Shown here piece after piece: positions 1 through 64,000 of a stretch of DNA of 64,000 nt. The notes beneath the pieces were generated by a model, which saw nothing but the letters and a program-made list of their open reading frames with translations, did not search any database and was not told the origin of the DNA. Each line of letters begins with the position of its first letter. Positions within the stretch are counted from its first letter, which is position 1. The position numbers and the translations under genes are program-made. Source of the DNA: Desulfobulbaceae bacterium (lineage in GTDB: Bacteria; Desulfobacterota; Desulfobulbia; Desulfobulbales; Desulfocapsaceae); the NCBI GenBank assembly GCA_004796425.1, contig QZLB01000097.1, forward strand, positions 1 through 64,000, given 5' to 3'.

Positions 1-84
1 GCCTCTGTCATGACCTGGTTCGACAATGAATGGGGCTATGCAAACCGAATGCTCGACACGGCCTGGCAGCTGTTCCACGCCTGA
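1..84 (+). CDS. gap: Glyceraldehyde-3-phosphate dehydrogenase, C-terminal fragment
   Basis: The window opens inside this gene and only the last 27 codons are present. They contain WFDNEWGYANRM, the highly conserved C-terminal block of phosphorylating GAPDH, which normally lies just before the last helix. The enzyme oxidises glyceraldehyde 3-phosphate in glycolysis in the cytoplasm. The stop codon is 11 bases from the end of the convergent nitroreductase gene. The Rossmann and catalytic parts are outside the window, so the cofactor preference cannot be judged. Confidence 0.9.
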   Translation, partial: ASVMTWFDNEWGYANRMLDTAWQLFHA

Positions 85-95
85 TTCTGCTTGTC

Positions 96-623
96 TCAAC
101 CATGCGCACCGTATCGCTCCTGGTGCACCAGTTGGGGGTTAAAGCGCTCCTTCTCAACAAACGCCTCAACCTGTTTCGGGAACCCTAAGGGGATAATGGC
201 AAAAGGGATCACCTGGGATGGAATTTCAAAAAGTGCCCGGCAGCCAATCATTCTTCTCTCCTCAGGGTAGACACCTGTCCATACGGAACCAATCCCCAGA
301 TCGGTTGCTGCCAGCAGGATATTCTGAACCGCCGCACTGCAGTCCTGGACCCAGAAGTCTGCCCATTTTTTACCTTCCGGATCACCACAGACAACAATGG
401 CAACCGGGGCATTGGTGATCATCTTACAATAGGGATGAAACTCGGGTATCCGGTCCAGCTTGGCTCGATCCTTCACCACGATATAATGCCAGGGTTGCTG
501 GTTACCGGCCGAAGGTGCCAGCATCCCTGCATTAATAATCGTCTGGAGCTGCTCCTGAGTGATTTCTTCTGCGCTATATTGCCTGATGCTTCTGCGTGTT
601 TTTATCGCCTGCTGTAATTCCAT
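96..623 (-). CDS. Nitroreductase family FMN-dependent oxidoreductase
   Basis: This 175-residue protein is a typical small nitroreductase. It begins with the family signature (AIKTRRSIRQY near residue 10), has the APSAGNQQPWH flavin-binding loop near residue 35, and ends with GIGSVWTGVYP and IPFAIIPLGFP segments that usually line the FMN pocket. Such enzymes use NAD(P)H to reduce nitro, quinone or related substrates in the cytoplasm as dimers. The ATG at 623 is preferred over the upstream in-frame start at 692 because AAGGAGAG lies just before it and the protein then starts at the conserved domain. The true substrate is unknown. Confidence 0.92.
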   Translation of the reverse strand: MELQQAIKTRRSIRQYSAEEITQEQLQTIINAGMLAPSAGNQQPWHYIVVKDRAKLDRIPEFHPYCKMITNAPVAIVVCGDPEGKKWADFWVQDCSAAVQNILLAATDLGIGSVWTGVYPEERRMIGCRALFEIPSQVIPFAIIPLGFPKQVEAFVEKERFNPQLVHQERYGAHG

Positions 624-714
624 GAATCTCTCCTTACAATTTGAATTGGTTGCATAAACTAAGTATAATGGCCACAAAACAGAATAATTCAATTATTATT
701 GACTACCTCGTACA

Positions 715-1296
715 ATGAAATCTAATTCGATCAAAGGCAAAGAACTGGCAGTTCTTGTTGGTATGATAATCGCCTTTGTTCTGGTCCTCTCTCTCACCGG
801 ACTTTATTTTCGCAACCGGCAAGCCCCTGAAAAAAACAAAGAAGATATCACCCTGGTTGAGGGTACGATCAGCCCCGATCAGAACCAGGAGCACACCAAT
901 TCCGAACCGGTAAAAATCGGTTCGGATGCATTCTTTTTGAAACCTTCGGCAGATGAAGTTTTAACCGCACTCAAAGAAGCGGCAGGGGAAGGTATTCAGG
1001 AGTTGCCGATAGAGCACCCCCCCATGAAGGTGATGTGGCCCGGCTATTTCTTCTCCGTAGAACGCACGGAGAGTGGTGAAGGACTCATGCAGCTGGATGT
1101 TGATGAAAATGGGTTCGGGGTCGTTCTGGTCTGTAGTGTAAAACTCGATGATTACCCGCAGGTGACAAAACTCACCCAGGGCCAGAAAATCTGGGTTGCC
1201 GGCCAGGTAACCGCCATTGACATGGATGGTACCGGTGGTGTGCATATCACGGTGGAATACATCCGTTTTGATGATGGGCCCACTACCGGCCAATAG
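715..1296 (+). CDS. Membrane-anchored protein with OB-fold-like C-terminal domain
   Basis: This 193-residue protein has a short basic N-terminus, one hydrophobic segment at about residues 11-32 and a charged linker, followed by a globular domain that should lie in the periplasm. The last 70 residues, with a GQKIWVAGQVTAIDM-type strand, resemble the tRNA_anti-like OB fold found in small secreted or anchored proteins of unknown role. No enzyme motif is visible. It is divergent from the nitroreductase (about 90 bases between starts) and convergent with the molybdopterin oxidoreductase. The membrane topology is well supported; the OB-fold call is recall-based and moderate. Confidence 0.7.
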   Translation: MKSNSIKGKELAVLVGMIIAFVLVLSLTGLYFRNRQAPEKNKEDITLVEGTISPDQNQEHTNSEPVKIGSDAFFLKPSADEVLTALKEAAGEGIQELPIEHPPMKVMWPGYFFSVERTESGEGLMQLDVDENGFGVVLVCSVKLDDYPQVTKLTQGQKIWVAGQVTAIDMDGTGGVHITVEYIRFDDGPTTGQ

Positions 1297-1300
1297 AAGA

Positions 1301-3304
1301 TCAGTCTTTTTTCAAAGCAACCCGAATTTCATGGAAGATAGGGCCACCACCCACATCTGAGGCCACCTGTGAAACAAGGTCATTGATTGCTCCGCACTCC
1401 TGGTCTGGTCCCCAGTAAATCCCCTCTGCTACCAGCAATCCCGCATCGACGCTATCGGTGATGACGACACTTCGTCTCACACGTCCTCTGAAGTTTTCCA
1501 GAGAAATCTCCTCACCCTGACTCACCCCTTCTTTTTCGGCATCGAATGGATTAATCAATACGGTCCCGGTCTGATCCTCGTACAACTCACCAAAGGTGCT
1601 GTTTAATAACCGATCATTGGGCGGTGTGATCAGCAGATACGGAAAACGTGCGGCCAGATCGGGATTCTCCCACTCCCTGCTCCTGACCAGACAGGCATGG
1701 GGAGGTTGGCTCGGGTCATCACGATTGACAAACTGAAACCGTGCACCATTTCTCTCGAGCTGCCCCCTGTCCTGCTGTTGGTGGATCGACTCAACATAGG
1801 TTCCATCCTGGTAGAGTTCTTGATCAAATCCCTCAGGCAACTCTTTAATCGATAAGAGATATCTCTGCAGTCGACTGTCCAGATCTTCTGAAAAAGGTGC
1901 ATCTTCGTACCCCATTCTTCGAGCAAACTCCTGAAAAAAATCGAAATTACTTCTGGCCTCTTTATATGGCTCGATTACCCGGTCAGCAACACCAAGATAA
2001 AAATGTCCGTAGGCACTATAGATATCGCGATTTTCCAGAAATGTGGTGGCCGGCAATAAGACATCGGCATATCTAGCGGTGGGAGTCATCACCTGTTCAT
2101 GAACCAGGGTAAACAGGTCCTCCCGTTCCAGGTTTTTACGTACACTGCTCGTGTCGGGGACAACATTGACTGGATTTGCATTATAGACCACCAGCGCCTT
2201 GACTCCGTGATGCTCTGAGAGCGCCTCTGCCAAATGTATCATATTAATCGTGTGCAACTGAGCAGGCGCGAGTTCCGGGGCGGTCAGGATGGTCTTGTCT
2301 CCTGAAAATGCCCCGGTAAACAGCAATACTCCCCTTCCTTTACCTCCACTAAACAAGCCACGGGTCGCCGCCAGAGAGCAAATCGCTCTTACCGACATTC
2401 CTCCTTTGGAATTGCGTGATAAACCAACACCGATACGTAAAAAGGTCTTCTCGTTGTGATAGAGCAATTCGGCAAGCATTTGCATCTGAGTAAAATCGAC
2501 TCCGCTCTCCTGCTCAAGTTCCTCATAAGTCAGTGTCGTCAGATAGTCTGCAAACGTTGTATAACCATCAGTCTGCTGCTCAATAAATGGGTGATTCAGC
2601 CACTCACGGTCGGCAAGTATCTTGGCAACTCCCAGAGCCAGCGCACTGTCTCCTCCGGGCTTGACCCGAAGATAATGATCTGCAAGCCGAGCAGTATCAT
2701 TTTGATAGGGGTCAATCACTACGAGCTTCGCACCTTTGGTTCTGGCTTGTTTTACGTACTGCCAGAAATGCACATTACTGACCCGAATATTAATCCCCCA
2801 GGCAATAATTAAATCAGCATCAGCTGCAACTCGAGGCGGACGGCCGCCCCCTTCACCACAATGCATTTTCCAGGCCCCGTTAGCCGTAGCCGAACAGATG
2901 GTTTGATGGGTCTGCAGCGTCCCCATCCGGTGAAAAAGGGGAAATCCGGCAAACCGGTTCACCGCTCCCATATTTCCTGCATAACTAAACGGAAGGATCG
3001 CCTGCCCCCCGTGCGTATCGAGGATTTCCCTGAAACGAGGTATCAGATAATCCCAGGCCTCATCCCAGCTTACCCGTCTAAACTTCCCCGCTCCTTTTTT
3101 ACCATCCCTGATTTGTGGATAGAGGATTCGCTTGTTGGAATAAAGACGCTCCGGGTACCGTTTCATCTTCCGACAGATAAAACCATTGGTGTACGGATGG
3201 TCCGGGTCACCTGCAACTGAGACTACCCGGCCGTTTTCTACCTTCGCAACGATCCCGCAACTATCGGGACAATCAAGTGGACATATACTCTTTTTAATCA
3301 TCAT
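1301..3304 (-). CDS. Molybdopterin-dependent oxidoreductase (Mo/W-bisPGD family)
   Basis: This is a complete 667-residue catalytic subunit of the DMSO-reductase superfamily. The N-terminus binds a [4Fe-4S] cluster through C8, C12, C16 and C44. The molybdopterin oxidoreductase domain follows, and the C-terminus carries the dinucleotide-binding domain (PYLLITPPNDRLLNSTFG, about residue 545). The segment HQTICSAT puts Cys137 where many members have their Mo ligand; no in-frame TGA suggests selenocysteine. There is no Tat signal, so it is probably cytoplasmic. No electron-transfer subunit is adjacent, which leaves the substrate open (formate-like, polysulfide-like or other). FdhD, needed for some of these enzymes, is encoded at 46438. 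Confidence 0.9.
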   Translation of the reverse strand: MMIKKSICPLDCPDSCGIVAKVENGRVVSVAGDPDHPYTNGFICRKMKRYPERLYSNKRILYPQIRDGKKGAGKFRRVSWDEAWDYLIPRFREILDTHGGQAILPFSYAGNMGAVNRFAGFPLFHRMGTLQTHQTICSATANGAWKMHCGEGGGRPPRVAADADLIIAWGINIRVSNVHFWQYVKQARTKGAKLVVIDPYQNDTARLADHYLRVKPGGDSALALGVAKILADREWLNHPFIEQQTDGYTTFADYLTTLTYEELEQESGVDFTQMQMLAELLYHNEKTFLRIGVGLSRNSKGGMSVRAICSLAATRGLFSGGKGRGVLLFTGAFSGDKTILTAPELAPAQLHTINMIHLAEALSEHHGVKALVVYNANPVNVVPDTSSVRKNLEREDLFTLVHEQVMTPTARYADVLLPATTFLENRDIYSAYGHFYLGVADRVIEPYKEARSNFDFFQEFARRMGYEDAPFSEDLDSRLQRYLLSIKELPEGFDQELYQDGTYVESIHQQQDRGQLERNGARFQFVNRDDPSQPPHACLVRSREWENPDLAARFPYLLITPPNDRLLNSTFGELYEDQTGTVLINPFDAEKEGVSQGEEISLENFRGRVRRSVVITDSVDAGLLVAEGIYWGPDQECGAINDLVSQVASDVGGGPIFHEIRVALKKD

Positions 3305-3359
3305 CTCACGATCCTGTCTCTGTTGTTAGCCTGGTACATCGCTGTCTCTTAATCCTGGA

Positions 3360-4043
3360 TCAGGAGGGGCTTGGATATTCGGTGCAGAGCAAGTATTGCG
3401 GAGGTTCGTCTTCTTCAATTGTCGGAAACCTGCCAAGTTTTTCGTAAAAGCGATTATCATTGCTATCGTCGTTCACATCCGAAACCTCGCCGACCATGAC
3501 ACTGCCCCCACCTGTCTGACCATAAAAAGTATGATACACATACGGTTCTAGACAAATAGACTGACCCGGTTCAAGAATCACCTTACCTCCCGGCACAACC
3601 TCCTGTTCCACACCGTCGACCGACACACCAAACGATTGATCGGAGAAACGTTCCTGGTCATCGGCACGATATAATTCAATAACCAAGTTACCACCGCCAC
3701 GGTTAATGATATCTTCGCGTTTATTCCAGTGAAAATGCCACGGGGTAATCTGTGCTTCCCTGACCATCATGATTTTTTCGGCATACCCTTTCGGGTAGCG
3801 CGATTTCAATCGATAGTTTCCGTTTCTGATCGTAAAAAGCAGTAAACCGGTATGCTCATATCTGCCCAGACCATAATCGGTTACATCCCAACCGAGTCCA
3901 TTCTCTCTGATTTCTGCTGCTTCGCTGCCTACCCCCTGCCACTGCTCAGGTGACCAGTATGCAAAAGGAGGTAAATGGAATTTATGGGTTTCAAACAATA
4001 CTCTTGCTTCGTTGATAAATTTATTAATCTCTGATCGTTTCAT
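3360..4043 (-). CDS. D-lyxose/D-mannose isomerase family cupin (DUF1498)
   Basis: This 227-residue protein matches the YdaE/D-lyxose isomerase family, metal-dependent cupins that interconvert D-lyxose with D-xylulose or D-mannose with D-fructose. The predicted metal site is visible: TPWHFHW supplies two histidines, KREDIINRGGG a glutamate, and YVYHTFYG the C-terminal histidine. The start at 4043 is chosen because GGAG lies about 10 bases upstream; an in-frame start at 4103 would add 20 residues that do not look conserved. No sugar transporter or kinase lies nearby, so the physiological sugar is uncertain. Confidence 0.8.
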   Translation of the reverse strand: MKRSEINKFINEARVLFETHKFHLPPFAYWSPEQWQGVGSEAAEIRENGLGWDVTDYGLGRYEHTGLLLFTIRNGNYRLKSRYPKGYAEKIMMVREAQITPWHFHWNKREDIINRGGGNLVIELYRADDQERFSDQSFGVSVDGVEQEVVPGGKVILEPGQSICLEPYVYHTFYGQTGGGSVMVGEVSDVNDDSNDNRFYEKLGRFPTIEEDEPPQYLLCTEYPSPS

Positions 4044-4421
4044 ATTATCGATTCTCCGAATATTCTCAGCCCCGCCAAGCGGTTTACCTGCGCCAAAAAT
4101 CATCTCATCCCTCTATTCTAGCCGATTTTTTGCAGGTTAACGCGCTATTTCTTTATCCATTCTGCGAGGATTCAGGAACTGGATAACGTGCTTCACCACA
4201 TACCTTTTCAGGTTTCGATAGAATTGCTGATCCGCTCTCACACCCTTTGCAGTACGCCATTTCACAAAGCGGGCTCATATCGTCCCCACCCCGATTGCCC
4301 ACGGAGCTGGGAAACCAACCAAAGCTCATATCCTGTTGACTCTTGACATTAGTGGTTCAAGACGATAGTTTCCAGCCCGTAGAAGCTGATACGCTTAAGA
4401 AAAACGATCTGGGAAATCATT
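4044..4421. other. Intergenic region between divergent genes
   Basis: This 378-base stretch separates the isomerase from the GlmU-like gene. No ORF with coding character, tRNA or known riboswitch was seen. It holds a likely forward promoter at 4343-4371 and a TAGAAT element on the reverse strand without a convincing -35 box. Confidence 0.5.
4343..4371 (+). promoter_or_regulatory. Candidate sigma70 promoter of the GlmU-like gene
   Basis: A perfect TTGACA (4343-4348) is separated by 17 bases from TAGTTT (4366-4371), which has only three of six consensus bases. It lies about 50 bases upstream of the start codon at 4422. Confidence 0.35.
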
Positions 4422-5453
4422 ATGGCAAAAGCTGAACCCCTTGCCGCAATTGTCCTTGCGGCGGGAAAGGGTACCAGGATGAAGTCGTCGCTGGCCAAGG
4501 TGCTCCACCACGTATTCTTTAAACCTATGGTTATGCATGTACTGGAGGCGATTGAACCACTCCAGTGCGACCTTAAGATAGCCATTGTTGGCCATCAGAG
4601 AACGGCTGTAGAACAGACTTTGGAAGGTACAGGAGCGGTCTGTGTCTACCAGGCGGAGCAGAATGGAACCGGACATGCCGTACTATGTGCAGAACGTGCA
4701 CTTGAGAATTTTTCTGGCAATATCATCATTCTCTGTGGGGACTCACCGCTGCTGCTTCCCCAGCATTTGGCGGAAATGATCGAATCACATCGTCGGTCAG
4801 GATCCATGCTTACCATTATCACCACCAAACTGGACGATCCCACAAACTATGGCAGGATTATTTCTGATGAGGCGGGATTGGTCAAAGAAGTGGTTGAAGA
4901 AAAGGATGCTTCTATTGAACAGAAGAAAATATCAGAGATTAATGCGGGTATCTATTGTGCACGTAAAGAGTTCCTCTTTGAGGCTCTTTCCAAGATCACC
5001 ACTGATAATGCCCAGGGAGAGATGTATCTCACCGATATTGTCGGCATCGCGGTGAAAAGTGGACTCGCCGTAAACAAGTACATTCACCCGGAACCCAGTC
5101 ATGTACTCGGAGTTAATTCCCGGGTAGAACTAGCCCAGGCTCACCATACGATCAGGCACAGACGCAACCTGGAGTTGATGAATGCGGGCACAACCCTGGA
5201 AAATCCACAGACCACAACCATCGGTCCGCAGGTTCAGCTTGGAGAAAACTGTACAATAGGACAGAACGTTACCATCAGCGGAACCTCACAACTGGCTGAC
5301 AACTGCATTATCCACGCCGGTGCATTTCTGAATAATGTCGAGCTTGGTGATTCAGTGACAATCGGGCCCAATGCGGTCGTTGAAGAATGTCACCTCAAAG
5401 GCGGCAGCACGGTAGCTCCTCTGTCGCACATGAAAAGAAGTGACTCCACGTGA
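4422..5453 (+). CDS. GlmU-like UDP-sugar pyrophosphorylase with shortened left-handed beta-helix
   Basis: The first 240 residues are a clear GlmU uridylyltransferase: nucleotide loop LAAGKGTRMKS (12-22) followed by KVLH, QAEQNGTGHAV, the metal-binding Asp in CGDSPLL, and NAGIYC. This domain joins UTP and GlcNAc-1-phosphate to make UDP-GlcNAc for peptidoglycan and LPS. After it come only about four hexapeptide coils (residues 255-330), then a stop at 343 residues, whereas bifunctional GlmU is about 450. The acetyl-CoA-binding and catalytic part of the beta-helix is missing. The 119 bases downstream do not encode it in any frame, so this is not a simple frameshift. It is probably a monofunctional nucleotidyltransferase; a second acetyltransferase elsewhere is inferred. 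Confidence 0.85.
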   Translation: MAKAEPLAAIVLAAGKGTRMKSSLAKVLHHVFFKPMVMHVLEAIEPLQCDLKIAIVGHQRTAVEQTLEGTGAVCVYQAEQNGTGHAVLCAERALENFSGNIIILCGDSPLLLPQHLAEMIESHRRSGSMLTIITTKLDDPTNYGRIISDEAGLVKEVVEEKDASIEQKKISEINAGIYCARKEFLFEALSKITTDNAQGEMYLTDIVGIAVKSGLAVNKYIHPEPSHVLGVNSRVELAQAHHTIRHRRNLELMNAGTTLENPQTTTIGPQVQLGENCTIGQNVTISGTSQLADNCIIHAGAFLNNVELGDSVTIGPNAVVEECHLKGGSTVAPLSHMKRSDST

Positions 5454-5572
5454 GCACTACCGGTCGTACTGGACACCAGAGAGGTGATTAACGCATAACC
5501 ATCAAATACAGCCAATACGTGAACCACTCCATTGGCCAACTCACTGTTGAGAGCGAACAGGAGGAAGATTCT

Positions 5573-6862
5573 ATGAGTGATATTAAGAAAATGTACTCCA
5601 CCATCCTCGGTGATCAATTTCCGCTTGATTTGAAAATTTCATTTGGTGATCAGACGCTGATTTACCGGAAAAAGAGTTGGAACATCAAACAGGATGACGG
5701 AAACTTTGAAGAACGCGGAATACGATATGGCGAAAACCCGGATCAGGAAGCAGCACTTTATGAACTGGTCAATGGTAACCTCAGTCTTGGTGATTGCCAT
5801 TACATAAATCCGGGGAATGGTCTGGTCTCTGCAATCAGTGCTGAGGATATGTTGCAGGTGGGTAAGCATCCCGGTAAAATTAACCTGACGGATATCGATA
5901 ATGGCCTGAACATCCTCAAATACCTGGATAAAAACCCTGCAGCTGTCATTCTCAAGCACAACAACCCGTGCGGTGCTGCGTACGGTGAGAACCTCGCTCA
6001 GGCTTTTGATCGTGCCAATCGTGCAGATCGAATCGCTGCCTTCGGTGGTGCGGTTGTATTGAACAGAGCGTGTGATAACGATACGGCGCGACTATTATCC
6101 GAGAACTATCTCGAAGTTGTTTGTGCCCCCGAATTTGAAGAAGGAAGTCTGGAAATCCTGAGCCAGCGTAAAAACTTGCGGGTGATCAAGATATCACAGA
6201 TCGACCGGCTTGCTGAGTTTGAAAAATTTCGCTTTGTTGATTTTAAATCTCTGATTGACGGAGGATTGATTGTTCAGCAGTCTGCAGTTAACTCAATTAG
6301 ATCAATCGATGACCTTAAACCAGCAACTGCACAATACCAGGGAACCGAGTATCGTTGTCAACGCACCCCGGATCAGCGAGAGCTTGATGATATGATTTTT
6401 GGCTGGGCCATCGAACACGGTGTCACCTCCAACTCCGTCTTATATGTCAAAAACGGCTGCACCGTAGGTATCGGAACTGGTGAGCAGGACCGGGTTGGGG
6501 TTGCTGAAATCGCCGTGCATAAAGCATATATCAAGTACGCCGACATACTCTGTTTTGACTATCACAAGATCCCTTATGCAGAGCTTGCGCTGGCCATTGA
6601 AAAGGGCGAACGGGATCAGGCACTTAAAGACGAGATTGACGAACAGGTACGTGAGGATAAGGCTGGGTTAAATGGATCGGTAATGATTTCTGATGCCTTT
6701 TTCCCGTTCCGGGATGGTGCTGATGTCGGTATTGAGCAGGGGGTCAGTGCGATTCTACAGGCGGGCGGCTCAATGAGGGATTTCGAGACCATCGAAGCCT
6801 GCAATGAAGCGGATCCACAGGTTGCCATGATGTTCACCGGCCAGCGATCCTTTAAACATTGA
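5573..6862 (+). CDS. purH: Stand-alone AICAR transformylase (PurH C-terminal activity)
   Basis: This 429-residue protein corresponds to the formyltransferase half of PurH, which transfers a formyl group from 10-formyl-THF to AICAR in purine synthesis. The catalytic KHNNPCGAA motif is present (about residue 130), as are RYGENPDQ near the N-terminus, AFGGAVV and SDAFFPFRDG. The N-terminal IMP cyclohydrolase (MGS-like) domain of the usual bifunctional enzyme is absent, so ring closure must be done by another protein. The ATG at 5573 follows AGGAGGAAG at the right distance; the upstream in-frame start at 5519 lacks such a site. Confidence 0.9.
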   Translation: MSDIKKMYSTILGDQFPLDLKISFGDQTLIYRKKSWNIKQDDGNFEERGIRYGENPDQEAALYELVNGNLSLGDCHYINPGNGLVSAISAEDMLQVGKHPGKINLTDIDNGLNILKYLDKNPAAVILKHNNPCGAAYGENLAQAFDRANRADRIAAFGGAVVLNRACDNDTARLLSENYLEVVCAPEFEEGSLEILSQRKNLRVIKISQIDRLAEFEKFRFVDFKSLIDGGLIVQQSAVNSIRSIDDLKPATAQYQGTEYRCQRTPDQRELDDMIFGWAIEHGVTSNSVLYVKNGCTVGIGTGEQDRVGVAEIAVHKAYIKYADILCFDYHKIPYAELALAIEKGERDQALKDEIDEQVREDKAGLNGSVMISDAFFPFRDGADVGIEQGVSAILQAGGSMRDFETIEACNEADPQVAMMFTGQRSFKH

Positions 6863-6914
6863 GCCGGACGAAAAGGATTATCGTCATTCACAGGAAAGCT
6901 TCCGGGGAGATACT

Positions 6915-7397
6915 ATGATAAACCGGCTCAAGCGTTTTTTTTCTTTGACGCATCATCAACGCTGGTTTTTTCTCAAGGCTCTGGCGCAACTCAACAACTA
7001 CTATTTGTTGCTGAAAACGAATAGTTTCAAAACTCTGCTTGAACGGACCAAAACCCATTCGGCGGCTTCTGAAGACTCAGCTGTTGCTATTTCTGAAATT
7101 GAGGCCATCAGGTTATTTCGTGCTGCAGTGAAACTCGTACCATATGCGAAATGTTTAGCCCAGGCACTTGCGGGACATCAACTCTTTTTAGGGTATGGGC
7201 TCAGCACGACCCTGCATATCGGGGTTTCACACGACCCGGATGATGGGTTCGAGGCCCATGCCTGGCTTAAAAGAGGTGAAATTATTGTAACAGGTGGTTT
7301 GCCCGATCTTGATAAATACCAGGAGATACCACTTGACAGGGCACTCTCCTCGAATCAGGGGATGAAAATAAACAGGTCTGATAACGCTACTACGTAA
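6915..7397 (+). CDS. Orphan lasso peptide biosynthesis B2-like transglutaminase-fold protein
   Basis: This 160-residue protein matches the Transglut_core3/lasso B2 family. The pattern YAKCLAQALAGHQLFLGYG places the nucleophile at Cys80, and the IGV strand is followed by FEAHAWL with His115; the third catalytic acid is not clear. In lasso clusters this family cleaves the leader peptide together with an RRE protein (B1). No precursor peptide, RRE gene or asparagine-synthetase-like cyclase is next to it; its neighbours are purH and dgkA on the same strand. It is therefore an orphan family member, and lasso peptide production cannot be claimed. Start: GGGGAG lies five bases before ATG. Confidence 0.8.
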   Translation: MINRLKRFFSLTHHQRWFFLKALAQLNNYYLLLKTNSFKTLLERTKTHSAASEDSAVAISEIEAIRLFRAAVKLVPYAKCLAQALAGHQLFLGYGLSTTLHIGVSHDPDDGFEAHAWLKRGEIIVTGGLPDLDKYQEIPLDRALSSNQGMKINRSDNATT

Positions 7398-7432
7398 ACC
7401 GAACCCCCAACAAGAGGTCAGAAATAGAGCAG

Positions 7433-7825
7433 ATGAAAATGAAGTCACTACTCGAGAAAATCGGCATTCTACGTATCTATAAAGCAACCGGCTATTCACT
7501 TGCAGGACTGCGGGCAAGCTATCATCACGAGGCAGCCTTTCGTCAGGAACTGGTTCTCTTTCTGATTCTATTACCCGTTATCACACTGTTACCCGTCAGC
7601 CTCACCTACAAGATGGTGCTGCTTTGTGTGAATACCCTTGTACTTATTGTGGAACTCATCAATTCGGCCGTCGAGTCGGTCGTTGACATGACCTCGCCCG
7701 GTTATCACGAGTTGGCCAAACGGGCAAAAGATATGGCCAGTGCTGCCGTTTTCCTGTCCCTGGTACTGACAGCTGCCGTATGGTTGAGTGCTGGACTCGT
7801 TTCTTTTGGAATTTTAAACAGTTAA
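7433..7825 (+). CDS. dgkA: Diacylglycerol kinase
   Basis: The 130-residue length, three hydrophobic segments and ELINSAVESVVD with KDMASAAV identify a small prokaryotic DgkA. It phosphorylates diacylglycerol, or undecaprenol in some relatives, at the inner membrane and recycles lipid by-products of envelope synthesis. The N-terminal amphipathic ATGYSLAGLRASYHHEAAFRQE region is typical. It follows the B2-like gene by 35 bases on the same strand and converges on the oxidoreductase gene. A second ATG at 7439 is an alternative start. Confidence 0.93.
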   Translation: MKMKSLLEKIGILRIYKATGYSLAGLRASYHHEAAFRQELVLFLILLPVITLLPVSLTYKMVLLCVNTLVLIVELINSAVESVVDMTSPGYHELAKRAKDMASAAVFLSLVLTAAVWLSAGLVSFGILNS

Positions 7826-7835
7826 AATTATACCT

Positions 7836-8789
7836 TCAGACATTTACCCAACGGCTGTCCTCGGACGATTCCAGGCTTGCTTCACTCACACGGATCGCAT
7901 ACAAACCATCTTCTCCCGTCACCGGATTTTCCTGATCACCCTGCAGAAACGCATGCCAGTCTGCGAGCAGTGCAGGGATGGTTGGTACGGCGTGAAATTT
8001 GGCCAATTGTGTTTCAACATTTGCGTCAATGATATTGACATACCCATGTATCTGGTCACCATGCAGTTGAGATTTATCGCAAATAAACTCAAATCGACCA
8101 CTTCGTGAGGTGGATAATTTGCTGACATCGACAATACCTGCCACACCCTGCTCCATTTCAACATGAATCAAAGCAAGATCTTCCAGGTGCTTGGTTTTAC
8201 ACACCCGGCACATGGCCGAAACCCGCAGTACCTTCAACCCCGTAATAAAATGCAGGGCGTCAAAAACATGAACGGCGATATGAAAGGTAATACCCGCCCC
8301 CGCCTCCTGAGGATTTTCGAGCCAATCGATATCTGATGGTTCCAACCGTTGATTCGCATAGGCAGTAAAGAGCTGACCCATTTGCGGTAGCTCATCCCGG
8401 AGTTTTCTAATCACCGGATTGTAGCGCAATGTTTGCCCAACCGTAAGCGGTACGTTCTTTTCTCTCATCAGCGTAACAATCTCTCCGCCATACTGGGAGT
8501 TGGTCGCCAGCGGTTTTTCAACCAGCAATGGCTTACTATATCGGGCACAATGCCTGGCAATATCAAGGTTCAGCGCCGGAGGCACTGCGCAGATTACCGC
8601 CTCAACCTCATCAGCTTCCACCAGCGTCTGCCACTGTTCAAACCAATGGGTCTGCCACCGCTCGGCCTGACGCTCCCCTTCATCAGAGCGCCTGGCAATT
8701 GCAGCCAGTTCAAGGTCTGGACAATCGTTGATGATATGTTCGGCATACCGACTGCCGTGACGACCGGTTCCGATAATCCCTATTTTCAT
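7836..8789 (-). CDS. Gfo/Idh/MocA family oxidoreductase
   Basis: This protein of about 317 residues begins with the Rossmann motif GIIGTGRHGSRYA for NAD(P). It continues with EAVICAVPP and LLVEKPLATN, where the EKP lysine is the family hallmark, and a C-terminal alpha/beta domain with GAGITFHIAVHVFDALHF. Such enzymes oxidise or epimerise sugars or sugar derivatives. AGGTGA suits the second ATG at 8789 better than the first at 8792. It is followed on the same strand by the YibQ-type gene's upstream neighbour arrangement (that gene ends 9 bases before this start). The substrate cannot be deduced. Confidence 0.88.
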   Translation of the reverse strand: MKIGIIGTGRHGSRYAEHIINDCPDLELAAIARRSDEGERQAERWQTHWFEQWQTLVEADEVEAVICAVPPALNLDIARHCARYSKPLLVEKPLATNSQYGGEIVTLMREKNVPLTVGQTLRYNPVIRKLRDELPQMGQLFTAYANQRLEPSDIDWLENPQEAGAGITFHIAVHVFDALHFITGLKVLRVSAMCRVCKTKHLEDLALIHVEMEQGVAGIVDVSKLSTSRSGRFEFICDKSQLHGDQIHGYVNIIDANVETQLAKFHAVPTIPALLADWHAFLQGDQENPVTGEDGLYAIRVSEASLESSEDSRWVNV

Positions 8790-8800
8790 CATTTCACCTA

Positions 8801-9718
8801 TTAATCAACGAGTTTATCAACTCCCACCAGGTCAACAGAGCTCAAGGTGGTTTCCCCGCAATTCTTCAGTGCTTCATAAGTTTCAGCATACGGATGGCCA
8901 ATCCCGATTGCCCACCCCTGTTTATAGGCAAGATTGGCCAGTGAATTAAGCTGACGGCAGATATGATCCTGCTGCTGAAGATTATCCAGAAAAACGTGCC
9001 GCCTGGCAGTTGCAACCTGATAATCTTTCGCCATCATCATGCCGATGCTCGTTGAGGAAGTATAGCTGTCAATAAAATAGAGCTCCTTTTCTTTTATGAG
9101 CTGGAGAAGCTGGCCCATGGCCCGACTGTCTTCGGTAAATTTGGACCCCATGTGGTTGTTGATACCCGTTGCATGCGGCACGGCCTGGAGGTTTGCTTCC
9201 AGCTGGTACCGATATTCATCCATCGACCCCGAGGTGAACAATGCTCCAGGTCCAGGATCCCATTCGCTGCCCCGCGGTTCCAAAGGCTGATGCAGTAGTA
9301 TAGTCCGCCCCTTCTGATACGCCTCACTCTCCAGCGGACGGGTATACGGTGCATGGGGCAGAAATGAGAACGACAGATCGAGTTCGAGTGCCAGAAGATC
9401 TCTGCCGATCTGATAATGATATCCAAGGTCATCGATAATCACCGCGACCTTGGGCTTTGAACCATTGATATATCCATTTGGTTCAGGTACATAGCTGGTA
9501 ATATCAGATTCCTCAAAGGGCAGTTCTGCAGCGGTCACCGTACGAAAGAAAATCACATAACCGGTAAGCCCCATAGTGAATATGAAAAGACAGAGCAAAA
9601 AGAAATAATAGAGTATTTTAAAACCATTCATCTGTAAAAACGGTGGCTTCTGCCCGCGCTTTTTGGGTGAGCTCTTCTTGCGGGTACGGTTTGACCTGGC
9701 TGGTGATTTTCGTTTCAT
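8801..9718 (-). CDS. Divergent polysaccharide deacetylase (YibQ/DUF610 family)
   Basis: This 305-residue protein has a strongly basic cytoplasmic N-terminus, one transmembrane segment at about residues 31-55, and a periplasmic divergent polysaccharide deacetylase domain. Family features seen are VAVIIDDLGYH, LSFSFLPHAPYT, ILLHQPLEP, GINNHMGSKFT and GWAIGIGHPY. The aspartates and histidines occupy the positions of NodB metal ligands, but enzymatic activity has been hard to establish for this family. The gene is between the polyprenyl diphosphate synthase and the Gfo/Idh gene on the same strand, so the three may be co-transcribed. Confidence 0.88.
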   Translation of the reverse strand: MKRKSPARSNRTRKKSSPKKRGQKPPFLQMNGFKILYYFFLLCLFIFTMGLTGYVIFFRTVTAAELPFEESDITSYVPEPNGYINGSKPKVAVIIDDLGYHYQIGRDLLALELDLSFSFLPHAPYTRPLESEAYQKGRTILLHQPLEPRGSEWDPGPGALFTSGSMDEYRYQLEANLQAVPHATGINNHMGSKFTEDSRAMGQLLQLIKEKELYFIDSYTSSTSIGMMMAKDYQVATARRHVFLDNLQQQDHICRQLNSLANLAYKQGWAIGIGHPYAETYEALKNCGETTLSSVDLVGVDKLVD

Positions 9719-9755
9719 TTCTTTCGATCAGTTTTGTGCAACTATATGCATCCCC

Positions 9756-10748
9756 TTATTTCTCCCGGGTAAGAACATATGCTGCAAGTGCTTTGAAAAT
9801 CACCAGGATTTCATTGTCCTCCGGTCGAATAAAACAATCAAGGCGTGCCAAAGCTTCTGTGATAATTTTTTCCGCCTGTTTTCGGGCCCGCATAAAACCA
9901 TCATACCGACTAATGAAATCAATTACTTCAGCGGTTTGCTCTGAGCGACTCCGTTCATTCTGAAAAACTTCATATAACCAGCTTTTATCCCTTTTATCGG
10001 CATCCTTGAGCGCCAGTATGAGTGGCAGGGTCACCTTACCCTCGATGAGGTCATTGCCAACTCTTTTTCCAGTACTGCTCGGATCACCGGTATAATCGAG
10101 AAGATCATCAACAATTTGAAACGCGCAGCCGAGCTTCAGCCCATATTCGGATAATGCAGCGGCCTGGTTCTGGTCCGCGCCGCCAAATCGTCCACCAATC
10201 TGGCACGCAGCACCAATCAACAAAGCGGTCTTGCCCATGACGACTTTAAAATAATCATCTTCCGTCTGAGCAAGATTACCAATATTCCTGAGCTGGACAA
10301 ACTCGCCATCTGCCATACCACAGGTGGCTGAGGTAAAAAGAGAAAGTCCCTCGGTACCCGCATAACGGCCGATGATCGCCATGGAGTGCGCATGGAGAAA
10401 ATCTCCGGCCAGAATTGCCCCTACGATACCAAATTTCTCATTGACCGAGCTGCGATTACGCCTGGTTGATGCATTATCGATCACATCGTCATGGAACAGC
10501 GTGGCCACGTGAAGGTATTCAAAGGCAATCCCCAATTCATACACCCGTTCATCACGACAGCCAGCCAACTTTGAAGAGAGCACGGCTAACAGTGGTCGAA
10601 CCCGCTTTCCCCCACCAAACAGGCCATAATCCAGAATTGACATCAGCAGTTGATCATGATCTGCACTGAAGCGGTCAAGATCTTGCCGCATCACCTGATC
10701 AATTTTCCGGGTTTCACTCGCGATCAATTCTTTCAATTCCAGCATCAT
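9756..10748 (-). CDS. ispB: Polyprenyl diphosphate synthase (octaprenyl-type)
   Basis: This 330-residue trans-prenyltransferase has both aspartate-rich motifs, DDVIDNASTRR (first) and DDLLDYTGD (second), with GKRVRP near the N-terminus. It elongates farnesyl diphosphate with isopentenyl diphosphate to make the side chain of menaquinone or ubiquinone. Length and sequence pattern fit IspB/HepT-type long-chain enzymes rather than farnesyl diphosphate synthase. The exact chain length cannot be read from the sequence with confidence. It lies 36 bases downstream of the DinG-type helicase gene on the same strand. Confidence 0.9.
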   Translation of the reverse strand: MMLELKELIASETRKIDQVMRQDLDRFSADHDQLLMSILDYGLFGGGKRVRPLLAVLSSKLAGCRDERVYELGIAFEYLHVATLFHDDVIDNASTRRNRSSVNEKFGIVGAILAGDFLHAHSMAIIGRYAGTEGLSLFTSATCGMADGEFVQLRNIGNLAQTEDDYFKVVMGKTALLIGAACQIGGRFGGADQNQAAALSEYGLKLGCAFQIVDDLLDYTGDPSSTGKRVGNDLIEGKVTLPLILALKDADKRDKSWLYEVFQNERSRSEQTAEVIDFISRYDGFMRARKQAEKIITEALARLDCFIRPEDNEILVIFKALAAYVLTREK

Positions 10749-10784
10749 TTCTTTTATCAGTTATGGTTTCCTTTTCACCGCCAT

Positions 10785-12746
10785 TCACTCAGTAAAAAAA
10801 TTCTCAACCATCGATATATCCCTGGTCACTGGTGCCGGAGGCAAACTTTTCAAGAACACCTTACCATATCTTTTACTGTACAGCCGCACATCCATAACAC
10901 CAATCAAACCCGTGTCACCGGTTGTTCGCATCAAACGCCCGACTCCCTGACGCAGACTCAAGACTGCACGGGGAACCTGAAATTCAAAAAACGGATTTCT
11001 TCCCTCCATGCGCAAGGCGTGCATGCGGGCCTGGACCACCGGATCGCTGGGCACCTCAAAGGGCAACTTGTCAATTAACACAGAGCTTAAAGATTCTCCA
11101 GGAATATCAACACCTTCCCAAAAGCTGGCGACGGCCACCAGTACTGAATCAGTGGTGTTTTTGAACTGCTCCAGAATCCTGCTGCGCGAGGCACTACCCT
11201 GAACCAGCAGAGGATAGGTAATGCGATCCTCGAGATAGTCAGCAACCATATCCATCCCCTTGAAACTGGTACAAAGTACCAGCGTGCGCCCACGGCTCAG
11301 GTTGATCAGTGATGCGATCCGCTCAGAGACCTGCACATCAAAAGAAGGATCGGCCGGTTCTGGAAAATTATGTTCAGGCACATAAAGCAAGGCCTGGTTC
11401 TGATAATCAAAGGGTGATTGAAGTTTTAGAATTTCAGTGCGTTCACCGAGTCCGAGCCGGTTAAGTACGTAGTGGAACTCACCGCCACTTGAGAGTGTAG
11501 CCGAGGTAAGAATACAGCAGGGAACTGAGGCATACAGTGATTTCTGCAGATCGCTGGACACATTTACCGGAGTCGCGGAAACAGAAATTGCCCGCTCCCT
11601 TCTCTCATACCAGTATACGTGGTCCTCTGATGGGTTATCTGTATCGGGCAGCGCCACAAAACGAACCGTTTTTTCAATATCGCGGGTTCGATCGAGTAGC
11701 GATAAAAGCTGGTCATAATCAGCGCTCCACTGCGACAACTCCTCACTAAGTCTGTTGAGGCCATCGCACACAATCATCACTTCATCCTGGTATGACGGAA
11801 GTGTCGGAATCACCTCTACGAGATTATACCGTCCTCTCTGTGGTGGGAAAAGTGTGGCAAATTGCTCCGTCCGACTCTTTGCTGCCCGGGCCAGCGGAAT
11901 CAATCTGTCTGCCACCTCATCGGAGAGTGTGGTCTCACTGAGCTGGATTACATCGCTGACCAGATCAAAGATCTGATATTGACTAAAGCTTCTACCAAAA
12001 AAAGTTGTTGCCGTATTTTCCAGATGATGGGCCTCATCAAATATTACCGCTTCATGCCTGGGCAACAGTTCACCGTAACCATTTTGTTTCAGTGCCAGAT
12101 CTGAAAAATAGAGGTGGTGATTTACCACCAGCAATGACGCGGCGTGCGCTTTCTTGCGTAACCGATTGACAAAGCAAACCGATGACTCGGCACATTCATT
12201 CCCCAGACATTGGTATGAATGTGCTGAGATTTTCGGCCATAAGGCGGATTTGTCGGGAAGCCAGTCCAGCTCGGCCCGATCTCCGGTTTCAGTTTCCTGC
12301 AGCCAGCGATCGATGCGCTCACACTGTTCATCTTCGACCAGCCTGAGCTGAGGAGAACTCCGGTACTGATACCAGCGATAATGGCAAAGATAGTTTTGCC
12401 TGCCTTTGACACAGAGTGCTCCGATTGACTCGCCGATTATCGCTTCGAGCAGTGGAATTTCTTTTTCTATCAGCTGGTCCTGAAGATTTATCGTGGCTGT
12501 TGAAACAACAACCCTCCTGCCACTTAAAACAGCAGGGACAAGATAAGCAAGACTCTTACCGATACCTGTCTCTGCTTCAACCAGCATGGTCTTTGCATAG
12601 CCAGGGTGCCCGGGCACACCGTGCTCCGGCGCTTCTAGTATTGCCTCAATGGCACCGGCCATCTGCACCTGCCCGGGGCGCTGTTCGTACCCCTCCAGAT
12701 GGTTGGCAAGCGGCCCCTCTTCTGAAAAAAACTGTTCCACAGGCAC
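10785..12746 (-). CDS. DinG/YoaA-type ATP-dependent DNA helicase with Fe-S cluster
   Basis: This 653-residue superfamily 2 helicase of the XPD/DinG group has Walker A EAETGIGKS (about residue 57), DEAH box IFDEAHHLEN, and C-terminal motifs EGVDIPGE and QGVGRLMRT. Between motifs I and II are the cysteines expected to bind a [4Fe-4S] cluster (C in ALCVKG, then CLGNEC and SVCFVN). These enzymes unwind DNA with 5'-3' polarity and help resolve R-loops or damaged forks. The start is a GTG at 12746 with a poor ribosome site. It is divergent from the sensor kinase at 12965. Confidence 0.92.
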   Translation of the reverse strand: MPVEQFFSEEGPLANHLEGYEQRPGQVQMAGAIEAILEAPEHGVPGHPGYAKTMLVEAETGIGKSLAYLVPAVLSGRRVVVSTATINLQDQLIEKEIPLLEAIIGESIGALCVKGRQNYLCHYRWYQYRSSPQLRLVEDEQCERIDRWLQETETGDRAELDWLPDKSALWPKISAHSYQCLGNECAESSVCFVNRLRKKAHAASLLVVNHHLYFSDLALKQNGYGELLPRHEAVIFDEAHHLENTATTFFGRSFSQYQIFDLVSDVIQLSETTLSDEVADRLIPLARAAKSRTEQFATLFPPQRGRYNLVEVIPTLPSYQDEVMIVCDGLNRLSEELSQWSADYDQLLSLLDRTRDIEKTVRFVALPDTDNPSEDHVYWYERRERAISVSATPVNVSSDLQKSLYASVPCCILTSATLSSGGEFHYVLNRLGLGERTEILKLQSPFDYQNQALLYVPEHNFPEPADPSFDVQVSERIASLINLSRGRTLVLCTSFKGMDMVADYLEDRITYPLLVQGSASRSRILEQFKNTTDSVLVAVASFWEGVDIPGESLSSVLIDKLPFEVPSDPVVQARMHALRMEGRNPFFEFQVPRAVLSLRQGVGRLMRTTGDTGLIGVMDVRLYSKRYGKVFLKSLPPAPVTRDISMVENFFTE

Positions 12747-12964
12747 GGCTCTATTCGTTATATTTCATGATGATGACTGTTGCGACACCCGCTGGTTGCG
12801 TGTCACAATCGACAGGACTGGTTATACGATTTTTATTTTTATTTTTCAACCAAACCAGTAAACTAAAACTATCCGAACTCTGGTAATGATTGTAATTACT
12901 TTCTGGACCAGCCAAAACCGGACCACTTAGTTGAACCGACCCGACGCCTCAAAACGGATCAACC

Positions 12965-14791
12965 ATGGTTAAACTCATTCCATCTTCCAAAAAACATAAG
13001 GATCAGGCGCCTGCACACCTCCTTGGGGATGATGAGATCATCGCCATTATTGATGACTCTCGTGAAATCCTCATTCTGCTTGAGTCTTACCTTAAAAGCC
13101 AGAACCTCAACTCAGCCTCTGCATCTACTGCTGAAGGGTTGTTTCAAATCCTGGAAAGCTCAAAAGTCGCACTTGTGCTCCTTGATATTGGATTGCCTGA
13201 CCGGGATGGTAATGAAATTCTGATCGAAATCGTTGAGAAGTACCCGGATCTTGGCATTATTATGGTAACTGGCACAACTGATCTGCAAGTCGCCCTGGAT
13301 TGTCTTCGGAAGGGCGCTGATGATTACCTGACAAAGCCGGTAAATATTGAACAATTTTATCATACGGTATTCCAGACCCTTAAAAAAAGGAGAATGGCCA
13401 TTGAGAACCGGCTGTTTCAGCATGCCCTAGAACTCACCAACTCACGCATGAGCTTTCTACACCGGTTGAATCTGAGAATGAACAGTACCTATCTCAATGT
13501 GATCGAATTGAACCAGGTCCTCCAGGCAATTCTGCTTGGTATTACTTCTGAGGAAGGGCTACAATTTAATCGAGCTTTTCTGGCATTGTTTGATGAAGCG
13601 CAAACCATGTTACAGGGAACACTGGCAATCGGACCGGGTAAACGTGAAGATGCTGGAAGAGTCTGGAACGAGATTAGGGACCGGAAACTGAAACTCCAAG
13701 ACCTGTTCAATACGATTGAAACAGACGCCTCCAGCAGTGATATCATTGTCAACGAAATCGTCCGTTCCATTGTTGTACCGGCCTCAGAAATTGACCACCC
13801 CTTTATTCACGCCTGTAATCATCGGAAATCGATCCATGTCGAGCATGGACAGGCACTCATCGAGATCCCTCACCATCTTATCGAAACACTTGGCGAAGAT
13901 TCCTTTGTGATTGTGCCACTCTTTTCACCACGTCGGTCACTGGGGGTACTCATTGCTGATAACTTTGTAACCCGCAAGAATATCAGCGAAGAAGAGATTA
14001 CCGCGCTCGAAATCTTTGCCGCCCAGGCTAGCCTGGCCATCGAACATTCCCACCTCTACTCTGATATGCAAAGTAAAATCGATGAGTTGGAACTGGTCAC
14101 TCAAGAACTTGAGAGGAGTAAAGATCAGCTAGTGGAGGCAGAGCGATACTCGGCACTGGGTCACATGTCGGCCCAACTGGTTCATGCAATTCGCAACCCG
14201 GTTACCTCCATTGGCGGTACCTCAAGACTTCTCTCCAAACGCACCAGCGATCCTGCTCAGCATAAATTCCTGGAAATTATCAAACGTGAAGCCAACAAGA
14301 TAGAGGCGACACTGGCAGATCTGTTCAGTTTTGTCAGTGATGCCGAACTACGAAAAGAGCGACAGCCATTATTTCCCCTGCTTCGACGAAGTGTGATGAT
14401 CTTTTATGGTACCATGAAGAAAAACAACATTTCTTATGAAATCGACCTGCAGGGTGATGATCCCGAACTCAACATCGATACAGATAAGATTCGCCAGGTC
14501 TTCCTCCATCTGATCAGAAATGGCATTGAAGCGATGGAACAGGGAGGCAACTTGCACGTGAGTGCTCACCGGGAAGGAAATTCCGTGGAAGTATCATTTC
14601 GAGATAGCGGCAGCGGTATGCTAAACGGCGACCTGGATAAGGCTACCGACCCATTCTACACAACGAAAACCTATGGTACTGGTATGGGGTTAACGCTGGT
14701 TGAACAGATCCTCGAACAGCATAATGCGACCTTCTCGCTTTCCCAGCACGATGGCCCCGGAATGTGCGCCCGCATTGTCTTTCAAACCTGA
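12965..14791 (+). CDS. Receiver-GAF-histidine kinase hybrid protein
   Basis: The order of domains in this 608-residue soluble protein is a CheY-like receiver (25-140; acidic D30/D31, phospho-acceptor D74, K124), a GAF domain (about 165-360), a coiled coil (365-395), HisKA with phospho-histidine H407 in QLVHAIRNPVTS, and HATPase with N519, DSGSGM and GTGMGLTLV boxes. The receiver at the N-terminus and lack of membrane segments suggest it takes input from another kinase and a cytosolic ligand through GAF, and passes phosphate to a separate regulator. No cognate regulator gene is adjacent; the CheY-like protein at 59992 is a distant candidate only. Confidence 0.92.
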   Translation: MVKLIPSSKKHKDQAPAHLLGDDEIIAIIDDSREILILLESYLKSQNLNSASASTAEGLFQILESSKVALVLLDIGLPDRDGNEILIEIVEKYPDLGIIMVTGTTDLQVALDCLRKGADDYLTKPVNIEQFYHTVFQTLKKRRMAIENRLFQHALELTNSRMSFLHRLNLRMNSTYLNVIELNQVLQAILLGITSEEGLQFNRAFLALFDEAQTMLQGTLAIGPGKREDAGRVWNEIRDRKLKLQDLFNTIETDASSSDIIVNEIVRSIVVPASEIDHPFIHACNHRKSIHVEHGQALIEIPHHLIETLGEDSFVIVPLFSPRRSLGVLIADNFVTRKNISEEEITALEIFAAQASLAIEHSHLYSDMQSKIDELELVTQELERSKDQLVEAERYSALGHMSAQLVHAIRNPVTSIGGTSRLLSKRTSDPAQHKFLEIIKREANKIEATLADLFSFVSDAELRKERQPLFPLLRRSVMIFYGTMKKNNISYEIDLQGDDPELNIDTDKIRQVFLHLIRNGIEAMEQGGNLHVSAHREGNSVEVSFRDSGSGMLNGDLDKATDPFYTTKTYGTGMGLTLVEQILEQHNATFSLSQHDGPGMCARIVFQT

Positions 14792-14807
14792 CACGCCTAA
14801 AAAGAAC

Positions 14808-16214
14808 CTACCTGCTTCGCTGCCATGAAATTGCAGCAGCAAAAAACGAAAAAACCGCCCCACAAAGCAGGGTCGCCCGAAAAGCCGAAAGAAACGCTTG
14901 GGACTGCTCCGGGGTGTAGTGCTTAAACTCCAAACCACCTGAGAAAAATCCGAACCAGGCGGCAAAGACAATTCCGGCAAACGCTGCCCCGGATAGCATT
15001 CCCAGATTCCGAGCTGTCGCCAGTAACCCTGAGGTGATCGGTGCATCCGCATCCTCTATCCTGGAGAGCAGGGAGGCCGTATTGGGGGCGAGAAACATTG
15101 ATTGTCCCATGCCAAGAAGTGCCAATCGCCAGCAGATATCAAAAATGCTTGATTGGGTGGTCAGCTGGGTGAGCAGAAACAGCGCACCGAGACAAATGAG
15201 CAACCCACCGGTGGTTAAGTGTTTTGAGCCAATGCGGTCAAAGAGTAACCCTGCCGTAGGAGAGACAATAAACAAGGTAAGTGGTACCGACATCATCACC
15301 AGGCCAATAGAGCGAGGTGGGAGTTGTTGGATATAGTCGAGATAAAACGGCAGAATAATCAGCACCATAAAAAGAGTCGCAAACGAGAACACCGCCGTAA
15401 CCAAACCAATGTGATAGTATTTCTTGCTAAACAAATGGAGCGGTAAGAGGTTGATTCTACCGGATTTTTCAGCCATGATGAAGACCACCAGCAGGACCAG
15501 GATGGCTGTCAGCCACCAGATTCTGGGCCAGATCGCAAGTTCCGGGAACTGGTGTGCATAAAGAATCACCCCTGAGACCAGTGCGGCCCAGAGAAAGGCT
15601 CCCCACCAGTCAAAAACTCTGGTGCGGCTGGGTGGAGAAATAATTCCACTTCTCAACAGCAGAGGAATACCAAGCAGAAGGATCGCTACTCCGAACGGTA
15701 TGGCCACCAGGAATATCATACGCCAGGAAAAGGTAGAGATAATAAAACCGCTGACAACCGGGCCACTCATCAGCCCAAGGGATGTCGCAATCCCAACAAG
15801 CCCCAAGGCTTTACCGAGCATGTTTTTAGGAAACACATCGCGGATTATGGCGGGTCCCGAGGCCATCATCATGGCAGCTCCCCCACCCTCGATCATTCTG
15901 AAGCCTACGAGCATCCCCAAACTTGTTGAACTGAAACAGCCAATTGAACCAAGGCAGAACAACCCGATGCCGATGCAATAAACGACCTGTTTACCAAAAT
16001 AATCGGCAGCAATACCCCAGAACAGCAGGGTGATGGTGATTGTCAACAGGTAGATCAGGACAACCCACTGCACCTGAACAAGTGACACCCCAAAAGAACG
16101 CATGATACTGGGCAGGGCGACATTGACCATGCTTGAATCAAGGGTAGAAAGAAACACCCCGGCCGTCACCAGGAAAAAAACGAACCATTTATCACGAACT
16201 GTCTCTTCTTTCAC
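14808..16214 (-). CDS. MFS transporter, DHA2 (EmrB/QacA) type
   Basis: This 468-residue polytopic protein carries the drug:H+ antiporter signature LDSSMVNVALPSI in the first helix (motif D1) and GLMSGPVVSGFI (motif C) in helix five, with an overall hydrophobicity pattern fitting 13-14 helices. Members export drugs, dyes or bile acids using the proton gradient. There is no adjacent EmrA-type adaptor, so it probably works alone in the inner membrane. The start is a GTG at 16214 without a strong ribosome site. It ends 16 bases from the convergent kinase gene. Confidence 0.9.
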   Translation of the reverse strand: MKEETVRDKWFVFFLVTAGVFLSTLDSSMVNVALPSIMRSFGVSLVQVQWVVLIYLLTITITLLFWGIAADYFGKQVVYCIGIGLFCLGSIGCFSSTSLGMLVGFRMIEGGGAAMMMASGPAIIRDVFPKNMLGKALGLVGIATSLGLMSGPVVSGFIISTFSWRMIFLVAIPFGVAILLLGIPLLLRSGIISPPSRTRVFDWWGAFLWAALVSGVILYAHQFPELAIWPRIWWLTAILVLLVVFIMAEKSGRINLLPLHLFSKKYYHIGLVTAVFSFATLFMVLIILPFYLDYIQQLPPRSIGLVMMSVPLTLFIVSPTAGLLFDRIGSKHLTTGGLLICLGALFLLTQLTTQSSIFDICWRLALLGMGQSMFLAPNTASLLSRIEDADAPITSGLLATARNLGMLSGAAFAGIVFAAWFGFFSGGLEFKHYTPEQSQAFLSAFRATLLCGAVFSFFAAAISWQRSR

Positions 16215-16428
16215 CGGACCCAGTTGCCAGATTTTTCATCAACATCGCACCCTGATAGGATGACCAATAGACGCGCTCACTTGTTTCATGTTCGGCAGAA
16301 ACTACTACAAGCACCACGCAAAGTAAATCACGAAAAATTGAGCGGGTACGGAAATTCAGACCATTGATTTCCGGTTCAGCCATTCATATGTTTTTAGTGC
16401 CGACAGTAGTAAAAACTAAGGAGCCGCC

Positions 16429-16923
16429 ATGAAGAAAAAACTTATATATTTAACCGCTTTGATTGTTTGGATGGGTGCCGCCGTTTCCTGCGCATCACAT
16501 GGAAACTTCGGCTCGATTCGTGAAAACCATCAAGTAACGAGCAGTTACCGAAGCTATGAGGTTAACCCACAGTATCAATATTTCTATTACGGTAGATTTT
16601 TGGAACCAGATGCCATCCTTGGTATTGATCGATCCTTTGAGGTTCGGAGTCAGTTATGGAAACCGATAGATCTGGACCAGGATCAACTTGAAACCTGGGT
16701 GATAACGCTGGATCGAAGAAGTCCCGACCAGGAGTATAACTCTAGATACCCAAGACGCTATCAAGGTTCGTACGTCACCGATCCCAATGGTACGGTGGTT
16801 GGAACCTGGTATTCCAAGCTGGATTGGGGAGTCTTTGAGTTTAGTGAACCGAATGTGATCGTGCCATACGCTCCGTCACTCAAGCCGGGATCGACGCAAC
16901 GAATCTTTCGGGTTGATGATTAG
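16429..16923 (+). CDS. Putative outer-membrane or periplasmic lipoprotein
   Basis: This 164-residue protein starts with a signal sequence ending in GAAVSC, a reasonable lipobox with Cys21 as the lipidated residue. The mature part is tyrosine- and arginine-rich (YNSRYPRRYQGSY) and shows short beta-type stretches such as GSYVTDPNGTVVGTWYSK, but no family I can name. AAGGAG lies eight bases before the ATG. It is followed by a bidirectional terminator shared with the porin gene. It could be an envelope stress or assembly factor, but nothing in the sequence decides this. Confidence 0.75.
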   Translation: MKKKLIYLTALIVWMGAAVSCASHGNFGSIRENHQVTSSYRSYEVNPQYQYFYYGRFLEPDAILGIDRSFEVRSQLWKPIDLDQDQLETWVITLDRRSPDQEYNSRYPRRYQGSYVTDPNGTVVGTWYSKLDWGVFEFSEPNVIVPYAPSLKPGSTQRIFRVDD

Positions 16924-16943
16924 AGAGGAGAAGGGTGAAGAGC

Positions 16944-16982
16944 AAAAAAAAGGCGAACCCCGTGAAGGGTCCGCCTTTTTTT
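16944..16982. terminator. Bidirectional intrinsic terminator
   Basis: A nine-base stem with one mismatch (16952-16960 with 16967-16975) has a run of A on the left and a run of T on the right, so it can end both the lipoprotein gene (+) and the porin gene (-). Confidence 0.85.
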
Positions 16983-17011
16983 GTAATGTAACTAAGCGTT
17001 GAACGTATTGC

Positions 17012-18145
17012 TTAGAAGCTTACAGAAAGCGTGAATGCTGCACCAAAAGGATCTTCGGTATCGAAACTATCTGCATCAAGCATCAGATAACCAAGATCGG
17101 TGGTGAATTTCGCGCCATCTACGATAACGTAGGTGAATTTTGCAGATGCTTCAAATGCGGTTACGATATCAGCATCAACATATACCAGGTTACCTTTCAC
17201 ACTCATCTTATCAGAGATTTTGTAACCGAAGGTCGCGCCGCCCCATACGGTGTCTTGCGCTGCGCCATTGATTGCACCAACCTGCTCGGTAACTGCCGGG
17301 GTGATTGAAGAAGCACCACCGATCATGATGAAACCGAAGTCATCGTCAGCAACATAACCGTCAACGGTTGCACCAACGTTAACCAGAACGGAAGCTGCAC
17401 CGAAGTTCATTGCACCCTGTACGTAGCCACCAAAACCTGCATCCGGGCCAGCGGTAACTTCTTCACTGGTGTATGCAAATTCAGCGGTCAGAGCAACAGG
17501 ACCAGCGTTCGGAGCGTCAAACTTGATGGTTCCAGCGAAACCACTGTTGTCAGAATTGGTCTCGTCACTGAGGTACCATACAAAAGCGGTCAGAGCCATG
17601 TCTGCACCAAACTTCTGGTTCAGGTAGGCAGCATAGATGTTGATATCTTCATCATCGATCAGGTCTGCAGCGGTTCCTGCATATTCCTGAGCCTTGATGT
17701 AGAAAACCTGCGCCAGAGTCATGTCGTTAACATACTTGAGCAGAACAACGTCACTTGATCTATCATAGAAAAAGAAAGGAGTTGCATCGATTGGCTTATG
17801 GCCACCTTCCAGAGTTACCGGTCCAAGAGGAACACCAAGATATCCGTAGTCGCCGGTGATGGCGTTATCGGTATTGGCGCCGCCGTCCATGGTTCCCTCA
17901 CTCAGTTTGATCTGAGCTTCGCCATAAACGCCACTCTCGGTGGATGCTTTAATTTTTACACGAAAACGAGTGTGAATTTTGTCATCAATTTCGTTGGTAC
18001 GTGGATTGGTGAGGCCGGCATCGTAGTTACGCTCTACGTATCCACGCAGACGAGCGCTACCGGTCAGGTCAATTTTCGCTGCTGCGGTTGACACCATGGT
18101 ACCAACCAGCATCAGGCCTGCTGCTGTAGCAAGTACTTTTTTCAT
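17012..18145 (-). CDS. Outer-membrane porin-like beta-barrel protein
   Basis: This 377-residue protein begins with a Sec signal (about 1-23, cleaved after TAAA) and continues with KIDLTGSARLRGYVERNY, a typical first barrel strand. Alternating aromatic and hydrophobic strands run to a terminal SF with phenylalanine last, the BAM recognition signal. The protein is acidic and fits the porin/DcaP-like barrels common in Desulfobacterota, which give passive diffusion of anions or small solutes. AGGAGAG lies six bases before ATG. A strong sigma70 promoter and a perfect palindrome precede it, suggesting abundant and regulated expression. Confidence 0.85.
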   Translation of the reverse strand: MKKVLATAAGLMLVGTMVSTAAAKIDLTGSARLRGYVERNYDAGLTNPRTNEIDDKIHTRFRVKIKASTESGVYGEAQIKLSEGTMDGGANTDNAITGDYGYLGVPLGPVTLEGGHKPIDATPFFFYDRSSDVVLLKYVNDMTLAQVFYIKAQEYAGTAADLIDDEDINIYAAYLNQKFGADMALTAFVWYLSDETNSDNSGFAGTIKFDAPNAGPVALTAEFAYTSEEVTAGPDAGFGGYVQGAMNFGAASVLVNVGATVDGYVADDDFGFIMIGGASSITPAVTEQVGAINGAAQDTVWGGATFGYKISDKMSVKGNLVYVDADIVTAFEASAKFTYVIVDGAKFTTDLGYLMLDADSFDTEDPFGAAFTLSVSF

Positions 18146-18265
18146 TTTTCTCTCCTAGGTTGTTACTTTTTTACCCTGGCGATATTACCAGGGCCTGCAG
18201 TTTGAATCTCCAGAATCTCAGAAAATTCGCTAAAAGCCTTCAAAGTCTGGAAAACGTTACGTCAA

Positions 18266-18294
18266 TCTATATACCTGCCCCACAGCTATGTCAA
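18266..18294 (-). promoter_or_regulatory. Strong sigma70 promoter of the porin gene
   Basis: On the reverse strand TTGACA (18294-18289) is followed after exactly 17 bases by TATAGA (18271-18266). The predicted start of transcription near 18259 gives a leader of about 110 bases before the porin start codon. Confidence 0.75.
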
Positions 18295-18309
18295 GTTTTT
18301 TTTACCAAA

Positions 18310-18327
18310 AGTATAAAAATTTATACT
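18310..18327. promoter_or_regulatory. Palindromic operator upstream of the porin promoter
   Basis: AGTATAAA-AA-TTTATACT is a perfect 8-2-8 inverted repeat centred about 60 bases upstream of the predicted porin transcription start, a position typical of class I activators. A near copy lies at 20367-20384. The regulator is unknown. Confidence 0.55.
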
Positions 18328-18373
18328 GTTTTTTTTACCCTGTTCATTACCTGCTTATTTCGAATGTATCATA

Positions 18374-20107
18374 TTAAGGTTGCTTACTTTTTATCTCATA
18401 AGCCAAAATCCTGCTTTTGACACCGCCAGGCAGAATTTTCTCCAACAGTGAAGCCGCTGGCACCTGGGCGACAAAAAGCCGGTTCAGTACCGCATTTTCC
18501 TCTTCCGGCAAAGCTTCCCCAACAGTGTCAAACCCATAGTCCGCCACATATCCTTCAAGCCGACTCGTCCGCCATAACTCAATCAAACCACCTTGTCGCC
18601 AAGTGAGACAGGCAACCGAACCACCGTCATAAACCCTCGTATTAGCAAGAAATCTACTCGCGTTATTGCCATGAGTTGACACCACTATCTCAGGTATTCC
18701 ATCACCGGTGATATCTTTTGCATCAAGCCTGCCGGGAATAAAGACGAGGGTTCTGCGAGAAGAAATCTTCTCACTATAACCTTCCGGCCCATCGGCCTCA
18801 GCATCTTCGATAGATGGTCCGAAAAATCGTTTACTTCCCCCATAACTGGCGCTGCTCACCCAGATCAAATCGAGGGTTTCATTATAGAGATTCAGTAACT
18901 CACGATCATCCAGAGTGACAGTTTCATATGTGCCATCTCCATTAAAATCATCGACCACAAAATCAAAAAGATTTGTCTTTTCCGGGAGCAGCAACTTCAT
19001 GCCCCGCTTCAACGACCCCTTTACGGGATTACCATTTAATTCGAACACTCCCGGCTGGAGAAAATCATCGGATATGTTCGGGCTGTCTTTCTGCCCCGCT
19101 AGAATCATCCCTTTCCCCGGCCAGAAGACGGGCCGGATATACCAGTTGATCCGCTCTTTCAAAATATTCAAGTCTCCCGTACCATCCCAATCCAATATCG
19201 CCGAATGGGGAAATCGCCCCCGGTTTGCTGAAACGTAGATTCGCACCTGGTCATCTCCGGCCAGCTTTGCTGCATGCATCGAATGGATCTTAATATTCGG
19301 TGGAAAATCATAGGAGGCAATCTGCTGAAATTTCATATCTGCAAACTTATAGGCTCTGATCTTACTGCGCGAAGCAGCGATTACCTCATTACCACCGTCA
19401 CCATCAAGGTCTGCCAGGACCATCGTTTCGATCTCTAGCGGAATCGCGGGGCTTTTCCTAACCCCCCGTGAGGTGAACTGTTCATTATTATCATCATCCA
19501 ACAGTCCGGCACCACCATAGAGTCCCTTTTTGTAATCACGCTCCGGATGCGGTGTTCGAAACGCACTCATACCGTCATCTGCCAGGTCTGAACCCTGAGG
19601 CTCCACATCAGCTGACTCGGTCTGCTGGCTGCCTGAAACAATGGATACGGTTTCATCTACAATCATGCCAATCGATGGCAGAAACTTATTGGCCGCGATA
19701 ATATGGGTGATAATCGGCTCCGGCACGCTTGTTTTAGAATTTTTAGAATATAATTGGACTGAGATGGTCAAGCCCTGGCTTTTTTCTGTAATCATCACCT
19801 CAAGCAACCACTCTACCGCAAGCTTTGCCACCATCGCTGCAGGAGAGGAATCGAGATCAGAACGAAGTTGAGCGACCACTTCACTACTCATATTGGTTTC
19901 GGTTACGCTGATCATCGGGTCAGCAGAAAGTCGACCGTTGAGTAATGGACGGATTGATGGCACAAGGTAACTCAGCTCACCCTGCTGACCTGATTGATTA
20001 TAAACCACGGCCACTTGGATCTGATCCTGGGCCTGACTGTGCAACGGGGAAAAAAACATCAAAGAAAACCCTGTCAAAACGAGAAGAACACTGAACACTC
20101 GATACAT
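18374..20107 (-). CDS. Periplasmic protein with FG-GAP/VCBS repeats
   Basis: This 577-residue protein has a signal peptide (MYRVFSVLLVLTGFSLMFF, cleaved near SQAQ), then an N-terminal alpha/beta domain (about 30-175) resembling the CsgG/FlgT-like domain of envelope proteins. FG-GAP-type repeats follow: LADLDGDGGNEVIAASRSK, DFNGDGTYETVTLDD and DITGDGIPEIVVSTHG, each a calcium-binding-like DxDGDG loop of a beta-propeller. The start at 20107 is chosen over 20158 because it begins the signal peptide directly. Proteins of this kind are widespread near porins in Desulfobacterota, with no proven role; it may scaffold or sense the cell surface. Confidence 0.8.
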   Translation of the reverse strand: MYRVFSVLLVLTGFSLMFFSPLHSQAQDQIQVAVVYNQSGQQGELSYLVPSIRPLLNGRLSADPMISVTETNMSSEVVAQLRSDLDSSPAAMVAKLAVEWLLEVMITEKSQGLTISVQLYSKNSKTSVPEPIITHIIAANKFLPSIGMIVDETVSIVSGSQQTESADVEPQGSDLADDGMSAFRTPHPERDYKKGLYGGAGLLDDDNNEQFTSRGVRKSPAIPLEIETMVLADLDGDGGNEVIAASRSKIRAYKFADMKFQQIASYDFPPNIKIHSMHAAKLAGDDQVRIYVSANRGRFPHSAILDWDGTGDLNILKERINWYIRPVFWPGKGMILAGQKDSPNISDDFLQPGVFELNGNPVKGSLKRGMKLLLPEKTNLFDFVVDDFNGDGTYETVTLDDRELLNLYNETLDLIWVSSASYGGSKRFFGPSIEDAEADGPEGYSEKISSRRTLVFIPGRLDAKDITGDGIPEIVVSTHGNNASRFLANTRVYDGGSVACLTWRQGGLIELWRTSRLEGYVADYGFDTVGEALPEEENAVLNRLFVAQVPAASLLEKILPGGVKSRILAYEIKSKQP

Positions 20108-20330
20108 ATCTAACCTGCTCTCATATATGTTACTGATTATGGCGATATCCGGTTTCACGAACAGCTCATCTTATATAACAAATCAATACCTCCCGCAATA
20201 GCCGCGTTTCGGGCGTTCAACAAAATATGGTTCAGCTTCTGTTTAAACGTAACGCCAACTGGCACAGTCACGGAGACGATCAGTGAGAAAACCATCTGGT
20301 TCCGTTTGGAGATCCAGGTAAATTTAGACC

Positions 20331-20359
20331 TTGACATTTGTAAAAAAAAAATCCATTAT
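20331..20359 (+). promoter_or_regulatory. Sigma70 promoter of the small barrel gene
   Basis: TTGACA (20331-20336), a 17-base A-rich spacer and CATTAT (20354-20359). The predicted start of transcription is near 20366, directly at the edge of the following palindrome. Confidence 0.7.
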
Positions 20360-20366
20360 GTAACTA

Positions 20367-20384
20367 AGTATAAATTTTTGTACT
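20367..20384. promoter_or_regulatory. Palindromic operator at the transcription start
   Basis: AGTATAAA-TT-TTTGTACT is an 8-2-8 inverted repeat with one mismatch. Together with the next four bases it agrees with the porin operator at 18310 in 19 of 22 positions. Its place over the predicted start site suggests repression of the barrel gene, or control of the divergent FG-GAP gene. Confidence 0.5.
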
Positions 20385-20431
20385 GTTTGGTGAGAATTGC
20401 TCTCAGCTACCAAAGGATCGTCTGTAAGACC

Positions 20432-20992
20432 ATGGTTTTTAACAGAATGAAATATATTACCGTCTGTGCCATCATCTGTTTTTTGAGTTTAGTGATGCTT
20501 GAAACAGGTTATGGGGATGACTTCACGACCGCACCCAATTACCGGATTACCGGTTTTTCTTTTGATACCGATGCGGTTTCAGAGTCAGATCAGGGACTAC
20601 ACTTCGAATCTTCGCGATTTACACCGTTGATGATTACCAATACGGCCTCTGACATCCTTGTCGGCGAACCGTTTGGCAATGAATTCATGAGCCAAACCAG
20701 CAAATCTTCTCCTCAAGGTTTTGCCGTTGCAGCCGAATACTTGGCAACACCAAGCCTGGCATTTCACGGTGCGATTGGCGTTACCAAGGGTAACTGGGAC
20801 CCTGACGCTTCCCTTGAAAGCGAATCAAGCTGGGAAGCAAATATTGGTGTGGTCTACAATTTCTTTAACTCACTCGCCTACGAAGTCCATTTCGGGTATA
20901 TGGATACCGGTGACGTGTTCCGCGACTCAAACACCTACACTGATGTCGATTCAATCATCATGATCAGTAACCAGTTGACACTGAGCTTCTAA
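20432..20992 (+). CDS. Small outer-membrane beta-barrel protein
   Basis: The protein of about 186 residues has a signal peptide (hydrophobic MKYITVCAIICFLSLVMLETG, cleaved before DDFTTAP) and a barrel of some eight strands. The last strand ends in QLTLSF with a C-terminal phenylalanine. Segments such as GFAVAAEYLAT and SLAYEVHFGYMDTGDVF are typical amphipathic strands. I do not recognise a specific family. The start is uncertain: ATG at 20432 or 20447, neither with a good ribosome site. The gene ends in a strong terminator and shares an operator motif with the porin gene. Confidence 0.7.
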   Translation: MVFNRMKYITVCAIICFLSLVMLETGYGDDFTTAPNYRITGFSFDTDAVSESDQGLHFESSRFTPLMITNTASDILVGEPFGNEFMSQTSKSSPQGFAVAAEYLATPSLAFHGAIGVTKGNWDPDASLESESSWEANIGVVYNFFNSLAYEVHFGYMDTGDVFRDSNTYTDVDSIIMISNQLTLSF

Positions 20993-21015
20993 ACGAACCT
21001 GCTATTAAGCTATTA

Positions 21016-21051
21016 GCGGTTTCCATTGCAAATGGAAACCGCTTTTTTTTT
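21016..21051 (+). terminator. Intrinsic terminator after the small barrel gene
   Basis: A perfect hairpin, GCGGTTTCCATT paired with its complement across a short loop (21016-21042), is followed by nine T residues. Confidence 0.93.
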
Positions 21052-21175
21052 GTTTCCAGAGGATTATTGTATAAGAACACTCTATCTTGACTTTCTCAGA
21101 TGAGTAGAATAATACTGCCATTCTGTACTATGCATGCAGGCATAACGATCATCCATTTCTACCAGGACCCCGGCT

Positions 21176-22420
21176 ATGAGCGGATCTCCAGCCTTTAATA
21201 TCTTGATGTACTCCCATGACACTTACGGGCTGGGACATATTCGCCGCACCATGGCTATTGCCAGCCATCTTCGGGATGAAAACACCAACATTCTGATCCT
21301 GACCGGCTCGCCAATCGCCGGAAGATTTCCCTTTCCACCACAGGTTGACTTTGTCAGAATTCCTGGAATGATTAAAAAAACAAATGATGAGTACCGTTCC
21401 CTGTCTATCCGTATCGATGATGAGCATGCGCTTGGTATCAGAACGAACATCATTCTGGCAACCGCCCAGACCTTCAAACCAAACCTTTTCATTGTTGATA
21501 AAGAACCGCTTGGTTTAAAGCGTGAAGTACTACCGACTCTGGAATGGCTCAGTGATCACTCGCCCACCACACGGTCCATACTCGGACTCAGGGATATCCT
21601 TGATGAGCCGAACGTGGTTCGGAAGGACTGGGAGGAAAAACAGGTATACGAACACCTTGACCGGCTCTATGATGAAATATGGGTCTATGGTGATCGCAGT
21701 ATCTATGATCCGGTAGAACTTTATCAATTCCCCACCGAGGTGCACGAAAAGGTTGTTTTCACCGGGTATATCCCCCGGGTTGAAAAATGCTACGGACTGC
21801 GTGAGAAAATTCGCAAGCAGTTCCGTGTCATGCCCGATGATAAGTTAGTACTGGTGACCACCGGAGGCGGCGGGGATGGTGCTGAGTTGCTGGAGCACTT
21901 CATCTCCATGCATGATTATTTCCCAACATCGCTGCCGTTCAAGAGTCTGGTCATTACCGGACCGTTCATGCCCAAACCGAAGCGAAAAGAGTTCAGAAAT
22001 AAAGCGAAACGTTTTGGTATCAAAACACTGCCCTTTCATCCCCGCCTTGAAGAGCTTATGCAGGCTGCAGACATGACGATTTCAATGGGGGGGTATAACA
22101 CCATTTGTGAAATTCTCACCCAGGCGACCCCCGCTCTAATCATTCCCCGTGAAACACCAAGAAAGGAACAATTGATACGAGCGCAGTGCCTGAAACAGAG
22201 AAAACTGATCGACTACCTGCCGTGGAATTCGGTCAGCCCACAATTGCTCAGGGAAAAGATTTTTGAGATTCTTTCTCACAGTTCTGACTACTCCAGGACC
22301 ATGTCTGCCTTTAAATTAACCGGTCTCGAAACCATGCATGAACGGTTGGAGTTCTTTAAAACCGAGTATCATAACGGCAATCAGATCGGTAGTCAGCCCG
22401 AGCTTATCCTGCATTCATGA
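21176..22420 (+). CDS. GT-B glycosyltransferase (COG4671-like)
   Basis: This 414-residue protein has the MurG/MGDG-synthase-like GT-B fold. The N-terminal acceptor domain begins FNILMYSHDTYGLGHIRR, the GLGH(I)RR loop being the family mark. The C-terminal nucleotide-sugar domain has LVTTGGGGDG and DMTISMGGYNTICEIL, where the GGY-N-T segment contacts the donor. It is probably a cytoplasmic, membrane-associated transferase. It opens a coupled cassette: its stop overlaps the next start (ATGA). The gene at 24337 is a paralogue, which suggests two successive sugar additions. Confidence 0.87.
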   Translation: MSGSPAFNILMYSHDTYGLGHIRRTMAIASHLRDENTNILILTGSPIAGRFPFPPQVDFVRIPGMIKKTNDEYRSLSIRIDDEHALGIRTNIILATAQTFKPNLFIVDKEPLGLKREVLPTLEWLSDHSPTTRSILGLRDILDEPNVVRKDWEEKQVYEHLDRLYDEIWVYGDRSIYDPVELYQFPTEVHEKVVFTGYIPRVEKCYGLREKIRKQFRVMPDDKLVLVTTGGGGDGAELLEHFISMHDYFPTSLPFKSLVITGPFMPKPKRKEFRNKAKRFGIKTLPFHPRLEELMQAADMTISMGGYNTICEILTQATPALIIPRETPRKEQLIRAQCLKQRKLIDYLPWNSVSPQLLREKIFEILSHSSDYSRTMSAFKLTGLETMHERLEFFKTEYHNGNQIGSQPELILHS

Positions 22421-23703
22421 AGCAGCCGAACCATCCCACGCTTGCGTATATCCTGAAAGGGTATCCGCGCATCTCAGAAACCTTTATCTCCAATGAAATT
22501 TTACTGCTTGAACAGCGTGGGTTTAAAATGCATCTCTTCCCTATGCGCAAACCGCGAGAAAATTTCACCCATGATTCGGTAAAAAAAATCCAGGCCGCCG
22601 TTGATTACCTGCCGACTGAGCTTTCCCTGGACTTTGTAAAATTAATTATCCCAAATCTACTCCTGGTTGCAGCGCAACCGAAGCGATACTTCTCTGCTTT
22701 GAAACTTGCACTTGATCGGTACCGCCAGAATCGCAAGATCGCCACCATCAAGCACCTCTTCCAAGCCGGCTACATGGTGTGGTATCACCTGCGCAAGGAT
22801 CCGTCAATAGTGCATCTCCACGGACACTTTGCACACTCACCCACCTCCGTTACCATGTTTGCGTCACAGCTGTCCGGTCTGCCTTTCAGCTTTACCGCTC
22901 ATGCCAAGGACATCTATACGTCAGACCCTGAGAAACTCAGGGAGAAAATAGGTCGTGCCGATTTTGTAATCACCTGCACTCTTCATAACAAAGCGTACCT
23001 GGAGTCTTTGATAAAAACGGAATTCACCGCGGTTCATTGTGTGTATCACGGTATTGACCTGTCTCTTTTTCACAATCAACAGCAACAGATCACCGCCCGA
23101 CCACCCTACCAGATTTTCACCATTGCCAGACTCACTCCCAAAAAAGGGTTACCAACAATCTACCGGGCATTGAGAATACTCAAGGATAAGGGAATCGACT
23201 TCCACCACACCCTGATTGGTGATGGTGATGACCGGGAACAGATCTTGGCCTTGATCGACCAACTTGAACTCAGCGATTACTGCACCTGGCTGGGAACCCA
23301 AAACCACACCCAGGTGCTTGATCGATTTCGCCAGAGTCATCTCTTTGTATTGGGATGTGAAATCGCTAAAAACGGGGATCGAGACGGTATCCCCAACGTT
23401 CTGGTCGAAAGTTTGGCGATGGGTGTTCCCGCAGTTTCCACCAACGTGTCTGCAATACCTGAAATCCTTATCCACGAGGAAAGTGGACTTACAGTTCCCC
23501 CCCGCGACCCTGACGCGCTGGCTGCTGCCATGTCACGACTGCTCCAGGATGAGCAGTTGAGAAGAAAGGTAATTGAACAGGGCCGCGCGCTGGTGCATGA
23601 AAAGTTTGACAATACCATGCTCATCAAAGCGATGGTGGATATCTTTCGAACCGGCAATTCGAAACTCTCAGAACAACCTCTTGTCTCAGGAACAGATGGT
23701 TAG
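22417..23703 (+). CDS. GT4 family glycosyltransferase
   Basis: This 428-residue GT-B enzyme has the group 1 pattern: YILKGYPRISETFISNEI at the start (as in colanic-acid-type transferases), HLHGHFAHSPT, FSFTAHAKDIY, IARLTPKKG opening the donor domain, and the catalytic EX7E region GIPNVLVESLAMGVPAVST. It retains configuration when transferring from a nucleotide sugar. Translation is coupled to the upstream transferase by ATGA and overlaps the phosphatase gene by eight bases. The sugar and acceptor are unknown. Confidence 0.9.
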   Translation: MKQPNHPTLAYILKGYPRISETFISNEILLLEQRGFKMHLFPMRKPRENFTHDSVKKIQAAVDYLPTELSLDFVKLIIPNLLLVAAQPKRYFSALKLALDRYRQNRKIATIKHLFQAGYMVWYHLRKDPSIVHLHGHFAHSPTSVTMFASQLSGLPFSFTAHAKDIYTSDPEKLREKIGRADFVITCTLHNKAYLESLIKTEFTAVHCVYHGIDLSLFHNQQQQITARPPYQIFTIARLTPKKGLPTIYRALRILKDKGIDFHHTLIGDGDDREQILALIDQLELSDYCTWLGTQNHTQVLDRFRQSHLFVLGCEIAKNGDRDGIPNVLVESLAMGVPAVSTNVSAIPEILIHEESGLTVPPRDPDALAAAMSRLLQDEQLRRKVIEQGRALVHEKFDNTMLIKAMVDIFRTGNSKLSEQPLVSGTDG

Positions 23704-24340
23704 CACACGCACCCCGGACGCACTGTTGCGATACGGTCTGCTTCGCCACGGCAAAACAGTCTGGAACGAACAGAAAAGGATCCAGGGGAGGGGTGATTCA
23801 CCTTTGACCAGGGACGGTATTCATACTGTTGAGCGCTGGGGGCGGCAATTACAAACATCCCCGGATCTGGACTGGCGGGTCATTATCCACAGCCCCCAGA
23901 AACGAGCCAGAGATACTGCTGAAATCCTTGCCAACATATTGGAAGTAGGTACCAAACCGGTTGAAGGTTTGCGTGAGCAGAACTGGGGCAAGTGGGAAGG
24001 ACTCACTCTTGAGGAAATATCCCGTGATTTTGGCGAGGAATTGGACGAGCAAATCAAGCGCGGCTGGGAATTCAGACCGCCAGATGGAGAATCCCGGCGG
24101 GAGGTTCTGCATCGTACCCGCACATGTTTGGTCGATTTTGGTGAGACCGCTTCCCCAGGTAATGTGCTGGTCATTTCTCATCAGGGGGTAATCAAAGCAC
24201 TTTTGTATGATCTGTTGAACCATGACTATCTACCAGCAAAATCAGCAGCGATCCACAAAAATCGTCTTCACCACATCGAATACGCAGCGGGCAGGCTGTT
24301 CATTGAAAAACTTGATATCGCGCTGGATAGCTCTTTATGA
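23696..24340 (+). CDS. Histidine phosphatase (phosphoglycerate mutase-like) in glycan cassette
   Basis: This protein of about 214 residues belongs to the branch-1 histidine phosphatases: phospho-acceptor histidine in LLRHGKTVWN, HSPQKRARDTAE, acid LREQNWGKWEG, and the second histidine in VISHQGVIKAL. Relatives dephosphorylate sugar phosphates, phosphoserine or alpha-ribazole phosphate. Its position between two glycosyltransferase genes suggests a sugar-phosphate or heptose-like substrate. The start at 23696 overlaps the GT4 stop; an earlier in-frame start at 23573 would place unrelated residues before the domain. The next gene begins at its stop (ATGA). Confidence 0.88.
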   Translation: MVSTRTPDALLRYGLLRHGKTVWNEQKRIQGRGDSPLTRDGIHTVERWGRQLQTSPDLDWRVIIHSPQKRARDTAEILANILEVGTKPVEGLREQNWGKWEGLTLEEISRDFGEELDEQIKRGWEFRPPDGESRREVLHRTRTCLVDFGETASPGNVLVISHQGVIKALLYDLLNHDYLPAKSAAIHKNRLHHIEYAAGRLFIEKLDIALDSSL

Positions 24341-25485
24341 AAGTTTCCTACTATTGCCAGCATGTTCTGGGCGTTGGTCATCTGCACCGAAGTCTTGAAA
24401 TTTGTCGGGCGCTTGGCAAGAGATTCCAGGTCGAAATGATCCTTGGCGGGCCAGAGTCAAATCTGGACGCACCCGGGGTACAGTTCCACCAGTTGCCCGG
24501 GCTTAGAATGGACCGAACCTTTTCAGGCCTTGAAACATGTGACCCGGCTGCCAGTCTGGAAACGGTCAAAGCGCAACGGCAACAGCAACTCCTGGATCAT
24601 ATTACGCAGAACAGACCAGATATCGTTGTCCTGGAGCTTTATCCATTTGGGCGAAAGCAGTTTCGCTTTGAGCTCGACCCGCTCCTTGAGTGGCTCAGTA
24701 GCGATAGTCCTCATACTTTGATTTATTGCAGCCTCAGGGACATCCTGGTAGAGAAAAGTGAGGGGCAGGATAAATTCGAGACGCGCGCGGTGCATACCTT
24801 CAATCGCTTTTTTGACGGACTGCTCGTGCATGCCGACCCGCAGATTGTCACGATAGATGAAACATTCACCAAGAGTGATCAGCTCAAACCAGAGATTTTT
24901 TACACAGGCTTTGTCACCCCGCACCCCTCGCCCCAGAGAGCTAATGAAATTCGCAGAATCACCGGCACCAATCAACAGAAGAAACTCATCGTCGCCAGTA
25001 TTGGTAGTGGTAGTGTTGGAGAAGAACTTCTGTTCAGTGTTGCGCAGGTTCATGCCTTGCTCTCGGAGGAAGGTGTGGTTACCCAGATATTCACCGGCCC
25101 CTATCTGGACCAGGCAGATTTTAACCGACTCAAAACAATGACTTCAGACTCTTTAAGGATCGACCGGTTCACCCCCCATTTCATTGATTGGCTTCTTGCT
25201 GCAGATCTGTCAATTTCCATGGCTGGATATAATACGACAATGAATGTGCTCGCCGCCCGGACACCGGCGCTGATGCTCCCTTTTGCCCAGAACCGAGAGC
25301 AGCAGATGCGGCTCGAACGTCTCGTGCCGCTCAGTGGAATTTCACCGCTGACCAGGGAGCAACTGGAACCCACCCAGTTGCACGAAATTATTGAACAACG
25401 ACTCAACGATGAGCGCTACAAAAGTGAGGTGAACCTCGACGGTGCCGAAAACACCAGAGATTATCTGATAAAAAAGCTGCGATGA
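24337..25485 (+). CDS. GT-B glycosyltransferase, paralogue of the first cassette gene
   Basis: This 382-residue protein repeats the layout of the gene at 21176: N-terminal VSYYCQHVLGVGHLHRS, a DIVVLELYPFGRKQFRFEL segment that corresponds to the KEPLG region of its paralogue, LIVASIGSGSVGEE at the inter-domain hinge, and DLSISMAGYNTTMNVL with the GY-N-T donor loop. It is coupled by ATGA at both ends. The pairing of two such transferases with GT4, phosphatase and deacetylase suggests stepwise assembly of a lipid-linked or secreted glycan. The donor sugar cannot be read from the sequence. Confidence 0.85.
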   Translation: MKVSYYCQHVLGVGHLHRSLEICRALGKRFQVEMILGGPESNLDAPGVQFHQLPGLRMDRTFSGLETCDPAASLETVKAQRQQQLLDHITQNRPDIVVLELYPFGRKQFRFELDPLLEWLSSDSPHTLIYCSLRDILVEKSEGQDKFETRAVHTFNRFFDGLLVHADPQIVTIDETFTKSDQLKPEIFYTGFVTPHPSPQRANEIRRITGTNQQKKLIVASIGSGSVGEELLFSVAQVHALLSEEGVVTQIFTGPYLDQADFNRLKTMTSDSLRIDRFTPHFIDWLLAADLSISMAGYNTTMNVLAARTPALMLPFAQNREQQMRLERLVPLSGISPLTREQLEPTQLHEIIEQRLNDERYKSEVNLDGAENTRDYLIKKLR

Positions 25486-26279
25486 ACACAAAACCTTCAG
25501 AACTATATGGTGATTATTCACCCCATAAGTCAGAAAAGCTGATTGAACAATTCGCTACCTCATTGGAACAACGGTCAAAACCGGTACCGGTCTTTTTCAG
25601 GGCCGATGATATCGGGGTCTCCTCGCAGAACTTTTCCCGCCTGCTGAAACTCTTTGAGCATTACGAAGTACCGCTCTGCCTGGCGGTGGTACCAGGTTGG
25701 CTGACCGATACAAGAATGAAAACACTCCGGGCCATTTGTGACCCGGAATCAGAGCTTTGGTGCTTCCATCAACATGGTTGGCTTCACCGGAACCACGAGC
25801 AGCAGGGAAAGAAATGTGAATTTGGCAGCTCACGTCACACCGATGACATAACGCATGATTTGTTAAATGGTAAACGGCGGCTCGAATCGATTTTGGGAAA
25901 TACGGTATTCCAACCCTTTTTCACCCCTCCATGGAACCGTTGCAGCGATGAAACCATAGACCAACTAGCCGCTCTGGGGTTTAAAGGCATCTCCCGTGAT
26001 CAAGCAAAAAGAAAGAATCCGTCGCTGCTACCGGACTTCGCAATTAATATTGATCTGCACACCAGACGCGAGCAGAGCGCTGATTTGGGGTTTGCAGCAC
26101 TTGGTCAGGAACTAATGAGAGGACTTGAACAAAATATGCTGGGTTTCATGATTCACCACCAGCGAATGAATGATCACGCTTTTGACCTCCTGGCAAGAGT
26201 CCTTTACCAATGCCAGTGCAACAGACTGATCAACCCCGCACATTTTACTACCCTGTACAAACGCTCCAGCGCTCCATAA
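25482..26279 (+). CDS. Polysaccharide deacetylase-like protein
   Basis: This 265-residue protein has a compact NodB/CE4-like fold: FFRADDIG supplies the catalytic and metal-binding aspartates, LCLAVVPGW the second strand, WCFHQHGWLHRNH the metal histidines, and FTPPWNR the substrate loop. There is no signal peptide, so it should act in the cytoplasm on a glycosyltransferase product or sugar-lipid. It closes the coupled cassette (start overlaps the upstream stop by ATGA). The following permease gene starts about 160 bases downstream with no terminator in between. Confidence 0.85.
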   Translation: MNTKPSELYGDYSPHKSEKLIEQFATSLEQRSKPVPVFFRADDIGVSSQNFSRLLKLFEHYEVPLCLAVVPGWLTDTRMKTLRAICDPESELWCFHQHGWLHRNHEQQGKKCEFGSSRHTDDITHDLLNGKRRLESILGNTVFQPFFTPPWNRCSDETIDQLAALGFKGISRDQAKRKNPSLLPDFAINIDLHTRREQSADLGFAALGQELMRGLEQNMLGFMIHHQRMNDHAFDLLARVLYQCQCNRLINPAHFTTLYKRSSAP

Positions 26280-26437
26280 GGGGGATTGACACCTCCTCGT
26301 AATTCCACTGTTTGAAGTGAAGATCATTGACAAGACAAACAATATGCAGATAGTATGCAGAATGCGGATACCCCTCAAATGATCGGTATCTCGCACGATT
26401 TTTCTTTTTTTCAGCCCTTGTCATTTCGGTGAGTTTT

Positions 26438-27088
26438 ATGAAGCGACTGATCGCCCTGCCGTTTCGAAAATCTGTAGAAATTGCCTTTCTTTCAATTCGT
26501 GTCAGATTTTTTCGCTCACTGGTAACCACCATGAGCCTGGTATTGGCTGTTGCGTTTCTCTGCTTTATGCGCAGCTCCAATGATTTTGCCCAGGGTTTTC
26601 TTGCCACCGGCAGTGTCGAAGCATACCAGGCGATAGTCCAGGCTGGTTATGATGTTTCCCTTGAGACCATGACTATTGCAGCCAGCGCCAAACAACGCTG
26701 GATTGTCACCCTTTCTCTGCTGGTATGTATTGTGGGAATAATAAATGCACAACTGATGTCTGTAACAGAACGGTTTAGGGAAATCGGTACCATGAAATGT
26801 CTTGGTGCACTCGATCGTTTTATCGTTCGTTTATTTATTTTGGAGGCTTCCATGCAAGGACTTGCCGGTTCTCTCTGTGGAGCCATCATCGGCACAATGG
26901 CTGCTGCGGCCAGTGCCCTATTATCTTTTGGCACTGGAGCGCTTTCCACTGATGCGCTCCAGCCACTGGCAGTCTCCATCGCAATTTCCGTGGTCACGGG
27001 TACCTCCCTGAGCCTGCTTGGTGTTATCTATCCAGCGATTATCGCGGCCAGGATGCAACCTGTTGAGGCAATGAGAGTTGAGCAATAA
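26438..27088 (+). CDS. Mini FtsX-type ABC permease without periplasmic domain
   Basis: The protein of about 216 residues has four hydrophobic segments: one near residues 25-45, then three of the FtsX permease core (about 85-105, 130-160 and 180-205). VTERFREIGTMKCLGA is the coupling-helix region typical of MacB/LolC proteins, and YPAIIAARMQPVEAMRVEQ is the usual end. The large periplasmic MacB_PCD domain that normally separates helix 1 from helix 2 is reduced to about 40 residues. ATG 26438 is preferred over GTG 26429 because GGTGAG precedes it. It likely pairs with the ATPase at 27120 and the giant permease at 27857. Confidence 0.85.
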   Translation: MKRLIALPFRKSVEIAFLSIRVRFFRSLVTTMSLVLAVAFLCFMRSSNDFAQGFLATGSVEAYQAIVQAGYDVSLETMTIAASAKQRWIVTLSLLVCIVGIINAQLMSVTERFREIGTMKCLGALDRFIVRLFILEASMQGLAGSLCGAIIGTMAAAASALLSFGTGALSTDALQPLAVSIAISVVTGTSLSLLGVIYPAIIAARMQPVEAMRVEQ

Positions 27089-27119
27089 TTAAAAAAGAGC
27101 ACAGTTCGCGTTTCCAACT

Positions 27120-27854
27120 ATGAAGAAAAAACAGATCGTCAGGGTGAGTGGGGTAACAAAAAATTTCGATCTCGGAAAGATTGTCGTTGAGGTCCTCAAA
27201 GGCATTGATCTTGAGATTGAGACAGGAAAGTACCTTTCTATTATGGGTCCCTCCGGCTCAGGTAAGTCTACACTTTTTAATATGATCGGAGGACTCGACA
27301 AACCGACATCGGGCAAAGTTTTCATCGATGAAGTAGATATTGCCCAACTTGACGCCTATGAGCTCGCCTGGCTTCGCTGTAGAAAAATCGGCTATATCTT
27401 CCAGACCTTTAATTTGATACCGGTCATGACTGCGCTGGAAAACGTAACCCTGCCCATGACTTTTGCAGGCTTGAGTAATGACGACGCGGTTGAACGAGGC
27501 ATGGAGCTTCTTTTTCAAGTCGGTCTCGAAGGGCGACACTCACATAAGCCTTCGGAGCTCTCTGGTGGGCAACAGCAGCGTGTTGCGGTGGCCCGGGCTC
27601 TGGCCAATACTCCGGCGATTATCCTGGCGGATGAACCAACAGGAAACCTTGATCTGACCACCGGCGAAGATATTATCAACCTGCTCAAAGAACTGAGCAG
27701 AGAACGAGGGGTAACCGTTATATCAGCAACCCATGATTACAAAATGCTCAATGTATCTGATCAGGTGGTATGGATTAGAGACGGCCGGGTTGACAAAATA
27801 CAGGATCGTTCCGACCTGGATATCAAGACAGGCGGCCTTACCGAGGAACGCTAA
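27120..27854 (+). CDS. ABC transporter ATPase, LolD/MacB type
   Basis: This 244-residue ATPase has Walker A GPSGSGKST (43-51), Q-loop YIFQTFNLIPVMTALENV, signature LSGGQQQRVAVARA (147-160), Walker B IILADEPTGNLD (167-178) and the H-loop in SATHDYKM. The FNLIPVMTALENV segment is characteristic of ATPases working with FtsX-type permeases (LolD, MacB, FtsE). Such pumps do mechanical work across the periplasm rather than classic transmembrane transport. It is placed exactly between the two FtsX-type permeases, two bases before the larger one. A heterodimeric complex with both is inferred. Confidence 0.95.
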   Translation: MKKKQIVRVSGVTKNFDLGKIVVEVLKGIDLEIETGKYLSIMGPSGSGKSTLFNMIGGLDKPTSGKVFIDEVDIAQLDAYELAWLRCRKIGYIFQTFNLIPVMTALENVTLPMTFAGLSNDDAVERGMELLFQVGLEGRHSHKPSELSGGQQQRVAVARALANTPAIILADEPTGNLDLTTGEDIINLLKELSRERGVTVISATHDYKMLNVSDQVVWIRDGRVDKIQDRSDLDIKTGGLTEER

Positions 27855-27856
27855 TT

Positions 27857-30800
27857 GTGCAGCCCATGACCATGTGCAAGAGACCAGTCTTTCTAACACT
27901 GCTGTTTTTCTGCCTGAGCATTTACAACTCAGGCGGGCTGAGTAGTGCACATGCCGAGGATCAACTCCCTTTTGAAGTCATCGAACAACTGGCAGCATTG
28001 AAAGATCGTTCCATCGGGACGGAGGGTAACGCTCAGGCTGCAGATTATATCAGCTCATATTTCACATCGCTGGGGCTTGAGCCTCAAGATTACCTGTTTC
28101 AAGTACCTACCAGAAAAGTAATCAATGCCCATATTTCAATAGCAGAGAAAAAGGGTGCACTTAAGCCACTGTTTAATAACGCTGTAACACCTCAATCGAC
28201 CGGTCTCTCTGGGCTGACAGGCCCACTTTATTTTGTGGGTGACGGAAACCTTAGCGATCTGGATGGCAAACTCATCGAAGGTTCCATCTTGGTGATGAAT
28301 TTCAACTCCGGACGACAATGGCTCACCGCCGCCTCCCTCGGGGCACAAGCCGTCATTTTCGTAGACCATGGTCATACCAGATCAAATGCGTTTTTCATTG
28401 AGAAAGAAGAGCTCTCCCCACTTCAGTTTCCCTGTTTCTGGATGACATCAAAAGAGGCTGAGCTGCTGTTCGGCCCCCTGTCGAGCAAAAATGGATTGAT
28501 CAGCAACCAGGTTGAGATCCTTTCTTCCGTCGTCTGGGAAACGGTCACCAGCAAAAACATCTATTGTTTGATCAAGGGTAGCGATCCACAACTCAGCGAA
28601 AAGTTGCTGATTATTGAAGCGTTCTACGATTCAACCAGATATGTGGAAGGCTCAGCACCCGGTGCCGATGAAGCGGTCTCCATCAGCAATCTATTGGGGC
28701 TTGCCCACTACTTCTCAAACAATCCACCCAAACGGTCAGTACTGCTCATTGCCACCAATGGCCACGCCCAGGCGCTGCACGGTATGCGCGACGTGATCTG
28801 GAGCTTACAGGAGCGGAGCAAAGTTTTACGGGACTATCGAAAAGAGCTGAGAAACACGATAAAGGCAGCAAAAAAGCGCATTGCAACGCTTACCTCGCTC
28901 TCCTTCCCGCTGGTCCCTGATCCAGATCGAGATCTTATCATTTCCAGTGCCATCATGGACGATCTGAAGATGGAGGTAGATCGTATTTCCCGGGTACTGA
29001 TGAAACTCAGGCTTGAGAAAGATGCAAGCTCGGCAAACAAATCGCTCATCACGGAGCTTGCCGACCAACGATTCACTCTGCGTAAACTCAGTTGGAGAGA
29101 ACAATTCAACGAGATGCCCGATGATGAGCGTACCTATTTCAAAAAGATAATATCACAAGCACTGATCACCCTTGAAAACCGGATCATAGACAATACCAGG
29201 GAGTTGGAGTCGCTGGAATCAGCGATGGATTTCAGGCAATTGTGCAGGGATTTTACCATTGATGCAGTACTTTCACTTCACCTGTCAAGTCACGGCGAGG
29301 GGATTGGCGGATTTCATCGTGGTTGGCTCTATCGGCTCAGATCCCGAATCAATCGAACCGGTATATTCAGTACCATCGGCCAGGTTTTTAGCGATGCGGC
29401 AGCCCAACTACCCACAACCGAAATCGTCGAATATATTGACACCCTTCGCCCCTCCCGACTCAGAAGCTGGGATTCCTATTTTATTGACAAACCTTTTCTC
29501 GGTGGTGAAATCAGTTCCCTGGCGGGCTACATCGGCGTCAGCCTGGTAACCGTTGGAGATGGCCGTACTCGCTGGGGCACACCGTGGGATACCGTAGAAC
29601 ACCTTGATAAACCGTACCTGGAAGCACAATATCAATTACTTCGATCGATGGTCTCGGCCACCGCCGATGCACCTGCGCTGCATGCTGATCTCTTTCCCCG
29701 CAATGGGTTCTCAAGCGTACGCGGCACCAGCAACTTGCTACTCCAGGGTGAGTTATTCGCCGACTATCCTGCAGAGCAGACGATCCTGCTCTCCTACCAG
29801 GGAATAGCCAAGCTCTATTCTTCAGTCAACAGCAATGGTACCTTTTTGTATAAAGGGATCGCCGACTCTAAAAACGTTCTGGATAAATTGATTATCGAAG
29901 GCTATCGGTTTGACCCTGTAAGCGGTGAGATCATCTGGGCTATCGATAAAAAAGAGACGGGCAAAACCAGTTATCGTGTAAAAATGTTGCGCCGAGCTAT
30001 GAAAACCCGATTGATTATGTTTGCCTGTAATCAAACCACCGTCTTTGATCTACTTGAGCCGCGGAGCCTCGATTATATGACCAAACTCTACCTCTTTGAC
30101 GGTAGAAGAGATGCGCCACCACAACGTTACTGGTACAGCAGAATCGATACCCGCCAATCGAATATCTCCTCGATCTATCTGGAACCGGGTTCCTGGTTGA
30201 AACTCACCCTCTCAGATAACGTTATAACCAGAAAGTTGATCCTCTCAAACGGTAACAAAAAAGTACCACTGGGCTTTGGATATCCGGTTGAAGAGTATCC
30301 CGCAATCATCCATACCGCATACCGTTCTGCCATGGATGCTTGGACTCTGCTGCTGCCGCGCATTGAGAATCTGGAATCGCATGGTATTTTCGATGAACGA
30401 ATCAACAACTTGAAAAACAGAGGACTCTCAGCACTGAACACAAGTACACAGCAACTCAAGGAGCTTAACTACACCGCTTTCAGAGAGCAGGCATCAGCTT
30501 CCCTGGCCCTGGCTGCCCGGGTTTATACTCAGATTGAAAAAACCCAGAAAGATGTATTGTTCGGAGTGCTATTTTATATTGCGCTTTTTGTCCCTTTTGC
30601 CTTCTGTATGGAACGATTTCTTTTCAGCTATGCCAACATCTATAAAAGAATTGTCGCATTTTCACTGATACTGACCAGTCTGATTCTGGTGATATATAAC
30701 GTCCACCCTGCCTTTGATCTGGCCTATAGTCCCATGGTGGTGATTCTGGCCTTTTTCATCATTGGTTTATCCCTGCTGGTCACCCTGATCATTTTCTTTC

Positions 30801-32692
30801 GTTTTGAAGAGGAGATGATCCTGTTGCAACGACACGCCAGCCAGATGAGTGCCGCAGAAATAAGCCGTTGGAAAGCATTTGTTGCTGCATTTTTCCTCGG
30901 GGTATCAAATTTGAGACGCCGGAGGATGCGCACCATACTCACCTGCACCACCTTGATCATCCTGACTTTTACCATCATGAGTTTCACCACGGTGAAATCG
31001 AACCAGCAGGAAAACAGGATGTTCTTCAATGATGAGACACCCTACCAGGGACTGCTCCTAAAGAAACTGAGCTGGAAGTCGATGCCCCCCCAGGCCGCCG
31101 CTATCCTTGAAGGAAGTATGGAATCAATCAGTTCACCGGCACAACGAGTGTGGCTTGAGGCCTCTGATGTAACACGAAGTGTTCATGTCCCCCTTCGCTA
31201 TCAGGGCAACAATTTTGTGCTTAATGGCCTCATTGGCCTCGGCTATCAGGAAGCGGACGTCACCGGTCTCGACCAGATCTTGAGCCGTGGCAGATGGTTT
31301 AAACCAACTGATCACCAGGCGATCATTCTGTCTGATAGAGCCGCGACCACCTTACAACTGGATTTCTCTGAAACACCCGTCATCGACCTTTTTGGTACAC
31401 CGTTCACGGTGATTGGCACCTTTTCTGGAGAACTCCTTGATCGCACCTTTGATCTTGATGGCGAGCCTCTTACACCAGTAATTTTCCCCGATGAAATGCA
31501 GCAGAATATGAGTGATGCAGAATTTGAAGCACTTGAGTCGGGAGAGGATGTCAGAAATTTGCAGTCCAGGTATTCCCATATCCCGGGAGGCTCAACTGCC
31601 ATTATTCCTGCGCCCACCTTGCTGGCCATGGGGGGCGAGCTGAAAAATATCGCTCTGAGATCAAATGATGAACTGCCACCTGCCAAAATTGCCTCCACCC
31701 TTGTTGATCGATTCAGTTTAGCAATTTTTGCGGGTGACCAGGATGGTGTCTGGCTCTACAACCTCAGTGATACCATGGCATACTCCGGTGTACCCAACAT
31801 CATCATCCCCTTGCTTATCTCGATTCTGATTGTTTTGAATACCATGATCAGTTCCGTCTATGAGCGAAAGAACGAGATTGGTATCTATACCTCTGTTGGC
31901 CTGGCACCATCGCATGTGTCGTTTCTCTTCGTCGCCGAAGCAATGGCCCTGGCAGTTATTTCCGTGGTGCTCGGTTACCTGGTTGCCCAGGTTTCCGCAG
32001 CGCTGCTCTCTGACACTCGCTATTGGGAAGGAATTACCGTCAATTACTCTTCACTTGCCGGCGTTGCCGCAATGCTTCTGGTAATCGGAGTCGTCTTGAT
32101 TTCAGTAATTTACCCTTCGAGAGTTGCCGCTCGGATTGCCATCCCCGACGTCAAACGTTCCTTTAAGTTGCCGGAGCCGGTCAACGACCAGGTAACTGTT
32201 ATGTTGCCGTTTTTCATGAAATATGAAGAACACAGCTCCATCGGTGGGTACCTCCACACCTTCTTCAGTGGCCACCAAGACATTTCCCATGGCAGGTTTT
32301 CCACCGGATTTATCGACCTGCTTCACACCTGTGCCACTGTTGATGAAATTGGCCAGGCTATTAAGAGCTCTGCAGACCCGTGCGCCTACCACTGTGTTCA
32401 TCTAAGATCACGAGTCTGGCTCTCACCATTCGATTTTGGCATCATGCAGTTGATCGACATCCAATTCTGCCCTGCTCGAGATAATCTGGAGTTTCTGGAG
32501 ATCAAGATCTCAATTAAAAGAGAGTCGGGAGAAAAAAGCCAATGGCAACGAATTAACAAATTGTTTATTCACGAATTAAGAAAACAGCTGCTGATCTGGC
32601 GATCCCTCGATGCTGGCCAGCATGAAGCGTATGCTCAACATTTTCAATCTATTTCAGAAGCACCATTAACACCGCAAAGTACAAATGACTAA
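27857..32692 (+). CDS. Giant fusion: degenerate M28 peptidase domain plus FtsX-type ABC permease
   Basis: The 1611 residues run in this order: signal peptide (1-33), PA-like domain (115-205), M28 peptidase fold (240-310 and 460-600) interrupted by a helical insert (315-450), beta-rich domain (605-800), coiled coil (830-895), three membrane helices (900-985), an FtsX core with helix at 1023-1045, periplasmic MacB_PCD-like part (1050-1310) and three helices (1312-1425), and a cytoplasmic tail (1430-1611). The zinc ligands of M28 are lost: the first His is F256, the EE pair is H303-A304, and the last His is G574, so it should bind rather than cut peptides. VYERKNEIGIYTSVGLAPSHV is the coupling helix. 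GTG at 27857 follows GAGG at 10 bases; ATG 27866 is an alternative. Confidence 0.85.
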   Translation: MQPMTMCKRPVFLTLLFFCLSIYNSGGLSSAHAEDQLPFEVIEQLAALKDRSIGTEGNAQAADYISSYFTSLGLEPQDYLFQVPTRKVINAHISIAEKKGALKPLFNNAVTPQSTGLSGLTGPLYFVGDGNLSDLDGKLIEGSILVMNFNSGRQWLTAASLGAQAVIFVDHGHTRSNAFFIEKEELSPLQFPCFWMTSKEAELLFGPLSSKNGLISNQVEILSSVVWETVTSKNIYCLIKGSDPQLSEKLLIIEAFYDSTRYVEGSAPGADEAVSISNLLGLAHYFSNNPPKRSVLLIATNGHAQALHGMRDVIWSLQERSKVLRDYRKELRNTIKAAKKRIATLTSLSFPLVPDPDRDLIISSAIMDDLKMEVDRISRVLMKLRLEKDASSANKSLITELADQRFTLRKLSWREQFNEMPDDERTYFKKIISQALITLENRIIDNTRELESLESAMDFRQLCRDFTIDAVLSLHLSSHGEGIGGFHRGWLYRLRSRINRTGIFSTIGQVFSDAAAQLPTTEIVEYIDTLRPSRLRSWDSYFIDKPFLGGEISSLAGYIGVSLVTVGDGRTRWGTPWDTVEHLDKPYLEAQYQLLRSMVSATADAPALHADLFPRNGFSSVRGTSNLLLQGELFADYPAEQTILLSYQGIAKLYSSVNSNGTFLYKGIADSKNVLDKLIIEGYRFDPVSGEIIWAIDKKETGKTSYRVKMLRRAMKTRLIMFACNQTTVFDLLEPRSLDYMTKLYLFDGRRDAPPQRYWYSRIDTRQSNISSIYLEPGSWLKLTLSDNVITRKLILSNGNKKVPLGFGYPVEEYPAIIHTAYRSAMDAWTLLLPRIENLESHGIFDERINNLKNRGLSALNTSTQQLKELNYTAFREQASASLALAARVYTQIEKTQKDVLFGVLFYIALFVPFAFCMERFLFSYANIYKRIVAFSLILTSLILVIYNVHPAFDLAYSPMVVILAFFIIGLSLLVTLIIFFRFEEEMILLQRHASQMSAAEISRWKAFVAAFFLGVSNLRRRRMRTILTCTTLIILTFTIMSFTTVKSNQQENRMFFNDETPYQGLLLKKLSWKSMPPQAAAILEGSMESISSPAQRVWLEASDVTRSVHVPLRYQGNNFVLNGLIGLGYQEADVTGLDQILSRGRWFKPTDHQAIILSDRAATTLQLDFSETPVIDLFGTPFTVIGTFSGELLDRTFDLDGEPLTPVIFPDEMQQNMSDAEFEALESGEDVRNLQSRYSHIPGGSTAIIPAPTLLAMGGELKNIALRSNDELPPAKIASTLVDRFSLAIFAGDQDGVWLYNLSDTMAYSGVPNIIIPLLISILIVLNTMISSVYERKNEIGIYTSVGLAPSHVSFLFVAEAMALAVISVVLGYLVAQVSAALLSDTRYWEGITVNYSSLAGVAAMLLVIGVVLISVIYPSRVAARIAIPDVKRSFKLPEPVNDQVTVMLPFFMKYEEHSSIGGYLHTFFSGHQDISHGRFSTGFIDLLHTCATVDEIGQAIKSSADPCAYHCVHLRSRVWLSPFDFGIMQLIDIQFCPARDNLEFLEIKISIKRESGEKSQWQRINKLFIHELRKQLLIWRSLDAGQHEAYAQHFQSISEAPLTPQSTND

Positions 32693-34685
32693 GACAGCAC
32701 ATCAGGTCAATCGCTCAATTCGTTTACGAGCCCCCATACTGGGGTTGCTTCTGTCCTGCTGGATTTGCCTGGTTACACCGCTGAACAATATCTACCATAA
32801 GTCAACCCCGCTGGGTGGCGGGCACTTTCCCCTGGCACCTTTTTTCATTTTTTTCATTCTGGCAATTCTCATTTCGCTGCTCGCCTGGCTGTTCAGAAGA
32901 AGAGTTCTGCTCTCCGGCTCTGAACTATTGCTGATCTGGATACAGATGGTGATCGGCTCGGGGATCGCCTATACCGGCTTTGCCCGCACCTTTCTGATCA
33001 ACTTGACCGCTCCGATCCATTTTGCCACCGTATCAAACCAGTGGGAAGGCCAATTTCTCCCTTTGCTTCCCGCCCGGTTAATGCCCGATTCAAATGAGGC
33101 AATCACCCTGCTTTACAACGGAATACCTGGCGGCAGATCCATGGGCTGGCTTGAAACCCTGCAAGCCATCCCCTGGTCACCCTGGGTTACCCCACTTCTA
33201 CAGTGGGCACTCTTCCTTGGCGTCTCATACTTTTTGATGATCTGCATTATTAATCTGCTCTCACGTCAGTGGATACTCAACGAGCGGCTCAATTTTCCGT
33301 TATTAAAAGTCCCGCAGCTCATTGGCGAAGCGATTGATACCGGAGGAATCCGCGGATTTCTGGGCAACCGTTTCCTGCTGGTCGGGTTGGCGATACCGCT
33401 CTGTCTTCACCTGATGAATGGATTGAATCTTTACTATCCTTCCATTCCCCATCTCCCAACCGTAATTCTTGCCGGATCATATTTCCCCAAAGAGGGGTTC
33501 CTCTCCGGTTTTTACAAGTTGAAGATCTACCTCTACCCCGCGTTCATCGGTTTTGCCTTTCTAGCCTCCCGACAGATCTCATTTTCGTTCTGGTTCTTTT
33601 TTCTATTGGGGGGACTGGTTTATGGCACTATGAACATGCTGGGGTACACAATACCGGCTTCTGAACTGGGTATTACCTTTGGTCCAACACTTACCAAGCC
33701 AGAAGAAATGCAGATGATCGGCGCCTATGGTGTATTTTTCTTTTTTCTCATCTGGCTGGCCCGACATCATCTCACTGATGTTACCAAACAATCGTTTCTG
33801 ATGGCGCCGCCGGGTGACAAAAATCCCGTCGAATGGTTCGATGTGCGCATTTCATTCTGGGGCACCGTCGCCGGAGCCCTGCTACTTGCAGGCTGGTTCA
33901 ATTACCAGGGGGTGAGCTGGACCACGGCCCTGCTATTGGTCGCTTCATTTTTTATGATATCGGTGGTCGTAACCAGAATTATCTGTCAGGGAGGACTTGC
34001 CTATTTCACCCTGACCGCCGCACCCATGGATGGTATTTCAAGTTTGTTCGGCACCAAATTCCTTGGCGGCACCAACGGTTTACTCGGTGCCATGAGCCAA
34101 AAAGTACTGTTCGTCGATTTCCGGGAATCTCTGATGCCGTCCCTGCTCCATAGCAAAAGTGTCACCGCGAAAAACCATAATGTTCTCCTGGTGGTATCAG
34201 CCTTGGCTCTAACCATTGGCTTTGCGGTGATCAGCTCTCTGGTCGCAATGATGGCCCTCTGTTATCGGTTCGGCATTAGAGAGCTTGACCTGGAATGGGC
34301 TTCACGCACCACGCTGAACGTCTATGAGAACGCCTACCGGCTGGTCACCAACCCGGTACCGTCAGGTGACTGGGTACACACCTTTATTATTGTCGGTGTG
34401 GTGGTGATGATTGTCCTTGTGCTCTGTTATCAGCGACTGTACTGGTGGCCTCTCCATCCAATTGGTTACCTGACGGCTTACAGTTCAGCAATGCGGATTC
34501 TCTGGGTGAGCTTCTTTTTCGGTTGGTTATTCAATACGCTCTGTATGAAGTACGGAGGGGTACAGTTATTTAGAAAGATGCAATTGTTTTTTATCGGCAT
34601 GATCATCGGGGATTTCCTGATGGGAGGAATATGGGCAATTATCGGCCAGTATACTTACACCAGTTATATGGTATTGCCAGACTGA
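32685..34685 (+). CDS. Large polytopic membrane protein, DUF6785-like
   Basis: This 666-residue protein is extremely hydrophobic, with more than a dozen predicted helices. RQWILNERLNFPLLKVPQLI at about residue 190 resembles the W...ER(L)xFPL motif of DUF6785/DUF6784 membrane proteins, mostly known from planctomycetes and not characterised. These are distantly similar to oligopeptide (OPT) transporters. The start overlaps the giant permease gene by eight bases, indicating translational coupling. The next gene, another polytopic protein of equal size, starts seven bases after its stop. Transport of a peptide- or lipid-like substrate is possible but not shown. Confidence 0.75.
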   Translation: MTKTAHQVNRSIRLRAPILGLLLSCWICLVTPLNNIYHKSTPLGGGHFPLAPFFIFFILAILISLLAWLFRRRVLLSGSELLLIWIQMVIGSGIAYTGFARTFLINLTAPIHFATVSNQWEGQFLPLLPARLMPDSNEAITLLYNGIPGGRSMGWLETLQAIPWSPWVTPLLQWALFLGVSYFLMICIINLLSRQWILNERLNFPLLKVPQLIGEAIDTGGIRGFLGNRFLLVGLAIPLCLHLMNGLNLYYPSIPHLPTVILAGSYFPKEGFLSGFYKLKIYLYPAFIGFAFLASRQISFSFWFFFLLGGLVYGTMNMLGYTIPASELGITFGPTLTKPEEMQMIGAYGVFFFFLIWLARHHLTDVTKQSFLMAPPGDKNPVEWFDVRISFWGTVAGALLLAGWFNYQGVSWTTALLLVASFFMISVVVTRIICQGGLAYFTLTAAPMDGISSLFGTKFLGGTNGLLGAMSQKVLFVDFRESLMPSLLHSKSVTAKNHNVLLVVSALALTIGFAVISSLVAMMALCYRFGIRELDLEWASRTTLNVYENAYRLVTNPVPSGDWVHTFIIVGVVVMIVLVLCYQRLYWWPLHPIGYLTAYSSAMRILWVSFFFGWLFNTLCMKYGGVQLFRKMQLFFIGMIIGDFLMGGIWAIIGQYTYTSYMVLPD

Positions 34686-34692
34686 TACGATT

Positions 34693-36651
34693 ATGTACGA
34701 CGACAAGGAACTAAAAGAATATCGGGATCTGCTCCCGACTCCTGACCATTTCGAAGAAGGGTTCGACTGGAAAACCATTGTCGGCGCCATTTTTATCGGC
34801 TTCCTGATGATGCCCGGTTCCATGTACCTGCAGTTGGTCATTGGTCAGGGAATCGGACCGGCTGCTCGCTGGGTAACCATTATCCTGTTTGCGGAAATTG
34901 CCAAAAGAGCCCACTCCGATCTAAAGCAGCAGGAAATTTTTCTCCTCTATTACATGGCTGGTGCGGCCCTTGCCTCTCCTTTCTCGGGACTGCTCTGGAA
35001 CCAGTACCTGGTCCAGTCAGACGCCGCTAAAATGTTGGGATTGACCGAATATATTCCAACCTGGGTTGCACCAGGACCTGAATCGATGTCCATGATAGAG
35101 CGGACCTTTTTCCATCGTGACTGGATGATTCCCATCCTGCTCCTGGTGGGTTCACAGATTATTCAACGGATCGATCATTTCGGGTTGGGATATGCGTTGT
35201 ATCGTATTACTTCCGATGTTGAAAAACTGCCCTTCCCCATGGCTCCGGTTGGTGCCCTGGGAACCATGGCGCTGGCTGAATCGGCAGAAGAAAAACAATC
35301 GAGCTGGAAATGGCGGGTCTTTTCAATCGGCGGGGTAGTCGGTCTGGCGTTCGGGGCAATATATGTATTGCTGCCCATTGTGTCGGGGCTGATCTTTACC
35401 GAGCAGATCCGCTTAATTCCGATACCCTGGATTGAATTGACTTCACATACCGAAGATGTCCTCCCGGCGGTAGCCACCGGACTGCAACTCGACCTCGGCC
35501 TGGTCTTTGTCGGTATGGTTCTACCGTTCTGGGCAGTAATCGGCGGTCTGATCGGTTTGATCATCACCATAATCCTGAATCCAATCCTCTACGCCCAGGG
35601 AATTCTCCATCGCTGGCACCCGGGAATGGCCACTGTGGATACGGTCTTTGCCAACAATTTTGACTTTTATATGAGCTTTGGTATCGGGCTGGGTCTGGCC
35701 ATCGGTGTCATCGGCATCTATTCCGTTGTCAAATCTATCAGGCAGTCAACCGCCAATCGAGGAGACTGGAAAGCGTTGTTCAATCCCCCGCCGGGAAGGG
35801 GCGACTTCAATTTTTGGATATCAATTGGCATCTATGTTTTTTCAACGCTTGCCTATGTCGGGCTGTGTGTCTGGCTGGTACCGACATTCCCCTGGATTTT
35901 CTTCCTGGCCTACGGCTTTATTTACACGCCGGTTATCTCTTATATTACCGCCCGGATGGAAGGTATCGCCGGCCAGTTTGTCAGCCTGCCGCTGGTCAGG
36001 GAAGCAAGTTTTATTGCCGGTGCGCGCTTTTTTGGCTACCAGGGTATCGAGATCTGGTATGCACCAATTCCGATCCATAATTATGGAGAGGCAACCGTCC
36101 AGTTCAGACAGATCGAACTTACCGGTACTTCCATCAGGGGGATCATTAAGGCTGAAATTATCGTCTTCCCAATTGTCATGGTGGCCAGTCTGCTGTTTTC
36201 ACAATTTATCTGGCGACTTGCTCCCATTCCCTCTTCGAGCTATCCCTATGCCCAGGAGCTTTGGCATCTCCAGGCCCTCAATACCCTGCTGATGCAGACC
36301 TCGACGCTGGAAGGCAACTCGCTCTTTTATCAGGCACTAAATGGTACCACCGTAATTTCCGGGGTGGGATTTGGTTTGCTGGCCTATGTTGTTTTGAGTT
36401 TTTTCGGCCTCCCGGTGCTGCTCATATACGGGGTGGTTAGAGGGTTGGGCCAATCGACCCCCCATGGTCTCATTCTCGAAGTGTTCGGCGCCCTGCTCGG
36501 GCGGTATTATTTTATTAAAAAATACGGCCCCATGTGGCGCCAGTACGCGCCGGTGCTGCTGGCTGGGTTTTCCTGCGGTATGGGCTTAACCGGTATGTTT
36601 GCCATGGGCTTTGCTCTGATCATGAAATCGTTGAACCATATGGCTTACTGA
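34693..36651 (+). CDS. Large polytopic membrane protein, OPT/DUF6784-like
   Basis: The 652-residue product has about 14-16 hydrophobic segments. DHFGLGYALYRITSDVEKLPFPMAPVGA at about residues 160-185 resembles a region of OPT-family oligopeptide and siderophore transporters and of uncharacterised peptide-transporter-like proteins in planctomycetes. It shares with its upstream neighbour the size, hydrophobicity and an (E)xLxFP motif, so the two may form a heterodimer that arose by duplication. It is packed between that gene and the exporter gene. The substrate is unknown; peptide import or export is an inference from family resemblance. Confidence 0.75.
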   Translation: MYDDKELKEYRDLLPTPDHFEEGFDWKTIVGAIFIGFLMMPGSMYLQLVIGQGIGPAARWVTIILFAEIAKRAHSDLKQQEIFLLYYMAGAALASPFSGLLWNQYLVQSDAAKMLGLTEYIPTWVAPGPESMSMIERTFFHRDWMIPILLLVGSQIIQRIDHFGLGYALYRITSDVEKLPFPMAPVGALGTMALAESAEEKQSSWKWRVFSIGGVVGLAFGAIYVLLPIVSGLIFTEQIRLIPIPWIELTSHTEDVLPAVATGLQLDLGLVFVGMVLPFWAVIGGLIGLIITIILNPILYAQGILHRWHPGMATVDTVFANNFDFYMSFGIGLGLAIGVIGIYSVVKSIRQSTANRGDWKALFNPPPGRGDFNFWISIGIYVFSTLAYVGLCVWLVPTFPWIFFLAYGFIYTPVISYITARMEGIAGQFVSLPLVREASFIAGARFFGYQGIEIWYAPIPIHNYGEATVQFRQIELTGTSIRGIIKAEIIVFPIVMVASLLFSQFIWRLAPIPSSSYPYAQELWHLQALNTLLMQTSTLEGNSLFYQALNGTTVISGVGFGLLAYVVLSFFGLPVLLIYGVVRGLGQSTPHGLILEVFGALLGRYYFIKKYGPMWRQYAPVLLAGFSCGMGLTGMFAMGFALIMKSLNHMAY

Positions 36652-36679
36652 GCGGGACCACAACAGAAAAAAATAGCAA

Positions 36680-39250
36680 ATGGCTGACACCGACATCACA
36701 AAACGCTCTTTATTTTACTGGGTTTATAACCGGTATCGAGGACTCCAGGTCCTGCTTCTGGTGATTATTGTGGTGAGCCTGTTTTTCAGGGTATTTCCGC
36801 TGGAGATGCAGCGACGAATCATCAATGTCGCTATCAACCTGAAAATGATCGACAAGCTCTATCTCTATTGTGTGCTCTATATGGGTGCAGTGCTGATCGC
36901 CGGTCTGCTGAAATATCTAACAAATACCATGCAGATGATGATCGGGCAGAAAATTCTGATCGGTATGAGAAAAGAGCTTTATCAGCATATCCTCCAGCTA
37001 CCGCTACCCTTTTTTCACCGGACACAAACCGGTACGATTATTTCCGCGCTCACCGCCGAACTCACGGCCATCGCAACCTTTCTGGGAGGCGCACTGGCAG
37101 TGCCGATCACCTCTATCCTGACCTTTTTCACTTTCCTGGGGTTCATGATCTACCTAAACCCATTGCTGGGTCTCTTGACCATGTTGATCTACCCCTTCGA
37201 AATGGCTGTTATCCCGCTCCTTCAACGCTGGTATAACAAATATAATCGCAAGCGTGTTGCCACCACTCGGACCCTGGCCTCAGTTGTGAATGAGTCGGTC
37301 ACCGGTATCCATGAGGTGCAGGGAAATGCCAGCTATATCCTTGAGCAGGGAAAACTTGATCGCTTGGTTAAAAAAATCTACTCGCTCATGACCAAGCTTT
37401 TCATTTTCAAGTATGGCATCAAGTTCAGCAACAACCTGTTCCAATCCATTGGTCCCTTCCTGCTGTTTCTCATTGGTGGGTACATGGCAATCCATGGAGA
37501 ATTTACCATTGGGGCACTGGTGGCCTTTCTCTCTGCGTATGAGAAAGTCTATGACCCGTGGAAGGAGGTGATTGAGTATTACCAATCGTACCAGGATGCC
37601 CGGGTACGCTATAAACAGATCATGACTCTCTTTGCGTACCAGCCGGAATTCCTGCTTGAGCCTCTTGAGAAGCGAGAAGTATTCAATCTCAAAGGTGAAA
37701 TTTCAGCAACCAACCTGAACTATTGGGTCAACGATAGTGTCCAGCTGCTGCAGGATATCTCGTTTCAGATCAAGCCGGGCAATCATGTTGCGCTTGTGGG
37801 CTTCTCCGGATCCGGTAAAAGTACCCTGAGCCTGCTGTTGAGTCAGCTGTACCGTATTTCTTCGGGTTCACTGAAGATTGATAATCACGAGATATCCGAT
37901 TTAACGAAACGTGACCTGGCTCGAAATGTCGCCAACGTTGCACAGCACCCGTTTATCTTTACCGGCACCGTTCGCGACAACCTCCTCTATGCGAGCAACA
38001 CACTCCAAAAAGATGGCTTGATTGAAGCCATTCCTTCACCGCAGGAACAGATGGAGATGATCAGGGAAGTGGGACTCGAAGAGGATACGCTGCGTTGGGG
38101 GTTACGCTCAGTAATTCCACTGGAAAAAGCTGCTCAGATGCGTGAGTCCTTTCTGAAAATGCGAGAAGTAATCCACCATGAGCTGCGTAATGAATTCACC
38201 CAGGCCATTGAATTCTATGATGCCCATACATTTCTTCACCATCAGCCCATCGCCACTAACCTGATTTTTGGAACTTATGGTGGTGCGTATCATGTGGATA
38301 AATTCATCACGAACCAGCAATTCAGAAGTTTTCTCTCGACCACAGGGTTGGAGAAAAAACTGCTCGACCTCGGCTTGATAATCGCCCGTTCGACCATCGA
38401 GTTTTTGGGTGATTTTCGTGCTGACGAATATTTCTTTCAAGGATCACCAATGAGTCAGGCTCGCTTTGATCACTATGAAGCGCTGGTAAAGCGAGCTGCA
38501 AAAATTGAATTTGATCAATTAAAAAGCAAAGAGTTAGAATCATTCCTGCAGCTTGCCCTAGATTTCACGCCGGGGATTCATAAAATCCACACCCTGAACA
38601 AACAATTTGAAGATGATATTCTCCGTGGTCGAAGCCAATTCCTGAAACAGGTGGCAGACATCGACCTGGATGAATGTCGTGATGGTGCGATCCAAACAGC
38701 CATTCTGCCCATCAGCGACATTGAAAAACAGGCCCGGACAACCACCAGCTACACCCCGTTCTGCTTTAACCAGTATCTCTTTAACCGAACCCTTCGGGAT
38801 AACATTTTGTTTGGCACCGTGATCAACCAGGAACTTATCAGAGAAAAGCTTGGCACACTGGCTCTTGAGGTATTCAAAAAACACGGCCTGCTGGACGACA
38901 TCATGGAAATCGGTCTGGATTTTCATGTCGGAAGTAAAGGGGATAATCTCAGTGGCGGCCAGAAACAAAAACTGGCTCTGGCTCGCGCCTTTCTGAAACA
39001 TGCCCCCATTCTTATTATGGATGAGGCAACCGCCAGTCTTGATAATCGATCTCAGGCGCGAATACAGAACTATATTGAGACAAGATTACGCGGTAATACC
39101 ACAGTAATTGCAGTGGTGCACCGGCTTGACATGATTTCTGGATATGACCATATTATAGTCATGAAAGATGGTAAAATTGTCGAAGCCGGAAACTATCAAA
39201 ATTTGATAGAACAACAGGGGGTTCTTTATGGACTCGTCAATGACAGCTGA
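36680..39250 (+). CDS. ABC exporter with split nucleotide-binding domain
   Basis: The 856-residue protein has a six-helix exporter domain (about 20-300) and an ABC domain with Walker A GFSGSGKST (374-382), Q-loop Q422, then GTVRDNLLYA (429-438). The signature LSGGQKQKL comes only at 757, with Walker B ILIMDEATA (777-785) and H-loop H814. Normal exporters need about 80 residues between Q-loop and signature; here it is about 330. Within the insert the pattern N-hydrophobic3, then GL, then GL nine residues later occurs three times (N434/G465/G474, N527/G556/G565, N708/G736/G745), suggesting triplication of the helical subdomain. All core ATPase residues are intact. It follows the OPT-like gene by 28 bases. 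Confidence 0.88.
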   Translation: MADTDITKRSLFYWVYNRYRGLQVLLLVIIVVSLFFRVFPLEMQRRIINVAINLKMIDKLYLYCVLYMGAVLIAGLLKYLTNTMQMMIGQKILIGMRKELYQHILQLPLPFFHRTQTGTIISALTAELTAIATFLGGALAVPITSILTFFTFLGFMIYLNPLLGLLTMLIYPFEMAVIPLLQRWYNKYNRKRVATTRTLASVVNESVTGIHEVQGNASYILEQGKLDRLVKKIYSLMTKLFIFKYGIKFSNNLFQSIGPFLLFLIGGYMAIHGEFTIGALVAFLSAYEKVYDPWKEVIEYYQSYQDARVRYKQIMTLFAYQPEFLLEPLEKREVFNLKGEISATNLNYWVNDSVQLLQDISFQIKPGNHVALVGFSGSGKSTLSLLLSQLYRISSGSLKIDNHEISDLTKRDLARNVANVAQHPFIFTGTVRDNLLYASNTLQKDGLIEAIPSPQEQMEMIREVGLEEDTLRWGLRSVIPLEKAAQMRESFLKMREVIHHELRNEFTQAIEFYDAHTFLHHQPIATNLIFGTYGGAYHVDKFITNQQFRSFLSTTGLEKKLLDLGLIIARSTIEFLGDFRADEYFFQGSPMSQARFDHYEALVKRAAKIEFDQLKSKELESFLQLALDFTPGIHKIHTLNKQFEDDILRGRSQFLKQVADIDLDECRDGAIQTAILPISDIEKQARTTTSYTPFCFNQYLFNRTLRDNILFGTVINQELIREKLGTLALEVFKKHGLLDDIMEIGLDFHVGSKGDNLSGGQKQKLALARAFLKHAPILIMDEATASLDNRSQARIQNYIETRLRGNTTVIAVVHRLDMISGYDHIIVMKDGKIVEAGNYQNLIEQQGVLYGLVNDS

Positions 39251-39764
39251 AAATAATACAGAGCACAGCGCATGCAGAATTTCATGCGACTCTGAGTTTT
39301 TAAGGAAGTCCGCAACCTTCTCAGGAGTCAGTCCCGAAGTTATCAAGCTCTTCGCCTATCTGTCCTCCCGCCGCAGTTTTAAAGCCGGTGACTATCTCAT
39401 AGCGCAAGGGGAAAAAGCAAATCAGGCATTTTTTGTGGTCAAGGGAACCGTTGAGATAACGGTACACCATCGTAACAAGGAAATTGTCCTCCAAGAACTC
39501 GAAGCACATGCCTTTTTTGGTGAACTTGCCCTGTTGGCAAAATTTCAGTGGTTTTTCAATGCCCGGGCAAAAGATGATCTTGAGGTGATCGTGATTGATC
39601 AGAAAACGTTTCAGAAGGTCATCGAAAAATTTCCAGAGAGTAAAGATTTGCTCACCGAACGGGTAATCCAGGCGCGGGTTGACAGACTTGTCCAACAGAC
39701 AGCGTTCATGATTGATACGTTCCTTGATCCGGAAGCAGACAAATCCTCTGCTGCAATCGTATAA
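39228..39764 (+). CDS. Cyclic-nucleotide-binding domain protein
   Basis: This 178-residue protein consists of one cNMP-binding (CRP-like) beta-roll at about residues 30-150, with FKAGDYLIAQGEKANQAFFVVKGTVEI and FFGELALLAK, the last being the phosphate-binding cassette region though without its usual Arg (FFGELALLAKFQWFF). There is no DNA-binding helix-turn-helix, so it is not a CRP-type regulator. The gene overlaps the exporter gene by 23 bases and has GGGG eight bases before ATG, so it is probably made with it and may regulate the exporter by direct binding. The ligand is uncertain. Confidence 0.85.
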   Translation: MDSSMTAENNTEHSACRISCDSEFLRKSATFSGVSPEVIKLFAYLSSRRSFKAGDYLIAQGEKANQAFFVVKGTVEITVHHRNKEIVLQELEAHAFFGELALLAKFQWFFNARAKDDLEVIVIDQKTFQKVIEKFPESKDLLTERVIQARVDRLVQQTAFMIDTFLDPEADKSSAAIV

Positions 39765-39765
39765 A

Positions 39766-40365
39766 ATGAAATTCTTCGTACTCATATTCTGGTTACTCTT
39801 GATCACTGCCCTCAGCACTCCTTTACACGCCACCACCGAAGGAGTGCCAAAGGAAATTGCAGGCTTTCGGCTCGGTGAAGATATCACCGATTACCAGGAG
39901 ATTGAGTATTCCGATTATTTAAAAAACGTGGTGATAATGGACTGGCATGGTTTTAAGAAAGGAGTCCTGTCCTATGGGATTTGTGCCTACCCGGGCAAGA
40001 TCGTGCGGATTACCATGAAATATGCTGACTCCACAAAACCGTTTTATAACAAGCTGTTAAAGAAGTTTAAGCAGAAATACGGCAAACCAACCGAGTGGGG
40101 TGGTGATGCCTTTGGTATCCTCTTTAAGTGGAAATGGGTCTTTCTGGATGAGCAAAACGAGCGGGTGACCCTGATCCTTCAGCACAACCTCCAGGATCAT
40201 AACGAAAATATCGGTACCGTAATGAAACTTACCTACCCCGAAAGAATCATTGATGAGCAGGCCTGTTTCATTGAGCAGTGTGAGATAAATAAGAGTCAGG
40301 AAGAAAAAGCAAAGCTCGAGAAACGGTCTGAGACGAACTGGGATTATCTGATACCAAAGCAATAA
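39766..40365 (+). CDS. Secreted protein of unknown function
   Basis: This 199-residue protein has a clear signal peptide (MKFFVLIFWLLLITALSTPLHA) and a mature domain with PKEIAGFRLGEDITDYQEI, a G-x-R-L-G start often seen in small periplasmic alpha/beta proteins, then strands such as GICAYPGKIVRITMKYAD and FKWKWVFLDEQNERVTLIL. The end has a Cys-x5-Cys pair (QACFIEQCE). No family is recognised. It begins one base after the preceding stop, so it belongs to the same transcript. It may be the periplasmic partner of one of the pumps; this is only inferred from position. Confidence 0.75.
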   Translation: MKFFVLIFWLLLITALSTPLHATTEGVPKEIAGFRLGEDITDYQEIEYSDYLKNVVIMDWHGFKKGVLSYGICAYPGKIVRITMKYADSTKPFYNKLLKKFKQKYGKPTEWGGDAFGILFKWKWVFLDEQNERVTLILQHNLQDHNENIGTVMKLTYPERIIDEQACFIEQCEINKSQEEKAKLEKRSETNWDYLIPKQ

Positions 40366-40366
40366 C

Positions 40367-41233
40367 ATGCTCGAACCTGCGGTTACACCATCCCGTGTCT
40401 GCTGGAACGGCCTCTCTTTTCATCTCGATCCGGGATGCGAAGTCACCATCAAGAACGACAGTCACCTGATCATCGAACACCAGCTCTCTCCACTGGCAGA
40501 AATCAGATGGTCAATCACCGGTAAGAAGAAACGAAATAAGAATTTTCAAAGCCTGGACCGCGATCTCAGTGCCAAATATGAGCGGTTGAAAATTTCTGAT
40601 ATATCGCGATTTCAAACGATTAGCAGTAATTTCGAACTGGCCTCTTATCGAACCAATCATGGTGAGCATCGGGAACTGGTGCTGGCTCTTCAATGTAAAA
40701 GCTGTGGCACCAATTATCTGCTCCATTGTGCAGATTCCCAAGAACAATCCAAACCGATCGTAACCCTTTATGAGCAGTTGAGTTGTACCCATCCAGGGAC
40801 AGTCCGAAATCAGGTTTGGCAGATCCAGGATTTCTATTTTCTTGTTCCACAAACCTTCTCCCTGAGCTCACAACGGTTTTCTCCAGGAAATTCTATCCTC
40901 ACTTTTACAAATGGCCCCACCATCCTTTACTATGGTCGGATTGTTCCGACCCTGGCCGGTTCGCACCAGGAAGATTACGCAACCCTCTTCTGCTCGCTTA
41001 CCGGGCTTCGACAGGACCAGCTTGTCGAAGAAAAATCGACTTTCTCCGGGCTCAACACCCCTTCCCTGACAAGTCGAATAGCGACCCTTTTACATCGTCG
41101 AAAGATTTTCCAGTGGGGACACGCTCAGATTTTTGAAGATCATGATCGATTCCTGGTCGTTTCTCTCCAGAGCAGGAAGCGTATCGATACGGATTTACAA
41201 AATAGATTATCAAATGGTTATGGGCTTATTTAG
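40367..41233 (+). CDS. Unrecognised protein in the transporter locus
   Basis: The 288-residue product has no signal peptide or membrane helix and no family I can name. It shows alternating short beta strands, a CKSCG motif (C110, C113) with C121 nearby that could bind metal, and a repeated overall pattern in two halves: LSFHLDPGCEVTI near residue 16 and FYFLVPQTFSLSSQRF near residue 155, each followed by a short strand and a polar loop. It starts one base after the preceding stop and overlaps the next gene by 14 bases, so it is coupled on both sides. Two tandem similar domains are possible. Confidence 0.7.
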   Translation: MLEPAVTPSRVCWNGLSFHLDPGCEVTIKNDSHLIIEHQLSPLAEIRWSITGKKKRNKNFQSLDRDLSAKYERLKISDISRFQTISSNFELASYRTNHGEHRELVLALQCKSCGTNYLLHCADSQEQSKPIVTLYEQLSCTHPGTVRNQVWQIQDFYFLVPQTFSLSSQRFSPGNSILTFTNGPTILYYGRIVPTLAGSHQEDYATLFCSLTGLRQDQLVEEKSTFSGLNTPSLTSRIATLLHRRKIFQWGHAQIFEDHDRFLVVSLQSRKRIDTDLQNRLSNGYGLI

Positions 41234-41606
41234 AAAGAAGAAACCGCACACACCAATGCTCACCCGGGAACAGTCACTTGCGTGTCGGCCATTTCACAAT
41301 GACGTGACCAGCTGGGAAGAGACATCGGAAGGGCTTATCCGAATCCAATATGAACTCCCGCTTTCACCTTTTCTTTCAGCGATCTTCAGCAAATTTACCG
41401 CCTCTCAAGCAAAACGCCCGATGCGAACGCTTGAACTAGACAAAATGGGCAGCGTGGTCTGGAAAATGATCGACGGGGAAAAAACGGCAGCAGAAATAAT
41501 TTTGGAATTCGCCCGCTACAATAACATCACCAATCAGGAATCAGAGCAGGCAATCACCCTATTTTTCAGACAACTCGGTAAGCGGGGGTTAATTGGGCTC
41601 TTCTGA
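41220..41606 (+). CDS. PqqD-like (RRE-type) protein
   Basis: This 128-residue protein ends in a PqqD-like domain (about 65-128): RTLELDKMGSVVWKMIDGEKTAAEIILEFA, the usual hydrophobic-G-...-W-..-DG-T-...I pattern, followed by a helix and KRGLIGLF. PqqD-type domains bind leader peptides of modified peptides (RRE) and present them to enzymes. The N-terminal 60 residues are basic and not typical. The start at 41220 overlaps the previous gene by 14 bases; ATG at 41214 is an alternative. No radical-SAM or precursor gene is next to it. It ends the locus, eight bases from the convergent glycosylase gene. Confidence 0.72.
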   Translation: MGLFRKKKPHTPMLTREQSLACRPFHNDVTSWEETSEGLIRIQYELPLSPFLSAIFSKFTASQAKRPMRTLELDKMGSVVWKMIDGEKTAAEIILEFARYNNITNQESEQAITLFFRQLGKRGLIGLF

Positions 41607-41614
41607 TCCAAGAA

Positions 41615-42442
41615 TCAACGCTGCAGTTTCTTTACGATCATTTGAAGATCATCCCACACTGCCTTTTTCATTTCCGGATTCTTGAGCAGAAAAACCGGGT
41701 GAAAGGTTGCCATCAGGTTGTATTTCTTATCAGTAGGGTCGGTATACTCAAGAAAGGTTCCCCGCTGTTGCGAGAGTGGTAGATTACTGCCTGTGAAGAG
41801 CCGGGTTGCAATAATTCCCATCGCGCAGATGATTTCTGGCTGGAGCAGTTGTATCTGGTCGAATAGATGGGTAGAGCAGGTTGCAATGTGTTGATCAGTT
41901 GGCTGACAGGTCTCGGGAATTGAGCATTTGATAACATTGGTCACAAAAACCTCTGATTCTGAAAGTCCCATGGCCTCGATCATCCGACGAACCATCGCAT
42001 CCTCTTCACGACCAAACAATTCCAACCCACTCAGCTGAACTGAGGGACGGTGGGTAAGCCAGTCACCAACGATCAATATCCTGACCGTGTTGCTACCAGC
42101 TCCGGGAGTGCTGATTTGTCTGCTCTGGTGAAGGCTGCAGACGCTACAACTCTGTATCCGCTCTGTTAACTCATCCAGCAGCCCCTCAGGCTGATCCTGG
42201 CTGCGGGCTGGGCTGGTCATCTGTGTATCAGCAATTGTGGACTGGTGATCAGGAGCCCGGAGAGACTCTGTTTCGCCAGTATTCTCGGACGATAGAAAAC
42301 CTGAGAGACCAGGATGCATCGGATATTGATCGATCCCGCACACCTGGTGATACTCAAGCAGCGAGCCTATGGAACGAAGCAGTTCTTTCTGTGTCACAAA
42401 AGACCTCGATAAAAATAGCGTAAGGGGATTGCACGCCTCCAT
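41615..42442 (-). CDS. Uracil-DNA glycosylase, family 4-like
   Basis: This 275-residue protein has an extended N-terminal region (1-90, no recognised domain) and then a family 4 Fe-S uracil-DNA glycosylase domain: cysteines in CSVCSLHQSR, ILIVGDWLT where the active-site loop normally sits (typical members have GEAPG), VFVTNVIKCSIP with Cys ligands, IICAMGIIATRL and ATFHPVFLLKNP, the C-terminal HP(S/A) motif region. It should excise uracil from DNA. The GDWLTHRP active-site loop is divergent from GEAPG, so reduced or changed specificity is possible. The four cluster cysteines appear present. Confidence 0.85.
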   Translation of the reverse strand: MEACNPLTLFLSRSFVTQKELLRSIGSLLEYHQVCGIDQYPMHPGLSGFLSSENTGETESLRAPDHQSTIADTQMTSPARSQDQPEGLLDELTERIQSCSVCSLHQSRQISTPGAGSNTVRILIVGDWLTHRPSVQLSGLELFGREEDAMVRRMIEAMGLSESEVFVTNVIKCSIPETCQPTDQHIATCSTHLFDQIQLLQPEIICAMGIIATRLFTGSNLPLSQQRGTFLEYTDPTDKKYNLMATFHPVFLLKNPEMKKAVWDDLQMIVKKLQR

Positions 42443-42496
42443 TGTAAAACAGATCAGATTCGCCGCAACAGAATTATGCGAGCCGTTTTAGTATAA

Positions 42497-42511
42497 ATCA
42501 GAAAATCTGAT
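42497..42511. promoter_or_regulatory. Inverted repeat upstream of the XRE-type gene
   Basis: ATCAGA-AAA-TCTGAT is a perfect 6-3-6 inverted repeat in the 181-base region between two divergent genes. It may be an operator of the regulator at 42624. Confidence 0.35.
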
Positions 42512-42528
42512 ACCACTTTGCAGAAAAA

Positions 42529-42545
42529 CTGAGAATTTTTCTCAG
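42529..42545. promoter_or_regulatory. Second inverted repeat in the same intergenic region
   Basis: CTGAGAA-TTT-TTCTCAG is a perfect 7-3-7 inverted repeat, 17 bases after the first. It has a short T run only on the reverse strand, where it would lie upstream of the glycosylase gene, so an operator is more likely than a terminator. Confidence 0.35.
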
Positions 42546-42623
42546 AAAAGTCAGAGCATCACTTCCCCATTTGTGGTATATCTTAATGAGCATATACACT
42601 AATATCCAACAGCGAGGTTTATC

Positions 42624-42995
42624 GTGGAAAAGGCTGAATTCAGCAAGATCAGAAAGAAACTGGGCAAAACTCAAAAACAACTTGCCTCACTTCTGGGCAT
42701 GTCACTCAAGACCATCCACAGTTACGAACAGGGGTGGCGCTCAATTCCGGCGCATATTGAGCGGCAGCTGTTTTTTCTGCTGATCAACCAGCGGAAAAAG
42801 CAGAACCAGCTTGCACCCTGCTGGGATCAGAAAGAGTGCCAGGAAAAAGAAGATTGTCCTGCCTGGGAGTTTCAAAGCGGCCACCTGTGCTGGTTCCTCT
42901 GCGGCACCTTGTGTGACTGTACAAGTGAGTCGACCTACAAAGACAAAATTAATGTGTGCCGTTCATGCACCATTTTTAAATCGTTGGTTGAATAG
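42624..42995 (+). CDS. XRE-type regulator with cysteine-rich two-CW-like tail
   Basis: The first 60 residues of this 123-residue protein are a helix-turn-helix of the XRE/Cro type (FSKIRKKLGKTQKQLASLLGMSLKTIHSYEQG). The C-terminal part (66-123) has nine cysteines in a CW...C...CP.W / CW..CGTLC.C / CRSC pattern like the two-CW domain, which usually binds metal or an Fe-S cluster. The start is a GTG with GAGG six bases upstream. A combined DNA-binding and redox- or metal-sensing function is inferred. Two palindromes lie upstream and may be its own operators. Confidence 0.82.
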   Translation: MEKAEFSKIRKKLGKTQKQLASLLGMSLKTIHSYEQGWRSIPAHIERQLFFLLINQRKKQNQLAPCWDQKECQEKEDCPAWEFQSGHLCWFLCGTLCDCTSESTYKDKINVCRSCTIFKSLVE

Positions 42996-43093
42996 CCACG
43001 AACCGGCTCCCCTTGTGTTGATTGCTCTCCGATCTTATTTTTTTGATACAACAAAGGAAAGAGCATACCAACATTCAACAAAGAAGGTCGACG

Positions 43094-43303
43094 ATGCCAA
43101 TATACGAGTTTAAATGTAACGACTGTGGGAATGAATTTGAGGAGCTGCTCAAATCATCGGATATATCTGAGATTGTCTGCCCTGAGTGCAAAAGTAAAGG
43201 GATTAACAAAATCATGTCCTCGGGCAGTTTCAAACTTGGGGGGGGGAGTGGCATTTCGAATCTGCCCTCAGGACCACCATGCGGTAAATCAGGCTTTTCC
43301 TGA
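43094..43303 (+). CDS. FmdB-family zinc ribbon protein
   Basis: This 69-residue protein starts MPIYEFKCNDCG and has CPECKSKGINKIMS, the two CxxC pairs of the FmdB/CxxC_CXXC_SSSS family, followed by a glycine- and serine-rich tail (GGGSGISNLPSGPPCG). FmdB-type proteins have been proposed as regulators, but their role is not established. The ATG at 43094 follows AGAAGG and starts the domain exactly; the longer in-frame start at 43022 is not supported. The gene ends before an intrinsic terminator. Confidence 0.88.
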   Translation: MPIYEFKCNDCGNEFEELLKSSDISEIVCPECKSKGINKIMSSGSFKLGGGSGISNLPSGPPCGKSGFS

Positions 43304-43316
43304 GCGACATAACAGA

Positions 43317-43337
43317 CAATCCCGGCGGGATTGTTTT
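43317..43337 (+). terminator. Intrinsic terminator after the zinc ribbon gene
   Basis: CAATCCC (43317-43323) pairs with GGGATTG (43327-43333) across a three-base loop and is followed by four T. Confidence 0.75.
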
Positions 43338-43370
43338 AATAGCGTTACCGGTTATTCCTTCGCACTTTGG

Positions 43371-43733
43371 TCATTTTTTTGCCTCTGGAAAATCAAAGGC
43401 CTCTTCGTTGTCCTTAAGCATTCCTCTTTCTCTGGCCACACGATCAAGGTGTTGCAGGTCTTTTGTTATCCTTTCAATTTCATTTTTTAACTGCTGGTTT
43501 TCCTTGATTAGTTGCGCGGTCTGCTGCTCCATGCCGATCGCCTGGCGGCGCAGTTTCAACAAGGTGTAGACACCGGTATTGGGCGCAAAAAGCAGGTACA
43601 GGATTGACAGAATCACCAAACCTATGATGATTTTCAACAATCGAATCTCCTGCAACGGGCTCAGCGGTTTACGAGGTTTTTTTCGTTGGCTTACCGCACC
43701 GAACATGTTTTGTATGGGAGTGAGTATCTTCAT
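43371..43733 (-). CDS. ftsB: FtsB/DivIC family cell division protein
   Basis: This 120-residue protein has a basic cytoplasmic N-terminus, one membrane helix (about 32-50) and a periplasmic leucine-zipper-like coiled coil (QTAQLIKENQQLKNEIERI) ending in a VARERGMLKDNE segment typical of DivIC/FtsB. The family links FtsQ and FtsL at the septum and helps activate septal peptidoglycan synthesis. GGTGA lies six bases before ATG. It is the single gene between the zinc ribbon gene and the DUF523 gene. Confidence 0.85.
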   Translation of the reverse strand: MKILTPIQNMFGAVSQRKKPRKPLSPLQEIRLLKIIIGLVILSILYLLFAPNTGVYTLLKLRRQAIGMEQQTAQLIKENQQLKNEIERITKDLQHLDRVARERGMLKDNEEAFDFPEAKK

Positions 43734-43778
43734 CTGATCACCATATACTTCTTATACCATAGATAGTGAGCTCAAACC

Positions 43779-44189
43779 ATGAAACAAAAAGAAACCGTTC
43801 TGGTCAGTGCCTGTCTGGTTGGGCTCTGTACCAGGTACGACGCACAAGTTATAGAAAATTCCGCCTGTATGAGCCGATTGAACAGATTCCAGTGGGTCCC
43901 TTTTTGTCCTGAACAGCTGGGTGGAATGCCCACCCCGCGCACAGCCGCTGACATCGTTGGCGGTACGGGAGTCGATGTCCTTGAGAAACGAGCAAAGGTT
44001 ATTGATAAAAATGGTACGGATGTCAGCCTCCTCTTCATCAAAGGTGCCGAGCAAACACTGCTGCTGGCAAAAAAACTGAATATCAAACGCGCCATATTAA
44101 AAGCCCGCAGTCCATCATGTGGTGTTAATAAACAAGGCGTCACCGCTGCCCTGCTGGCCAGAAACAATTTCATTCTTGAGGAGTTCTAA
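43779..44189 (+). CDS. DUF523 family protein
   Basis: The 136-residue protein matches DUF523: VSACLVGLCTRYD at the start, FCPEQLGGMPTPR in the middle, and AILKARSPSCGV near the end, with conserved cysteines in SACL, GLC, PEQ-preceding FCP and SCG. The family is widespread in bacteria and its function is not established; the conserved cysteines suggest metal or redox chemistry. It is divergent from ftsB and convergent with tatC, with 17 bases between stops. Confidence 0.9.
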   Translation: MKQKETVLVSACLVGLCTRYDAQVIENSACMSRLNRFQWVPFCPEQLGGMPTPRTAADIVGGTGVDVLEKRAKVIDKNGTDVSLLFIKGAEQTLLLAKKLNIKRAILKARSPSCGVNKQGVTAALLARNNFILEEF

Positions 44190-44206
44190 GTTCTCATTTT
44201 GGTAAA

Positions 44207-44905
44207 TCAGGGAATACGCATAATAAGCAAAATGATGATGCCAGCCTCATAAAGAAGATACAATGGCCCCCCCATCAACAGCATGTTGACCACATCAGGA
44301 GTTGGAGTAAGCAGCGCTGCAACAATGGCGATCAGGAGCAGGGCGTAGCGTCGATGACGGGAGAAGAAACTCCTGGTTACCAAACCGATCTTGGCGGTAA
44401 AAACCATCAGGATCGGGAGCTCGAAAATCACCCCGAACGCCAGAATAAAGAGTGTCACGAAATTGACAAAGCGACCGATAGAAATCACCGGTTTCAACTC
44501 TTCTGAACCAAACCCCAACAAGAAATTTATACCGAACGGCAACGTAATGAAATAACAGAACAAAGTACCGGCATAAAACAATAGACAGGTGAAAAAACTG
44601 AAGAAGAACACTTGAGAACCTGCCACTTTAAACGGGGTACCGACCGCTTTGAGCAGCACGGTGATTATCCAGGGCATCAGAGCATACAACGCACCAAACA
44701 GTGCGAGCTTCACATGGGCCAGAAATGGCCCGGCCACCGAGAAAAAATAGAGTTTTTCGGCCAGATGCGCCTGGATCACTTCAAGCATCTGGGGAGACAG
44801 AAAGAAGATCAGCAGCGTGAGCAGCCCGATCGAGATGAAGAGTTGTCGGATCGACTTTCTGAGTTCAATAAAAAAAACAGCCAGTGCAGGGGGAGATTCA
44901 ATCAT
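44207..44905 (-). CDS. tatC: Twin-arginine translocase subunit TatC
   Basis: This 232-residue protein has six membrane helices. The conserved FIELRKSI near the N-terminus (the usual HxxELRxR region), FGVIFELPILMVF with the conserved FExP glutamate in helix 4, and ALLTPTPDVVNMLLMGGPLYLLYEAGI in helices 5-6 identify TatC, the signal-peptide receptor of the Tat pathway for folded proteins. No tatA or tatB lies next to it, so the remaining subunits must be elsewhere. The start has no good ribosome site, and the exact N-terminus is uncertain. Confidence 0.93.
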   Translation of the reverse strand: MIESPPALAVFFIELRKSIRQLFISIGLLTLLIFFLSPQMLEVIQAHLAEKLYFFSVAGPFLAHVKLALFGALYALMPWIITVLLKAVGTPFKVAGSQVFFFSFFTCLLFYAGTLFCYFITLPFGINFLLGFGSEELKPVISIGRFVNFVTLFILAFGVIFELPILMVFTAKIGLVTRSFFSRHRRYALLLIAIVAALLTPTPDVVNMLLMGGPLYLLYEAGIIILLIMRIP

Positions 44906-45099
44906 AGGTGTAATCGTTTACCATTAAAAATAGAGCGCCGCTCAATGGAGAGCAACTCGTTACGTACATTGTCGAGAAAATATCAGATAGGAGTATGAAA
45001 AGCAATTTGATAGAGGTTGCGTTCGTATTTAAGCCATGCTAAACAATATCCACCATTACGCTCAAAACTTCATTAACTATAAAACCAAACGACACGATT

Positions 45100-46371
45100 A
45101 TGCTTGAATTACGATTCATCAGGGAAAATATCGAACTGGTAAAAGAGAAAACTGCAAAACGTGGGATGGCTACCGACCTGCTTGACCAGTTCATGAAATT
45201 AGATGCCCAGCGCCTTGAAATCCTCGGCGAGGTAGAACAATTGAAGAACCGTCGAAATACGGTTTCACGCGAGATTTCGACCTATAAAAAATCGGGTGAT
45301 GACGAGGCCGCAGCTCCGCTGATCGATGAGATGAAGCAGGCGAATGAACGTATCAAAGTTCTCGATAATGATTTGGCAGCACTGATGGAGCAACTTGAGG
45401 ATATTGTCATGTCGATTCCCAACCTCTGCGATGATTCAGTGCCGGAAGGTCAGGATGACAGCGATAATATCGAAGTCAAACTCTGGGGTGACAAACCTGA
45501 TTTCTCATTCACGCCAAAACCACATTGGGATCTTGGCACCGAACTTGGTGTGCTTGATTTTGAGCGAGCAGCAAAACTCTCCGGCGCCCGGTTTGCTCTG
45601 CTCTCGGGATTTGCAGCCCGGCTTGAGCGGGCACTTGCCAACTTCATGCTGGATCTCCAGACTGAACAGCATGGGTATCAGGAGATCCTGCCCCCTTATC
45701 TGGTAAACACTCCAACCATGACCGCCACCGGTCAATTACCGAAATTTGCAGACGACCTCTTCAAAATAGACAGCTGGGACCTTTACCTGATCCCCACGGC
45801 GGAAGTTCCGGTGACTAACATCCATCGCGATGAGACCATAGACGAGCAGGAGTTGCCGCTCAAATATACCGCCTTTACCCCGTGTTTCCGTTCGGAAGCA
45901 GGTTCCTATGGGAGAGATACCCGGGGGCTGATCAGGCAGCACCAGTTCAACAAAGTAGAGCTGGTCAAGTTCACCACACCAGAAAGTTCCTTCGATGAGT
46001 TGGAGCGGCTGCTTGAAGATGCTGAAAAAGTTTTACAATTGCTGAACATTCACTATCGAGTGGTGACGCTCTGCTCCGGAGATCTGGGTTTCTCTGCAAC
46101 CAAAACTTACGATATTGAAGTGTGGTTGCCAGGACAAAATGCCTATCGGGAAATTTCATCCTGTTCCAATTTCCTGGATTTTCAGGCACGGCGCGGGGCA
46201 ATTCGATATCGACCCGAAGGGGAAAAGAAAAGCAAGCTGGTTCATACCTTGAATGGCTCAGGACTGGCTGTTGGCAGGACACTGCTCGCGGTTATGGAAA
46301 ACTATCAGAATGAAGATGGTACAATTTCTGTTCCTGAAGTTCTTGAACCATATCTGCAGAGTCGCCTGTAA
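45100..46371 (+). CDS. serS: Seryl-tRNA synthetase
   Basis: The 423-residue protein is a complete class II synthetase. The N-terminal coiled-coil arm (about 30-105, [25 protein letters not shown]) binds the long variable arm of tRNA-Ser. The catalytic core holds motif 2 ([24 protein letters not shown]) and motif 3 ([20 protein letters not shown]), and TAEVPVTN binds serine. It attaches serine to tRNA-Ser and tRNA-Sec. It stands alone, with a divergent tatC upstream and fdhD about 65 bases downstream on the same strand. Confidence 0.97.
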
Positions 46372-46437
46372 ATGCAGCCAATTGCCTGTTGAGCAGGATG
46401 TCTGATTTTTCCAGAGTAATCACCTGAGACCTGTGCG

Positions 46438-47208
46438 ATGACAACCGAAGCCTCAATTTCCTGCACCTCCACCATACTCACACCTGCCGGCAATTCAGAA
46501 GTAGAGGAGCAGCTGGCCATTGAGACACCGTACACGATTTCTCTGAACGAGATAGAAATCGGTGCGTCCATGGTTCTACCGGTCGGTCTGGAGGAGTTTG
46601 GTGTTGGATTTCTGTTTGGTCAGGGCTACTTATCTGACCCGAAAGAAGTCAAGGAGGTGATCGTCTGCCCGGAAGGAAAAATATCAGTGTACGCAGACGT
46701 GGACGAGGATGTTGCACCCAAGGACGTCATCATTACCTCCGGTTGCGGTGGAACCGGCAAAATACCACGGGACATGCTGGAAGGAAAAATTGATGCTCCC
46801 CTGGAGACCAGCCTGAGCTTTGCTGACATCTCGGTTTTCATCCGGACGGTTTTACATCGCTCAACGCTTGGCCCCATGACTCATTGTGTTCATGGGTGCG
46901 GTATCTGGTCTGAAGGCAAGGTTGCCGCTTTTTATGAGGATGTCGGAAGACACAACGCGGTGGACAAAATCATGGGCGCCATATTACTGGGCAAGGCATC
47001 GCCACGGGGGGCGGTCTATACAACCGGTCGGCTCACCTCTGATATGGTACTCAAGTGTGCACGCATGCGCATACCCATCGTGATGTCCCGCACCGCGCCA
47101 TCTACATTGGGATTAGCAATCGCCCAGCGAGCTGGCATCACTCTGGCAGCCTATGCCAGACCCGAGCGGCTGAATGTATTCTGTAACCCGAATCGTATCA
47201 GCAACTGA
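46438..47208 (+). CDS. fdhD: Formate dehydrogenase accessory sulfurtransferase FdhD
   Basis: This 256-residue protein has the FdhD core: ETPYTISLNEIEIGASMVLP at the N-terminus, EFGVGFLFGQGYL, ITSGCGGTGK containing the cysteine loop, HGCGIW, EDVGRHNAVDKIMG and TTGRLTSDMVLKCARM. FdhD passes sulfur from a cysteine desulfurase to the Mo-bisPGD cofactor of formate dehydrogenases and is needed for their activity. The active-site loop has one cysteine where E. coli FdhD has a CxxC pair. The target could be the molybdopterin oxidoreductase at 1301 or another enzyme outside the window. Confidence 0.95.
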   Translation: MTTEASISCTSTILTPAGNSEVEEQLAIETPYTISLNEIEIGASMVLPVGLEEFGVGFLFGQGYLSDPKEVKEVIVCPEGKISVYADVDEDVAPKDVIITSGCGGTGKIPRDMLEGKIDAPLETSLSFADISVFIRTVLHRSTLGPMTHCVHGCGIWSEGKVAAFYEDVGRHNAVDKIMGAILLGKASPRGAVYTTGRLTSDMVLKCARMRIPIVMSRTAPSTLGLAIAQRAGITLAAYARPERLNVFCNPNRISN

Positions 47209-47215
47209 TCTTTAC

Positions 47216-48175
47216 TTACCTGATTCCCCTTCGACCCGCTTCAATTCCCAACTCGATGAGTCTTTCGAGCAACGCTGGATAATCAAGCCCATGAGCTTTT
47301 GCTGACTGGGGTAGCAGACTTGTTTCGGTCATCCCCGGAATGGTGTTTGTTTCCAAAATATAGATGGTCTGATCCTCACTGATGATCATATCAGATCGTG
47401 AATAGCCGGACAGTTGCAAGACCTTGTGGGCATCAAGCCCATATTGTTGTGCAGTGACGGTATATGTTTCACCGATTTCAGCAGGACAGATTTCCTGAGA
47501 CGCTCCCGGAAGATACTTTGCGTCGTAATCAAAAAATTCATACCCCTCTCCCGGCACAATTTCTATGACAGGGAGTGCGACCGGATCATCGTTGCCAAGC
47601 ACGGATACCGTTATCTCACGTCCTTTGATATATTGTTCAACCATAACCCGGCTGTCGTTCTCCAACGCCAGCTCAATTCCTTTCTTTACCTCATCCACAC
47701 TGCGGGCAATGCTCAATCCCAGACTTGAACCATCACGAACCGGCTTAATCACCAGCGGCAGGCCGAACTCATCGGAGAGCATGTGCTCATCAACCTCCTG
47801 CCCCCGATTGATCACCTTCCATCGAGCCACCGGAATCCCAACCTGTTGATACAAGACCTTCGCCAGGTTTTTATCCATGGCCAGGGCACTGCCCAATATA
47901 CCCGATCCCTGGTACGGTATGCCCAGCAGATCAAGCATTCCCTGCACCGACCCATCTTCGCCAAACAGGCCATGCAGCAGTATAAAGGCAAAATCAATCT
48001 CTGCTGCTTCACTGGCAAGCCGGGTAAGGTCGGTCGCCGGATCATATCTTCTGATCTGATATTTTTCTGGACTTAAAGCTTTTTCAAAAATTGCCGCGCC
48101 ACTCAATGAAACCTCTCTTTCACCGGACTTGCCTCCGGCAATCAGTGCAACACACTGCTTCGGATTACTGGTCAT
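47216..48175 (-). CDS. ddl: D-alanine--D-alanine ligase
   Basis: This 319-residue ATP-grasp enzyme has GGKSGEREVSLSGA near the N-terminus, FILLHGLFGEDGSVQGMLDLLGIPYQGSG with the Ddl signature, PLVIKPVRDGSSLG for ATP binding, and ILETNTIPGMTETSLLP near the end with the metal- and substrate-binding residues. It makes the D-Ala-D-Ala dipeptide used in peptidoglycan precursors, in the cytoplasm. AGGTGA lies before ATG. It converges on fdhD with seven bases between stops. Confidence 0.96.
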   Translation of the reverse strand: MTSNPKQCVALIAGGKSGEREVSLSGAAIFEKALSPEKYQIRRYDPATDLTRLASEAAEIDFAFILLHGLFGEDGSVQGMLDLLGIPYQGSGILGSALAMDKNLAKVLYQQVGIPVARWKVINRGQEVDEHMLSDEFGLPLVIKPVRDGSSLGLSIARSVDEVKKGIELALENDSRVMVEQYIKGREITVSVLGNDDPVALPVIEIVPGEGYEFFDYDAKYLPGASQEICPAEIGETYTVTAQQYGLDAHKVLQLSGYSRSDMIISEDQTIYILETNTIPGMTETSLLPQSAKAHGLDYPALLERLIELGIEAGRRGIR

Positions 48176-48490
48176 AGTTTCACCTGATCAATGGTATGTG
48201 GTCGGGGAGAGCTGGCATAACTGGTCATCTGATACCGCTCAATTTGTTTTGTCTCAGGATAAGACGTCCGTTCAAATTGTACTTTACCCGAAAATGTGAA
48301 CGACGCAAGCTCTACTCTGGCATACATAGCCGCACTAGCCGCACCGGCGATCGGAAAGAGCAGGCCCTATCAAAAAAAGCGTTTGACAGACATCTTAAAT
48401 CATTTTATATAGAGAGTTTGTCGTGAGAAAATCCACTCGTATATCGAGTCAATGACCATAAGCTGAATTATTTCAAATACGGAGACTCAG
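48176..48490. other. Intergenic region between ddl and rpsU
   Basis: A 315-base region between divergent genes. It contains the strong forward promoter at 48383-48411. The short ORF in the first part has no support, and no other element was recognised. Confidence 0.5.
48383..48411 (+). promoter_or_regulatory. Strong sigma70 promoter of rpsU
   Basis: TTGACA (48383-48388), a 17-base spacer and TATATA (48406-48411) lie about 80 bases upstream of the rpsU start codon. GGAG precedes the start at a normal distance. Confidence 0.8.
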
Positions 48491-48685
48491 ATGATTGAAG
48501 TTGAAGTTCGGGGAGACCTGGAGTTTGCCATCAGGCAGTTAAAAAAGAAGCTGCAGATTGATGGTATTAAAAGAGAATTGAAACGGCGTGAATATTACGA
48601 GAAGCCAAGTGTCAAGAAACGCCGCAAGCAGGCTGAGGCACGAAGGAAACTCCGAAAGTTTAATCGGATGAGAAAAGCCGTTTAG
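48491..48685 (+). CDS. rpsU: 30S ribosomal protein S21
   Basis: This 64-residue, highly basic protein has the S21 layout: a short strand (MIEVEVRGDLEFAIRQLKKK) and then long basic helices (KRRKQAEARRKLRKFNR). S21 binds the 30S subunit near the anti-Shine-Dalgarno region and helps initiation. Its own promoter and a GC-rich hairpin after the stop make it a single-gene unit, unlike the rpsU-dnaG-rpoD operon of enterobacteria. Confidence 0.95.
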   Translation: MIEVEVRGDLEFAIRQLKKKLQIDGIKRELKRREYYEKPSVKKRRKQAEARRKLRKFNRMRKAV

Positions 48686-48695
48686 TATATTCGAA

Positions 48696-48720
48696 CCGGC
48701 ATCCTGATCCAGGATGCCGG
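48696..48720 (+). terminator. Terminator-like hairpin after rpsU
   Basis: A perfect 11-base stem (CCGGCATCCTG and its complement) with a three-base loop follows the rpsU stop. The T tract is weak (CTCCTTCT), so termination may be partial and read through into the recombinase gene. Confidence 0.7.
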
Positions 48721-48743
48721 CTCCTTCTACTCACTGGTGAACA

Positions 48744-49661
48744 GTGATAGGAACACCAGCCCTCCCCCCAGAAGTCACCACCCTTTTAGAACGTTATCTC
48801 TATCAATTGGCCAGCGAGAGACGACTCTCCACCAATACCATTAATGCGTACCGGAGCGACATTGAGCTTTTTCTGCTCCATCTGAAACCAAAAAACAACA
48901 AAGTTCTTGAGCGAATCAGCCTGGAAACGATACATGACTTCCTGATTTCATCACGCAAGAGAAACGTCTCAAACCGGAGTAATGCGAGACGAATTTCGGC
49001 ACTGAATAACTTTTTTACTTTCCTCGCACTTCATAACCACATTGGCCAGAACCCCTTTACGACCATTGATCTGCCCAAAAGCGGAAAAACAATCCCCAAA
49101 GCACTCACAATCGATGAAGTGGCCTCGTTGCTTACTCCACCACTCCAGAAGGACCATCTTTCTGCCAGGAACCACACCATGCTGCTGCTGCTTTATGCAA
49201 CCGGTTTACGGGTGAGTGAACTGGTCTCTCTACCGCTGAACAGTTGCAATCTTTCCTCATGTTTTCTGCGGGTTTCAGGCAAAGGCAACAAGGAACGACT
49301 GGTACCATTTGGCGAAGAAACAGGGAGCAGCCTAGTCCACTATATTGAAAAGACCCGGAGCGCTCTTTTGTCAGGTAAGCGAAGTAATGATCTCTTTGTC
49401 ACCACTCGGGGCTCTGCGATGACCAGAGTACGGTTTTGGCAGATTATTAAAGCAATGGCACGTTCAACGGGTATTACCAAGCAGATCTCACCGCACATGC
49501 TGCGGCACTCCTTTGCCACTCACCTCCTGGCCAACGGTGCAGATCTGCGGGCCGTACAACTCATGCTCGGTCACAGTGATATTACCACCACGCAGATCTA
49601 TACCCATATCGACCAGGATCGATTAAAATCTATTCACCGCTCCTTTCATCCACGGGGCTGA
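48744..49661 (+). CDS. Xer-family tyrosine recombinase (XerC/XerD type)
   Basis: The 305-residue length and layout fit chromosomal Xer recombinases: an N-terminal SAM-like core-binding domain (about 10-95, TNTINAYRSDIELFLLHL) and a catalytic domain with Arg in ATGLRVSELVSLPL, Lys in KGNKERLVPF, HMLRHSFATHLL (His, Arg), GHSDITTTQIYTH (His and the nucleophilic Tyr). It should resolve chromosome dimers at dif. XerC and XerD cannot be told apart here, and no integrated element surrounds it. The start is a GTG at 48744 with GGTGA close upstream. Confidence 0.92.
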   Translation: MIGTPALPPEVTTLLERYLYQLASERRLSTNTINAYRSDIELFLLHLKPKNNKVLERISLETIHDFLISSRKRNVSNRSNARRISALNNFFTFLALHNHIGQNPFTTIDLPKSGKTIPKALTIDEVASLLTPPLQKDHLSARNHTMLLLLYATGLRVSELVSLPLNSCNLSSCFLRVSGKGNKERLVPFGEETGSSLVHYIEKTRSALLSGKRSNDLFVTTRGSAMTRVRFWQIIKAMARSTGITKQISPHMLRHSFATHLLANGADLRAVQLMLGHSDITTTQIYTHIDQDRLKSIHRSFHPRG

Positions 49662-49779
49662 GATACACTGGCTGCCTGAGATAAAACTGGTTATAATCAT
49701 CTGTAATGTTTATTCTATTTTTTCAGTATTCAAAAAGAAGGAAGAATATCTTGATCAGAGATTTTAGGGTTGCTGCCGG

Positions 49780-52467
49780 ATGCAGGTAATTACTACTCAC
49801 ATGAACGCGGATTTCGACGGCATGGCCTCGATGATCGCTGCCCGGAAACTCTACCCGGAAGCTGTTATCGTCTTTCCCGGCTCCCAGGAAAAAAGTCTGC
49901 GAGACTTCATTTCCCAAACCCTGTTCTACCAGTATGATTTTCTCAAAGCCAAACAGATCGTCCTGGCCAATGTAAATCAGTTGATTATCGTCGATACCCG
50001 GTCTTCAAAAAGGATTGGAGCGTTAGCTGAGTGCTTGAAAAACCCCGGTATTGAAATCCACCTCTATGACCACCACCCAAAGTCCGATTGTGACATCACC
50101 GGTCATTTTGAGGTTGTCCGCGACGTTGGCTCAACAATGACGTTGATGGCTGAAATTCTCCAGGAAAAGCAACTTGAGATTAGCCCAGATGAAGCAACCA
50201 TCTTCAGCCTTGGAATCTATGAGGACACCGGATCTCTGACCCATTTAACGACGACCCCGGATGATATGCGAGCTGCTGCATGGCTTCTTGAAAGAGGGGC
50301 AAAACTCGATATCATTTCACAGTTCATCAGCCATGACCTCACCACCGCACAGGTCAGTTACCTCAATGAGTTGATGAAAGGAGCCAGCCGAATCACCATC
50401 CAGGATATTCCAATCGTTATCGCAACCATATCTCTTACAGAATACGTGGATGATTTTTCCCTGATCGTCCGTCGGTTCATGACGATGGAGAACCTTGATG
50501 CGCTTTTTACCCTGGCAGCTATGGGCTCACGAATCTACCTAATAGCCCGAAGTCGTATTCCTGATGTGAACGTGGGAACTATCGCCCGCGAGCTAGGCGG
50601 CGGAGGTCACTCCAGTGCGGCGTCTGCAACCATGAAGTCGATGACCTTAATTGAAGCGAATGAGAAACTGATTCGCAGCCTCCATCGCCATGTCAGACCC
50701 CAGTCGATCGCCCGGGAAATGATGGCCTCACCAGCAATCACCGTCCCTGAGCACGGGACCATTTTTCAGGCACAGACGCTGATGACCCGCTATAATATTA
50801 ATTCCATGCCGGTCACCTCCGAACCACTGAAGGCCGACATAGCCAATGACCCACAGGGTCCACTTATAGCCGGGATCATCTCCCGGCAGATGGTCGAACG
50901 GGCTATCAGTCATGAATTGGGAGACCTGCCGGTCAGCGAGTATATGACCAGCGATGTTGAAGTATTGTCTCTGAATGCCACGCTTGCAGATATTCAGGAG
51001 CTGATTATCGAACACCGGCAGCGGTTGATTCCGATTATCCATGACCGAGAACTCAAAGGAATCATTACCCGCACGGACCTGCTGAATCGACTGGTAAATG
51101 ATCCATCAAACCTGCCCAAAAATCTGCTTCACGAGTCTGAATATCCCTCACTTGAGCGAAGTCGGAACCTGACCGAACTTATGGCCAGCCTTCTCGATAA
51201 AGAGATATTGGTGCTGCTCAGAACCATCGGTGAAGTGGCTGACCAGTATGGAGATAACGCCTTTGTGGTAGGTGGTTTTGTTCGGGATCTGCTGCTGAAG
51301 AAAAAAAACATGGATATCGATGTCGTGGTCGAGGGTGATGGTATCGAGTTTGCCAAGTTACTCGCCGTAGAACTCGGGGCCAGAGTTCGCACCCATGAAC
51401 GCTTCAAAACAGCCATGCTGGTATTACCCGATGGTTTTAAAATCGATGTTGCCACCGCACGGCTGGAATATTACGAATACCCTGCTGCGCTGCCCACCGT
51501 TGAGCTCTCGTCAATCAAACTTGATCTGTATCGGCGTGATTTTACGGTCAATGCCATGGCTGTACAACTCAACCAGGCTCACTTCGGCAAACTGATCGAT
51601 TTTTTCAATTCGCAAAATGACCTGAAGCAGCGGGCCATAAAGGTTTTACATAATCTCAGTTTTGTTGATGATCCCACCAGAATTTTCAGAGCGGTTCGTT
51701 TTGAAAAACGCATGGATTTTATCATTGTCAAGCATACTGCACGGCTGATCAAGAATGCGGTGAAAATGGGGTTCTTTGGCAAAGCTGATGATCCGAGGTT
51801 TTTCATCGAACTGAAAATTCTGCTCAACGAAGAAAACGCCATACCTGCCATCGAACGACTCGAAGAACTGGGGTTATTTCCGTTCCTCTGGCCCGATCTG
51901 AAGCCGCACCTGAAAATAGATCGTCGATTCAGGCACTATCTCACCCAGACTCACCGTTCTCTTGCCTGGTATAAGCTGCTCTATTTGTCGCGGCCCATTG
52001 CTCCCTGGATGGTTTACATACTTGCCATCATGAGACGTTCCCCGGGCAGTGTACTGGCCAACTTCTGCAACAGATTCAAACTGCCATCGAAACAAAAAGA
52101 GATGCTGCTCGCCGAGAAAAGTCTGGCAGACAAAACCGCCCATTTCCTGTCTCGTCACATCGATTTGAAAAACAGTGAAATTTATACTGCGCTGGCAAAC
52201 CTGCAGGATGAAGGCTTGCTCTATCTGCTGGCTATCGCACGAAAGACAGAAGCAAAAAAAATGATTTCCAACTATGTCACCAATATGCGTTCAGAGAAAC
52301 CTCTCACCAATGGTGGTGATCTAAAAAAACTGGGATACCGTCCCGGCCCTATTTTCAAAAACATATTGCACACGCTCCTCCTGGCGCGACTCGATGGAGA
52401 TGTCGCCACAAAACAGGATGAGCTTGACCTGGTCACAAAACGATATCCCATCGACAAAACTGATTGA
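49780..52467 (+). CDS. DHH/DHHA1-CBS-tRNA nucleotidyltransferase fusion
   Basis: The 895-residue protein has four parts: a DHH phosphoesterase-like N-terminus (1-170, NADFDGMAS and DHHPKSD), DHHA1 (about 200-300, GGGGHSSAA), two CBS domains (about 315-440), and a class II tRNA nucleotidyltransferase (from 475: VGGFVRDLL, NMDIDVVVEGDG, then RRDFTVNAMAV and RIFRAVRFEKRM). It should add nucleotides to the 3' end of tRNA (A-adding or CCA-adding). The CBS pair suggests adenylate sensing and the DHH part a linked phosphodiesterase or nuclease. This fusion is known in Deltaproteobacteria and some Aquificae. Confidence 0.93.
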   Translation: MQVITTHMNADFDGMASMIAARKLYPEAVIVFPGSQEKSLRDFISQTLFYQYDFLKAKQIVLANVNQLIIVDTRSSKRIGALAECLKNPGIEIHLYDHHPKSDCDITGHFEVVRDVGSTMTLMAEILQEKQLEISPDEATIFSLGIYEDTGSLTHLTTTPDDMRAAAWLLERGAKLDIISQFISHDLTTAQVSYLNELMKGASRITIQDIPIVIATISLTEYVDDFSLIVRRFMTMENLDALFTLAAMGSRIYLIARSRIPDVNVGTIARELGGGGHSSAASATMKSMTLIEANEKLIRSLHRHVRPQSIAREMMASPAITVPEHGTIFQAQTLMTRYNINSMPVTSEPLKADIANDPQGPLIAGIISRQMVERAISHELGDLPVSEYMTSDVEVLSLNATLADIQELIIEHRQRLIPIIHDRELKGIITRTDLLNRLVNDPSNLPKNLLHESEYPSLERSRNLTELMASLLDKEILVLLRTIGEVADQYGDNAFVVGGFVRDLLLKKKNMDIDVVVEGDGIEFAKLLAVELGARVRTHERFKTAMLVLPDGFKIDVATARLEYYEYPAALPTVELSSIKLDLYRRDFTVNAMAVQLNQAHFGKLIDFFNSQNDLKQRAIKVLHNLSFVDDPTRIFRAVRFEKRMDFIIVKHTARLIKNAVKMGFFGKADDPRFFIELKILLNEENAIPAIERLEELGLFPFLWPDLKPHLKIDRRFRHYLTQTHRSLAWYKLLYLSRPIAPWMVYILAIMRRSPGSVLANFCNRFKLPSKQKEMLLAEKSLADKTAHFLSRHIDLKNSEIYTALANLQDEGLLYLLAIARKTEAKKMISNYVTNMRSEKPLTNGGDLKKLGYRPGPIFKNILHTLLLARLDGDVATKQDELDLVTKRYPIDKTD

Positions 52468-52495
52468 ACTCACAACCACACGGTAGAAGAATCTC

Positions 52496-53128
52496 ATGCC
52501 CAATATTTCACTTGCTGATCTGGTTATTCAGATCCCCACACTACTCCTGGCACTCACCCTTCATGAGTACGCTCATGGCTATGTCGCTTACCGGTTTGGT
52601 GATCCCACCGCAAAAGCGGCCGGAAGGCTGACACTCAACCCTTTGAAACATATTGATCCGATTGGCACCTTGGCCTTTGTGCTGATTAAAATTGGTTGGG
52701 CAAAACCGGTTCCGGTTAATCCCGCCTACTTCAGGAACCCCAGACAGGACATGATCTGGGTCGCTCTTGCCGGTCCTGCAACCAACCTGCTACTGGCTGT
52801 TGCGAGCGCTGCACTCTTCAAACTTCTTGTAGGGGCGCTGCCTTACCTGCCGAATGTCCAGATTGTTGCTGCCATTATCATTCCGCTTTCCAAAATGCTA
52901 CTGGCCAGTGTCTGGATCAACCTTTTGTTATGCGTTTTTAATTTGATCCCGATTCCACCGCTTGATGGCGGCCGAATTGTCACTGGTATGCTGCCGGAAA
53001 ATCTTGCCAGAGGCTACGCCTCGCTTGAGCGTTATGGTTTTATTCTGATCCTGGTACTCGCCTATTTTGGCTTGTTCTCGGTGATTCTGCCAATCATCAA
53101 TGCGGTCCGGAGTCTGCTGCTCGCCTAA
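52496..53128 (+). CDS. Site-2 protease family (M50) membrane metalloprotease
   Basis: This 210-residue protein has about six membrane segments. LTLHEYAHGYVAYRFGDPTA holds the HExxH zinc motif, GRLTLNPLKHIDPIG follows, and NLIPIPPLDGGRI supplies the aspartate ligand of the conserved NxxPxPxLDG motif. It is a compact, PDZ-less M50 member of the kind found next to housekeeping genes in many bacteria; substrates are unknown. It follows the nucleotidyltransferase gene by 28 bases on the same strand, so the two may be co-transcribed. It converges on the chemoreceptor gene. Confidence 0.93.
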   Translation: MPNISLADLVIQIPTLLLALTLHEYAHGYVAYRFGDPTAKAAGRLTLNPLKHIDPIGTLAFVLIKIGWAKPVPVNPAYFRNPRQDMIWVALAGPATNLLLAVASAALFKLLVGALPYLPNVQIVAAIIIPLSKMLLASVWINLLLCVFNLIPIPPLDGGRIVTGMLPENLARGYASLERYGFILILVLAYFGLFSVILPIINAVRSLLLA

Positions 53129-53134
53129 ATAAAA

Positions 53135-53157
53135 GGGCTGGCCCATATGGCCAGCCC
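53135..53157 (-). terminator. Intrinsic terminator of the chemoreceptor gene
   Basis: A perfect nine-base stem (GGGCTGGCC / GGCCAGCCC) with a five-base loop. On the reverse strand it is followed by TTTTATTT, so it mainly serves the chemoreceptor gene. Confidence 0.75.
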
Positions 53158-53185
53158 CGTGGTCAAGAATATTCTGCGTTTGTTT

Positions 53186-55327
53186 TTAACTTACGCCATG
53201 CTGCTTCAAATGAGGTACGTATTTCTTATCGACTCCTCTGATATGATCGGTGAGCCAACTCATCAGGAATGACATCAAATCCATTGATATCTTATCCTTG
53301 CCTTCTTTGAGGTCGCGCTGAATGTCCTGAATCTGTGCGACCAGCTTTGCATGGTGCCCTTTGTGAGCATCACTGTCCGGGTACCCATGTTCCTCAAAGA
53401 GCGATTCCTCATACTCAAAATGCGTAACGGTATAGTCTGTCAGACCTGATAGAATCGACATGATCGCCATGTCTCCTTTGCCGGTTTTCATCGCCCGGTG
53501 AAGGTTATTGATCATATCAACAAGTTTTTTATGTTGCTTATCGATTTCTTTCAGGCCAAGTTCAAGCCCGGGACCCCAGGTCATCAGATCACCAACGGGC
53601 CCGTCTGTTGATGACACGTTTGCGGTATCTAATGAATCCTGTGCCTTTACCTGAAATTGCATGGAGAGATCTCTGAGTTGTGCTGCAATATCGGAAAGCT
53701 CTGAGGCGTGATCCTTCACGCCATTGCCCTGGGTGGTAAGGTCGACAGCCACCCTGCTCACATCGGAAATATCCGCGGCAATCTCAGTCGAAACTGTTGA
53801 AATCTGGGCCACGTTTTCATTCACCTCACTGATCCCCTGGGCGGCCTGAGTAATATTATTAGAAATCTCAGTGGTGGTGGCACTTTGCTCTTCAACCGAA
53901 ATGGCAATATCGGCAACAATCGCATCGACCTTGTTGATGACATCGGTAATTTCTCTGATTTCATTGACAGTTTCAGCCGTTGAGCTCTGAATTGATTCGA
54001 TACTTGAGCGAATTTCTCCCGTTGCCTCTGCCGTCTGTTTTGCCAGCTCCTTGATCTCATTTGCCACCACGGCAAAACCTTTACCGGCCTCCCCTGCCCG
54101 AGCGGCCTCAATCGTTGCATTCAAGGCCAGCAGGTTAGTCTGGTCGGAGATCTCGGTAATCGCCTGGGTTACCTTGCTGATTTCATCGGCAGCGGCGCCA
54201 AGTGCATCAACCTTCTCAGATGAACTCCCCGCCAGGGCTACCGCATCGTTGGTAATCTGACGTGCCTCCACTGTCTTTTGCGCCACGGCATCCGTTGAGG
54301 CGGAAACTTCCTCGGAAGCAGTTGCCACAATATTGACATTGGTCGATGCCTGCTCACTGGCCGCAGCCACCGAATTCATATTCACACTCATTTCCTCGGA
54401 AGCGGCGGCAACACTGTTTGCTCTACCGGAAGCTTCTTCGGCACCATTTGCCATCTGCATTGATACTGAAGATAATTCACTGGAGGCTGTCGCCAGATTC
54501 ATTACCCGGGAGTTCACTTGACCAATCAACTTACTCAGGTTCTCGGCGATCAGATTCAACGATGATGAAAGAACCCCCAGCTCGTCCTTCTGGTCAATAT
54601 CCAGGTTGTCCCGCATATCACCGGCAGCAATTTTCTCGGCAAAGCCTAATGCCTTTTTTACGACTCCGGTAATCGATCTGCTGATGATAAAGCTCATAAA
54701 GATGCCAAACCCCAGTGCCACCACTGAGACACCAATCACAAGCATTCTGAGCCATGAGGCATGTGATTGCATCTCTTCGAGTTTCCGCTCGTTTGCGCCT
54801 TCGACAATCTCGCTGGCGTCGTTGAGCCCCTTTTTGACCCCGGCAAGCGAAGGTAATGTTTTATTAACAAAAATCTCCCGAACCTCTGCAAAATAACGAT
54901 CCCGCTCGCCCTGGTGTTTAGCCAACTGCTGTTGGATTTCTATTGCTGACTCATGCATCTGCTGGTGAGGTAATTCTAGTTGCTTCAATACCGGTACCAG
55001 ACTAGGCAGCAGCGCTTCAGCCTGCTTTCTGTCCGGTCCATATAACCATTTCCCCAGACTGCACGTTTTATGATCAGTCTTCACATTCAACTCATTGACT
55101 CTGCTCTCGATCATCACCTCGGTGACCTTATCCCGCCAGTTGAGATGATCGATTTCCTTCTGCAGCATCAAAGCATTAACCGAGGCCAGAGCAGTCTGAT
55201 CAACCGCCTCCCCCAAGAGGGTGCGCAACCCGAACCACCCAAGATAACTGATCGTGATAAGCATTAACAGAATCAGACCGAAACCAAAACCGAGCTTTTT
55301 GATCATTGATAGATTCTTCCAGGACAT
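53186..55327 (-). CDS. Methyl-accepting chemotaxis protein with CZB and hemerythrin domains
   Basis: The 713-residue receptor runs: helix (13-35), periplasmic domain with a CZB-like zinc site (H61 in DHLNWR, C89 in KTCSLGKW, H121 and H125 in LPHQQMHES), second helix (about 192-215), HAMP, a long MCP signalling coiled coil including [19 protein letters not shown], and a C-terminal bacteriohemerythrin domain (about 590-710: [38 protein letters not shown]). Hemerythrin binds O2 through a di-iron centre, so this receptor may report both zinc- or oxidant-type and oxygen signals. AAGGAG precedes ATG. No che genes are adjacent. Confidence 0.93.
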
Positions 55328-55445
55328 GTCAACTCCTTCAATGTAGTATCAAAAAAAGTGGTAATTCCAAACTTATACACCTGAAGTATATACGCTCAAT
55401 TTTCACATATCAAATCAGTCAGGCTTTTTTTCAAAAACACAAAAA

Positions 55446-55476
55446 AAACCCGATCCGGCTCAATACCGGATCGGGT
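55446..55476 (-). terminator. Intrinsic terminator of the FadL-type gene
   Basis: A 12-base stem (AACCCGATCCGG and its complement) with a seven-base loop. On the reverse strand it is followed by a long T run. Confidence 0.9.
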
Positions 55477-55500
55477 TAAATAAGACAGGTATCTTATGTG

Positions 55501-56733
55501 TTAGAACTTGTAACTGAGACCCACGGTGAGGAACATCGCGGCGGCGTTGGTGAATTCACCGTTGATGGTGCTGTTGCTCACCTCACGTGATTTCTTGTAA
55601 TCATAAAGGAATCCGACTCCGGCTTCCATTTGTTCATTGATTGCATACCGTCCACCGATTGAGAAGATATAGGCATCTGAATCAGGCAGCTCAAAGCTCA
55701 AATGTTCTTCTGGTACCGGATTGGAATCGAAGGCAAAACCAGCCATGACCGTAATGGCATCCGTTGCTTTATAGGTCAAACCAAGACGGAAGGCATCGGT
55801 ATCATCCCAGTCTTTTGGTACCGGTGAGCCAAAAATTGAAAACAGGACCGGATTGGTAAGCGGGGTTGAATACTGGATATCGAGCTCTTCGTAGGCTGAC
55901 CAGAAGGTACGATCCCAGGTCAGTTCAACGGTCAGATCATTCCAGGTGTAAGCTGCAGATAGGGCAAGCACAGCGGGTGCGGGCAGGGTTACATTACCAT
56001 CTGATTCAAAGGTAAAGCTGGTTGGGAAGTTGGTCCACAGTGTGGCATCACCAGAAAGATCCATATCAACTTCTGAACGGTAGGTAACGGACAGATTCAA
56101 ATCTTCCATCGGTTTGAAAGAAAGCGCCAGGTTATATCCCCAATCAACATCGAACTCACCCTTGAGCTCACGGCTAAAACTTACCCCGGTGGTTGTGGTT
56201 CCTCCATTTTTAGCAACGGCCTGGGACATCAGCATCCGAAGACCCGCGGCAACAGAAACATACTCGTTAAACTTGTAGGAAACACTCGGGTTCAACTCAA
56301 AAACCTGTAACGAGAACTTCTGTGAATAGGTCCCTGGAAATGGGTCTCTCCAGCGCTTGGCCAGACCAAACGGTGCAGTTACCGCAAAGCCAAAGCGGAA
56401 ATTGCTGAAATCGGGTGATACCAGAAAAACGGTTGGTAGGAAGAAGTTCTCAGTCTCAGATTCACCGTTAAGTGTCGGTGAACGATTGTCCTCATATTCA
56501 ATCGCACTCAGGTAAATCCAGGAAAGGTCTACTTCCGTCATCCATCCGTCACCAGCCCACGCCATATTTGCCGGGTTGAAGTAGCTAATATCAGCACTCG
56601 TAGAAGATGCGACATTTGCACCAGACTTGGCGGTCGAATCAACTGACTGCTCCGGAATTCGATACCCTGATGCAAAGGCAGAACTCGCTGCGAATACTGA
56701 TGCCAGAGCCAAAACAGAAAGTGTTTTTTTCAT
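55501..56733 (-). CDS. FadL/OmpP1/TodX-type outer-membrane transport protein
   Basis: The 410-residue protein has a signal peptide (MKKTLSVLALASVFAASSAFA) followed directly by SGYRIPEQSVDSTAKSGANVA, the N-terminal hatch of FadL proteins, and FNPANMAW, also conserved in the family. Barrel strands follow to the C-terminal VGLSYKF. It should carry long-chain fatty acids or other hydrophobic substrates through the outer membrane by lateral diffusion. The start at 56733 is chosen because GGAGAG precedes it. Together with the acyl-CoA ligase immediately upstream on the same strand it forms an uptake-and-activation pair. Confidence 0.93.
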   Translation of the reverse strand: MKKTLSVLALASVFAASSAFASGYRIPEQSVDSTAKSGANVASSTSADISYFNPANMAWAGDGWMTEVDLSWIYLSAIEYEDNRSPTLNGESETENFFLPTVFLVSPDFSNFRFGFAVTAPFGLAKRWRDPFPGTYSQKFSLQVFELNPSVSYKFNEYVSVAAGLRMLMSQAVAKNGGTTTTGVSFSRELKGEFDVDWGYNLALSFKPMEDLNLSVTYRSEVDMDLSGDATLWTNFPTSFTFESDGNVTLPAPAVLALSAAYTWNDLTVELTWDRTFWSAYEELDIQYSTPLTNPVLFSIFGSPVPKDWDDTDAFRLGLTYKATDAITVMAGFAFDSNPVPEEHLSFELPDSDAYIFSIGGRYAINEQMEAGVGFLYDYKKSREVSNSTINGEFTNAAAMFLTVGLSYKF

Positions 56734-56822
56734 TCGTCTCTCCACTCGTTGAATATTCAACCAAACCGAAATTCTCCCTATTCCTGGAATGGCAGTTAAA
56801 TTCCGTCTAAAGGACGGATTTA

Positions 56823-58529
56823 TTACGCGATATTGCTTCCACCGTCATATAAATACCGCTTGATCTTGTGTGTTGCGGTTTTAATAAACGGTTCTCTTCG
56901 TTCATATATTTCTGCAAGTTTAGACGCTTTTGGAAGACTCGAATTGACCTCCTTGCGCATCTTCTCCATCAGGGTTTCAATATACTGTTTACGCTGCAGC
57001 CGGCTCTGGCCCTCGGTTGCCTCGTCGATACTTTCATAATCTGGATAAATCCAGGCAGCTAGTTTGCCATTATTATCGACAACCAGTGACTCAACAACCC
57101 AGTGATACGCATTGAGTCGGTGTTCAATTACTTCCGGATAAACATTTTCACCATTAGCCAGCACAATCACGTTTTTCGATCTACCTTTGATATGCAGGTT
57201 ACCCAGTTCATCGATCAAGCCAAGGTCTCCGGTAAAAAGCCAGCCATCCGAAGATATGGTCTCGCTGGTGGCATCGGGGTCGTTATAATATCCGTTCATG
57301 ATGTTTGGACCGCAGGCACAGATTTCTCCGACACCGGTGTCCGGATCCGGCGAATCAATCCTCACTTCAACACCAGGTATTGGCTTGCCTGCAGAGCCAA
57401 GCGCAATCGTTTTGTCTCCGGCCGGTCCACCGGCAATCAGCGGTGCTGATTCCGTGAGACCATATCCCACCAGGTAAGGAAAATCTGATTCGATCAAGAA
57501 CTGTTCAACATCAGGATTCAAAGAAGCACCGCCTACACCCATCAGGACCAGATTACCGCCAAAAAAATCAAGCAGTTTCTTGCCGATCTTCCGATAGATA
57601 AATTTTCGTCCCGCTTTATATTTGCAAATCGTTTTGAGCAGACGACTCTTCTCAATCTTGGGCAATACTCGCTTCTTGTAAATTTTCTCCAGTACCAATG
57701 GTACCGCAAAAATGGCAAATGGCTTCTCGTAAGCACACAAGTTTTGCAATATTGCCGGAGTCGGTGTTTTTCCGGCATAGGCAATTCTCGCCCCCATCAG
57801 CAGTGGCAGTACAAACCCTGTGGTGAACTCATACGTATGAGACATGGGCAGGATGGAGAGAAACACCGAACCGGGTTTCACCTCCAACAAACCAGATGCA
57901 GCGTAGGCGTTAGATGTCAAATTCTTGTGACTTAACATCACTGCTTTGGAAAAGCCTGAGGTACCCGAGGTGTAAAGGATTGATGCGAGATCCTCTTCAC
58001 CGACTTCAGGAAACTCAGGCGCTTCATCAAGCGCCAGCTTCTCCCGGTAGTCGGCAAGTGCCTCAGAGAGAAAATCGGAATAAAGCGTTGCCTGAAGCAG
58101 TCCCTCGGCACTCTGGTAATCATCAAGGCTGACCACCGTCGCGATCGGTTCACCACGGTAATCATAAATCTTGTCCATCTGACGTTGGGTAGTGAACAGG
58201 ACTTTTACGTTCATCTCATTGAGGATATGATGAACATCCGCCTCGGGCAGATCTGGCAGGATTGGCACGCCAACGGCTCCAATTCTTACGGTTGCAAGGT
58301 AGGCGGTCCCCCAGTTATGAGAATTCTCGGCTAGTATCGCAATATGATCGCCTTTGCGCACCCCTTCCTGGTACATTCGGGTCGCTAAAGCACAGATCCG
58401 GTCGTGGAACTCTTCGTAGGTAATGGGCTCTTCCTGGGCCATGCCAATTGCAGCCAGATCACCAAACCTGGCTTTGCTTGAATCGATTATATAATTCAAG
58501 GTCATTCGAACTGCTGGCCCATCAGTCAT
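56823..58529 (-). CDS. AMP-dependent acyl-CoA synthetase (long-chain fatty acid type)
   Basis: The protein of about 568 residues is an ANL-superfamily enzyme: ILYTSGTSGFSKAVMLSHKN (P-loop, A3), YGLTESAPLIAGG (A5), DGWLFTGDLGLIDELGNLHIKGRSKNVIVLANGENVYP (A7-A8), and KTATHKIKRY with the catalytic Lys (A10). It activates a carboxylate with ATP and transfers it to CoA. The start is uncertain: ATG 58529 has GGGGA upstream, while 58556 and 58592 are longer in-frame options. The upstream gene order suggests it activates fatty acids imported by the FadL-type protein, which starts 90 bases downstream on the same strand. Confidence 0.9.
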   Translation of the reverse strand: MTDGPAVRMTLNYIIDSSKARFGDLAAIGMAQEEPITYEEFHDRICALATRMYQEGVRKGDHIAILAENSHNWGTAYLATVRIGAVGVPILPDLPEADVHHILNEMNVKVLFTTQRQMDKIYDYRGEPIATVVSLDDYQSAEGLLQATLYSDFLSEALADYREKLALDEAPEFPEVGEEDLASILYTSGTSGFSKAVMLSHKNLTSNAYAASGLLEVKPGSVFLSILPMSHTYEFTTGFVLPLLMGARIAYAGKTPTPAILQNLCAYEKPFAIFAVPLVLEKIYKKRVLPKIEKSRLLKTICKYKAGRKFIYRKIGKKLLDFFGGNLVLMGVGGASLNPDVEQFLIESDFPYLVGYGLTESAPLIAGGPAGDKTIALGSAGKPIPGVEVRIDSPDPDTGVGEICACGPNIMNGYYNDPDATSETISSDGWLFTGDLGLIDELGNLHIKGRSKNVIVLANGENVYPEVIEHRLNAYHWVVESLVVDNNGKLAAWIYPDYESIDEATEGQSRLQRKQYIETLMEKMRKEVNSSLPKASKLAEIYERREPFIKTATHKIKRYLYDGGSNIA

Positions 58530-58710
58530 AAAGATTCCCCGATAATTTGGAACCATGGCCTCCAAGCCTCTGCTAGGCCATAGAAAAAACAAGCAAAACC
58601 CCGCAATATGAGCGTGAGTATATTACACAATCGTTAAAATTTGGTCAATTAAAAGCACCGTGACACTACGATCTGGGAAAAATAGTTGCACGCTCCAGCG
58701 TCGATAGTTC

Positions 58711-58739
58711 TTGACAAGAAAAAACTGAACAGATAACTA
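58711..58739 (+). promoter_or_regulatory. Possible promoter of the carboxypeptidase gene
   Basis: A perfect TTGACA (58711-58716) is followed after 17 bases by the weak hexamer TAACTA. It lies about 50 bases before the start at 58792. Confidence 0.3.
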
Positions 58740-58791
58740 ATAAATTAATGATTGTTATTTTTAATAGTTACGTATTTCTTAACCTGATGTA

Positions 58792-59799
58792 ATGGGTAAA
58801 AAAGCTCCACATATCGTCCGCACCTGTCTTTTATTAGGATTCGTAATCCTGCTTTCTCTGGCATCGGTCGTAGAGGGTGTTCCGATTCTAAAGGATCAGA
58901 AAAAGACTCCTGTTTCTACAGTCAAAACAAAAGTTTCAAGAAGCGTTGTTCAAACCCTGGGCAGCTATAATGACATTTCGGCTGCCAAAAGAAGGACCAC
59001 TACCTCTATATCAAACCGGTCGCGCCTCACGGCGATTTCAGCCAGGAGCGTCATTATCATTGATGCAATTTCGGGCAAGACCATTTACGCAAAAGCTCCT
59101 GACTCAAAGCGTCAGCCTGCCAGCACCATTAAGGTACTGACCGGTATCCTGGCGATTGATCTGCTTAAAAATAACCAACGCGTCGGAATCAGTAAGAAAG
59201 CAGCACGCCAACCTCGCTCCAAGATTTATCTGGACACCAAGAAGACCTATCTGGCTGATGACCTGATTAACGCGGTGCTGCTCTCCTCAGCCAATGATGC
59301 CAGTGTCGCGTTGGCTGAAAAGATCTCCGGAAGTGAGGCTTCTTTTGCCAAACTGATGACCGAACGAGCTCGTCTTTGGGGTGCCCGGAATACCACCTGC
59401 CGAACCGCGTCAGGCCTCACCGCCCGAGGGCAGAAAACAACCGCCAGGGATCTGGCGATCATTTTTCGTAAAGCAATGAATGACAGAGAATTCGCCCGCA
59501 GGATGAAGCGTACAACCACGCGAACATCTTATGGTAAAACTTTACGCAACCACAATAAGGCGCTCTGGCAGGTTGATGGTACATTGGCCGGTAAAACCGG
59601 CTACACAAATGCAGCACGCCAAACCTATGTGGGAAAATTTAAACGAGGCAATGATGAAATTATTGTCGCTCTGCTCGGTAGTGAAACCATGTGGACTGAT
59701 CTAAAAAAACTGGTTTCTTATGGGTTCAGAAAAAAACAGCAGATCAGGATCGCAGAAAATCGGACGCACCCCAATATTGCTCAGGCACTACTGCAATAG
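58792..59799 (+). CDS. S11-family D-alanyl-D-alanine carboxypeptidase
   Basis: This 335-residue protein has a signal sequence (about 1-29) and a basic linker, then an S11 peptidase domain: SxxK at S111-K114 (PASTIKV), SAN at 166-168 and KTG at 268-270. These are the three active-site motifs of low-molecular-weight penicillin-binding proteins, which trim the terminal D-Ala of peptidoglycan peptides. The C-terminal domain and amphipathic anchor of PBP5 are absent, so it is a short PBP7-like form. The high lysine and arginine content (pI clearly basic) is unusual and may favour binding to wall polymers. Confidence 0.9.
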   Translation: MGKKAPHIVRTCLLLGFVILLSLASVVEGVPILKDQKKTPVSTVKTKVSRSVVQTLGSYNDISAAKRRTTTSISNRSRLTAISARSVIIIDAISGKTIYAKAPDSKRQPASTIKVLTGILAIDLLKNNQRVGISKKAARQPRSKIYLDTKKTYLADDLINAVLLSSANDASVALAEKISGSEASFAKLMTERARLWGARNTTCRTASGLTARGQKTTARDLAIIFRKAMNDREFARRMKRTTTRTSYGKTLRNHNKALWQVDGTLAGKTGYTNAARQTYVGKFKRGNDEIIVALLGSETMWTDLKKLVSYGFRKKQQIRIAENRTHPNIAQALLQ

Positions 59800-59991
59800 T
59801 ACTCCACAGCAAAATACAACAGCCAGAAAACAATTACTTCAGGAGCCAACGAGACGAGCCCCGGACTGTCTCAGCCCCTAGATGCTCCCTGCACACAATC
59901 CAAAGCGGTCACATTACCGCACGTCAATTCGTCATGCTCCAACGATCTACTAGAGAGTAAGGCGGTGTGAACAACAAAAGGATAACGCTCG

Positions 59992-60387
59992 CTAGAGTCT
60001 AATACCCTCAACAGGTTGATCCGGAGTCAAATGGTCCTTCACTGCTCCGACAATTTCCTGTCGTGAAAACGGTTTGGCCAAAGTTGTGGTATTACCCAGA
60101 TAGCCGGCCACCTCAAGGTAACGTTCTTTGGAAATCTTTCCCCCTGCCGAAATCGCAATCACCGGCAGATCAGGGACAATCTTCTTCAACTCAAGTATGG
60201 TATCCAGCCCATCCTTCACAGGCATGACCATGTCAGTAATCACAAGATCCATCGGTTTCGAATGGAATTGGGCCAACCCTTCCTCACCATCATGAGCGGT
60301 CACCACTTCATACCCCTCATCCTGCAGGATCTGTGTCAGAATACTCAATGTCGACTCATCATCATCAATAATTAAGATTCGCTCCAC
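59992..60387 (-). CDS. Stand-alone CheY-like response regulator
   Basis: This protein of about 131 residues is a single receiver domain: acidic DDDES near residue 10, phospho-acceptor Asp in LVITDMVMPVKDG, conserved Ser in VIAISAGG and Lys in TLAKPFS. There is no output domain, so it acts by protein contact or as a phosphorelay part. GTG at 60387 is preferred to the TTG at 60393 because AGAGG then lies at a normal distance. It sits between the carboxypeptidase and DnaE2 genes; no kinase is adjacent. Confidence 0.9.
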   Translation of the reverse strand: MERILIIDDDESTLSILTQILQDEGYEVVTAHDGEEGLAQFHSKPMDLVITDMVMPVKDGLDTILELKKIVPDLPVIAISAGGKISKERYLEVAGYLGNTTTLAKPFSRQEIVGAVKDHLTPDQPVEGIRL

Positions 60388-60472
60388 TTCCAAACCTCTC
60401 TTGCTTTTTTTTACTGTTCATCGTTTTTAATTATACAGCTTTTTCACCATTTTCAAGTAGAAAGCTCATCCA

Positions 60473-63400
60473 TCACGCTTTTCTGCCAAATACCTTTTCA
60501 ACGGTCAGGGTAATTGCACCATAATCTGCTTCCACCAGTCCTTTAAGCAGATATGGTTTGCCACTGCTTAATTCATGGGCATGAGCCCGATAAACTGCAG
60601 GGAAAAAGGTCGTTTCAATCAGACCGGTTTCATCTTCAAAAGTGAGAAACTCCATCACCTCGCCCGTTTTGGTGGAGACCATTTTCCCGGTCAGAAGCCA
60701 GCACATCACGCACACGGTGCTGCCAACGTGATCCTTCAACGATGCTGCCTTGATGGCCTGAACACGACTGCCGATCAAGTCAATGAGACGAATCGGATGT
60801 ATCGTGCTCAAAAAACCAAGCGCCCGATACTCAGCCCGCAATAGTTCCCGCTCATCATGTCGTGGCAATATGGGTGGGGCGATTCGCGGTGCCTCAAACA
60901 ATGATCGACGACGGTCCTTGTTTTGACACAGGGTGCCACCAGCGGCCTGCCAGAGCAGCTCATTACGTTGTCTTGCTGGTTCCAGTTCATCACATGCTCC
61001 CGCATTAATCAAGGATCTCAGTTCATGTTCTGCCGGTTTTACCCGGTTAACAAAATCATCAAACCCGCTGAAGAGCCGTTGTTCCCGTTGGGCAAGAATT
61101 GTTGTCACACTCTCGAAGGACAGCTCTCGAACAGCCTGAAGACCAACCCTGATCACACTTTCTTGTCCCTGCCAGCAATAGTTGCTCTGGTTCACATCGG
61201 GTGGGATAATTTCTATCCCCATCCTTCTGGCCTCTGAGACATAGGCAAATGTTGAGTAAAAGCCACCTTGGTTAGAGATCACCGCTGCCATGAACTCCGC
61301 CGGATAATGACGCTTCAAATAAGCTGCCTGGAAAGAAACTCTAGCGTATGAGGCTGAGTGCGGTTTGCAGAATGAGTAACCACTGAAACTCATCATCATC
61401 TCCCAAATCCGTTCAATCTCAGGTTCTCCGATTTCCTGTTTTCGACAGCCGCTGAAAAATTGATCCCGATAGTCATGGAGTCGTCGTTCACGGTCTTTTT
61501 TGGACATTACCTTGCGCAGACCATCCGCTTCCGCATGACTGAAATCAGCCAGGGCAACCGCTACTCGTGAAACATCTTCCTGATAAACCATCAGACCAAA
61601 GGTCTCATCAAGCACGCGTTCAAGCGCAGGGTGCAGTGGGTCCCAGGCCCCTCCGTGTAACCGGCGCACATACTCACGGACAAATTCATTGGCGGCCGGA
61701 CGGATGATCGAAGACTGGATCACCAGTTGTTCGAAATCCCCGGTACCCGCCTTTTTCTGTAACAACCGCATGGCAGGGCTTTCGATATAGAAACAGCCCA
61801 TGGTACGCCCCTGGCTCACCGACTCCTGGGTTGGAACATCATCCTCCGGCTCCCATTGATGTTCAGAGAAACCCACACCGTTGATCCTGACATTCTTGAT
61901 GGCATCCCTGATTACGCCAAGACTGCGATTACCAAGCAGATCGATTTTCACCAGCCCTGCCTGTTCGGTACCATCTTTTTCCCATTGAATAATCCGCACC
62001 CCTTTCGGTGAACGTTCGACCGGCACATAATCAGCGACCGCGGTGGGAGTAATAACCACTCCCCCGGGATGTACGGACAGATATCTCGGCAGGCCGATCA
62101 AGCCGGAGGCGAGCTCTATTATTTCCGGCCAGGGTGGGGAAAAGTCCTGATCTTTTAAAGCGGGCAACTGGGAAATCTGGTTGGTGAGTTGTTCATCATC
62201 TCTACGAAAAAACCACGGCAGTCGCTTGGTCATCCGGGATATTTCATACCCCGGCAGGCCAAAAGCCCGGGCCGTCTCACGTATCGCCATCCGTGGTTGG
62301 AAAAAGACATGATTGCACACCATGGCCGCCCGGTCACCAAAAGTTTCAAGAACATCATCAAGGACCTGATCCCGCTCATCCCAGGCAAAATCGATATCGA
62401 TGTCTGGCGGATCACTCCGCCCCGGATTCAGAAAACGCTCAAAATAGAGATTGTAGCGAATGGGGCAGACGTTGGTTACACCCAGACAATAGGCAACCAG
62501 AGAAGCCGCGCCTGACCCTCGTCCGCAAACACGCCGTGTGACTCTGCGACCGTCGGTTTGTCGGGGATGTACAATATCCCTGACGACGAGGAAATAAGAA
62601 GAGTAGCCCATCTCTTCAATGACACGCAGCTCATGCTCAAGACGCTCAACAACGGATTCACTCAGATCATCACCATACCGATTCCGGGCTCCCCGATACG
62701 CTTCCTGACGCAATACCTGGTGAGCCGAATAGTGGTGCTCGGGTTCCCAGGGAGGCATCACGATGCCAAATTCCGGTCCACTGAAGCTGCACATCTCCGC
62801 AATCTCTGCAGTTGCCCGGATCACTTCGGGCCACATTGCGAACCGCTGACGATAGACCGCAGGCTCCTCCAACACCGGCAATACCTCTGTGACTCTCGGA
62901 GATACTTTCCTGTCCAGGACCGTTTTTTCACGGACCGCCTCCAATAGCTGGTAGAGACGAAAATCATCCCGTGTTCCCAGACAACTGTCAGGTGTCGCGA
63001 CGGCAGGAATATTGTTTCTTTGAGCGGCCTCCCGCAATCTGCTGCCCGGTTCAGTCGGTCGGTTTCCCACATCTGCGACAACCGAGATTTGCTTTTCCCT
63101 GAGTTTCTCTATCAGTGTTTGGTCTTTCACCAATACAATCAGCCCATCGAACCGCTCCGGCCCCAGCTCACTTACCCGATCGATACTTCCCCGTTTATTG
63201 TCGGTAAGAAGGTTACACAGGTTTCGATAGCCAATGGGATCCTGCACCAGACAACACAACTCCCTGCCCGCAGGATCCCCCCCTAGCTCAGCCCCGATTA
63301 TTGGCTTGAGATCAAACCGTCTGCAACTATTGATAAAGGACCAGAGCCCGTAAAGATTGCCCGTATCGGTCAGGGCAAGTTGCTGATAGCCATACTCCCT

Positions 63401-63478
63401 GGCTTTTCTGCACAATGTTTCGGGTGAAGCGGTGCCTGTCTGCAGGGAATAATATGAGCGTACCCTGAGGGGAATCAT
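60473..63478 (-). CDS. dnaE2: DnaE2-type error-prone DNA polymerase III alpha subunit
   Basis: The protein of about 1001 residues has a PHP domain, palm with PDIDIDF (358-364, carrying the catalytic aspartates), fingers and a C-terminal OB fold, but is shorter than replicative DnaE (about 1160). Its PHP domain has lost metal ligands: the first H-x-H is R5-x-R7 and the ALTDHG histidine is T39, so no proofreading exonuclease is expected. The start at 63478 begins at the PHP domain; a longer in-frame start at 63565 would overlap the upstream gene by 62 bases. The adjacent Y-family gene suggests an ImuB-DnaE2 mutasome for translesion synthesis. Confidence 0.9.
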   Translation of the reverse strand: MIPLRVRSYYSLQTGTASPETLCRKAREYGYQQLALTDTGNLYGLWSFINSCRRFDLKPIIGAELGGDPAGRELCCLVQDPIGYRNLCNLLTDNKRGSIDRVSELGPERFDGLIVLVKDQTLIEKLREKQISVVADVGNRPTEPGSRLREAAQRNNIPAVATPDSCLGTRDDFRLYQLLEAVREKTVLDRKVSPRVTEVLPVLEEPAVYRQRFAMWPEVIRATAEIAEMCSFSGPEFGIVMPPWEPEHHYSAHQVLRQEAYRGARNRYGDDLSESVVERLEHELRVIEEMGYSSYFLVVRDIVHPRQTDGRRVTRRVCGRGSGAASLVAYCLGVTNVCPIRYNLYFERFLNPGRSDPPDIDIDFAWDERDQVLDDVLETFGDRAAMVCNHVFFQPRMAIRETARAFGLPGYEISRMTKRLPWFFRRDDEQLTNQISQLPALKDQDFSPPWPEIIELASGLIGLPRYLSVHPGGVVITPTAVADYVPVERSPKGVRIIQWEKDGTEQAGLVKIDLLGNRSLGVIRDAIKNVRINGVGFSEHQWEPEDDVPTQESVSQGRTMGCFYIESPAMRLLQKKAGTGDFEQLVIQSSIIRPAANEFVREYVRRLHGGAWDPLHPALERVLDETFGLMVYQEDVSRVAVALADFSHAEADGLRKVMSKKDRERRLHDYRDQFFSGCRKQEIGEPEIERIWEMMMSFSGYSFCKPHSASYARVSFQAAYLKRHYPAEFMAAVISNQGGFYSTFAYVSEARRMGIEIIPPDVNQSNYCWQGQESVIRVGLQAVRELSFESVTTILAQREQRLFSGFDDFVNRVKPAEHELRSLINAGACDELEPARQRNELLWQAAGGTLCQNKDRRRSLFEAPRIAPPILPRHDERELLRAEYRALGFLSTIHPIRLIDLIGSRVQAIKAASLKDHVGSTVCVMCWLLTGKMVSTKTGEVMEFLTFEDETGLIETTFFPAVYRAHAHELSSGKPYLLKGLVEADYGAITLTVEKVFGRKA

Positions 63479-63503
63479 GATCTCTGTCGCCCGGTGTAAA
63501 TAC

Positions 63504-64000
63504 TTACTGGAGCCATGCCTGACTGGCAAACCGAAGTGAGTCCACCCCAAATTGTTTGCGGACAAGATCCATTGCCGCCATCAGTCTCTGCTGCCGCTGC
63601 TGTTTTTTATCGGTAGCAGCAAACAGGGTAAGTTGACGTGAAGCCGCATGCAGCCGGCTACACGTCAAAATACAACTGCGTACTCTCGTACGTCGGTTCC
63701 AGGCTCGTTCGAGAGCCAGCAAGGCAAGCGTACGCAAGGTGTCCTCATCTGATACGCCGTGTTTCACAGACGCCTGTCGCACAACCAGACTGCCATCAGA
63801 ATAATTCAACTGAAGGGCAAGCCGCCTGCCTACCAGCTGATCTGTTCGCAATTTCATGCCAATGCGTACGGCAAGCGCGGTAACAATACCCTCAATCACC
63901 CGCTTCTCCGCCGTATCATCAGCCAAAACATGGTGTTCACGCACAACCCGGTCTCGATGCCTGCAGTACGGTCGAATTCTTTCCTGATCAACACCGTGAC
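63504..64000 (-). CDS. Y-family DNA polymerase (DinB/ImuB-like), C-terminal part
   Basis: The reading frame is open to the edge of the window and at least 165 residues are seen. It holds the end of the thumb region and the little-finger (IMS_C) domain: HGVDQERIRPY, then HHVLADDTAEKRVIEGIVTALAVRIGMKLR and GRRLALQLNYSDG. The catalytic palm is outside, so active DinB and catalytically dead ImuB cannot be told apart. Its stop lies about 25 bases before the DnaE2 start on the same strand, which supports an imuB-dnaE2-type operon. LexA boxes would lie outside the window. Confidence 0.85.
   Translation of the reverse strand, partial: HGVDQERIRPYCRHRDRVVREHHVLADDTAEKRVIEGIVTALAVRIGMKLRTDQLVGRRLALQLNYSDGSLVVRQASVKHGVSDEDTLRTLALLALERAWNRRTRVRSCILTCSRLHAASRQLTLFAATDKKQQRQQRLMAAMDLVRKQFGVDSLRFASQAWLQ

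Follow-up and report, generated by a model that had tools for sequence, protein, structure and literature searches.

Within the window, the whole 64,000-nucleotide stretch of DNA analysed here, which comes from a relative of sulfate-reducing bacteria, we observe a block of ten genes (g1 to g10) that all lie on the + strand, each overlapping the next or separated from it by no more than 31 bases (Table 1). All ten are confirmed as real genes, and the close packing on one strand described in the initial annotation holds. Family searches also agree with its assignments of g1 (mini FtsX permease), g2 (LolD-type ATPase), g7 (cNMP protein) and g10 (PqqD-like), and g9, listed there as unrecognised, has no family in Pfam or NCBIfam, nor has g8. 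The block is closed at its 3' end, because a gene of the uracil-DNA glycosylase superfamily (41615-42442) on the opposite strand faces g10 across 8 bases. With respect to the 5' end, five glycan genes on the same strand precede g1, the last of them ending 149-158 bases before it. Three of their four joins are 4-base overlaps, with the start of the phosphatase gene uncertain (the true start probably lies near 23700). The ten-gene delimitation is too narrow: the glycosyltransferase cassette (21176-26279) belongs to the unit, which comprises fifteen genes (21176-41606).

Table 1. Genes and domains of the locus, with positions in the window and the matches on which each description rests
Feature	Position	Strand	Basis
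GT28a: glycosyltransferase with GT28 C-terminal domain	21176..22420	+	Pfam PF04101 4.6e-15
GT4 glycosyltransferase	22417..23703	+	PF00534 4.5e-34; NCBIfam EPS_EpsE 7.7e-53, below cut-off
Histidine phosphatase	23573..24340 (listed TTG start)	+	PF00300 4.5e-46
GT28b: second GT28-type glycosyltransferase	24337..25485	+	PF04101 2e-6
g0: DUF2334/polysaccharide-deacetylase-like protein	25482..26279	+	PF10096 2.8e-6, PF01522 3.5e-5
g1: short FtsX permease subunit	26429..27088 (ATG at 26438)	+	PF02687 4.1e-18
g2: LolD/MacB-type ATPase	27120..27854	+	ABC_tran 1e-33; TIGR02211 4.7e-68
g3: pseudo-M28 ectodomain, beta-rich region and MacB/FtsX-type permease fused in one protein of 1611 aa	27857..32692	+	M28 9e-5, FtsX 1e-12
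g3 modelled part, aa 28-890	27938..30526	+	AlphaFold2 pLDDT 90.8
g4: DUF6785 + DUF6784 polytopic membrane protein	32685..34685	+	PF20581 7e-160, PF20580 3e-34
g5: ultra-conserved membrane protein	34693..36651	+	no match in family libraries searched
g6: MsbA-like ABC exporter with enlarged NBD	36680..39250	+	ABC_membrane + NBD; best NCBIfam match MsbA
g6 NBD copy 1 of Q-loop/helical segment, aa 415-486	37922..38137	+	hhalign
g6 NBD copy 2, aa 505-585	38192..38434	+	hhalign 94.1% to copy 1, 96.6% to copy 3
g6 NBD copy 3, aa 685-757, running into LSGGQ	38732..38950	+	hhalign 94.4% to copy 1
g7: protein of cNMP-binding fold, partner of g6, with an incomplete set of pocket residues	39228..39764	+	PF00027 4.9e-21
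g8: secreted or anchored protein (predicted)	39760..40365	+	N-terminal hydrophobic segment; no family
g9: no predicted TM segment	40367..41233	+	no family
g10: PqqD-like protein	41220..41606	+	PF05402 9e-7; 29.5 bits vs gathering 23.4

The combination of an FtsX/MacB-type permease pair with one ATPase, as in LolCDE, is found in g1 and g3 (FtsX) together with g2 (ABC_tran), with g2 scoring under the LolD equivalog cut-off (TIGR02211, 229 bits vs 307.75). Crude hydropathy gives 4 TM segments for g1 and 7 for g3. The description of g3 as an M28-like/FtsX fusion stands as far as the folds are concerned: the AlphaFold2 model and alignment place an M28 fold that has lost its catalytic residues at roughly aa 31-607, and the model superposes on BSAP 6hc7 (Z 27.4, rmsd 5.7, 387 residues) and on 1amp (Z 26.1, rmsd 2.6, 255 residues). 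The catalytic residues are lost in 85/85 g3 sequences, all of which are without the general-base Glu and have no His or Glu at three ligand sites. The Asp179 site is D in 1/85 and the bridging Asp is retained in 83 (site numbers presumably as in 1AMP).

Of the two proteins initially described as OPT/DUF6785-like, g4 is a DUF6785 protein that passes the Pfam gathering score (DUF6785, 533 bits; DUF6784, 117.5 bits). The remainder of that description was dropped, as g5 has no match in Pfam (E 1), NCBIfam (E 0.1) or PDB sequences (E 10) and shows no detectable relation to g4 (hhalign 0.2-0.4%). No OPT homology was detectable in either protein: the family model PF03169 has no match in the window's genome, G000, at E 1e-3, and hhalign of g4 or g5 reached at most 2% against only seven OPT sequences. 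Identity of g5 across the phylum is 70-92% where that of g4 is 36-68%, and its conservation exceeds that of RpoB in the genomes compared.

The nucleotide-binding domain (NBD) of g6, previously noted as expanded, is indeed enlarged, and the enlargement can be specified as two extra copies of the domain's own Q-loop/helical segment with unrelated sequence between them (nine hhalign control pairs, at most 0.4%). Although MsbA is the best NCBIfam match of g6, the score lies below the equivalog cut-off (322 bits vs 602). In Desulfobacterota, g6 retains Walker A in 49/49, LSGGQ in 48/49 and Walker B in 48/49 sequences, some genomes being counted twice. Its neighbour g7 lies beside g6 in 15/19 separately fetched g6 loci. 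Across 41 Desulfobacterota g7 sequences, the canonical pocket residues, which we take to be the Glu and Arg of the phosphate-binding cassette motif, are never both present (Glu only in 18, Arg only in 17, neither in 6); the window's g7 has Glu and Trp, and a Rhizobium g7-like protein keeps Glu and Arg. In many relatives g6/g7 are missing from the g5 locus or inverted, and in several Desulfobacterales loci they stand alongside STAS, HATPase_c_2 and SpoIIE genes.

The three remaining genes are found 3' of g5 in a majority of 48 named loci (g8 in 36, g9 in 33 and g10 in 40). To judge from its N terminus, g8 is probably secreted or anchored. For g10, hhalign gives 98.9% with six OPT-linked PqqD proteins, each encoded immediately 3' of a true OPT transporter; they come from Eubacterium, three haloarchaea, Enterococcus and a Desulfocapsaceae genome.

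The initial annotation had read the ten genes as one envelope machine and proposed a search for co-occurring homologues. We observe that, of 395 phylum genomes, one set of 28, from 12 families and 20 genera, holds g5, g3 (E 1e-60) and the inserted segment of g6 (38042-38749; E 1e-5), and that each of them is found in 0/367 others at the thresholds used, with related genomes not being independent observations. In this sample the three go together, the opposite of homologues that never co-occur, and this identical presence and absence supports the single-machine reading, as does the conserved gene order. All 28 genomes have a single g5 match apiece, and g3 is present in 31/31 g5-positive genomes tested, 26 of them within the 28. 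As assembled, g6 lies within 60 kb of g5 in 4/28 genomes, which is a lower bound because many contigs are short (the core and g6 contigs of G006 may adjoin). In G364, G402, G455 and G474 it shares a contig with g5, at a distance of 90 kb to 3 Mb. Because the key genes share the same few genomes even when far apart, they probably form one undescribed machine. Of the 52 named loci that extend 9 kb or more 5' of g5, 49 contain all of g1-g4 and 47 have them in order; the g1-g5 arrangement is more than chance, and gene order is retained across orders. Named strains with the system are Desulforhopalus singaporensis DSM 12130, Desulfatibacillum alkenivorans DSM 16219 and Desulfogranum marinum DSM 2058. 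In three genomes (loci L094 = L174, L189 and L165), Omp85- and arginase-family genes lie immediately before g4, at a position from which g1-g3 are missing; in two of them the Omp85 gene is itself preceded by a TamB-family gene, and L165 begins within the Omp85 gene.

Of the cassette genes, GT28a is found in 33/395 phylum genomes at E 1e-40, comprising all 28 with g3/g5/g6 and five others that lack this core, whose GT28a-like genes (identity 37-39%) overlap the weakest core genome, G121 (39%). A GT4 gene lies near GT28a in many fetched loci, in several families GT28b is the gene immediately 5' of the core, g0 is syntenic in fetched relatives' loci, and the cassette or its last gene is immediately 5' of g1 in loci L238, L241, L243, L248 and L274. 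Plasmid loci of Rhizobium, Ensifer, Sinorhizobium meliloti and Azospirillum combine GT28a with g6- and g7-like proteins, and at the place of g1-g5 they carry an Opp-type importer with a binding protein; Opp- and nickel-type permease models match this transporter below their cut-offs. Window GT28a is 41-42% identical to the alphaproteobacterial copies, GT28b 31-36%, and the histidine phosphatase 36.8% to the Azospirillum cassette copy. The Rhizobium g6-like protein aligns at 25.6% over 928 aa (E 4e-93), and Azospirillum has its g6-like and g7 parts in a single fused protein. The 5/5 alphaproteobacterial g6-like proteins read have lost Walker A, signature and Walker B, which leaves room for lineages in which g6 does not act as a transporter. 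The S. meliloti locus includes an additional polysaccharide lyase. No match to g4 or g5 was found in 72,556 plasmid records.

We give even chances to the reading that the fifteen genes encode one dedicated envelope system for the synthesis, export and handling of a sugar-containing molecule (a glycoconjugate), with substrate and direction inferred. The cassette (GT28a, GT4, phosphatase, GT28b, g0) would put the molecule together in the cytoplasm, from where g6/g7 would carry it over the inner membrane. In g3, the dead M28 domain may bind instead of cutting, as in the transferrin receptor and nicastrin, while ATP hydrolysis by g2 would power g1/g3 in handing the molecule to or from g4/g5. Uptake or retrieval is a possible direction, held at less than even confidence, because an Opp-type importer is joined to the same cassette in alphaproteobacteria; an outward direction, on the grounds of Lol/MacB kinship and the Omp85/TamB neighbours in three genomes, is likewise no more than tentative.

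A pathway that runs outward only would start from a glycolipid or polysaccharide produced by the glycosyltransferases; g6 would flip it, g1-g3 would extract it towards the outer membrane much as LolCDE/MacB do, g4/g5 would serve as channel or anchor, and there would be no uptake. It draws on the nearest relatives of g2 (LolD/MacB) and g6 (MsbA), on the S. meliloti lyase and on the Omp85/arginase-family and TamB-family genes before g4. It nevertheless appears doubtful, with an Opp-type importer and binding protein at the same place in alphaproteobacteria and no outer-membrane factor or adaptor gene noticed beside g1-g3 in an unsystematic look at neighbours. The peptide or modified-peptide substrate proposed initially, under which g4/g5 import peptides, g10 acts as a PqqD chaperone, the M28-like domain binds peptides and g6 exports one, fares less well and is unlikely: the kinship of g10 with OPT-linked PqqD and the Opp-type system in place of g1-g5 speak for it, but the M28 catalytic residues are lost, OPT homology is undetectable in g4/g5 by hhalign with seven OPT proteins and the OPT model is unmatched in this genome, and GT28a, the partner found beyond g1-g10, is a glycosyltransferase.

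The sub-cut-off Opp- and nickel-type permease matches, the OPT-associated PqqD and the occurrence of g5 as a single match per core genome would also suit a speculative loop in which a small secreted glycosylated compound (metallophore or signal) is made, exported by g6 and retrieved by g1-g5, or by Opp in alphaproteobacteria. An unsystematic look at neighbours brought to notice neither a receptor of the outer membrane nor a metal regulator or small-molecule synthetase, and we consider such a loop improbable. That the ten genes are neighbours with no common function, g6/g7 and g8-g10 being inserted, is very improbable; the absence or inversion of g6/g7 in many relatives and their STAS, HATPase_c_2 and SpoIIE company in Desulfobacterales would fit it, but the g6 insert occurs in exactly the core genomes, also where unlinked. 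For g3, g5 and g6, and these three only, the shared distribution contradicts it.

Returning to the glycoconjugate system, we tentatively propose, at somewhat below even confidence, a new, strictly co-inherited envelope machine that exports and retrieves a glycoconjugate by means of a dead M28 receptor joined to a MacB-type motor, the ultra-conserved g5 and an exporter with a tripled NBD helical segment; alphaproteobacteria would have put an Opp importer in place of the arm made of motor and receptor, and let the exporter ATPase die. Read as one system, what was a string of hypothetical transport genes is a pathway whose parts are listed and can be tested. Among them g5 stands out: in the genomes compared it is conserved more strongly than the RNA polymerase beta subunit, yet it matches nothing in the family libraries searched. 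The exchange of g1-g5 for Opp is likely a case in which an entire transport arm underwent non-orthologous replacement, and g6 represents an ABC exporter family whose NBD has grown by internal duplication and whose ATPase motifs are lost in the alphaproteobacterial copies read. The alphaproteobacterial version is carried by S. meliloti, in which genetics is routine.

Compared with known systems, the locus shares with the LolCDE/MacB/FtsEX mechanotransmission ABC transporters a LolD/MacB-like ATPase (g2) and FtsX-type permeases (g1 and g3). It differs from them in the M28-fold ectodomain and extra TM segments of g3, in a g1 whose length leaves no room for a large periplasmic domain, in the two polytopic proteins g4/g5 that belong to the set and in the sub-cut-off score of g2. 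The g3 domain shares its fold with M28 peptidases, and the loss of catalytic residues with their non-enzymatic relatives, the transferrin receptor and nicastrin, which are inactive; unlike these, it is bacterial and fused to an ABC permease. MsbA-type exporters have the ABC_membrane and NBD architecture of g6 but not its two extra Q-loop/helical segments or cNMP-fold partner. The likeness to OPT oligopeptide transporters with a PqqD partner lies in g10, which is related to OPT-linked PqqD, whereas g4/g5 have no OPT homology in the tests run. The alphaproteobacterial locus (Opp-type ABC, GT28-GT4-GT28, g6-like, g7-like) has homologous glycosyltransferases, g6 and g7, with an Opp-type importer there where g1-g5 stand here and a g6-like protein devoid of ATPase motifs.

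Searching a sample of 395 genomes spread evenly over the phylum with one query per gene, we found g5 (the ultraconserved membrane protein; E 1e-3), g3 (the M28/FtsX fusion; E 1e-60, a strict limit since weak FtsX matches occur everywhere) and the inserted segment of g6 (the MsbA-like exporter; E 1e-5) in 28 genomes each, and these are the identical 28 genomes, the window genome included, spanning 12 families and 20 genera in a comparison confined to genes of the proposed system. There are 10^43 ways to draw 28 of 395 genomes and 10^29 to draw 20 of 246 genera; these figures ignore kinship and are not probabilities, because related genomes are not independent. Furthermore, g3 is present in all 31 genomes chosen for holding g5 (26 of these among the 28), even where it lies on a separate contig. 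GT28a, the first GT28-type gene of the upstream glycan cassette, was detected in 33 genomes at E 1e-40; the five outside the core match at E 1e-67 to 1e-78 with 37 to 39% identity and thereby overlap in identity with the weakest core genome (G121; 39%, 9e-85), indicating that GT28a is a complete, not an exclusive, partner. With respect to physical linkage, g6 lies less than 60 kb from g5 in 4/28 genomes and GT28a in 9/28, as assembled, with short contigs masking some linkage (perhaps in G006). On the contig that carries g5, g6 lies 90 kb to 3 Mb off in G364, G402, G455, and G474, and GT28a lies more than 60 kb off in G199, G364, G455, and G474.

Gene order is conserved as well. The closest named relatives of the window genome (4.4 Mb, 330 contigs) include Desulfofustis, Desulfopila, Desulforhopalus, and Desulfocapsa, Desulfofustis being placed in Desulfocapsaceae, Desulfobulbales. 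Among 97 near relatives, 35 carry g5 (window genome counted), and in 34 regions fetched from other genomes, whichever of g1 to g4 the contig covers precede g5 in order. Most regions with room continue with the family-less g8 and/or g9 (exceptions, L058 and L060), and the position of g6 and g7 (the latter with a cNMP-binding fold) varies, the pair lying between g5 and g8, being inverted there, or missing from that place. In a scan of named genomes that kept the best 80 of 227 relatives, a set from which distant named members are absent, g1 to g4 are all on the g5 strand in 49 of the 52 loci with at least 9 kb upstream and in order in 47. Downstream of g5, the 48 loci from these best 80 of 227 with at least 6 kb contain g8 (36), g9 (33), g10 (40), g6 (26), and g7 (25). 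The shared set of 28 genomes and the order of g1 to g5 kept in 47/52 named loci bear out the single system proposed by the initial annotation, and we consider it highly probable that g1 to g6 plus GT28a form one system.

Several loci deviate in their surroundings. In one genome group (L101, L102, and L105 to L107), two genes resembling iron-containing alcohol dehydrogenases come after the core, along with a response regulator of the sigma-54 type, as judged from the family members tested. Two genomes of one family, at L113 (G167) and L114 (G199), have g5, in one case with g4, away from g1 to g3, and a related gene follows g5 in both, the G167 copy having cysteine-rich (CCG) domains. Two g2-like ATPase genes ahead of g5 in L113 were considered as an alternative arm and rejected because g3 of G167 lies elsewhere; branched-chain amino acid transporter permeases adjoin them, and the g2-like gene that was tested has the C-terminal domain of branched-chain ATPases. 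Broken copies (L061, L062, and L112) may be assembly errors or decay; G038 and G049 have g5 split over two reading frames, and g3 of G322 has an in-frame TGA.

Within the window, the ten genes stand as originally described, with the corrections that g4 combines DUF6785 and DUF6784, that g5, g8, and g9 lack a library match (g8 and g9 belong to no family in the libraries searched), and that g10, the PqqD-like gene, starts at 41220. An Rfam scan of the window gave zero matches. A glycan cassette precedes the block by 149 to 158 bases; its genes join by 4-base overlaps, except where the phosphatase, of uncertain start, meets the gene ahead of it.

Features discussed in the text, with their positions
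Feature	Position	Strand	Basis
GT28-type, GT4, histidine phosphatase, GT28-type, DUF2334/deacetylase-like	21176-26279	+ (strand of g1)	family search
Second g6-g7 pair of the window genome (L229)	G000:C229:1-14000, ~3600-7500		
S. meliloti pSymB, cyclase-like and polysaccharide lyase genes just ahead of Opp-type arm, and unannotated 831-codon open frame with the g6-like protein	L280:8476-10802 and 21949-24441		

Elsewhere, the series GT28a, GT4, (second GT4), phosphatase, GT28b, and g0 (the deacetylase-like gene) immediately precedes g1 in L241 and L274; in L243 and L248 this position is taken by a form without recognized phosphatase and g0, in L238 by GT28b on its own, and L244 has the cassette 6.9 kb ahead of g1. 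The surroundings of 20 GT28a places, most of them unlinked, were also labeled; the full trio of GT28a, GT4, and a second GT4 appears at 8 places and two or more of its members at 15, as counted with a simple gene caller that misses some genes.

The profile built from 11 g3 proteins finds M28 aminopeptidases (2ek8, 2e-15), MacB, and the transferrin receptor, and a confident model of amino acids 28 to 890 (pLDDT 90.8) matches BSAP (Z 27.4) and the Aeromonas aminopeptidase (Z 26.1, rmsd 2.6, 255 residues). In 85 unique g3 proteins, at sites numbered after 1AMP, the first histidine is replaced by F/P/S/R/A, the general base by G/A/S/R, the following glutamate by H or another residue (E in none), and the last histidine by G/S/E/D/T/N; the Asp179 site holds D in 1/85, and the bridging Asp is retained in 83/85. 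From these residues, we read the M28 domain as a probable pseudo-enzyme.

Identity to the window protein across the phylum is 70 to 92% for g5, 36 to 68% for g4, and 32 to 67% for full-length g3. Compared over a 994-aa piece, RpoB of the distant genomes is 55 to 63% identical, against 70 to 83% for g5; the respective values are 70% and 85% in G089 and 78 to 84% and 88 to 92% in six genomes within the family. Recent transfer of the entire cluster does not explain this conservation, because the adjoining g3 and g4 have diverged. Searched against PDB sequences, the profiles of g4 and g5 matched nothing at E 10, an AlphaFold2 model of g5 (pLDDT 35, 22 similar rows) was set aside, and g4-g5 homology received no support (hhalign, 0.2 to 0.4%). 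The description of both as OPT-like is not supported by Pfam, by a family search over 97 genomes, or by hhalign with a set of seven OPT proteins.

The g6 insert region contains two more copies of the Q-loop-to-signature segment of the nucleotide-binding domain (hhalign, 94 to 97%; nine control pairs, ≤0.4%), with unrelated sequence between the copies. In 41 Desulfobacterota sequences, g7 has the canonical Glu only in 18, the Arg only in 17, neither in 6, and both in none. Several Desulfobacterales loci place g7-g6 after g10, accompanied by a STAS protein, a HATPase_c_2 kinase of the anti-sigma type, and a protein with a SpoIIE domain. The second g6-g7 pair of the window genome lies beside HATPase_c_2, STAS, and SpoIIE-type relatives, neighbors which suggest that the exporter may be under partner-switching control.

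As for the cargo, a peptide or modified peptide had been proposed. Of nine OPT loci considered (that of G059 and eight taken from the plasmid listing), six have a PqqD-like gene directly after OPT (Eubacterium, Halobacterium, Halorientalis, Halocatena, Enterococcus, and G059); the next gene is not PqqD-like in Comamonas, and the Xanthomonas and Prevotella loci, which have no annotation there, were left out. OPT-PqqD is a possible general pair in bacteria and haloarchaea, as far as gene neighborhoods indicate. Among these OPT-PqqD loci (L200, L206/L209, and L210 to L213), that of Eubacterium has an aminoacyl-histidine dipeptidase gene after the PqqD-like gene. A peptide-like cargo finds its best evidence in the match of g10 and its relatives to OPT-linked PqqD proteins (hhalign, 98.9%). 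When g10 was compared by NCBIfam score with classical PqqD partners of RiPP enzymes, the matches were weak (best, 2e-5). A peptide cargo is made less likely by the loss of the M28 catalytic residues of g3 and by the lack of support for an OPT relation of g4 and g5. The best supported mechanism, to which we give roughly an even chance, is a glycoconjugate pathway in which g6 and g7 would provide the exit through the inner membrane and g1 to g5 would form an arm on the periplasmic side, powered by ATP and carrying a receptor. Such an arm could act in uptake or outward. In three genomes (L094, identical to L174; L189; and L165), genes of the Omp85 family (with POTRA) and the arginase family directly precede g4, g1 to g3 being missing there, and a TamB-family gene lies ahead of the Omp85 gene in 2/3 (L165 begins within the Omp85 gene). 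Proteins of the TamA/TamB type serve the outer membrane, and these neighbors therefore favor an outward role over a simple uptake arm.

Outside the phylum, plasmid records were searched. The g6 insert matches 149 (Rhizobium, 138) and GT28a 275, g4 and g5 have zero matches among 72,556 records, and the M28 part of g3 matches one annotated M28 family peptidase only (24.6%). Five loci were read, from Rhizobium sp. WSM4643, R. etli IE4803, Azospirillum thermophilum, Ensifer canadensis, and S. meliloti ml28. R. etli has the same gene order, judged by annotation; the other four were aligned, giving 41 to 42% identity for GT28a, 24 to 26% over 781 to 928 aa for the g6-like protein (fused to the g7-like protein in Azospirillum, and in an unannotated 831-codon open frame in S. 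meliloti L280), and 27 to 33% for the g7-like protein, with GT4 (35 to 38%) and GT28b (31 to 36%) aligned in three. The cassette has as its neighbor an importer of the Opp type, made up of SBP_bac_5, permeases of the same type, and a double ATPase; an adenylate cyclase-like gene lies upstream in Rhizobium, Ensifer, and S. meliloti, and S. meliloti has a polysaccharide lyase as well. Two papers describe SMb21196 of S. meliloti as an OppA for short peptides, a protein we do not equate with the binding protein of the L280 locus. The open-access PMC literature yielded no paper on DUF6785, DUF6784, M28/FtsX/OPT/PqqD combinations, DUF2334, or the alphaproteobacterial locus. Unlike the g6-like protein of these loci, from which Walker A, LSGGQ, and Walker B are missing in 5/5, Desulfobacterota g6 keeps Walker A in 49/49, LSGGQ in 48/49, and Walker B in 48/49, and the Rhizobium g7-like protein, unlike Desulfobacterota g7, retains both the canonical Glu and Arg.

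Follow-up and report, generated by a model that had tools for sequence, protein, structure and literature searches.

A conserved zinc-less M28 domain fused to an FtsX-type ABC permease and encoded beside a predicted OPT-fold membrane protein in Desulfobacterota

Background

What does a peptidase fold do on an ABC permease once its zinc site has been lost? The question is raised by a gene within a 64,000-nucleotide stretch of Desulfobulbaceae DNA (the window; contig QZLB01000097.1, from a genome of 4.4 Mb), whose product joins a PA plus M28 fold to an FtsX core. An initial annotation, made from the letters and their translations, proposed that the M28 domain is dead and could be a substrate-binding module that feeds the pump, so that ATP-driven movement acts on a bound peptide or protein.

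Permeases with an FtsX core belong to the Type VII ABC systems, among them MacB, LolCDE, FtsEX and YbbAP-TesA (PMC5985334, PMC12646458). These systems shift periplasmic parts and do not pass substrates through themselves (PMC5985334); a periplasmic partner is typical of them (PMC5985334, PMC12646458), and in YbbAP-TesA the transporter presents substrates to a periplasmic hydrolase (PMC12646458). No fusion of an M28 domain or other peptidase to FtsX was found in the literature searched, and searches of plasmids returned one plain M28 peptidase or nothing.

The fusion gene and its product

The reading frame opens with GTG at 27857, its stop ends at 32692, and it is intact throughout, exactly as the 1611-residue chain had been placed. 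The gene and the parts of its product are as follows.

27857..32692, + strand: M28-FtsX fusion gene, 1611 residues, frame intact; about 80 full-length homologues
27857..27955, + strand: signal peptide, residues 1-33, end approximate (hydropathy over residues 4-29; AHA-E cleavage-like motif by eye)
27968..28552, + strand: N-terminal lobe with PA-like domain, residues 38-232 (alignment to 2ek8 and 6hc6; predicted fold)
28553..28810, + strand: first half of the M28 core, residues 233-318 (PF04389, profile alignments, Foldseek)
28811..29230, + strand: helical insert within the M28 fold, residues 319-458, about 140 residues (AlphaFold model)
29231..29656, + strand: second half of the M28 core, residues 459-600 (AlphaFold, Foldseek, hhalign)
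29690..30256, + strand: beta-rich domain, family unknown, residues 612-800 (AlphaFold model; mean identity 62%)
30257..30544, + strand: helical stalk into the membrane, residues 801-896 (AlphaFold model)
30545..30826, + strand: three extra TM helices, residues 897-990 (hydropathy; mean identity 83%)
30926..30994, + strand: TM1 of the FtsX core, residues 1024-1046 (hydropathy)
31007..31786, + strand: MacB-like periplasmic domain, residues 1051-1310 (MacB_PCD, sub-threshold)
31772..32146, + strand: FtsX TM2-4, residues 1306-1430 (PF02687, 1.2e-12; hydropathy)
32147..32689, + strand: C-terminal domain, fold unknown, residues 1431-1611 (conserved blocks)

By Pfam, the FtsX domain (PF02687) is matched at residues 1317-1427 (48.4 bits against a cut-off of 25.5, 1.2e-12), and M28 (PF04389) is matched at residues 234-313 with 22.7 bits against a cut-off of 21.3, over profile positions 1-76 of 193 only. 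The PA match (14.1 bits, cut-off 23.9) and the MacB_PCD match (18.9 bits, cut-off 27) are sub-threshold, and residues 1431-1611 have no Pfam match.

An AlphaFold model of the periplasmic part (residues 30-905, from a 53-sequence alignment) has a mean pLDDT of 89.4 and a pTM of 0.88. Its top Foldseek match is the AM-1 aminopeptidase (2ek8, E 3e-18), with further matches to BSAP (6hc6) and Pseudomonas PaAP and then to the transferrin receptor and GCPII; the closest solved structures are thus zinc aminopeptidases, with the transferrin receptor lower in the list. The insert and domain shifts plausibly explain why Foldseek gives large global RMSD values, which are no measure of the pocket. On this model the periplasmic part is a PA plus M28 fold, and the first description, of such a fold joined to an FtsX core, is supported by the model and structure matches for the fold and by PF02687 for the core. 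The same fused order in about 80 homologues rules out a mis-assembly artefact. Named relatives of the protein come from Desulfofustis, Desulfocapsa, Desulfopila and other Desulfobacterota.

Loss of the zinc site

Alignment of the fusion family, with the helical insert removed, to active M28 peptidases of the same phylum by hhalign (probability 98.7, E 4e-16) places the former ligands. Many M28-profile matches in neighbouring genomes that by motif resemble M20 peptidases or unrelated proteins, on our reading, were excluded from the active references. Five sites are of interest.

28622..28624, + strand: F256, replacing the first His zinc ligand (hhalign; homologue residue counts)
28667..28669, + strand: D271, the bridging Asp and the sole ligand retained (hhalign; homologue residue counts)
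28763..28768, + strand: H303-A304, replacing the catalytic Glu and the Glu ligand (hhalign; homologue residue counts)
29279..29281, + strand: H475, replacing the Asp zinc ligand, within a conserved SLHLSSHG (hhalign; homologue residue counts)
29576..29578, + strand: G574, replacing the last His ligand, within a conserved WGTPxD (profile alignments; homologue residue counts)

Of the five zinc ligands four are replaced, as is the catalytic Glu, and the canonical site of an active M28 enzyme is thus lost. Alignment of the family profile to 2ek8 and 6hc6 agrees with hhalign over the first half of the domain and the WGTPxD/YHTPxD motif. The substitutions initially read at F256, H303-A304 and G574 all recur in these alignments, and the change of Asp to H475 adds a fourth lost ligand that the initial annotation did not contain. 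Zinc ligands elsewhere in the domain, a complete set of which would have overturned that reading, were sought in the profile alignment with active M28s, which shows none.

The losses extend across the family as sampled, in depth, in Desulfobacterota. In 81 homologues, the most distant of them about 30% identical, positions 256 and 574 are never His and positions 303 and 304 never Glu, and Asp at 475 occurs in a single distant sequence out of the 81. The ligand loss in the M28-FtsX family is old and shared. In the main clade of 67 members the replacement residues are themselves kept (F256 in 63 of 66, H475 in 65 of 67, G574 in all 67), as are E551, D568, R570, W573, T575, P576 and D578, each found in 67 of 67; A304 varies, and so, to a lesser degree, does H303. 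The M28 core of this clade is 51-56% identical to that of the protein described here and has many invariant residues; conservation within the protein is lowest in the helical insert (mean identity 33%). Because the main clade conserves most of the replacement residues, the pattern is that of a repurposed pseudo-peptidase rather than a decaying gene; judged by these residue counts, the clade looks re-specialised. The M28 domain is very probably a conserved pseudo-peptidase. Most of the replaced positions vary among the 14 distant members, which makes it doubtful that all members of the family share one conserved ligand.

Three other Desulfobacterota proteins of more than 1000 residues (L109:1-2493, L110:1-2310 and L112:1-2448) have, on our reading, an apparently intact M28 site. 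Each also carries an HEILHNWWG motif before the M28 domain that resembles an M1-type zinc site, and in L109 and L112 the C-terminal tail looks PDZ-like.

The ABC complex

Two genes directly upstream of the fusion gene encode a small permease and an ATPase.

26429..27088, + strand: minimal FtsX permease, 219 residues, probable partner (PF02687, 4.1e-18; adjoins the fusion, conserved)
27120..27854, + strand: LolD/MacB-type ATPase (Pfam and NCBIfam; motifs intact)

In the small permease, on our reading, some 45 residues of loop separate TM1 from TM2-4. Walker A, signature and Walker B motifs are all present in the ATPase, whose best NCBIfam match is LolD (4.7e-68). Every NCBIfam equivalog cut-off is nevertheless missed, by the ATPase for LolD (229 against 307.75) and by the fusion protein for MacB (22.7 against 966) and FtsX_Gneg (16.8 against 255), and the system is accordingly not filed as LolCDE, MacB or FtsEX.

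Several features of a Type VII system are present: an FtsX C-terminal TM domain in the fusion protein, a cognate ATPase encoded by the adjacent gene, and, again in the fusion protein, a topology of TM1 (1024-1046), a periplasmic domain of about 260 residues and TM2-4 (three TMs in 1306-1430, by hydropathy). In the best explanation, the fusion would be the larger permease of a Type VII ABC complex that also contains the 219-residue FtsX and the ATPase; the two permeases would then form an unequal pair.

A predicted OPT-fold protein and a probable OPT relative

The two genes that follow the fusion encode membrane proteins.

32685..34685, + strand: DUF6785+DUF6784 membrane protein, predicted OPT fold (overlaps the end of the fusion gene by 8 bases)
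34693..36651, + strand: P2, membrane protein of 652 residues, probably OPT-related (profile comparisons)

The model of the DUF6785/84 protein (pLDDT 86.9, pTM 0.89) matches barley Yellow stripe 1 (YS1, 7wst) at E 2.4e-7 and probability 1.00 in a structure search; the match spans almost all of the chain (TM-score 0.60/0.66, about 12% identity). Two YS1 entries are the only matches under E 0.001, the third match being at E 0.17. Although the OPT Pfam model (PF03169) does not match DUF6785 at E <= 10, profile-profile comparison by hhalign to OPT proteins, taken from a draw of 297 genomes, gave E 6e-5 and probability 65. An OPT fold for DUF6785 is, as a prediction from the model, well supported.

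For P2 the indications are weaker. No Pfam family, OPT included, matches the P2 members at E <= 10; the hhalign comparison to OPT profiles is weak (E 1.6e-4, probability 50); and a whole-genome search with the OPT model found one P2 orthologue at 7.9e-4. Reversed-sequence controls against the OPT profiles (E about 0.4) were worse than both DUF6785 and P2. When the DUF6785 and P2 profiles were compared directly with each other, no significant similarity emerged, and sequence searches of the PDB with both profiles returned nothing meaningful. Profile similarity is therefore suggestive of an OPT-related P2. The protein is 70-92% identical in 28 Desulfobacterota genomes, a conservation far above that of the fusion and the operon partners. 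Families of the OPT type were absent by Pfam from all 58 genomes of close relatives, and no mention of DUF6785 or DUF6784 was found in the literature searched.

Gene set and surroundings

The small FtsX, the ATPase, the M28-FtsX fusion, DUF6785/84 and P2 form a tight string, and this order is kept across loci. Three separate searches of one draw found full-length M28-FtsX, DUF6785 and P2 in the identical 28 of 395 Desulfobacterota genomes, a count that sets aside partial M28/PA matches and one sub-threshold DUF6785 fragment. These 28 genomes carry 12 family labels, including two (f1 and f12) whose other sampled members lack all three proteins; they are related, and their agreement does not amount to 28 independent events. 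The fusion is truly separate from DUF6785 in four genomes (G347, G306, G161 and G215), and elsewhere a contig break may explain the separation.

Upstream, positions 21176-26279 form a conserved block that codes for three glycosyltransferases together with a histidine phosphatase and a polysaccharide deacetylase. Many related genomes have this block immediately 5' of their ABC genes, and one of the glycosyltransferases stands out.

24337..25485, + strand: glycosyltransferase, still linked to the module in several distant clades (association only)

Such glycosyltransferase, polysaccharide deacetylase and histidine phosphatase genes are upstream in most main-clade loci that have enough flank, and several loci have the five-gene module without genes of this block within the stretch examined. 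The surroundings leave a glycan-related role open.

Downstream, the source genome encodes an MsbA-like exporter, a cNMP-binding protein and a PqqD-domain protein, which are also near the module in many other genomes. In the exporter (36680-39250) some 250-270 residues split the nucleotide-binding domain, and motifs that resemble each other (TVRDNLLYA and TLRDNILFG) stand at the two borders of the split. The PqqD-domain protein (41133-41606) is near the module in other genomes as well; the PqqD-domain fold serves peptide recognition in RiPP pathways.

A model for the module

The reading that we prefer, at about even confidence, is that the M28 domain is a zinc-less receptor or gate built into a Type VII ABC complex, which would act together with the OPT-fold partners on a periplasmic ligand. 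The PA plus M28 pseudo-aminopeptidase, kept by selection, would act as receptor or gate, and its conserved pocket would hold a small periplasmic ligand. ATP-driven motion of the TM and stalk helices would alter the conformation or position of the M28 domain, and the ligand would be handed to, or released from, DUF6785/84 and P2. Where the substrates of OPT-family proteins are known, they are peptides or metal chelates, and a ligand that is peptide-like or a metal chelate would suit an OPT fold; that the ligand is one of these is possible, if doubtful. The linked glycosyltransferases suggest that it may be glycosylated.

From Type VII behaviour and the YbbAP-TesA precedent we infer that the M28 domain, or the ligand it holds, would be what ATP-driven movement acts on, and this part of the original proposal fits, by analogy, the known systems (PMC5985334, PMC12646458); the proposal as a whole is partly supported. 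The notion of a module that feeds the pump is imprecise, because solved Type VII systems show no trans-membrane substrate path. If anything is carried across the inner membrane, DUF6785/84, with its predicted OPT fold, and the probably OPT-related P2 would do the carrying; these partners, which the original proposal did not include, are better candidates than the ABC pump. A stronger version pictures a hybrid machine, in which a Type VII mechanotransmission ABC uses a pseudo-aminopeptidase receptor to gate or load two OPT-fold permeases. We regard this version as tentative and rather less than probable; it would be a kind of machine not described before, in which work powered by ATP in the periplasm is coupled to the fold of a secondary transporter.

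Alternative explanations

The dead M28 domain might instead be a docking scaffold for a separate periplasmic or membrane partner and bind no small ligand, with ATP-driven motion switching the OPT-fold proteins or an envelope enzyme on and off, as FtsEX does via EnvC. The transferrin receptor, an inactive M28 homologue and a match in the Foldseek search, is a receptor for a protein; the modelled helical insert and beta-rich domain would provide binding surfaces, the fusion co-occurs perfectly with the two membrane proteins, and Type VII systems typically act through a periplasmic partner (PMC5985334, PMC12646458). However, conservation is concentrated at the former active-site motifs and not in the insert, and a pure surface scaffold is disfavoured for that reason, leaving this reading unlikely, though a serious competitor. 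Conservation at those motifs could also mean that the pocket has become a new catalytic or metal site for other chemistry, built from D271, H303, H475, H479, E551 and D568, which are 86-100% conserved in the main clade despite the lost canonical ligands. Since H303, H475, H479 and D568 vary in the 14 distant members, we consider this improbable.

The upstream genes raise another prospect, that the machine moves an envelope glycoconjugate (an exopolysaccharide or a glycolipid intermediate) and that the pocket binds a sugar or lipid-linked sugar instead of a peptide. The frequent presence of the sugar-related block in the main clade and the persistent linkage of one glycosyltransferase in distant clades speak for it, but the several loci that have the module without the block and the peptides and metal chelates carried by those OPT-family proteins whose substrates are known speak against it. 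Lipid-like substrates are often extracted by Type VII systems (PMC12646458). Overall, a glycoconjugate is somewhat less likely than a docking scaffold. Lastly, the lost zinc site could mark a non-functional relic that accompanies the FtsX core, yet the domain is full-length in about 80 homologues and highly conserved in the main clade; decay is ruled out by conservation across homologues, and an idle domain is very improbable.

Comparison with known systems

YbbAP-TesA of E. coli resembles the zinc-less receptor system proposed here in pairing a Type VII permease with a periplasmic protein of hydrolase fold and in its ATP-driven periplasmic movement (PMC12646458). TesA, however, is a separate and active GDSL esterase, whereas the M28 fold is covalently fused and without a zinc site, and YbbP is a single 10-TM permease where the present system has two FtsX proteins, a long one and a minimal one. 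LolCDE and MacB share the LolD/MacB-type ATPase, the FtsX domain and the MacB-like periplasmic domain, and LolCDE likewise has one ATPase gene with two unlike permeases. Relative to these systems the fusion adds a periplasmic part of 900 residues and three TMs and falls under all equivalog cut-offs; no MacA/TolC or LolA gene was recognised among the neighbours examined.

The aminopeptidases BSAP/YwaD (6hc6) and AM-1 (2ek8), the best structural matches, have the PA and M28 folds in the same order as the fusion, which differs by its 140-residue helical insert, its membrane permease and its replaced zinc ligands and catalytic Glu. Transferrin receptor 1 is a membrane-anchored M28 fold without peptidase activity; it is an animal single-pass receptor without an ABC transporter. 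The OPT-family protein YS1 (7wst) shares its predicted fold with DUF6785/84, the sequence of which is unrecognised by the OPT Pfam model.

Implications

Typical Type VII systems pair with a separate periplasmic protein, whereas here the partner fold is a built-in, family-wide dead peptidase, and the genomes that have the fusion inherit it as a set with two membrane proteins. If the proposed reading is right, DUF6785 and DUF6784 would gain a fold and a context, and these Desulfobacterota would provide a bacterial counterpart to receptors made from inactive M28 peptidases. The module would also be a concrete system in which to examine mechanotransmission as a means of driving or gating a separate permease.

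Follow-up and report, generated by a model that had tools for sequence, protein, structure and literature searches.

Organisation of the locus

The window, i.e. the whole stretch of DNA analysed here, covers 64,000 nucleotides (positions 1 to 64,000 of the forward strand) of contig QZLB01000097.1 in the assembly GCA_004796425.1 of a Desulfobulbaceae bacterium, assigned in GTDB to Bacteria; Desulfobacterota; Desulfobulbia; Desulfobulbales; Desulfocapsaceae. All features described below are on the plus strand. An open reading frame at 36680..39250 encodes an ABC exporter of 856 aa with what is, in all likelihood, a triplicated helical subdomain.

The genes upstream of it include a glycosyltransferase and deacetylase set, consisting of a GT28-type glycosyltransferase (21176..22420; PF04101), a GT4-type glycosyltransferase (22417..23703; PF00534), another GT28-type enzyme (24337..25485; PF04101) and a polysaccharide deacetylase-like protein (25482..26279; PF01522/DUF2334). 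They are followed by an FtsX-like permease (26429..27088; PF02687), a LolD/MacB-like ABC ATPase (27120..27854; PF00005) and an M28 peptidase-FtsX permease fusion protein of 1611 aa (27857..32692). Two membrane proteins precede the exporter: a conserved neighbour of the DUF6785/DUF6784 type (32685..34685; PF20581, 7e-160) and a polytopic protein of 652 aa without any Pfam match (34693..36651). Between families of the phylum the latter shares 70-85% identity, which makes it far better conserved than its DUF6785 neighbour (~57-67%).

The stop codon of the exporter is overlapped by a gene for a protein with cyclic-nucleotide-binding fold (39228..39764; PF00027, E 4.9e-21), hereafter the partner. 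Downstream are two conserved neighbours of no known family, one of ~200 aa (39712..40365) and one of 288 aa (40367..41233), and a PqqD-like protein (41133..41606; PF05402, E 9e-7). The PqqD-like gene belongs to the conserved genes of the locus; neither radical SAM nor peptidase-exporter domains were detected in the proteins scanned.

The partner gene lies immediately 3' of the ABC gene in 56 of the 66 loci where adjacency could be tested, and also in the annotated Rhizobiales loci. Its phosphate-binding cassette keeps G98-E99, and the position of the arginine is taken by W108 in the window copy. Tryptophan occupies this position in 37/67 sequences and arginine in 19/67; the Rhizobiales proteins have arginine. 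Because the phosphate-binding arginine is replaced, the window partner may not bind a cyclic nucleotide, and gating by cAMP or cGMP is doubtful there. Partners of the W108 type possibly bind something else, or nothing.

Of 297 Desulfobacterota genomes, 20 encode the triplicated ABC protein; exactly these 20 also encode the 652-aa protein and the M28-FtsX protein, and the first GT28-type glycosyltransferase (that at 21176..22420) has a strong match in the same set. The probability of the exact coincidence is 1.6e-31 assuming independent genomes, which they are not. In some genomes the co-occurring genes are dispersed, and linkage alone therefore does not explain the coincidence. The exporter marks a large gene set co-inherited in Desulfobacterota, the product of which is unknown.

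Domains and ATPase motifs of the exporter

The open reading frame encodes an MsbA-like half-transporter in one piece, with a transmembrane domain fused to a single nucleotide-binding domain (NBD). Pfam recognised PF00664 (E 2.7e-31) and PF00005 (3.3e-28), and the MsbA-like match extends over residues 38-449 and 740-854; residues ~450 to ~740 matched no Pfam family. The transmembrane domain (residues 8-320; 36701..37639) has the type IV exporter fold, as seen in structural alignments to MsbA, TM287/288 and Sav1866, and the structural match to exporters of this type spans residues 8-856. No N-terminal C39 peptidase domain is present, the transmembrane domain beginning at residue 8. The equivalog model for the lipid A flippase MsbA, TIGR02203, scored 322 bits, below its curated cut-off of 602, and peptide exporters are among the best named NCBIfam matches that come next after MsbA.

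Conservation was analysed in alignments of 96 Desulfobacterota homologues, among them one from Desulfopila aestuarii (L042), retrieved by searching with either the insert or the transmembrane domain. The Walker A (GFSGSGKS, residues 374-381; 37799..37822; K380 in 96/96), the Q-loop glutamine Q422 (37943..37945), the LSGGQ signature (residues 757-761; 38948..38962), the Walker B with the catalytic glutamate (ILIMDE, residues 777-782; 39008..39025; D781/E782) and the H-loop are all present, in every one of the 96 sequences. Such perfect conservation leads us to infer that the Desulfobacterota protein is under selection as an ATPase, although no ATPase activity was measured. The full-chain AlphaFold model (pLDDT 88.4) includes an entire ordinary NBD: the NBD of ComA aligned over 239/239 residues at 1.6 A and that of TAP1 over 248/252 residues at 1.9 A. 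The core of the triplicated exporter, as modelled, still folds as a whole ordinary NBD.

Three homologous units between Q-loop and signature

An earlier note, made without database searches, had pointed to a Q422-to-LSGGQ spacing of about 330 residues against about 80 in normal exporters, had traced a repeated N/GL/GL pattern and had proposed two extra copies of the helical subdomain. The long spacing was confirmed, with 335 residues from Q422 to L757. The figure for normal exporters was too high: in the control profile of 23 ordinary exporters from related genomes, Q-loop and signature are 56 residues apart, and Walker A and signature ~104. The surplus in the window protein is ~279 residues. 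A frameshift or assembly error was ruled out as the cause of the long NBD by the identical layout in 96 sequences.

Profile self-alignment, a check that the earlier note had named beforehand, revealed three mutually homologous units. Comparison of their sub-profiles R1, R2 and R3 with hhalign gave P values of 7e-9 for R1-R2, 4e-9 for R1-R3 and 1e-11 for R2-R3, with scores of 44-57; the maximum in 450 column-shuffled comparisons was 19.6, and reversed profiles reached at most 13.9. The entire protein was also scanned blind, as 435 pairs of non-overlapping 75-residue windows with no positions chosen beforehand, and all 25 best pairs fell within the three segments. The ordinary-exporter profile matched R1 at 2e-17, R3 at 1e-9 and R2 more weakly, at 7e-6; the R2 score of 29.3 compares with at most 18.9 among 200 shuffles. 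No significant match in Pfam, PDB sequences or Foldseek was obtained with the extra region by itself.

The N/GL/GL pattern is found three times, at N434/G465/G474, N527/G556/G565 and N708/G736/G745, as had been claimed. The three asparagines N434 (37979..37981), N527 (38258..38260) and N708 (38801..38803), one per unit, are invariant in 102/102 aligned homologues, i.e. the 96 from Desulfobacterota plus six Rhizobiales plasmid sequences. G565 and G745 are likewise invariant, and G465 and G474 are kept in 93-94 of 96; G556 (44/96) and G736 (40/96) are not conserved. Unit 2 has few invariant positions (N527, G565, P590, H634 and R651), and mean column identity is 42% in the extra region vs 66% in the transmembrane domain. 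Outside the helix core we found the conserved patches DEFFF..SPM and LALRF.PG.H.

Predicted structure of the units

Unit 1 (residues 417-506; 37928..38197) carries the live Q-loop, a helical subdomain and a degenerate signature-like helix. Unit 2 (residues 510-658; 38207..38653) is an extra helical subdomain without a live Q-loop that ends in a degenerate signature helix, and unit 3 (residues 691-773; 38750..38998) combines a degenerate Q-loop, a helical subdomain and the live signature helix. Unit 1 alone thus retains the Q-loop glutamine and unit 3 alone LSGGQ, while unit 2 has neither.

The middle unit was also modelled in isolation as residues 499-690, a stretch free of the repeated core of R1 and R3, with a pLDDT of 89.9. 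Foldseek returned nothing significant for it, and its weak list consisted of mixed helical proteins. When Foldseek's candidates were realigned with VIA-align, the top ten were all ABC exporter NBDs, among them HlyB, TAP, TM288, ABCB8, PCAT1 and ComA, with Z 3.7-5.1; the next unrelated fold had Z 2.2. These Z-scores are modest, and the argument rests on a single superfamily standing out in the expected register.

The best match, HlyB (75 residues, 2.9 A, Z 5.1), aligned through its stretch 549-623, which starts at the Q-loop glutamine (about 550), takes in the signature (about 606) and stops where the signature helix ends. HlyB positions were counted from the mutated residues S504, E631 and H662, two of which are named in PDB titles (S504: 3b5j). 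On the model side the alignment runs from residue 514 to 656 and pairs A515 with the Q-loop glutamine and L639 with the first residue of the signature, and the sequence alignment gives the identical register. It is this structural register to HlyB that identifies residues 639-656 (LNKQFEDDILRGRSQFLK; 38594..38647), with the invariant R651, as the degenerate signature helix of unit 2. The signature-type helices of units 1 and 2 resemble each other, with R495 and R651 invariant; their sequence match to the live LSGGQ helix is not significant, so that kinship with the latter rests on structural register in a predicted model.

In the models, each repeat corresponds to an entire helical subdomain, from the Q-loop through the end of the signature helix. 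The proposal of two extra copies is thus supported by profile self-alignment and by structural realignment of the isolated unit, and AlphaFold modelling with structural comparison gave no sign of an unrelated fold for the insert. Its proposed extent had to be refined: the unit is larger than had been suggested, adding a degenerate signature helix, and the live Q-loop and live signature belong to different copies. We consider a tandem triplication of the helical subdomain very likely.

Distribution and apparently inactive relatives in Rhizobiales

The three-unit layout is common to 96/96 Desulfobacterota homologues, with length and order fixed. The survey of homologues for copy number found three units in every member and never one or two. 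Walker A and signature are 360-387 residues apart in 95/96 of them and 495 residues apart in Desulfamplus. This homologue, from Desulfamplus magnetovallimortis (L079, 9890-12877), has ~110 further residues between the two motifs. On its contig C229 (L034, 3413-6494) the source genome carries another triplicated ABC gene, a copy that diverged long ago (41% identity), and this one, too, has a partner gene after it.

Outside the phylum, relatives of the insert were found in 177 records of a plasmid collection, nearly all of them from rhizobia and their kin. In all six Rhizobiales plasmid homologues that were read, the catalytic residues of every ATPase motif have been lost: K380 is replaced by A or G, Q422 by A, S or P, the DE pair by NR and the histidine by S, and the SGG of LSGGQ has become TMV and similar. 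The same six proteins retain the three units, with N434, N527, N708, G565 and G745. Judged by these six sequences, the rhizobial relatives look like pseudo-ATPases.

The rhizobial ABC gene is adjacent to glycosyltransferases that are 35-43% identical to the window set. The counterpart of the first GT28-type enzyme shares 43% identity, that of the GT4-type enzyme 35-37% and that of the second GT28-type enzyme 35%; the deacetylase-like protein has a counterpart in Shinella (Rhizobiales) that is 27% identical. This neighbourhood of the pseudo-ATPase genes is conserved, and it includes a nucleotide cyclase in both R. etli and R. leguminosarum. On plasmid pRL11 of R. leguminosarum 3841, the locus of the ABC homologue (RL_RS29995, with the partner gene RL_RS29990) encodes the cyclase together with a nucleotide sugar dehydrogenase. 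Gene order suggests that the dehydrogenase is likely pRL110056, which has been reported as important for root colonisation (PMC11103875).

That the rhizobial locus might be the glucomannan locus of R. leguminosarum was rejected, as gmsA is RL1661 (PMC11406972). pRL110043, which is needed for root attachment (PMC11406972), is not the ABC protein; by its description it is the neighbouring MFS transporter.

Proposed function and alternative explanations

The anatomy of the triplicated exporter is well supported, and its function is inferred. We propose that two triplicated chains would pair into one ATPase, and that the paired exporter may export or flip a glycan or glycolipid that the GT28/GT4/GT28 enzymes of the locus synthesise together with its deacetylase. 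The two extra subdomains would form a cytoplasmic platform beside the coupling helices and bind a partner, most likely the downstream protein with cyclic-nucleotide-binding fold, or else the glycosyltransferases; the bound partner would gate transport or hand over the substrate. In Rhizobiales, with their dead ATPase, selection would keep the platform and not ATP hydrolysis.

Taken as a whole, this is the explanation to which we lean, by a narrow margin. Its parts are less secure. Export of a glycan or glycolipid is inferred from gene neighbourhood and co-occurrence, and we regard it as no more probable than its contrary; no data on a glycan substrate were found in the open-access literature searched, and the M28 peptidase and the PqqD-like protein of the locus would also suit a peptide. 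The docking or gating platform is also an inference, without any partner-binding data, and the balance tips slightly against it. That the subdomain signals to the membrane domain, as the earlier note had put it, is known for the ordinary subdomain and only inferred for the extra copies. As the layout is conserved across the family and survives in relatives with a dead motor, the extra copies probably have a job of their own. A bolder reading is also possible, namely that we are dealing with a new class of ABC proteins in which tandem subdomains turn the NBD into an assembly platform that would connect the membrane with glycan synthesis and a signalling partner; this role would outlast the loss of the ATPase, as in the rhizobial pseudo-ATPases.

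A more conservative possibility is that the triplication is real and the surplus subdomains are structural padding: with no partner to bind, they would lengthen or stiffen the NBD or bridge to the opposite subunit, and the pump would work like MsbA. It is in keeping with the entire ordinary NBD retained in the full model, with the handful of invariant positions in unit 2 and with the lower identity of the extra region (42% vs 66%). Against padding speak the length and order fixed in 96/96 homologues, the patches DEFFF..SPM and LALRF.PG.H, which resemble a binding surface, and the survival of the units beyond the ATPase in Rhizobiales. It is conceivable, too, that the Rhizobiales protein, and perhaps in part the window one, is no pump at all and acts with the partner and the glycosyltransferases as a sensor or scaffold, leaving transport to the other ABC systems of the locus. 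Catalytic residues gone from 6/6 Rhizobiales sequences while the repeats stay would fit this idea, as would the nucleotide cyclase and the separate peptide-type ABC importer in the same rhizobial operon region, and the MacB/FtsX-type ABC system that the window locus has of its own; the perfect ATPase motifs in all 96 Desulfobacterota homologues speak against it for that branch.

The remaining two alternatives carry less weight. Were the cargo a peptide or RiPP-like product, the PqqD-like protein would present it and the M28 domain would trim it. Both domains are indeed encoded in the locus, and peptide exporters are among the best named matches after MsbA. However, no peptidase-C39 or radical SAM match was obtained in the locus proteins scanned, no precursor peptide gene was seen among the open reading frames read, and the Rhizobiales share the glycosyltransferase set and not PqqD or M28, which makes this cargo unlikely. 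The insert might also be an unrelated helical domain, its apparent repeats a mere coincidence; the extra region alone matched no Pfam family and had no significant hit among PDB sequences or in Foldseek, which could be read in this way. This can be dismissed almost entirely, since the profile self-comparison is far above shuffles and ABC NBDs alone lead the list when the isolated unit is structurally realigned.

Our preferred reading remains that of a triplicated exporter with a putative platform. The helical subdomain passes ATP binding on to the membrane domain, and its signature contacts the opposite ATP. A family with three copies, in which live Q-loop and live signature reside in different ones, lets one ask what the subdomain does beyond catalysis, and the Rhizobiales branch, with a dead ATPase and three intact units, offers a ready-made separation of function. 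Searches of the open-access literature on repeated helical subdomains, the Rhizobium locus and DUF6785 turned up no account of this arrangement.

Comparison with known systems

With MsbA, PglK and Sav1866 the window protein has in common the transmembrane domain, the ATPase core, the catalytic motifs and the half-transporter layout. It differs from them between the Q-loop glutamine and LSGGQ, where they have one helical subdomain of ~56 residues and the window protein has three, in 335 residues. Because the criterion of a single ~56-residue helical subdomain fails, we describe the protein as a variant, and not a plain member, of the type IV ABC exporters; this is shown for its anatomy, and ATP-driven export is inferred.

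The heterodimers TM287/288, TAP and BmrCD, each with one degenerate site, resemble the present family in that loss of catalytic motifs is tolerated in a related lineage. These complexes keep one active site, whereas the chain of the Rhizobiales relatives has lost every motif, and no active partner chain was seen for it in the loci read. A large insertion also separates Q-loop and signature in the helical lobe of ABCF proteins, UvrA and SMC/Rad50. What is inserted there is an unrelated fold, respectively an arm hairpin, a zinc/UvrB domain and a coiled coil. The difference, drawn without a computed comparison, is that the insert of the window protein consists of copies of the helical subdomain itself.
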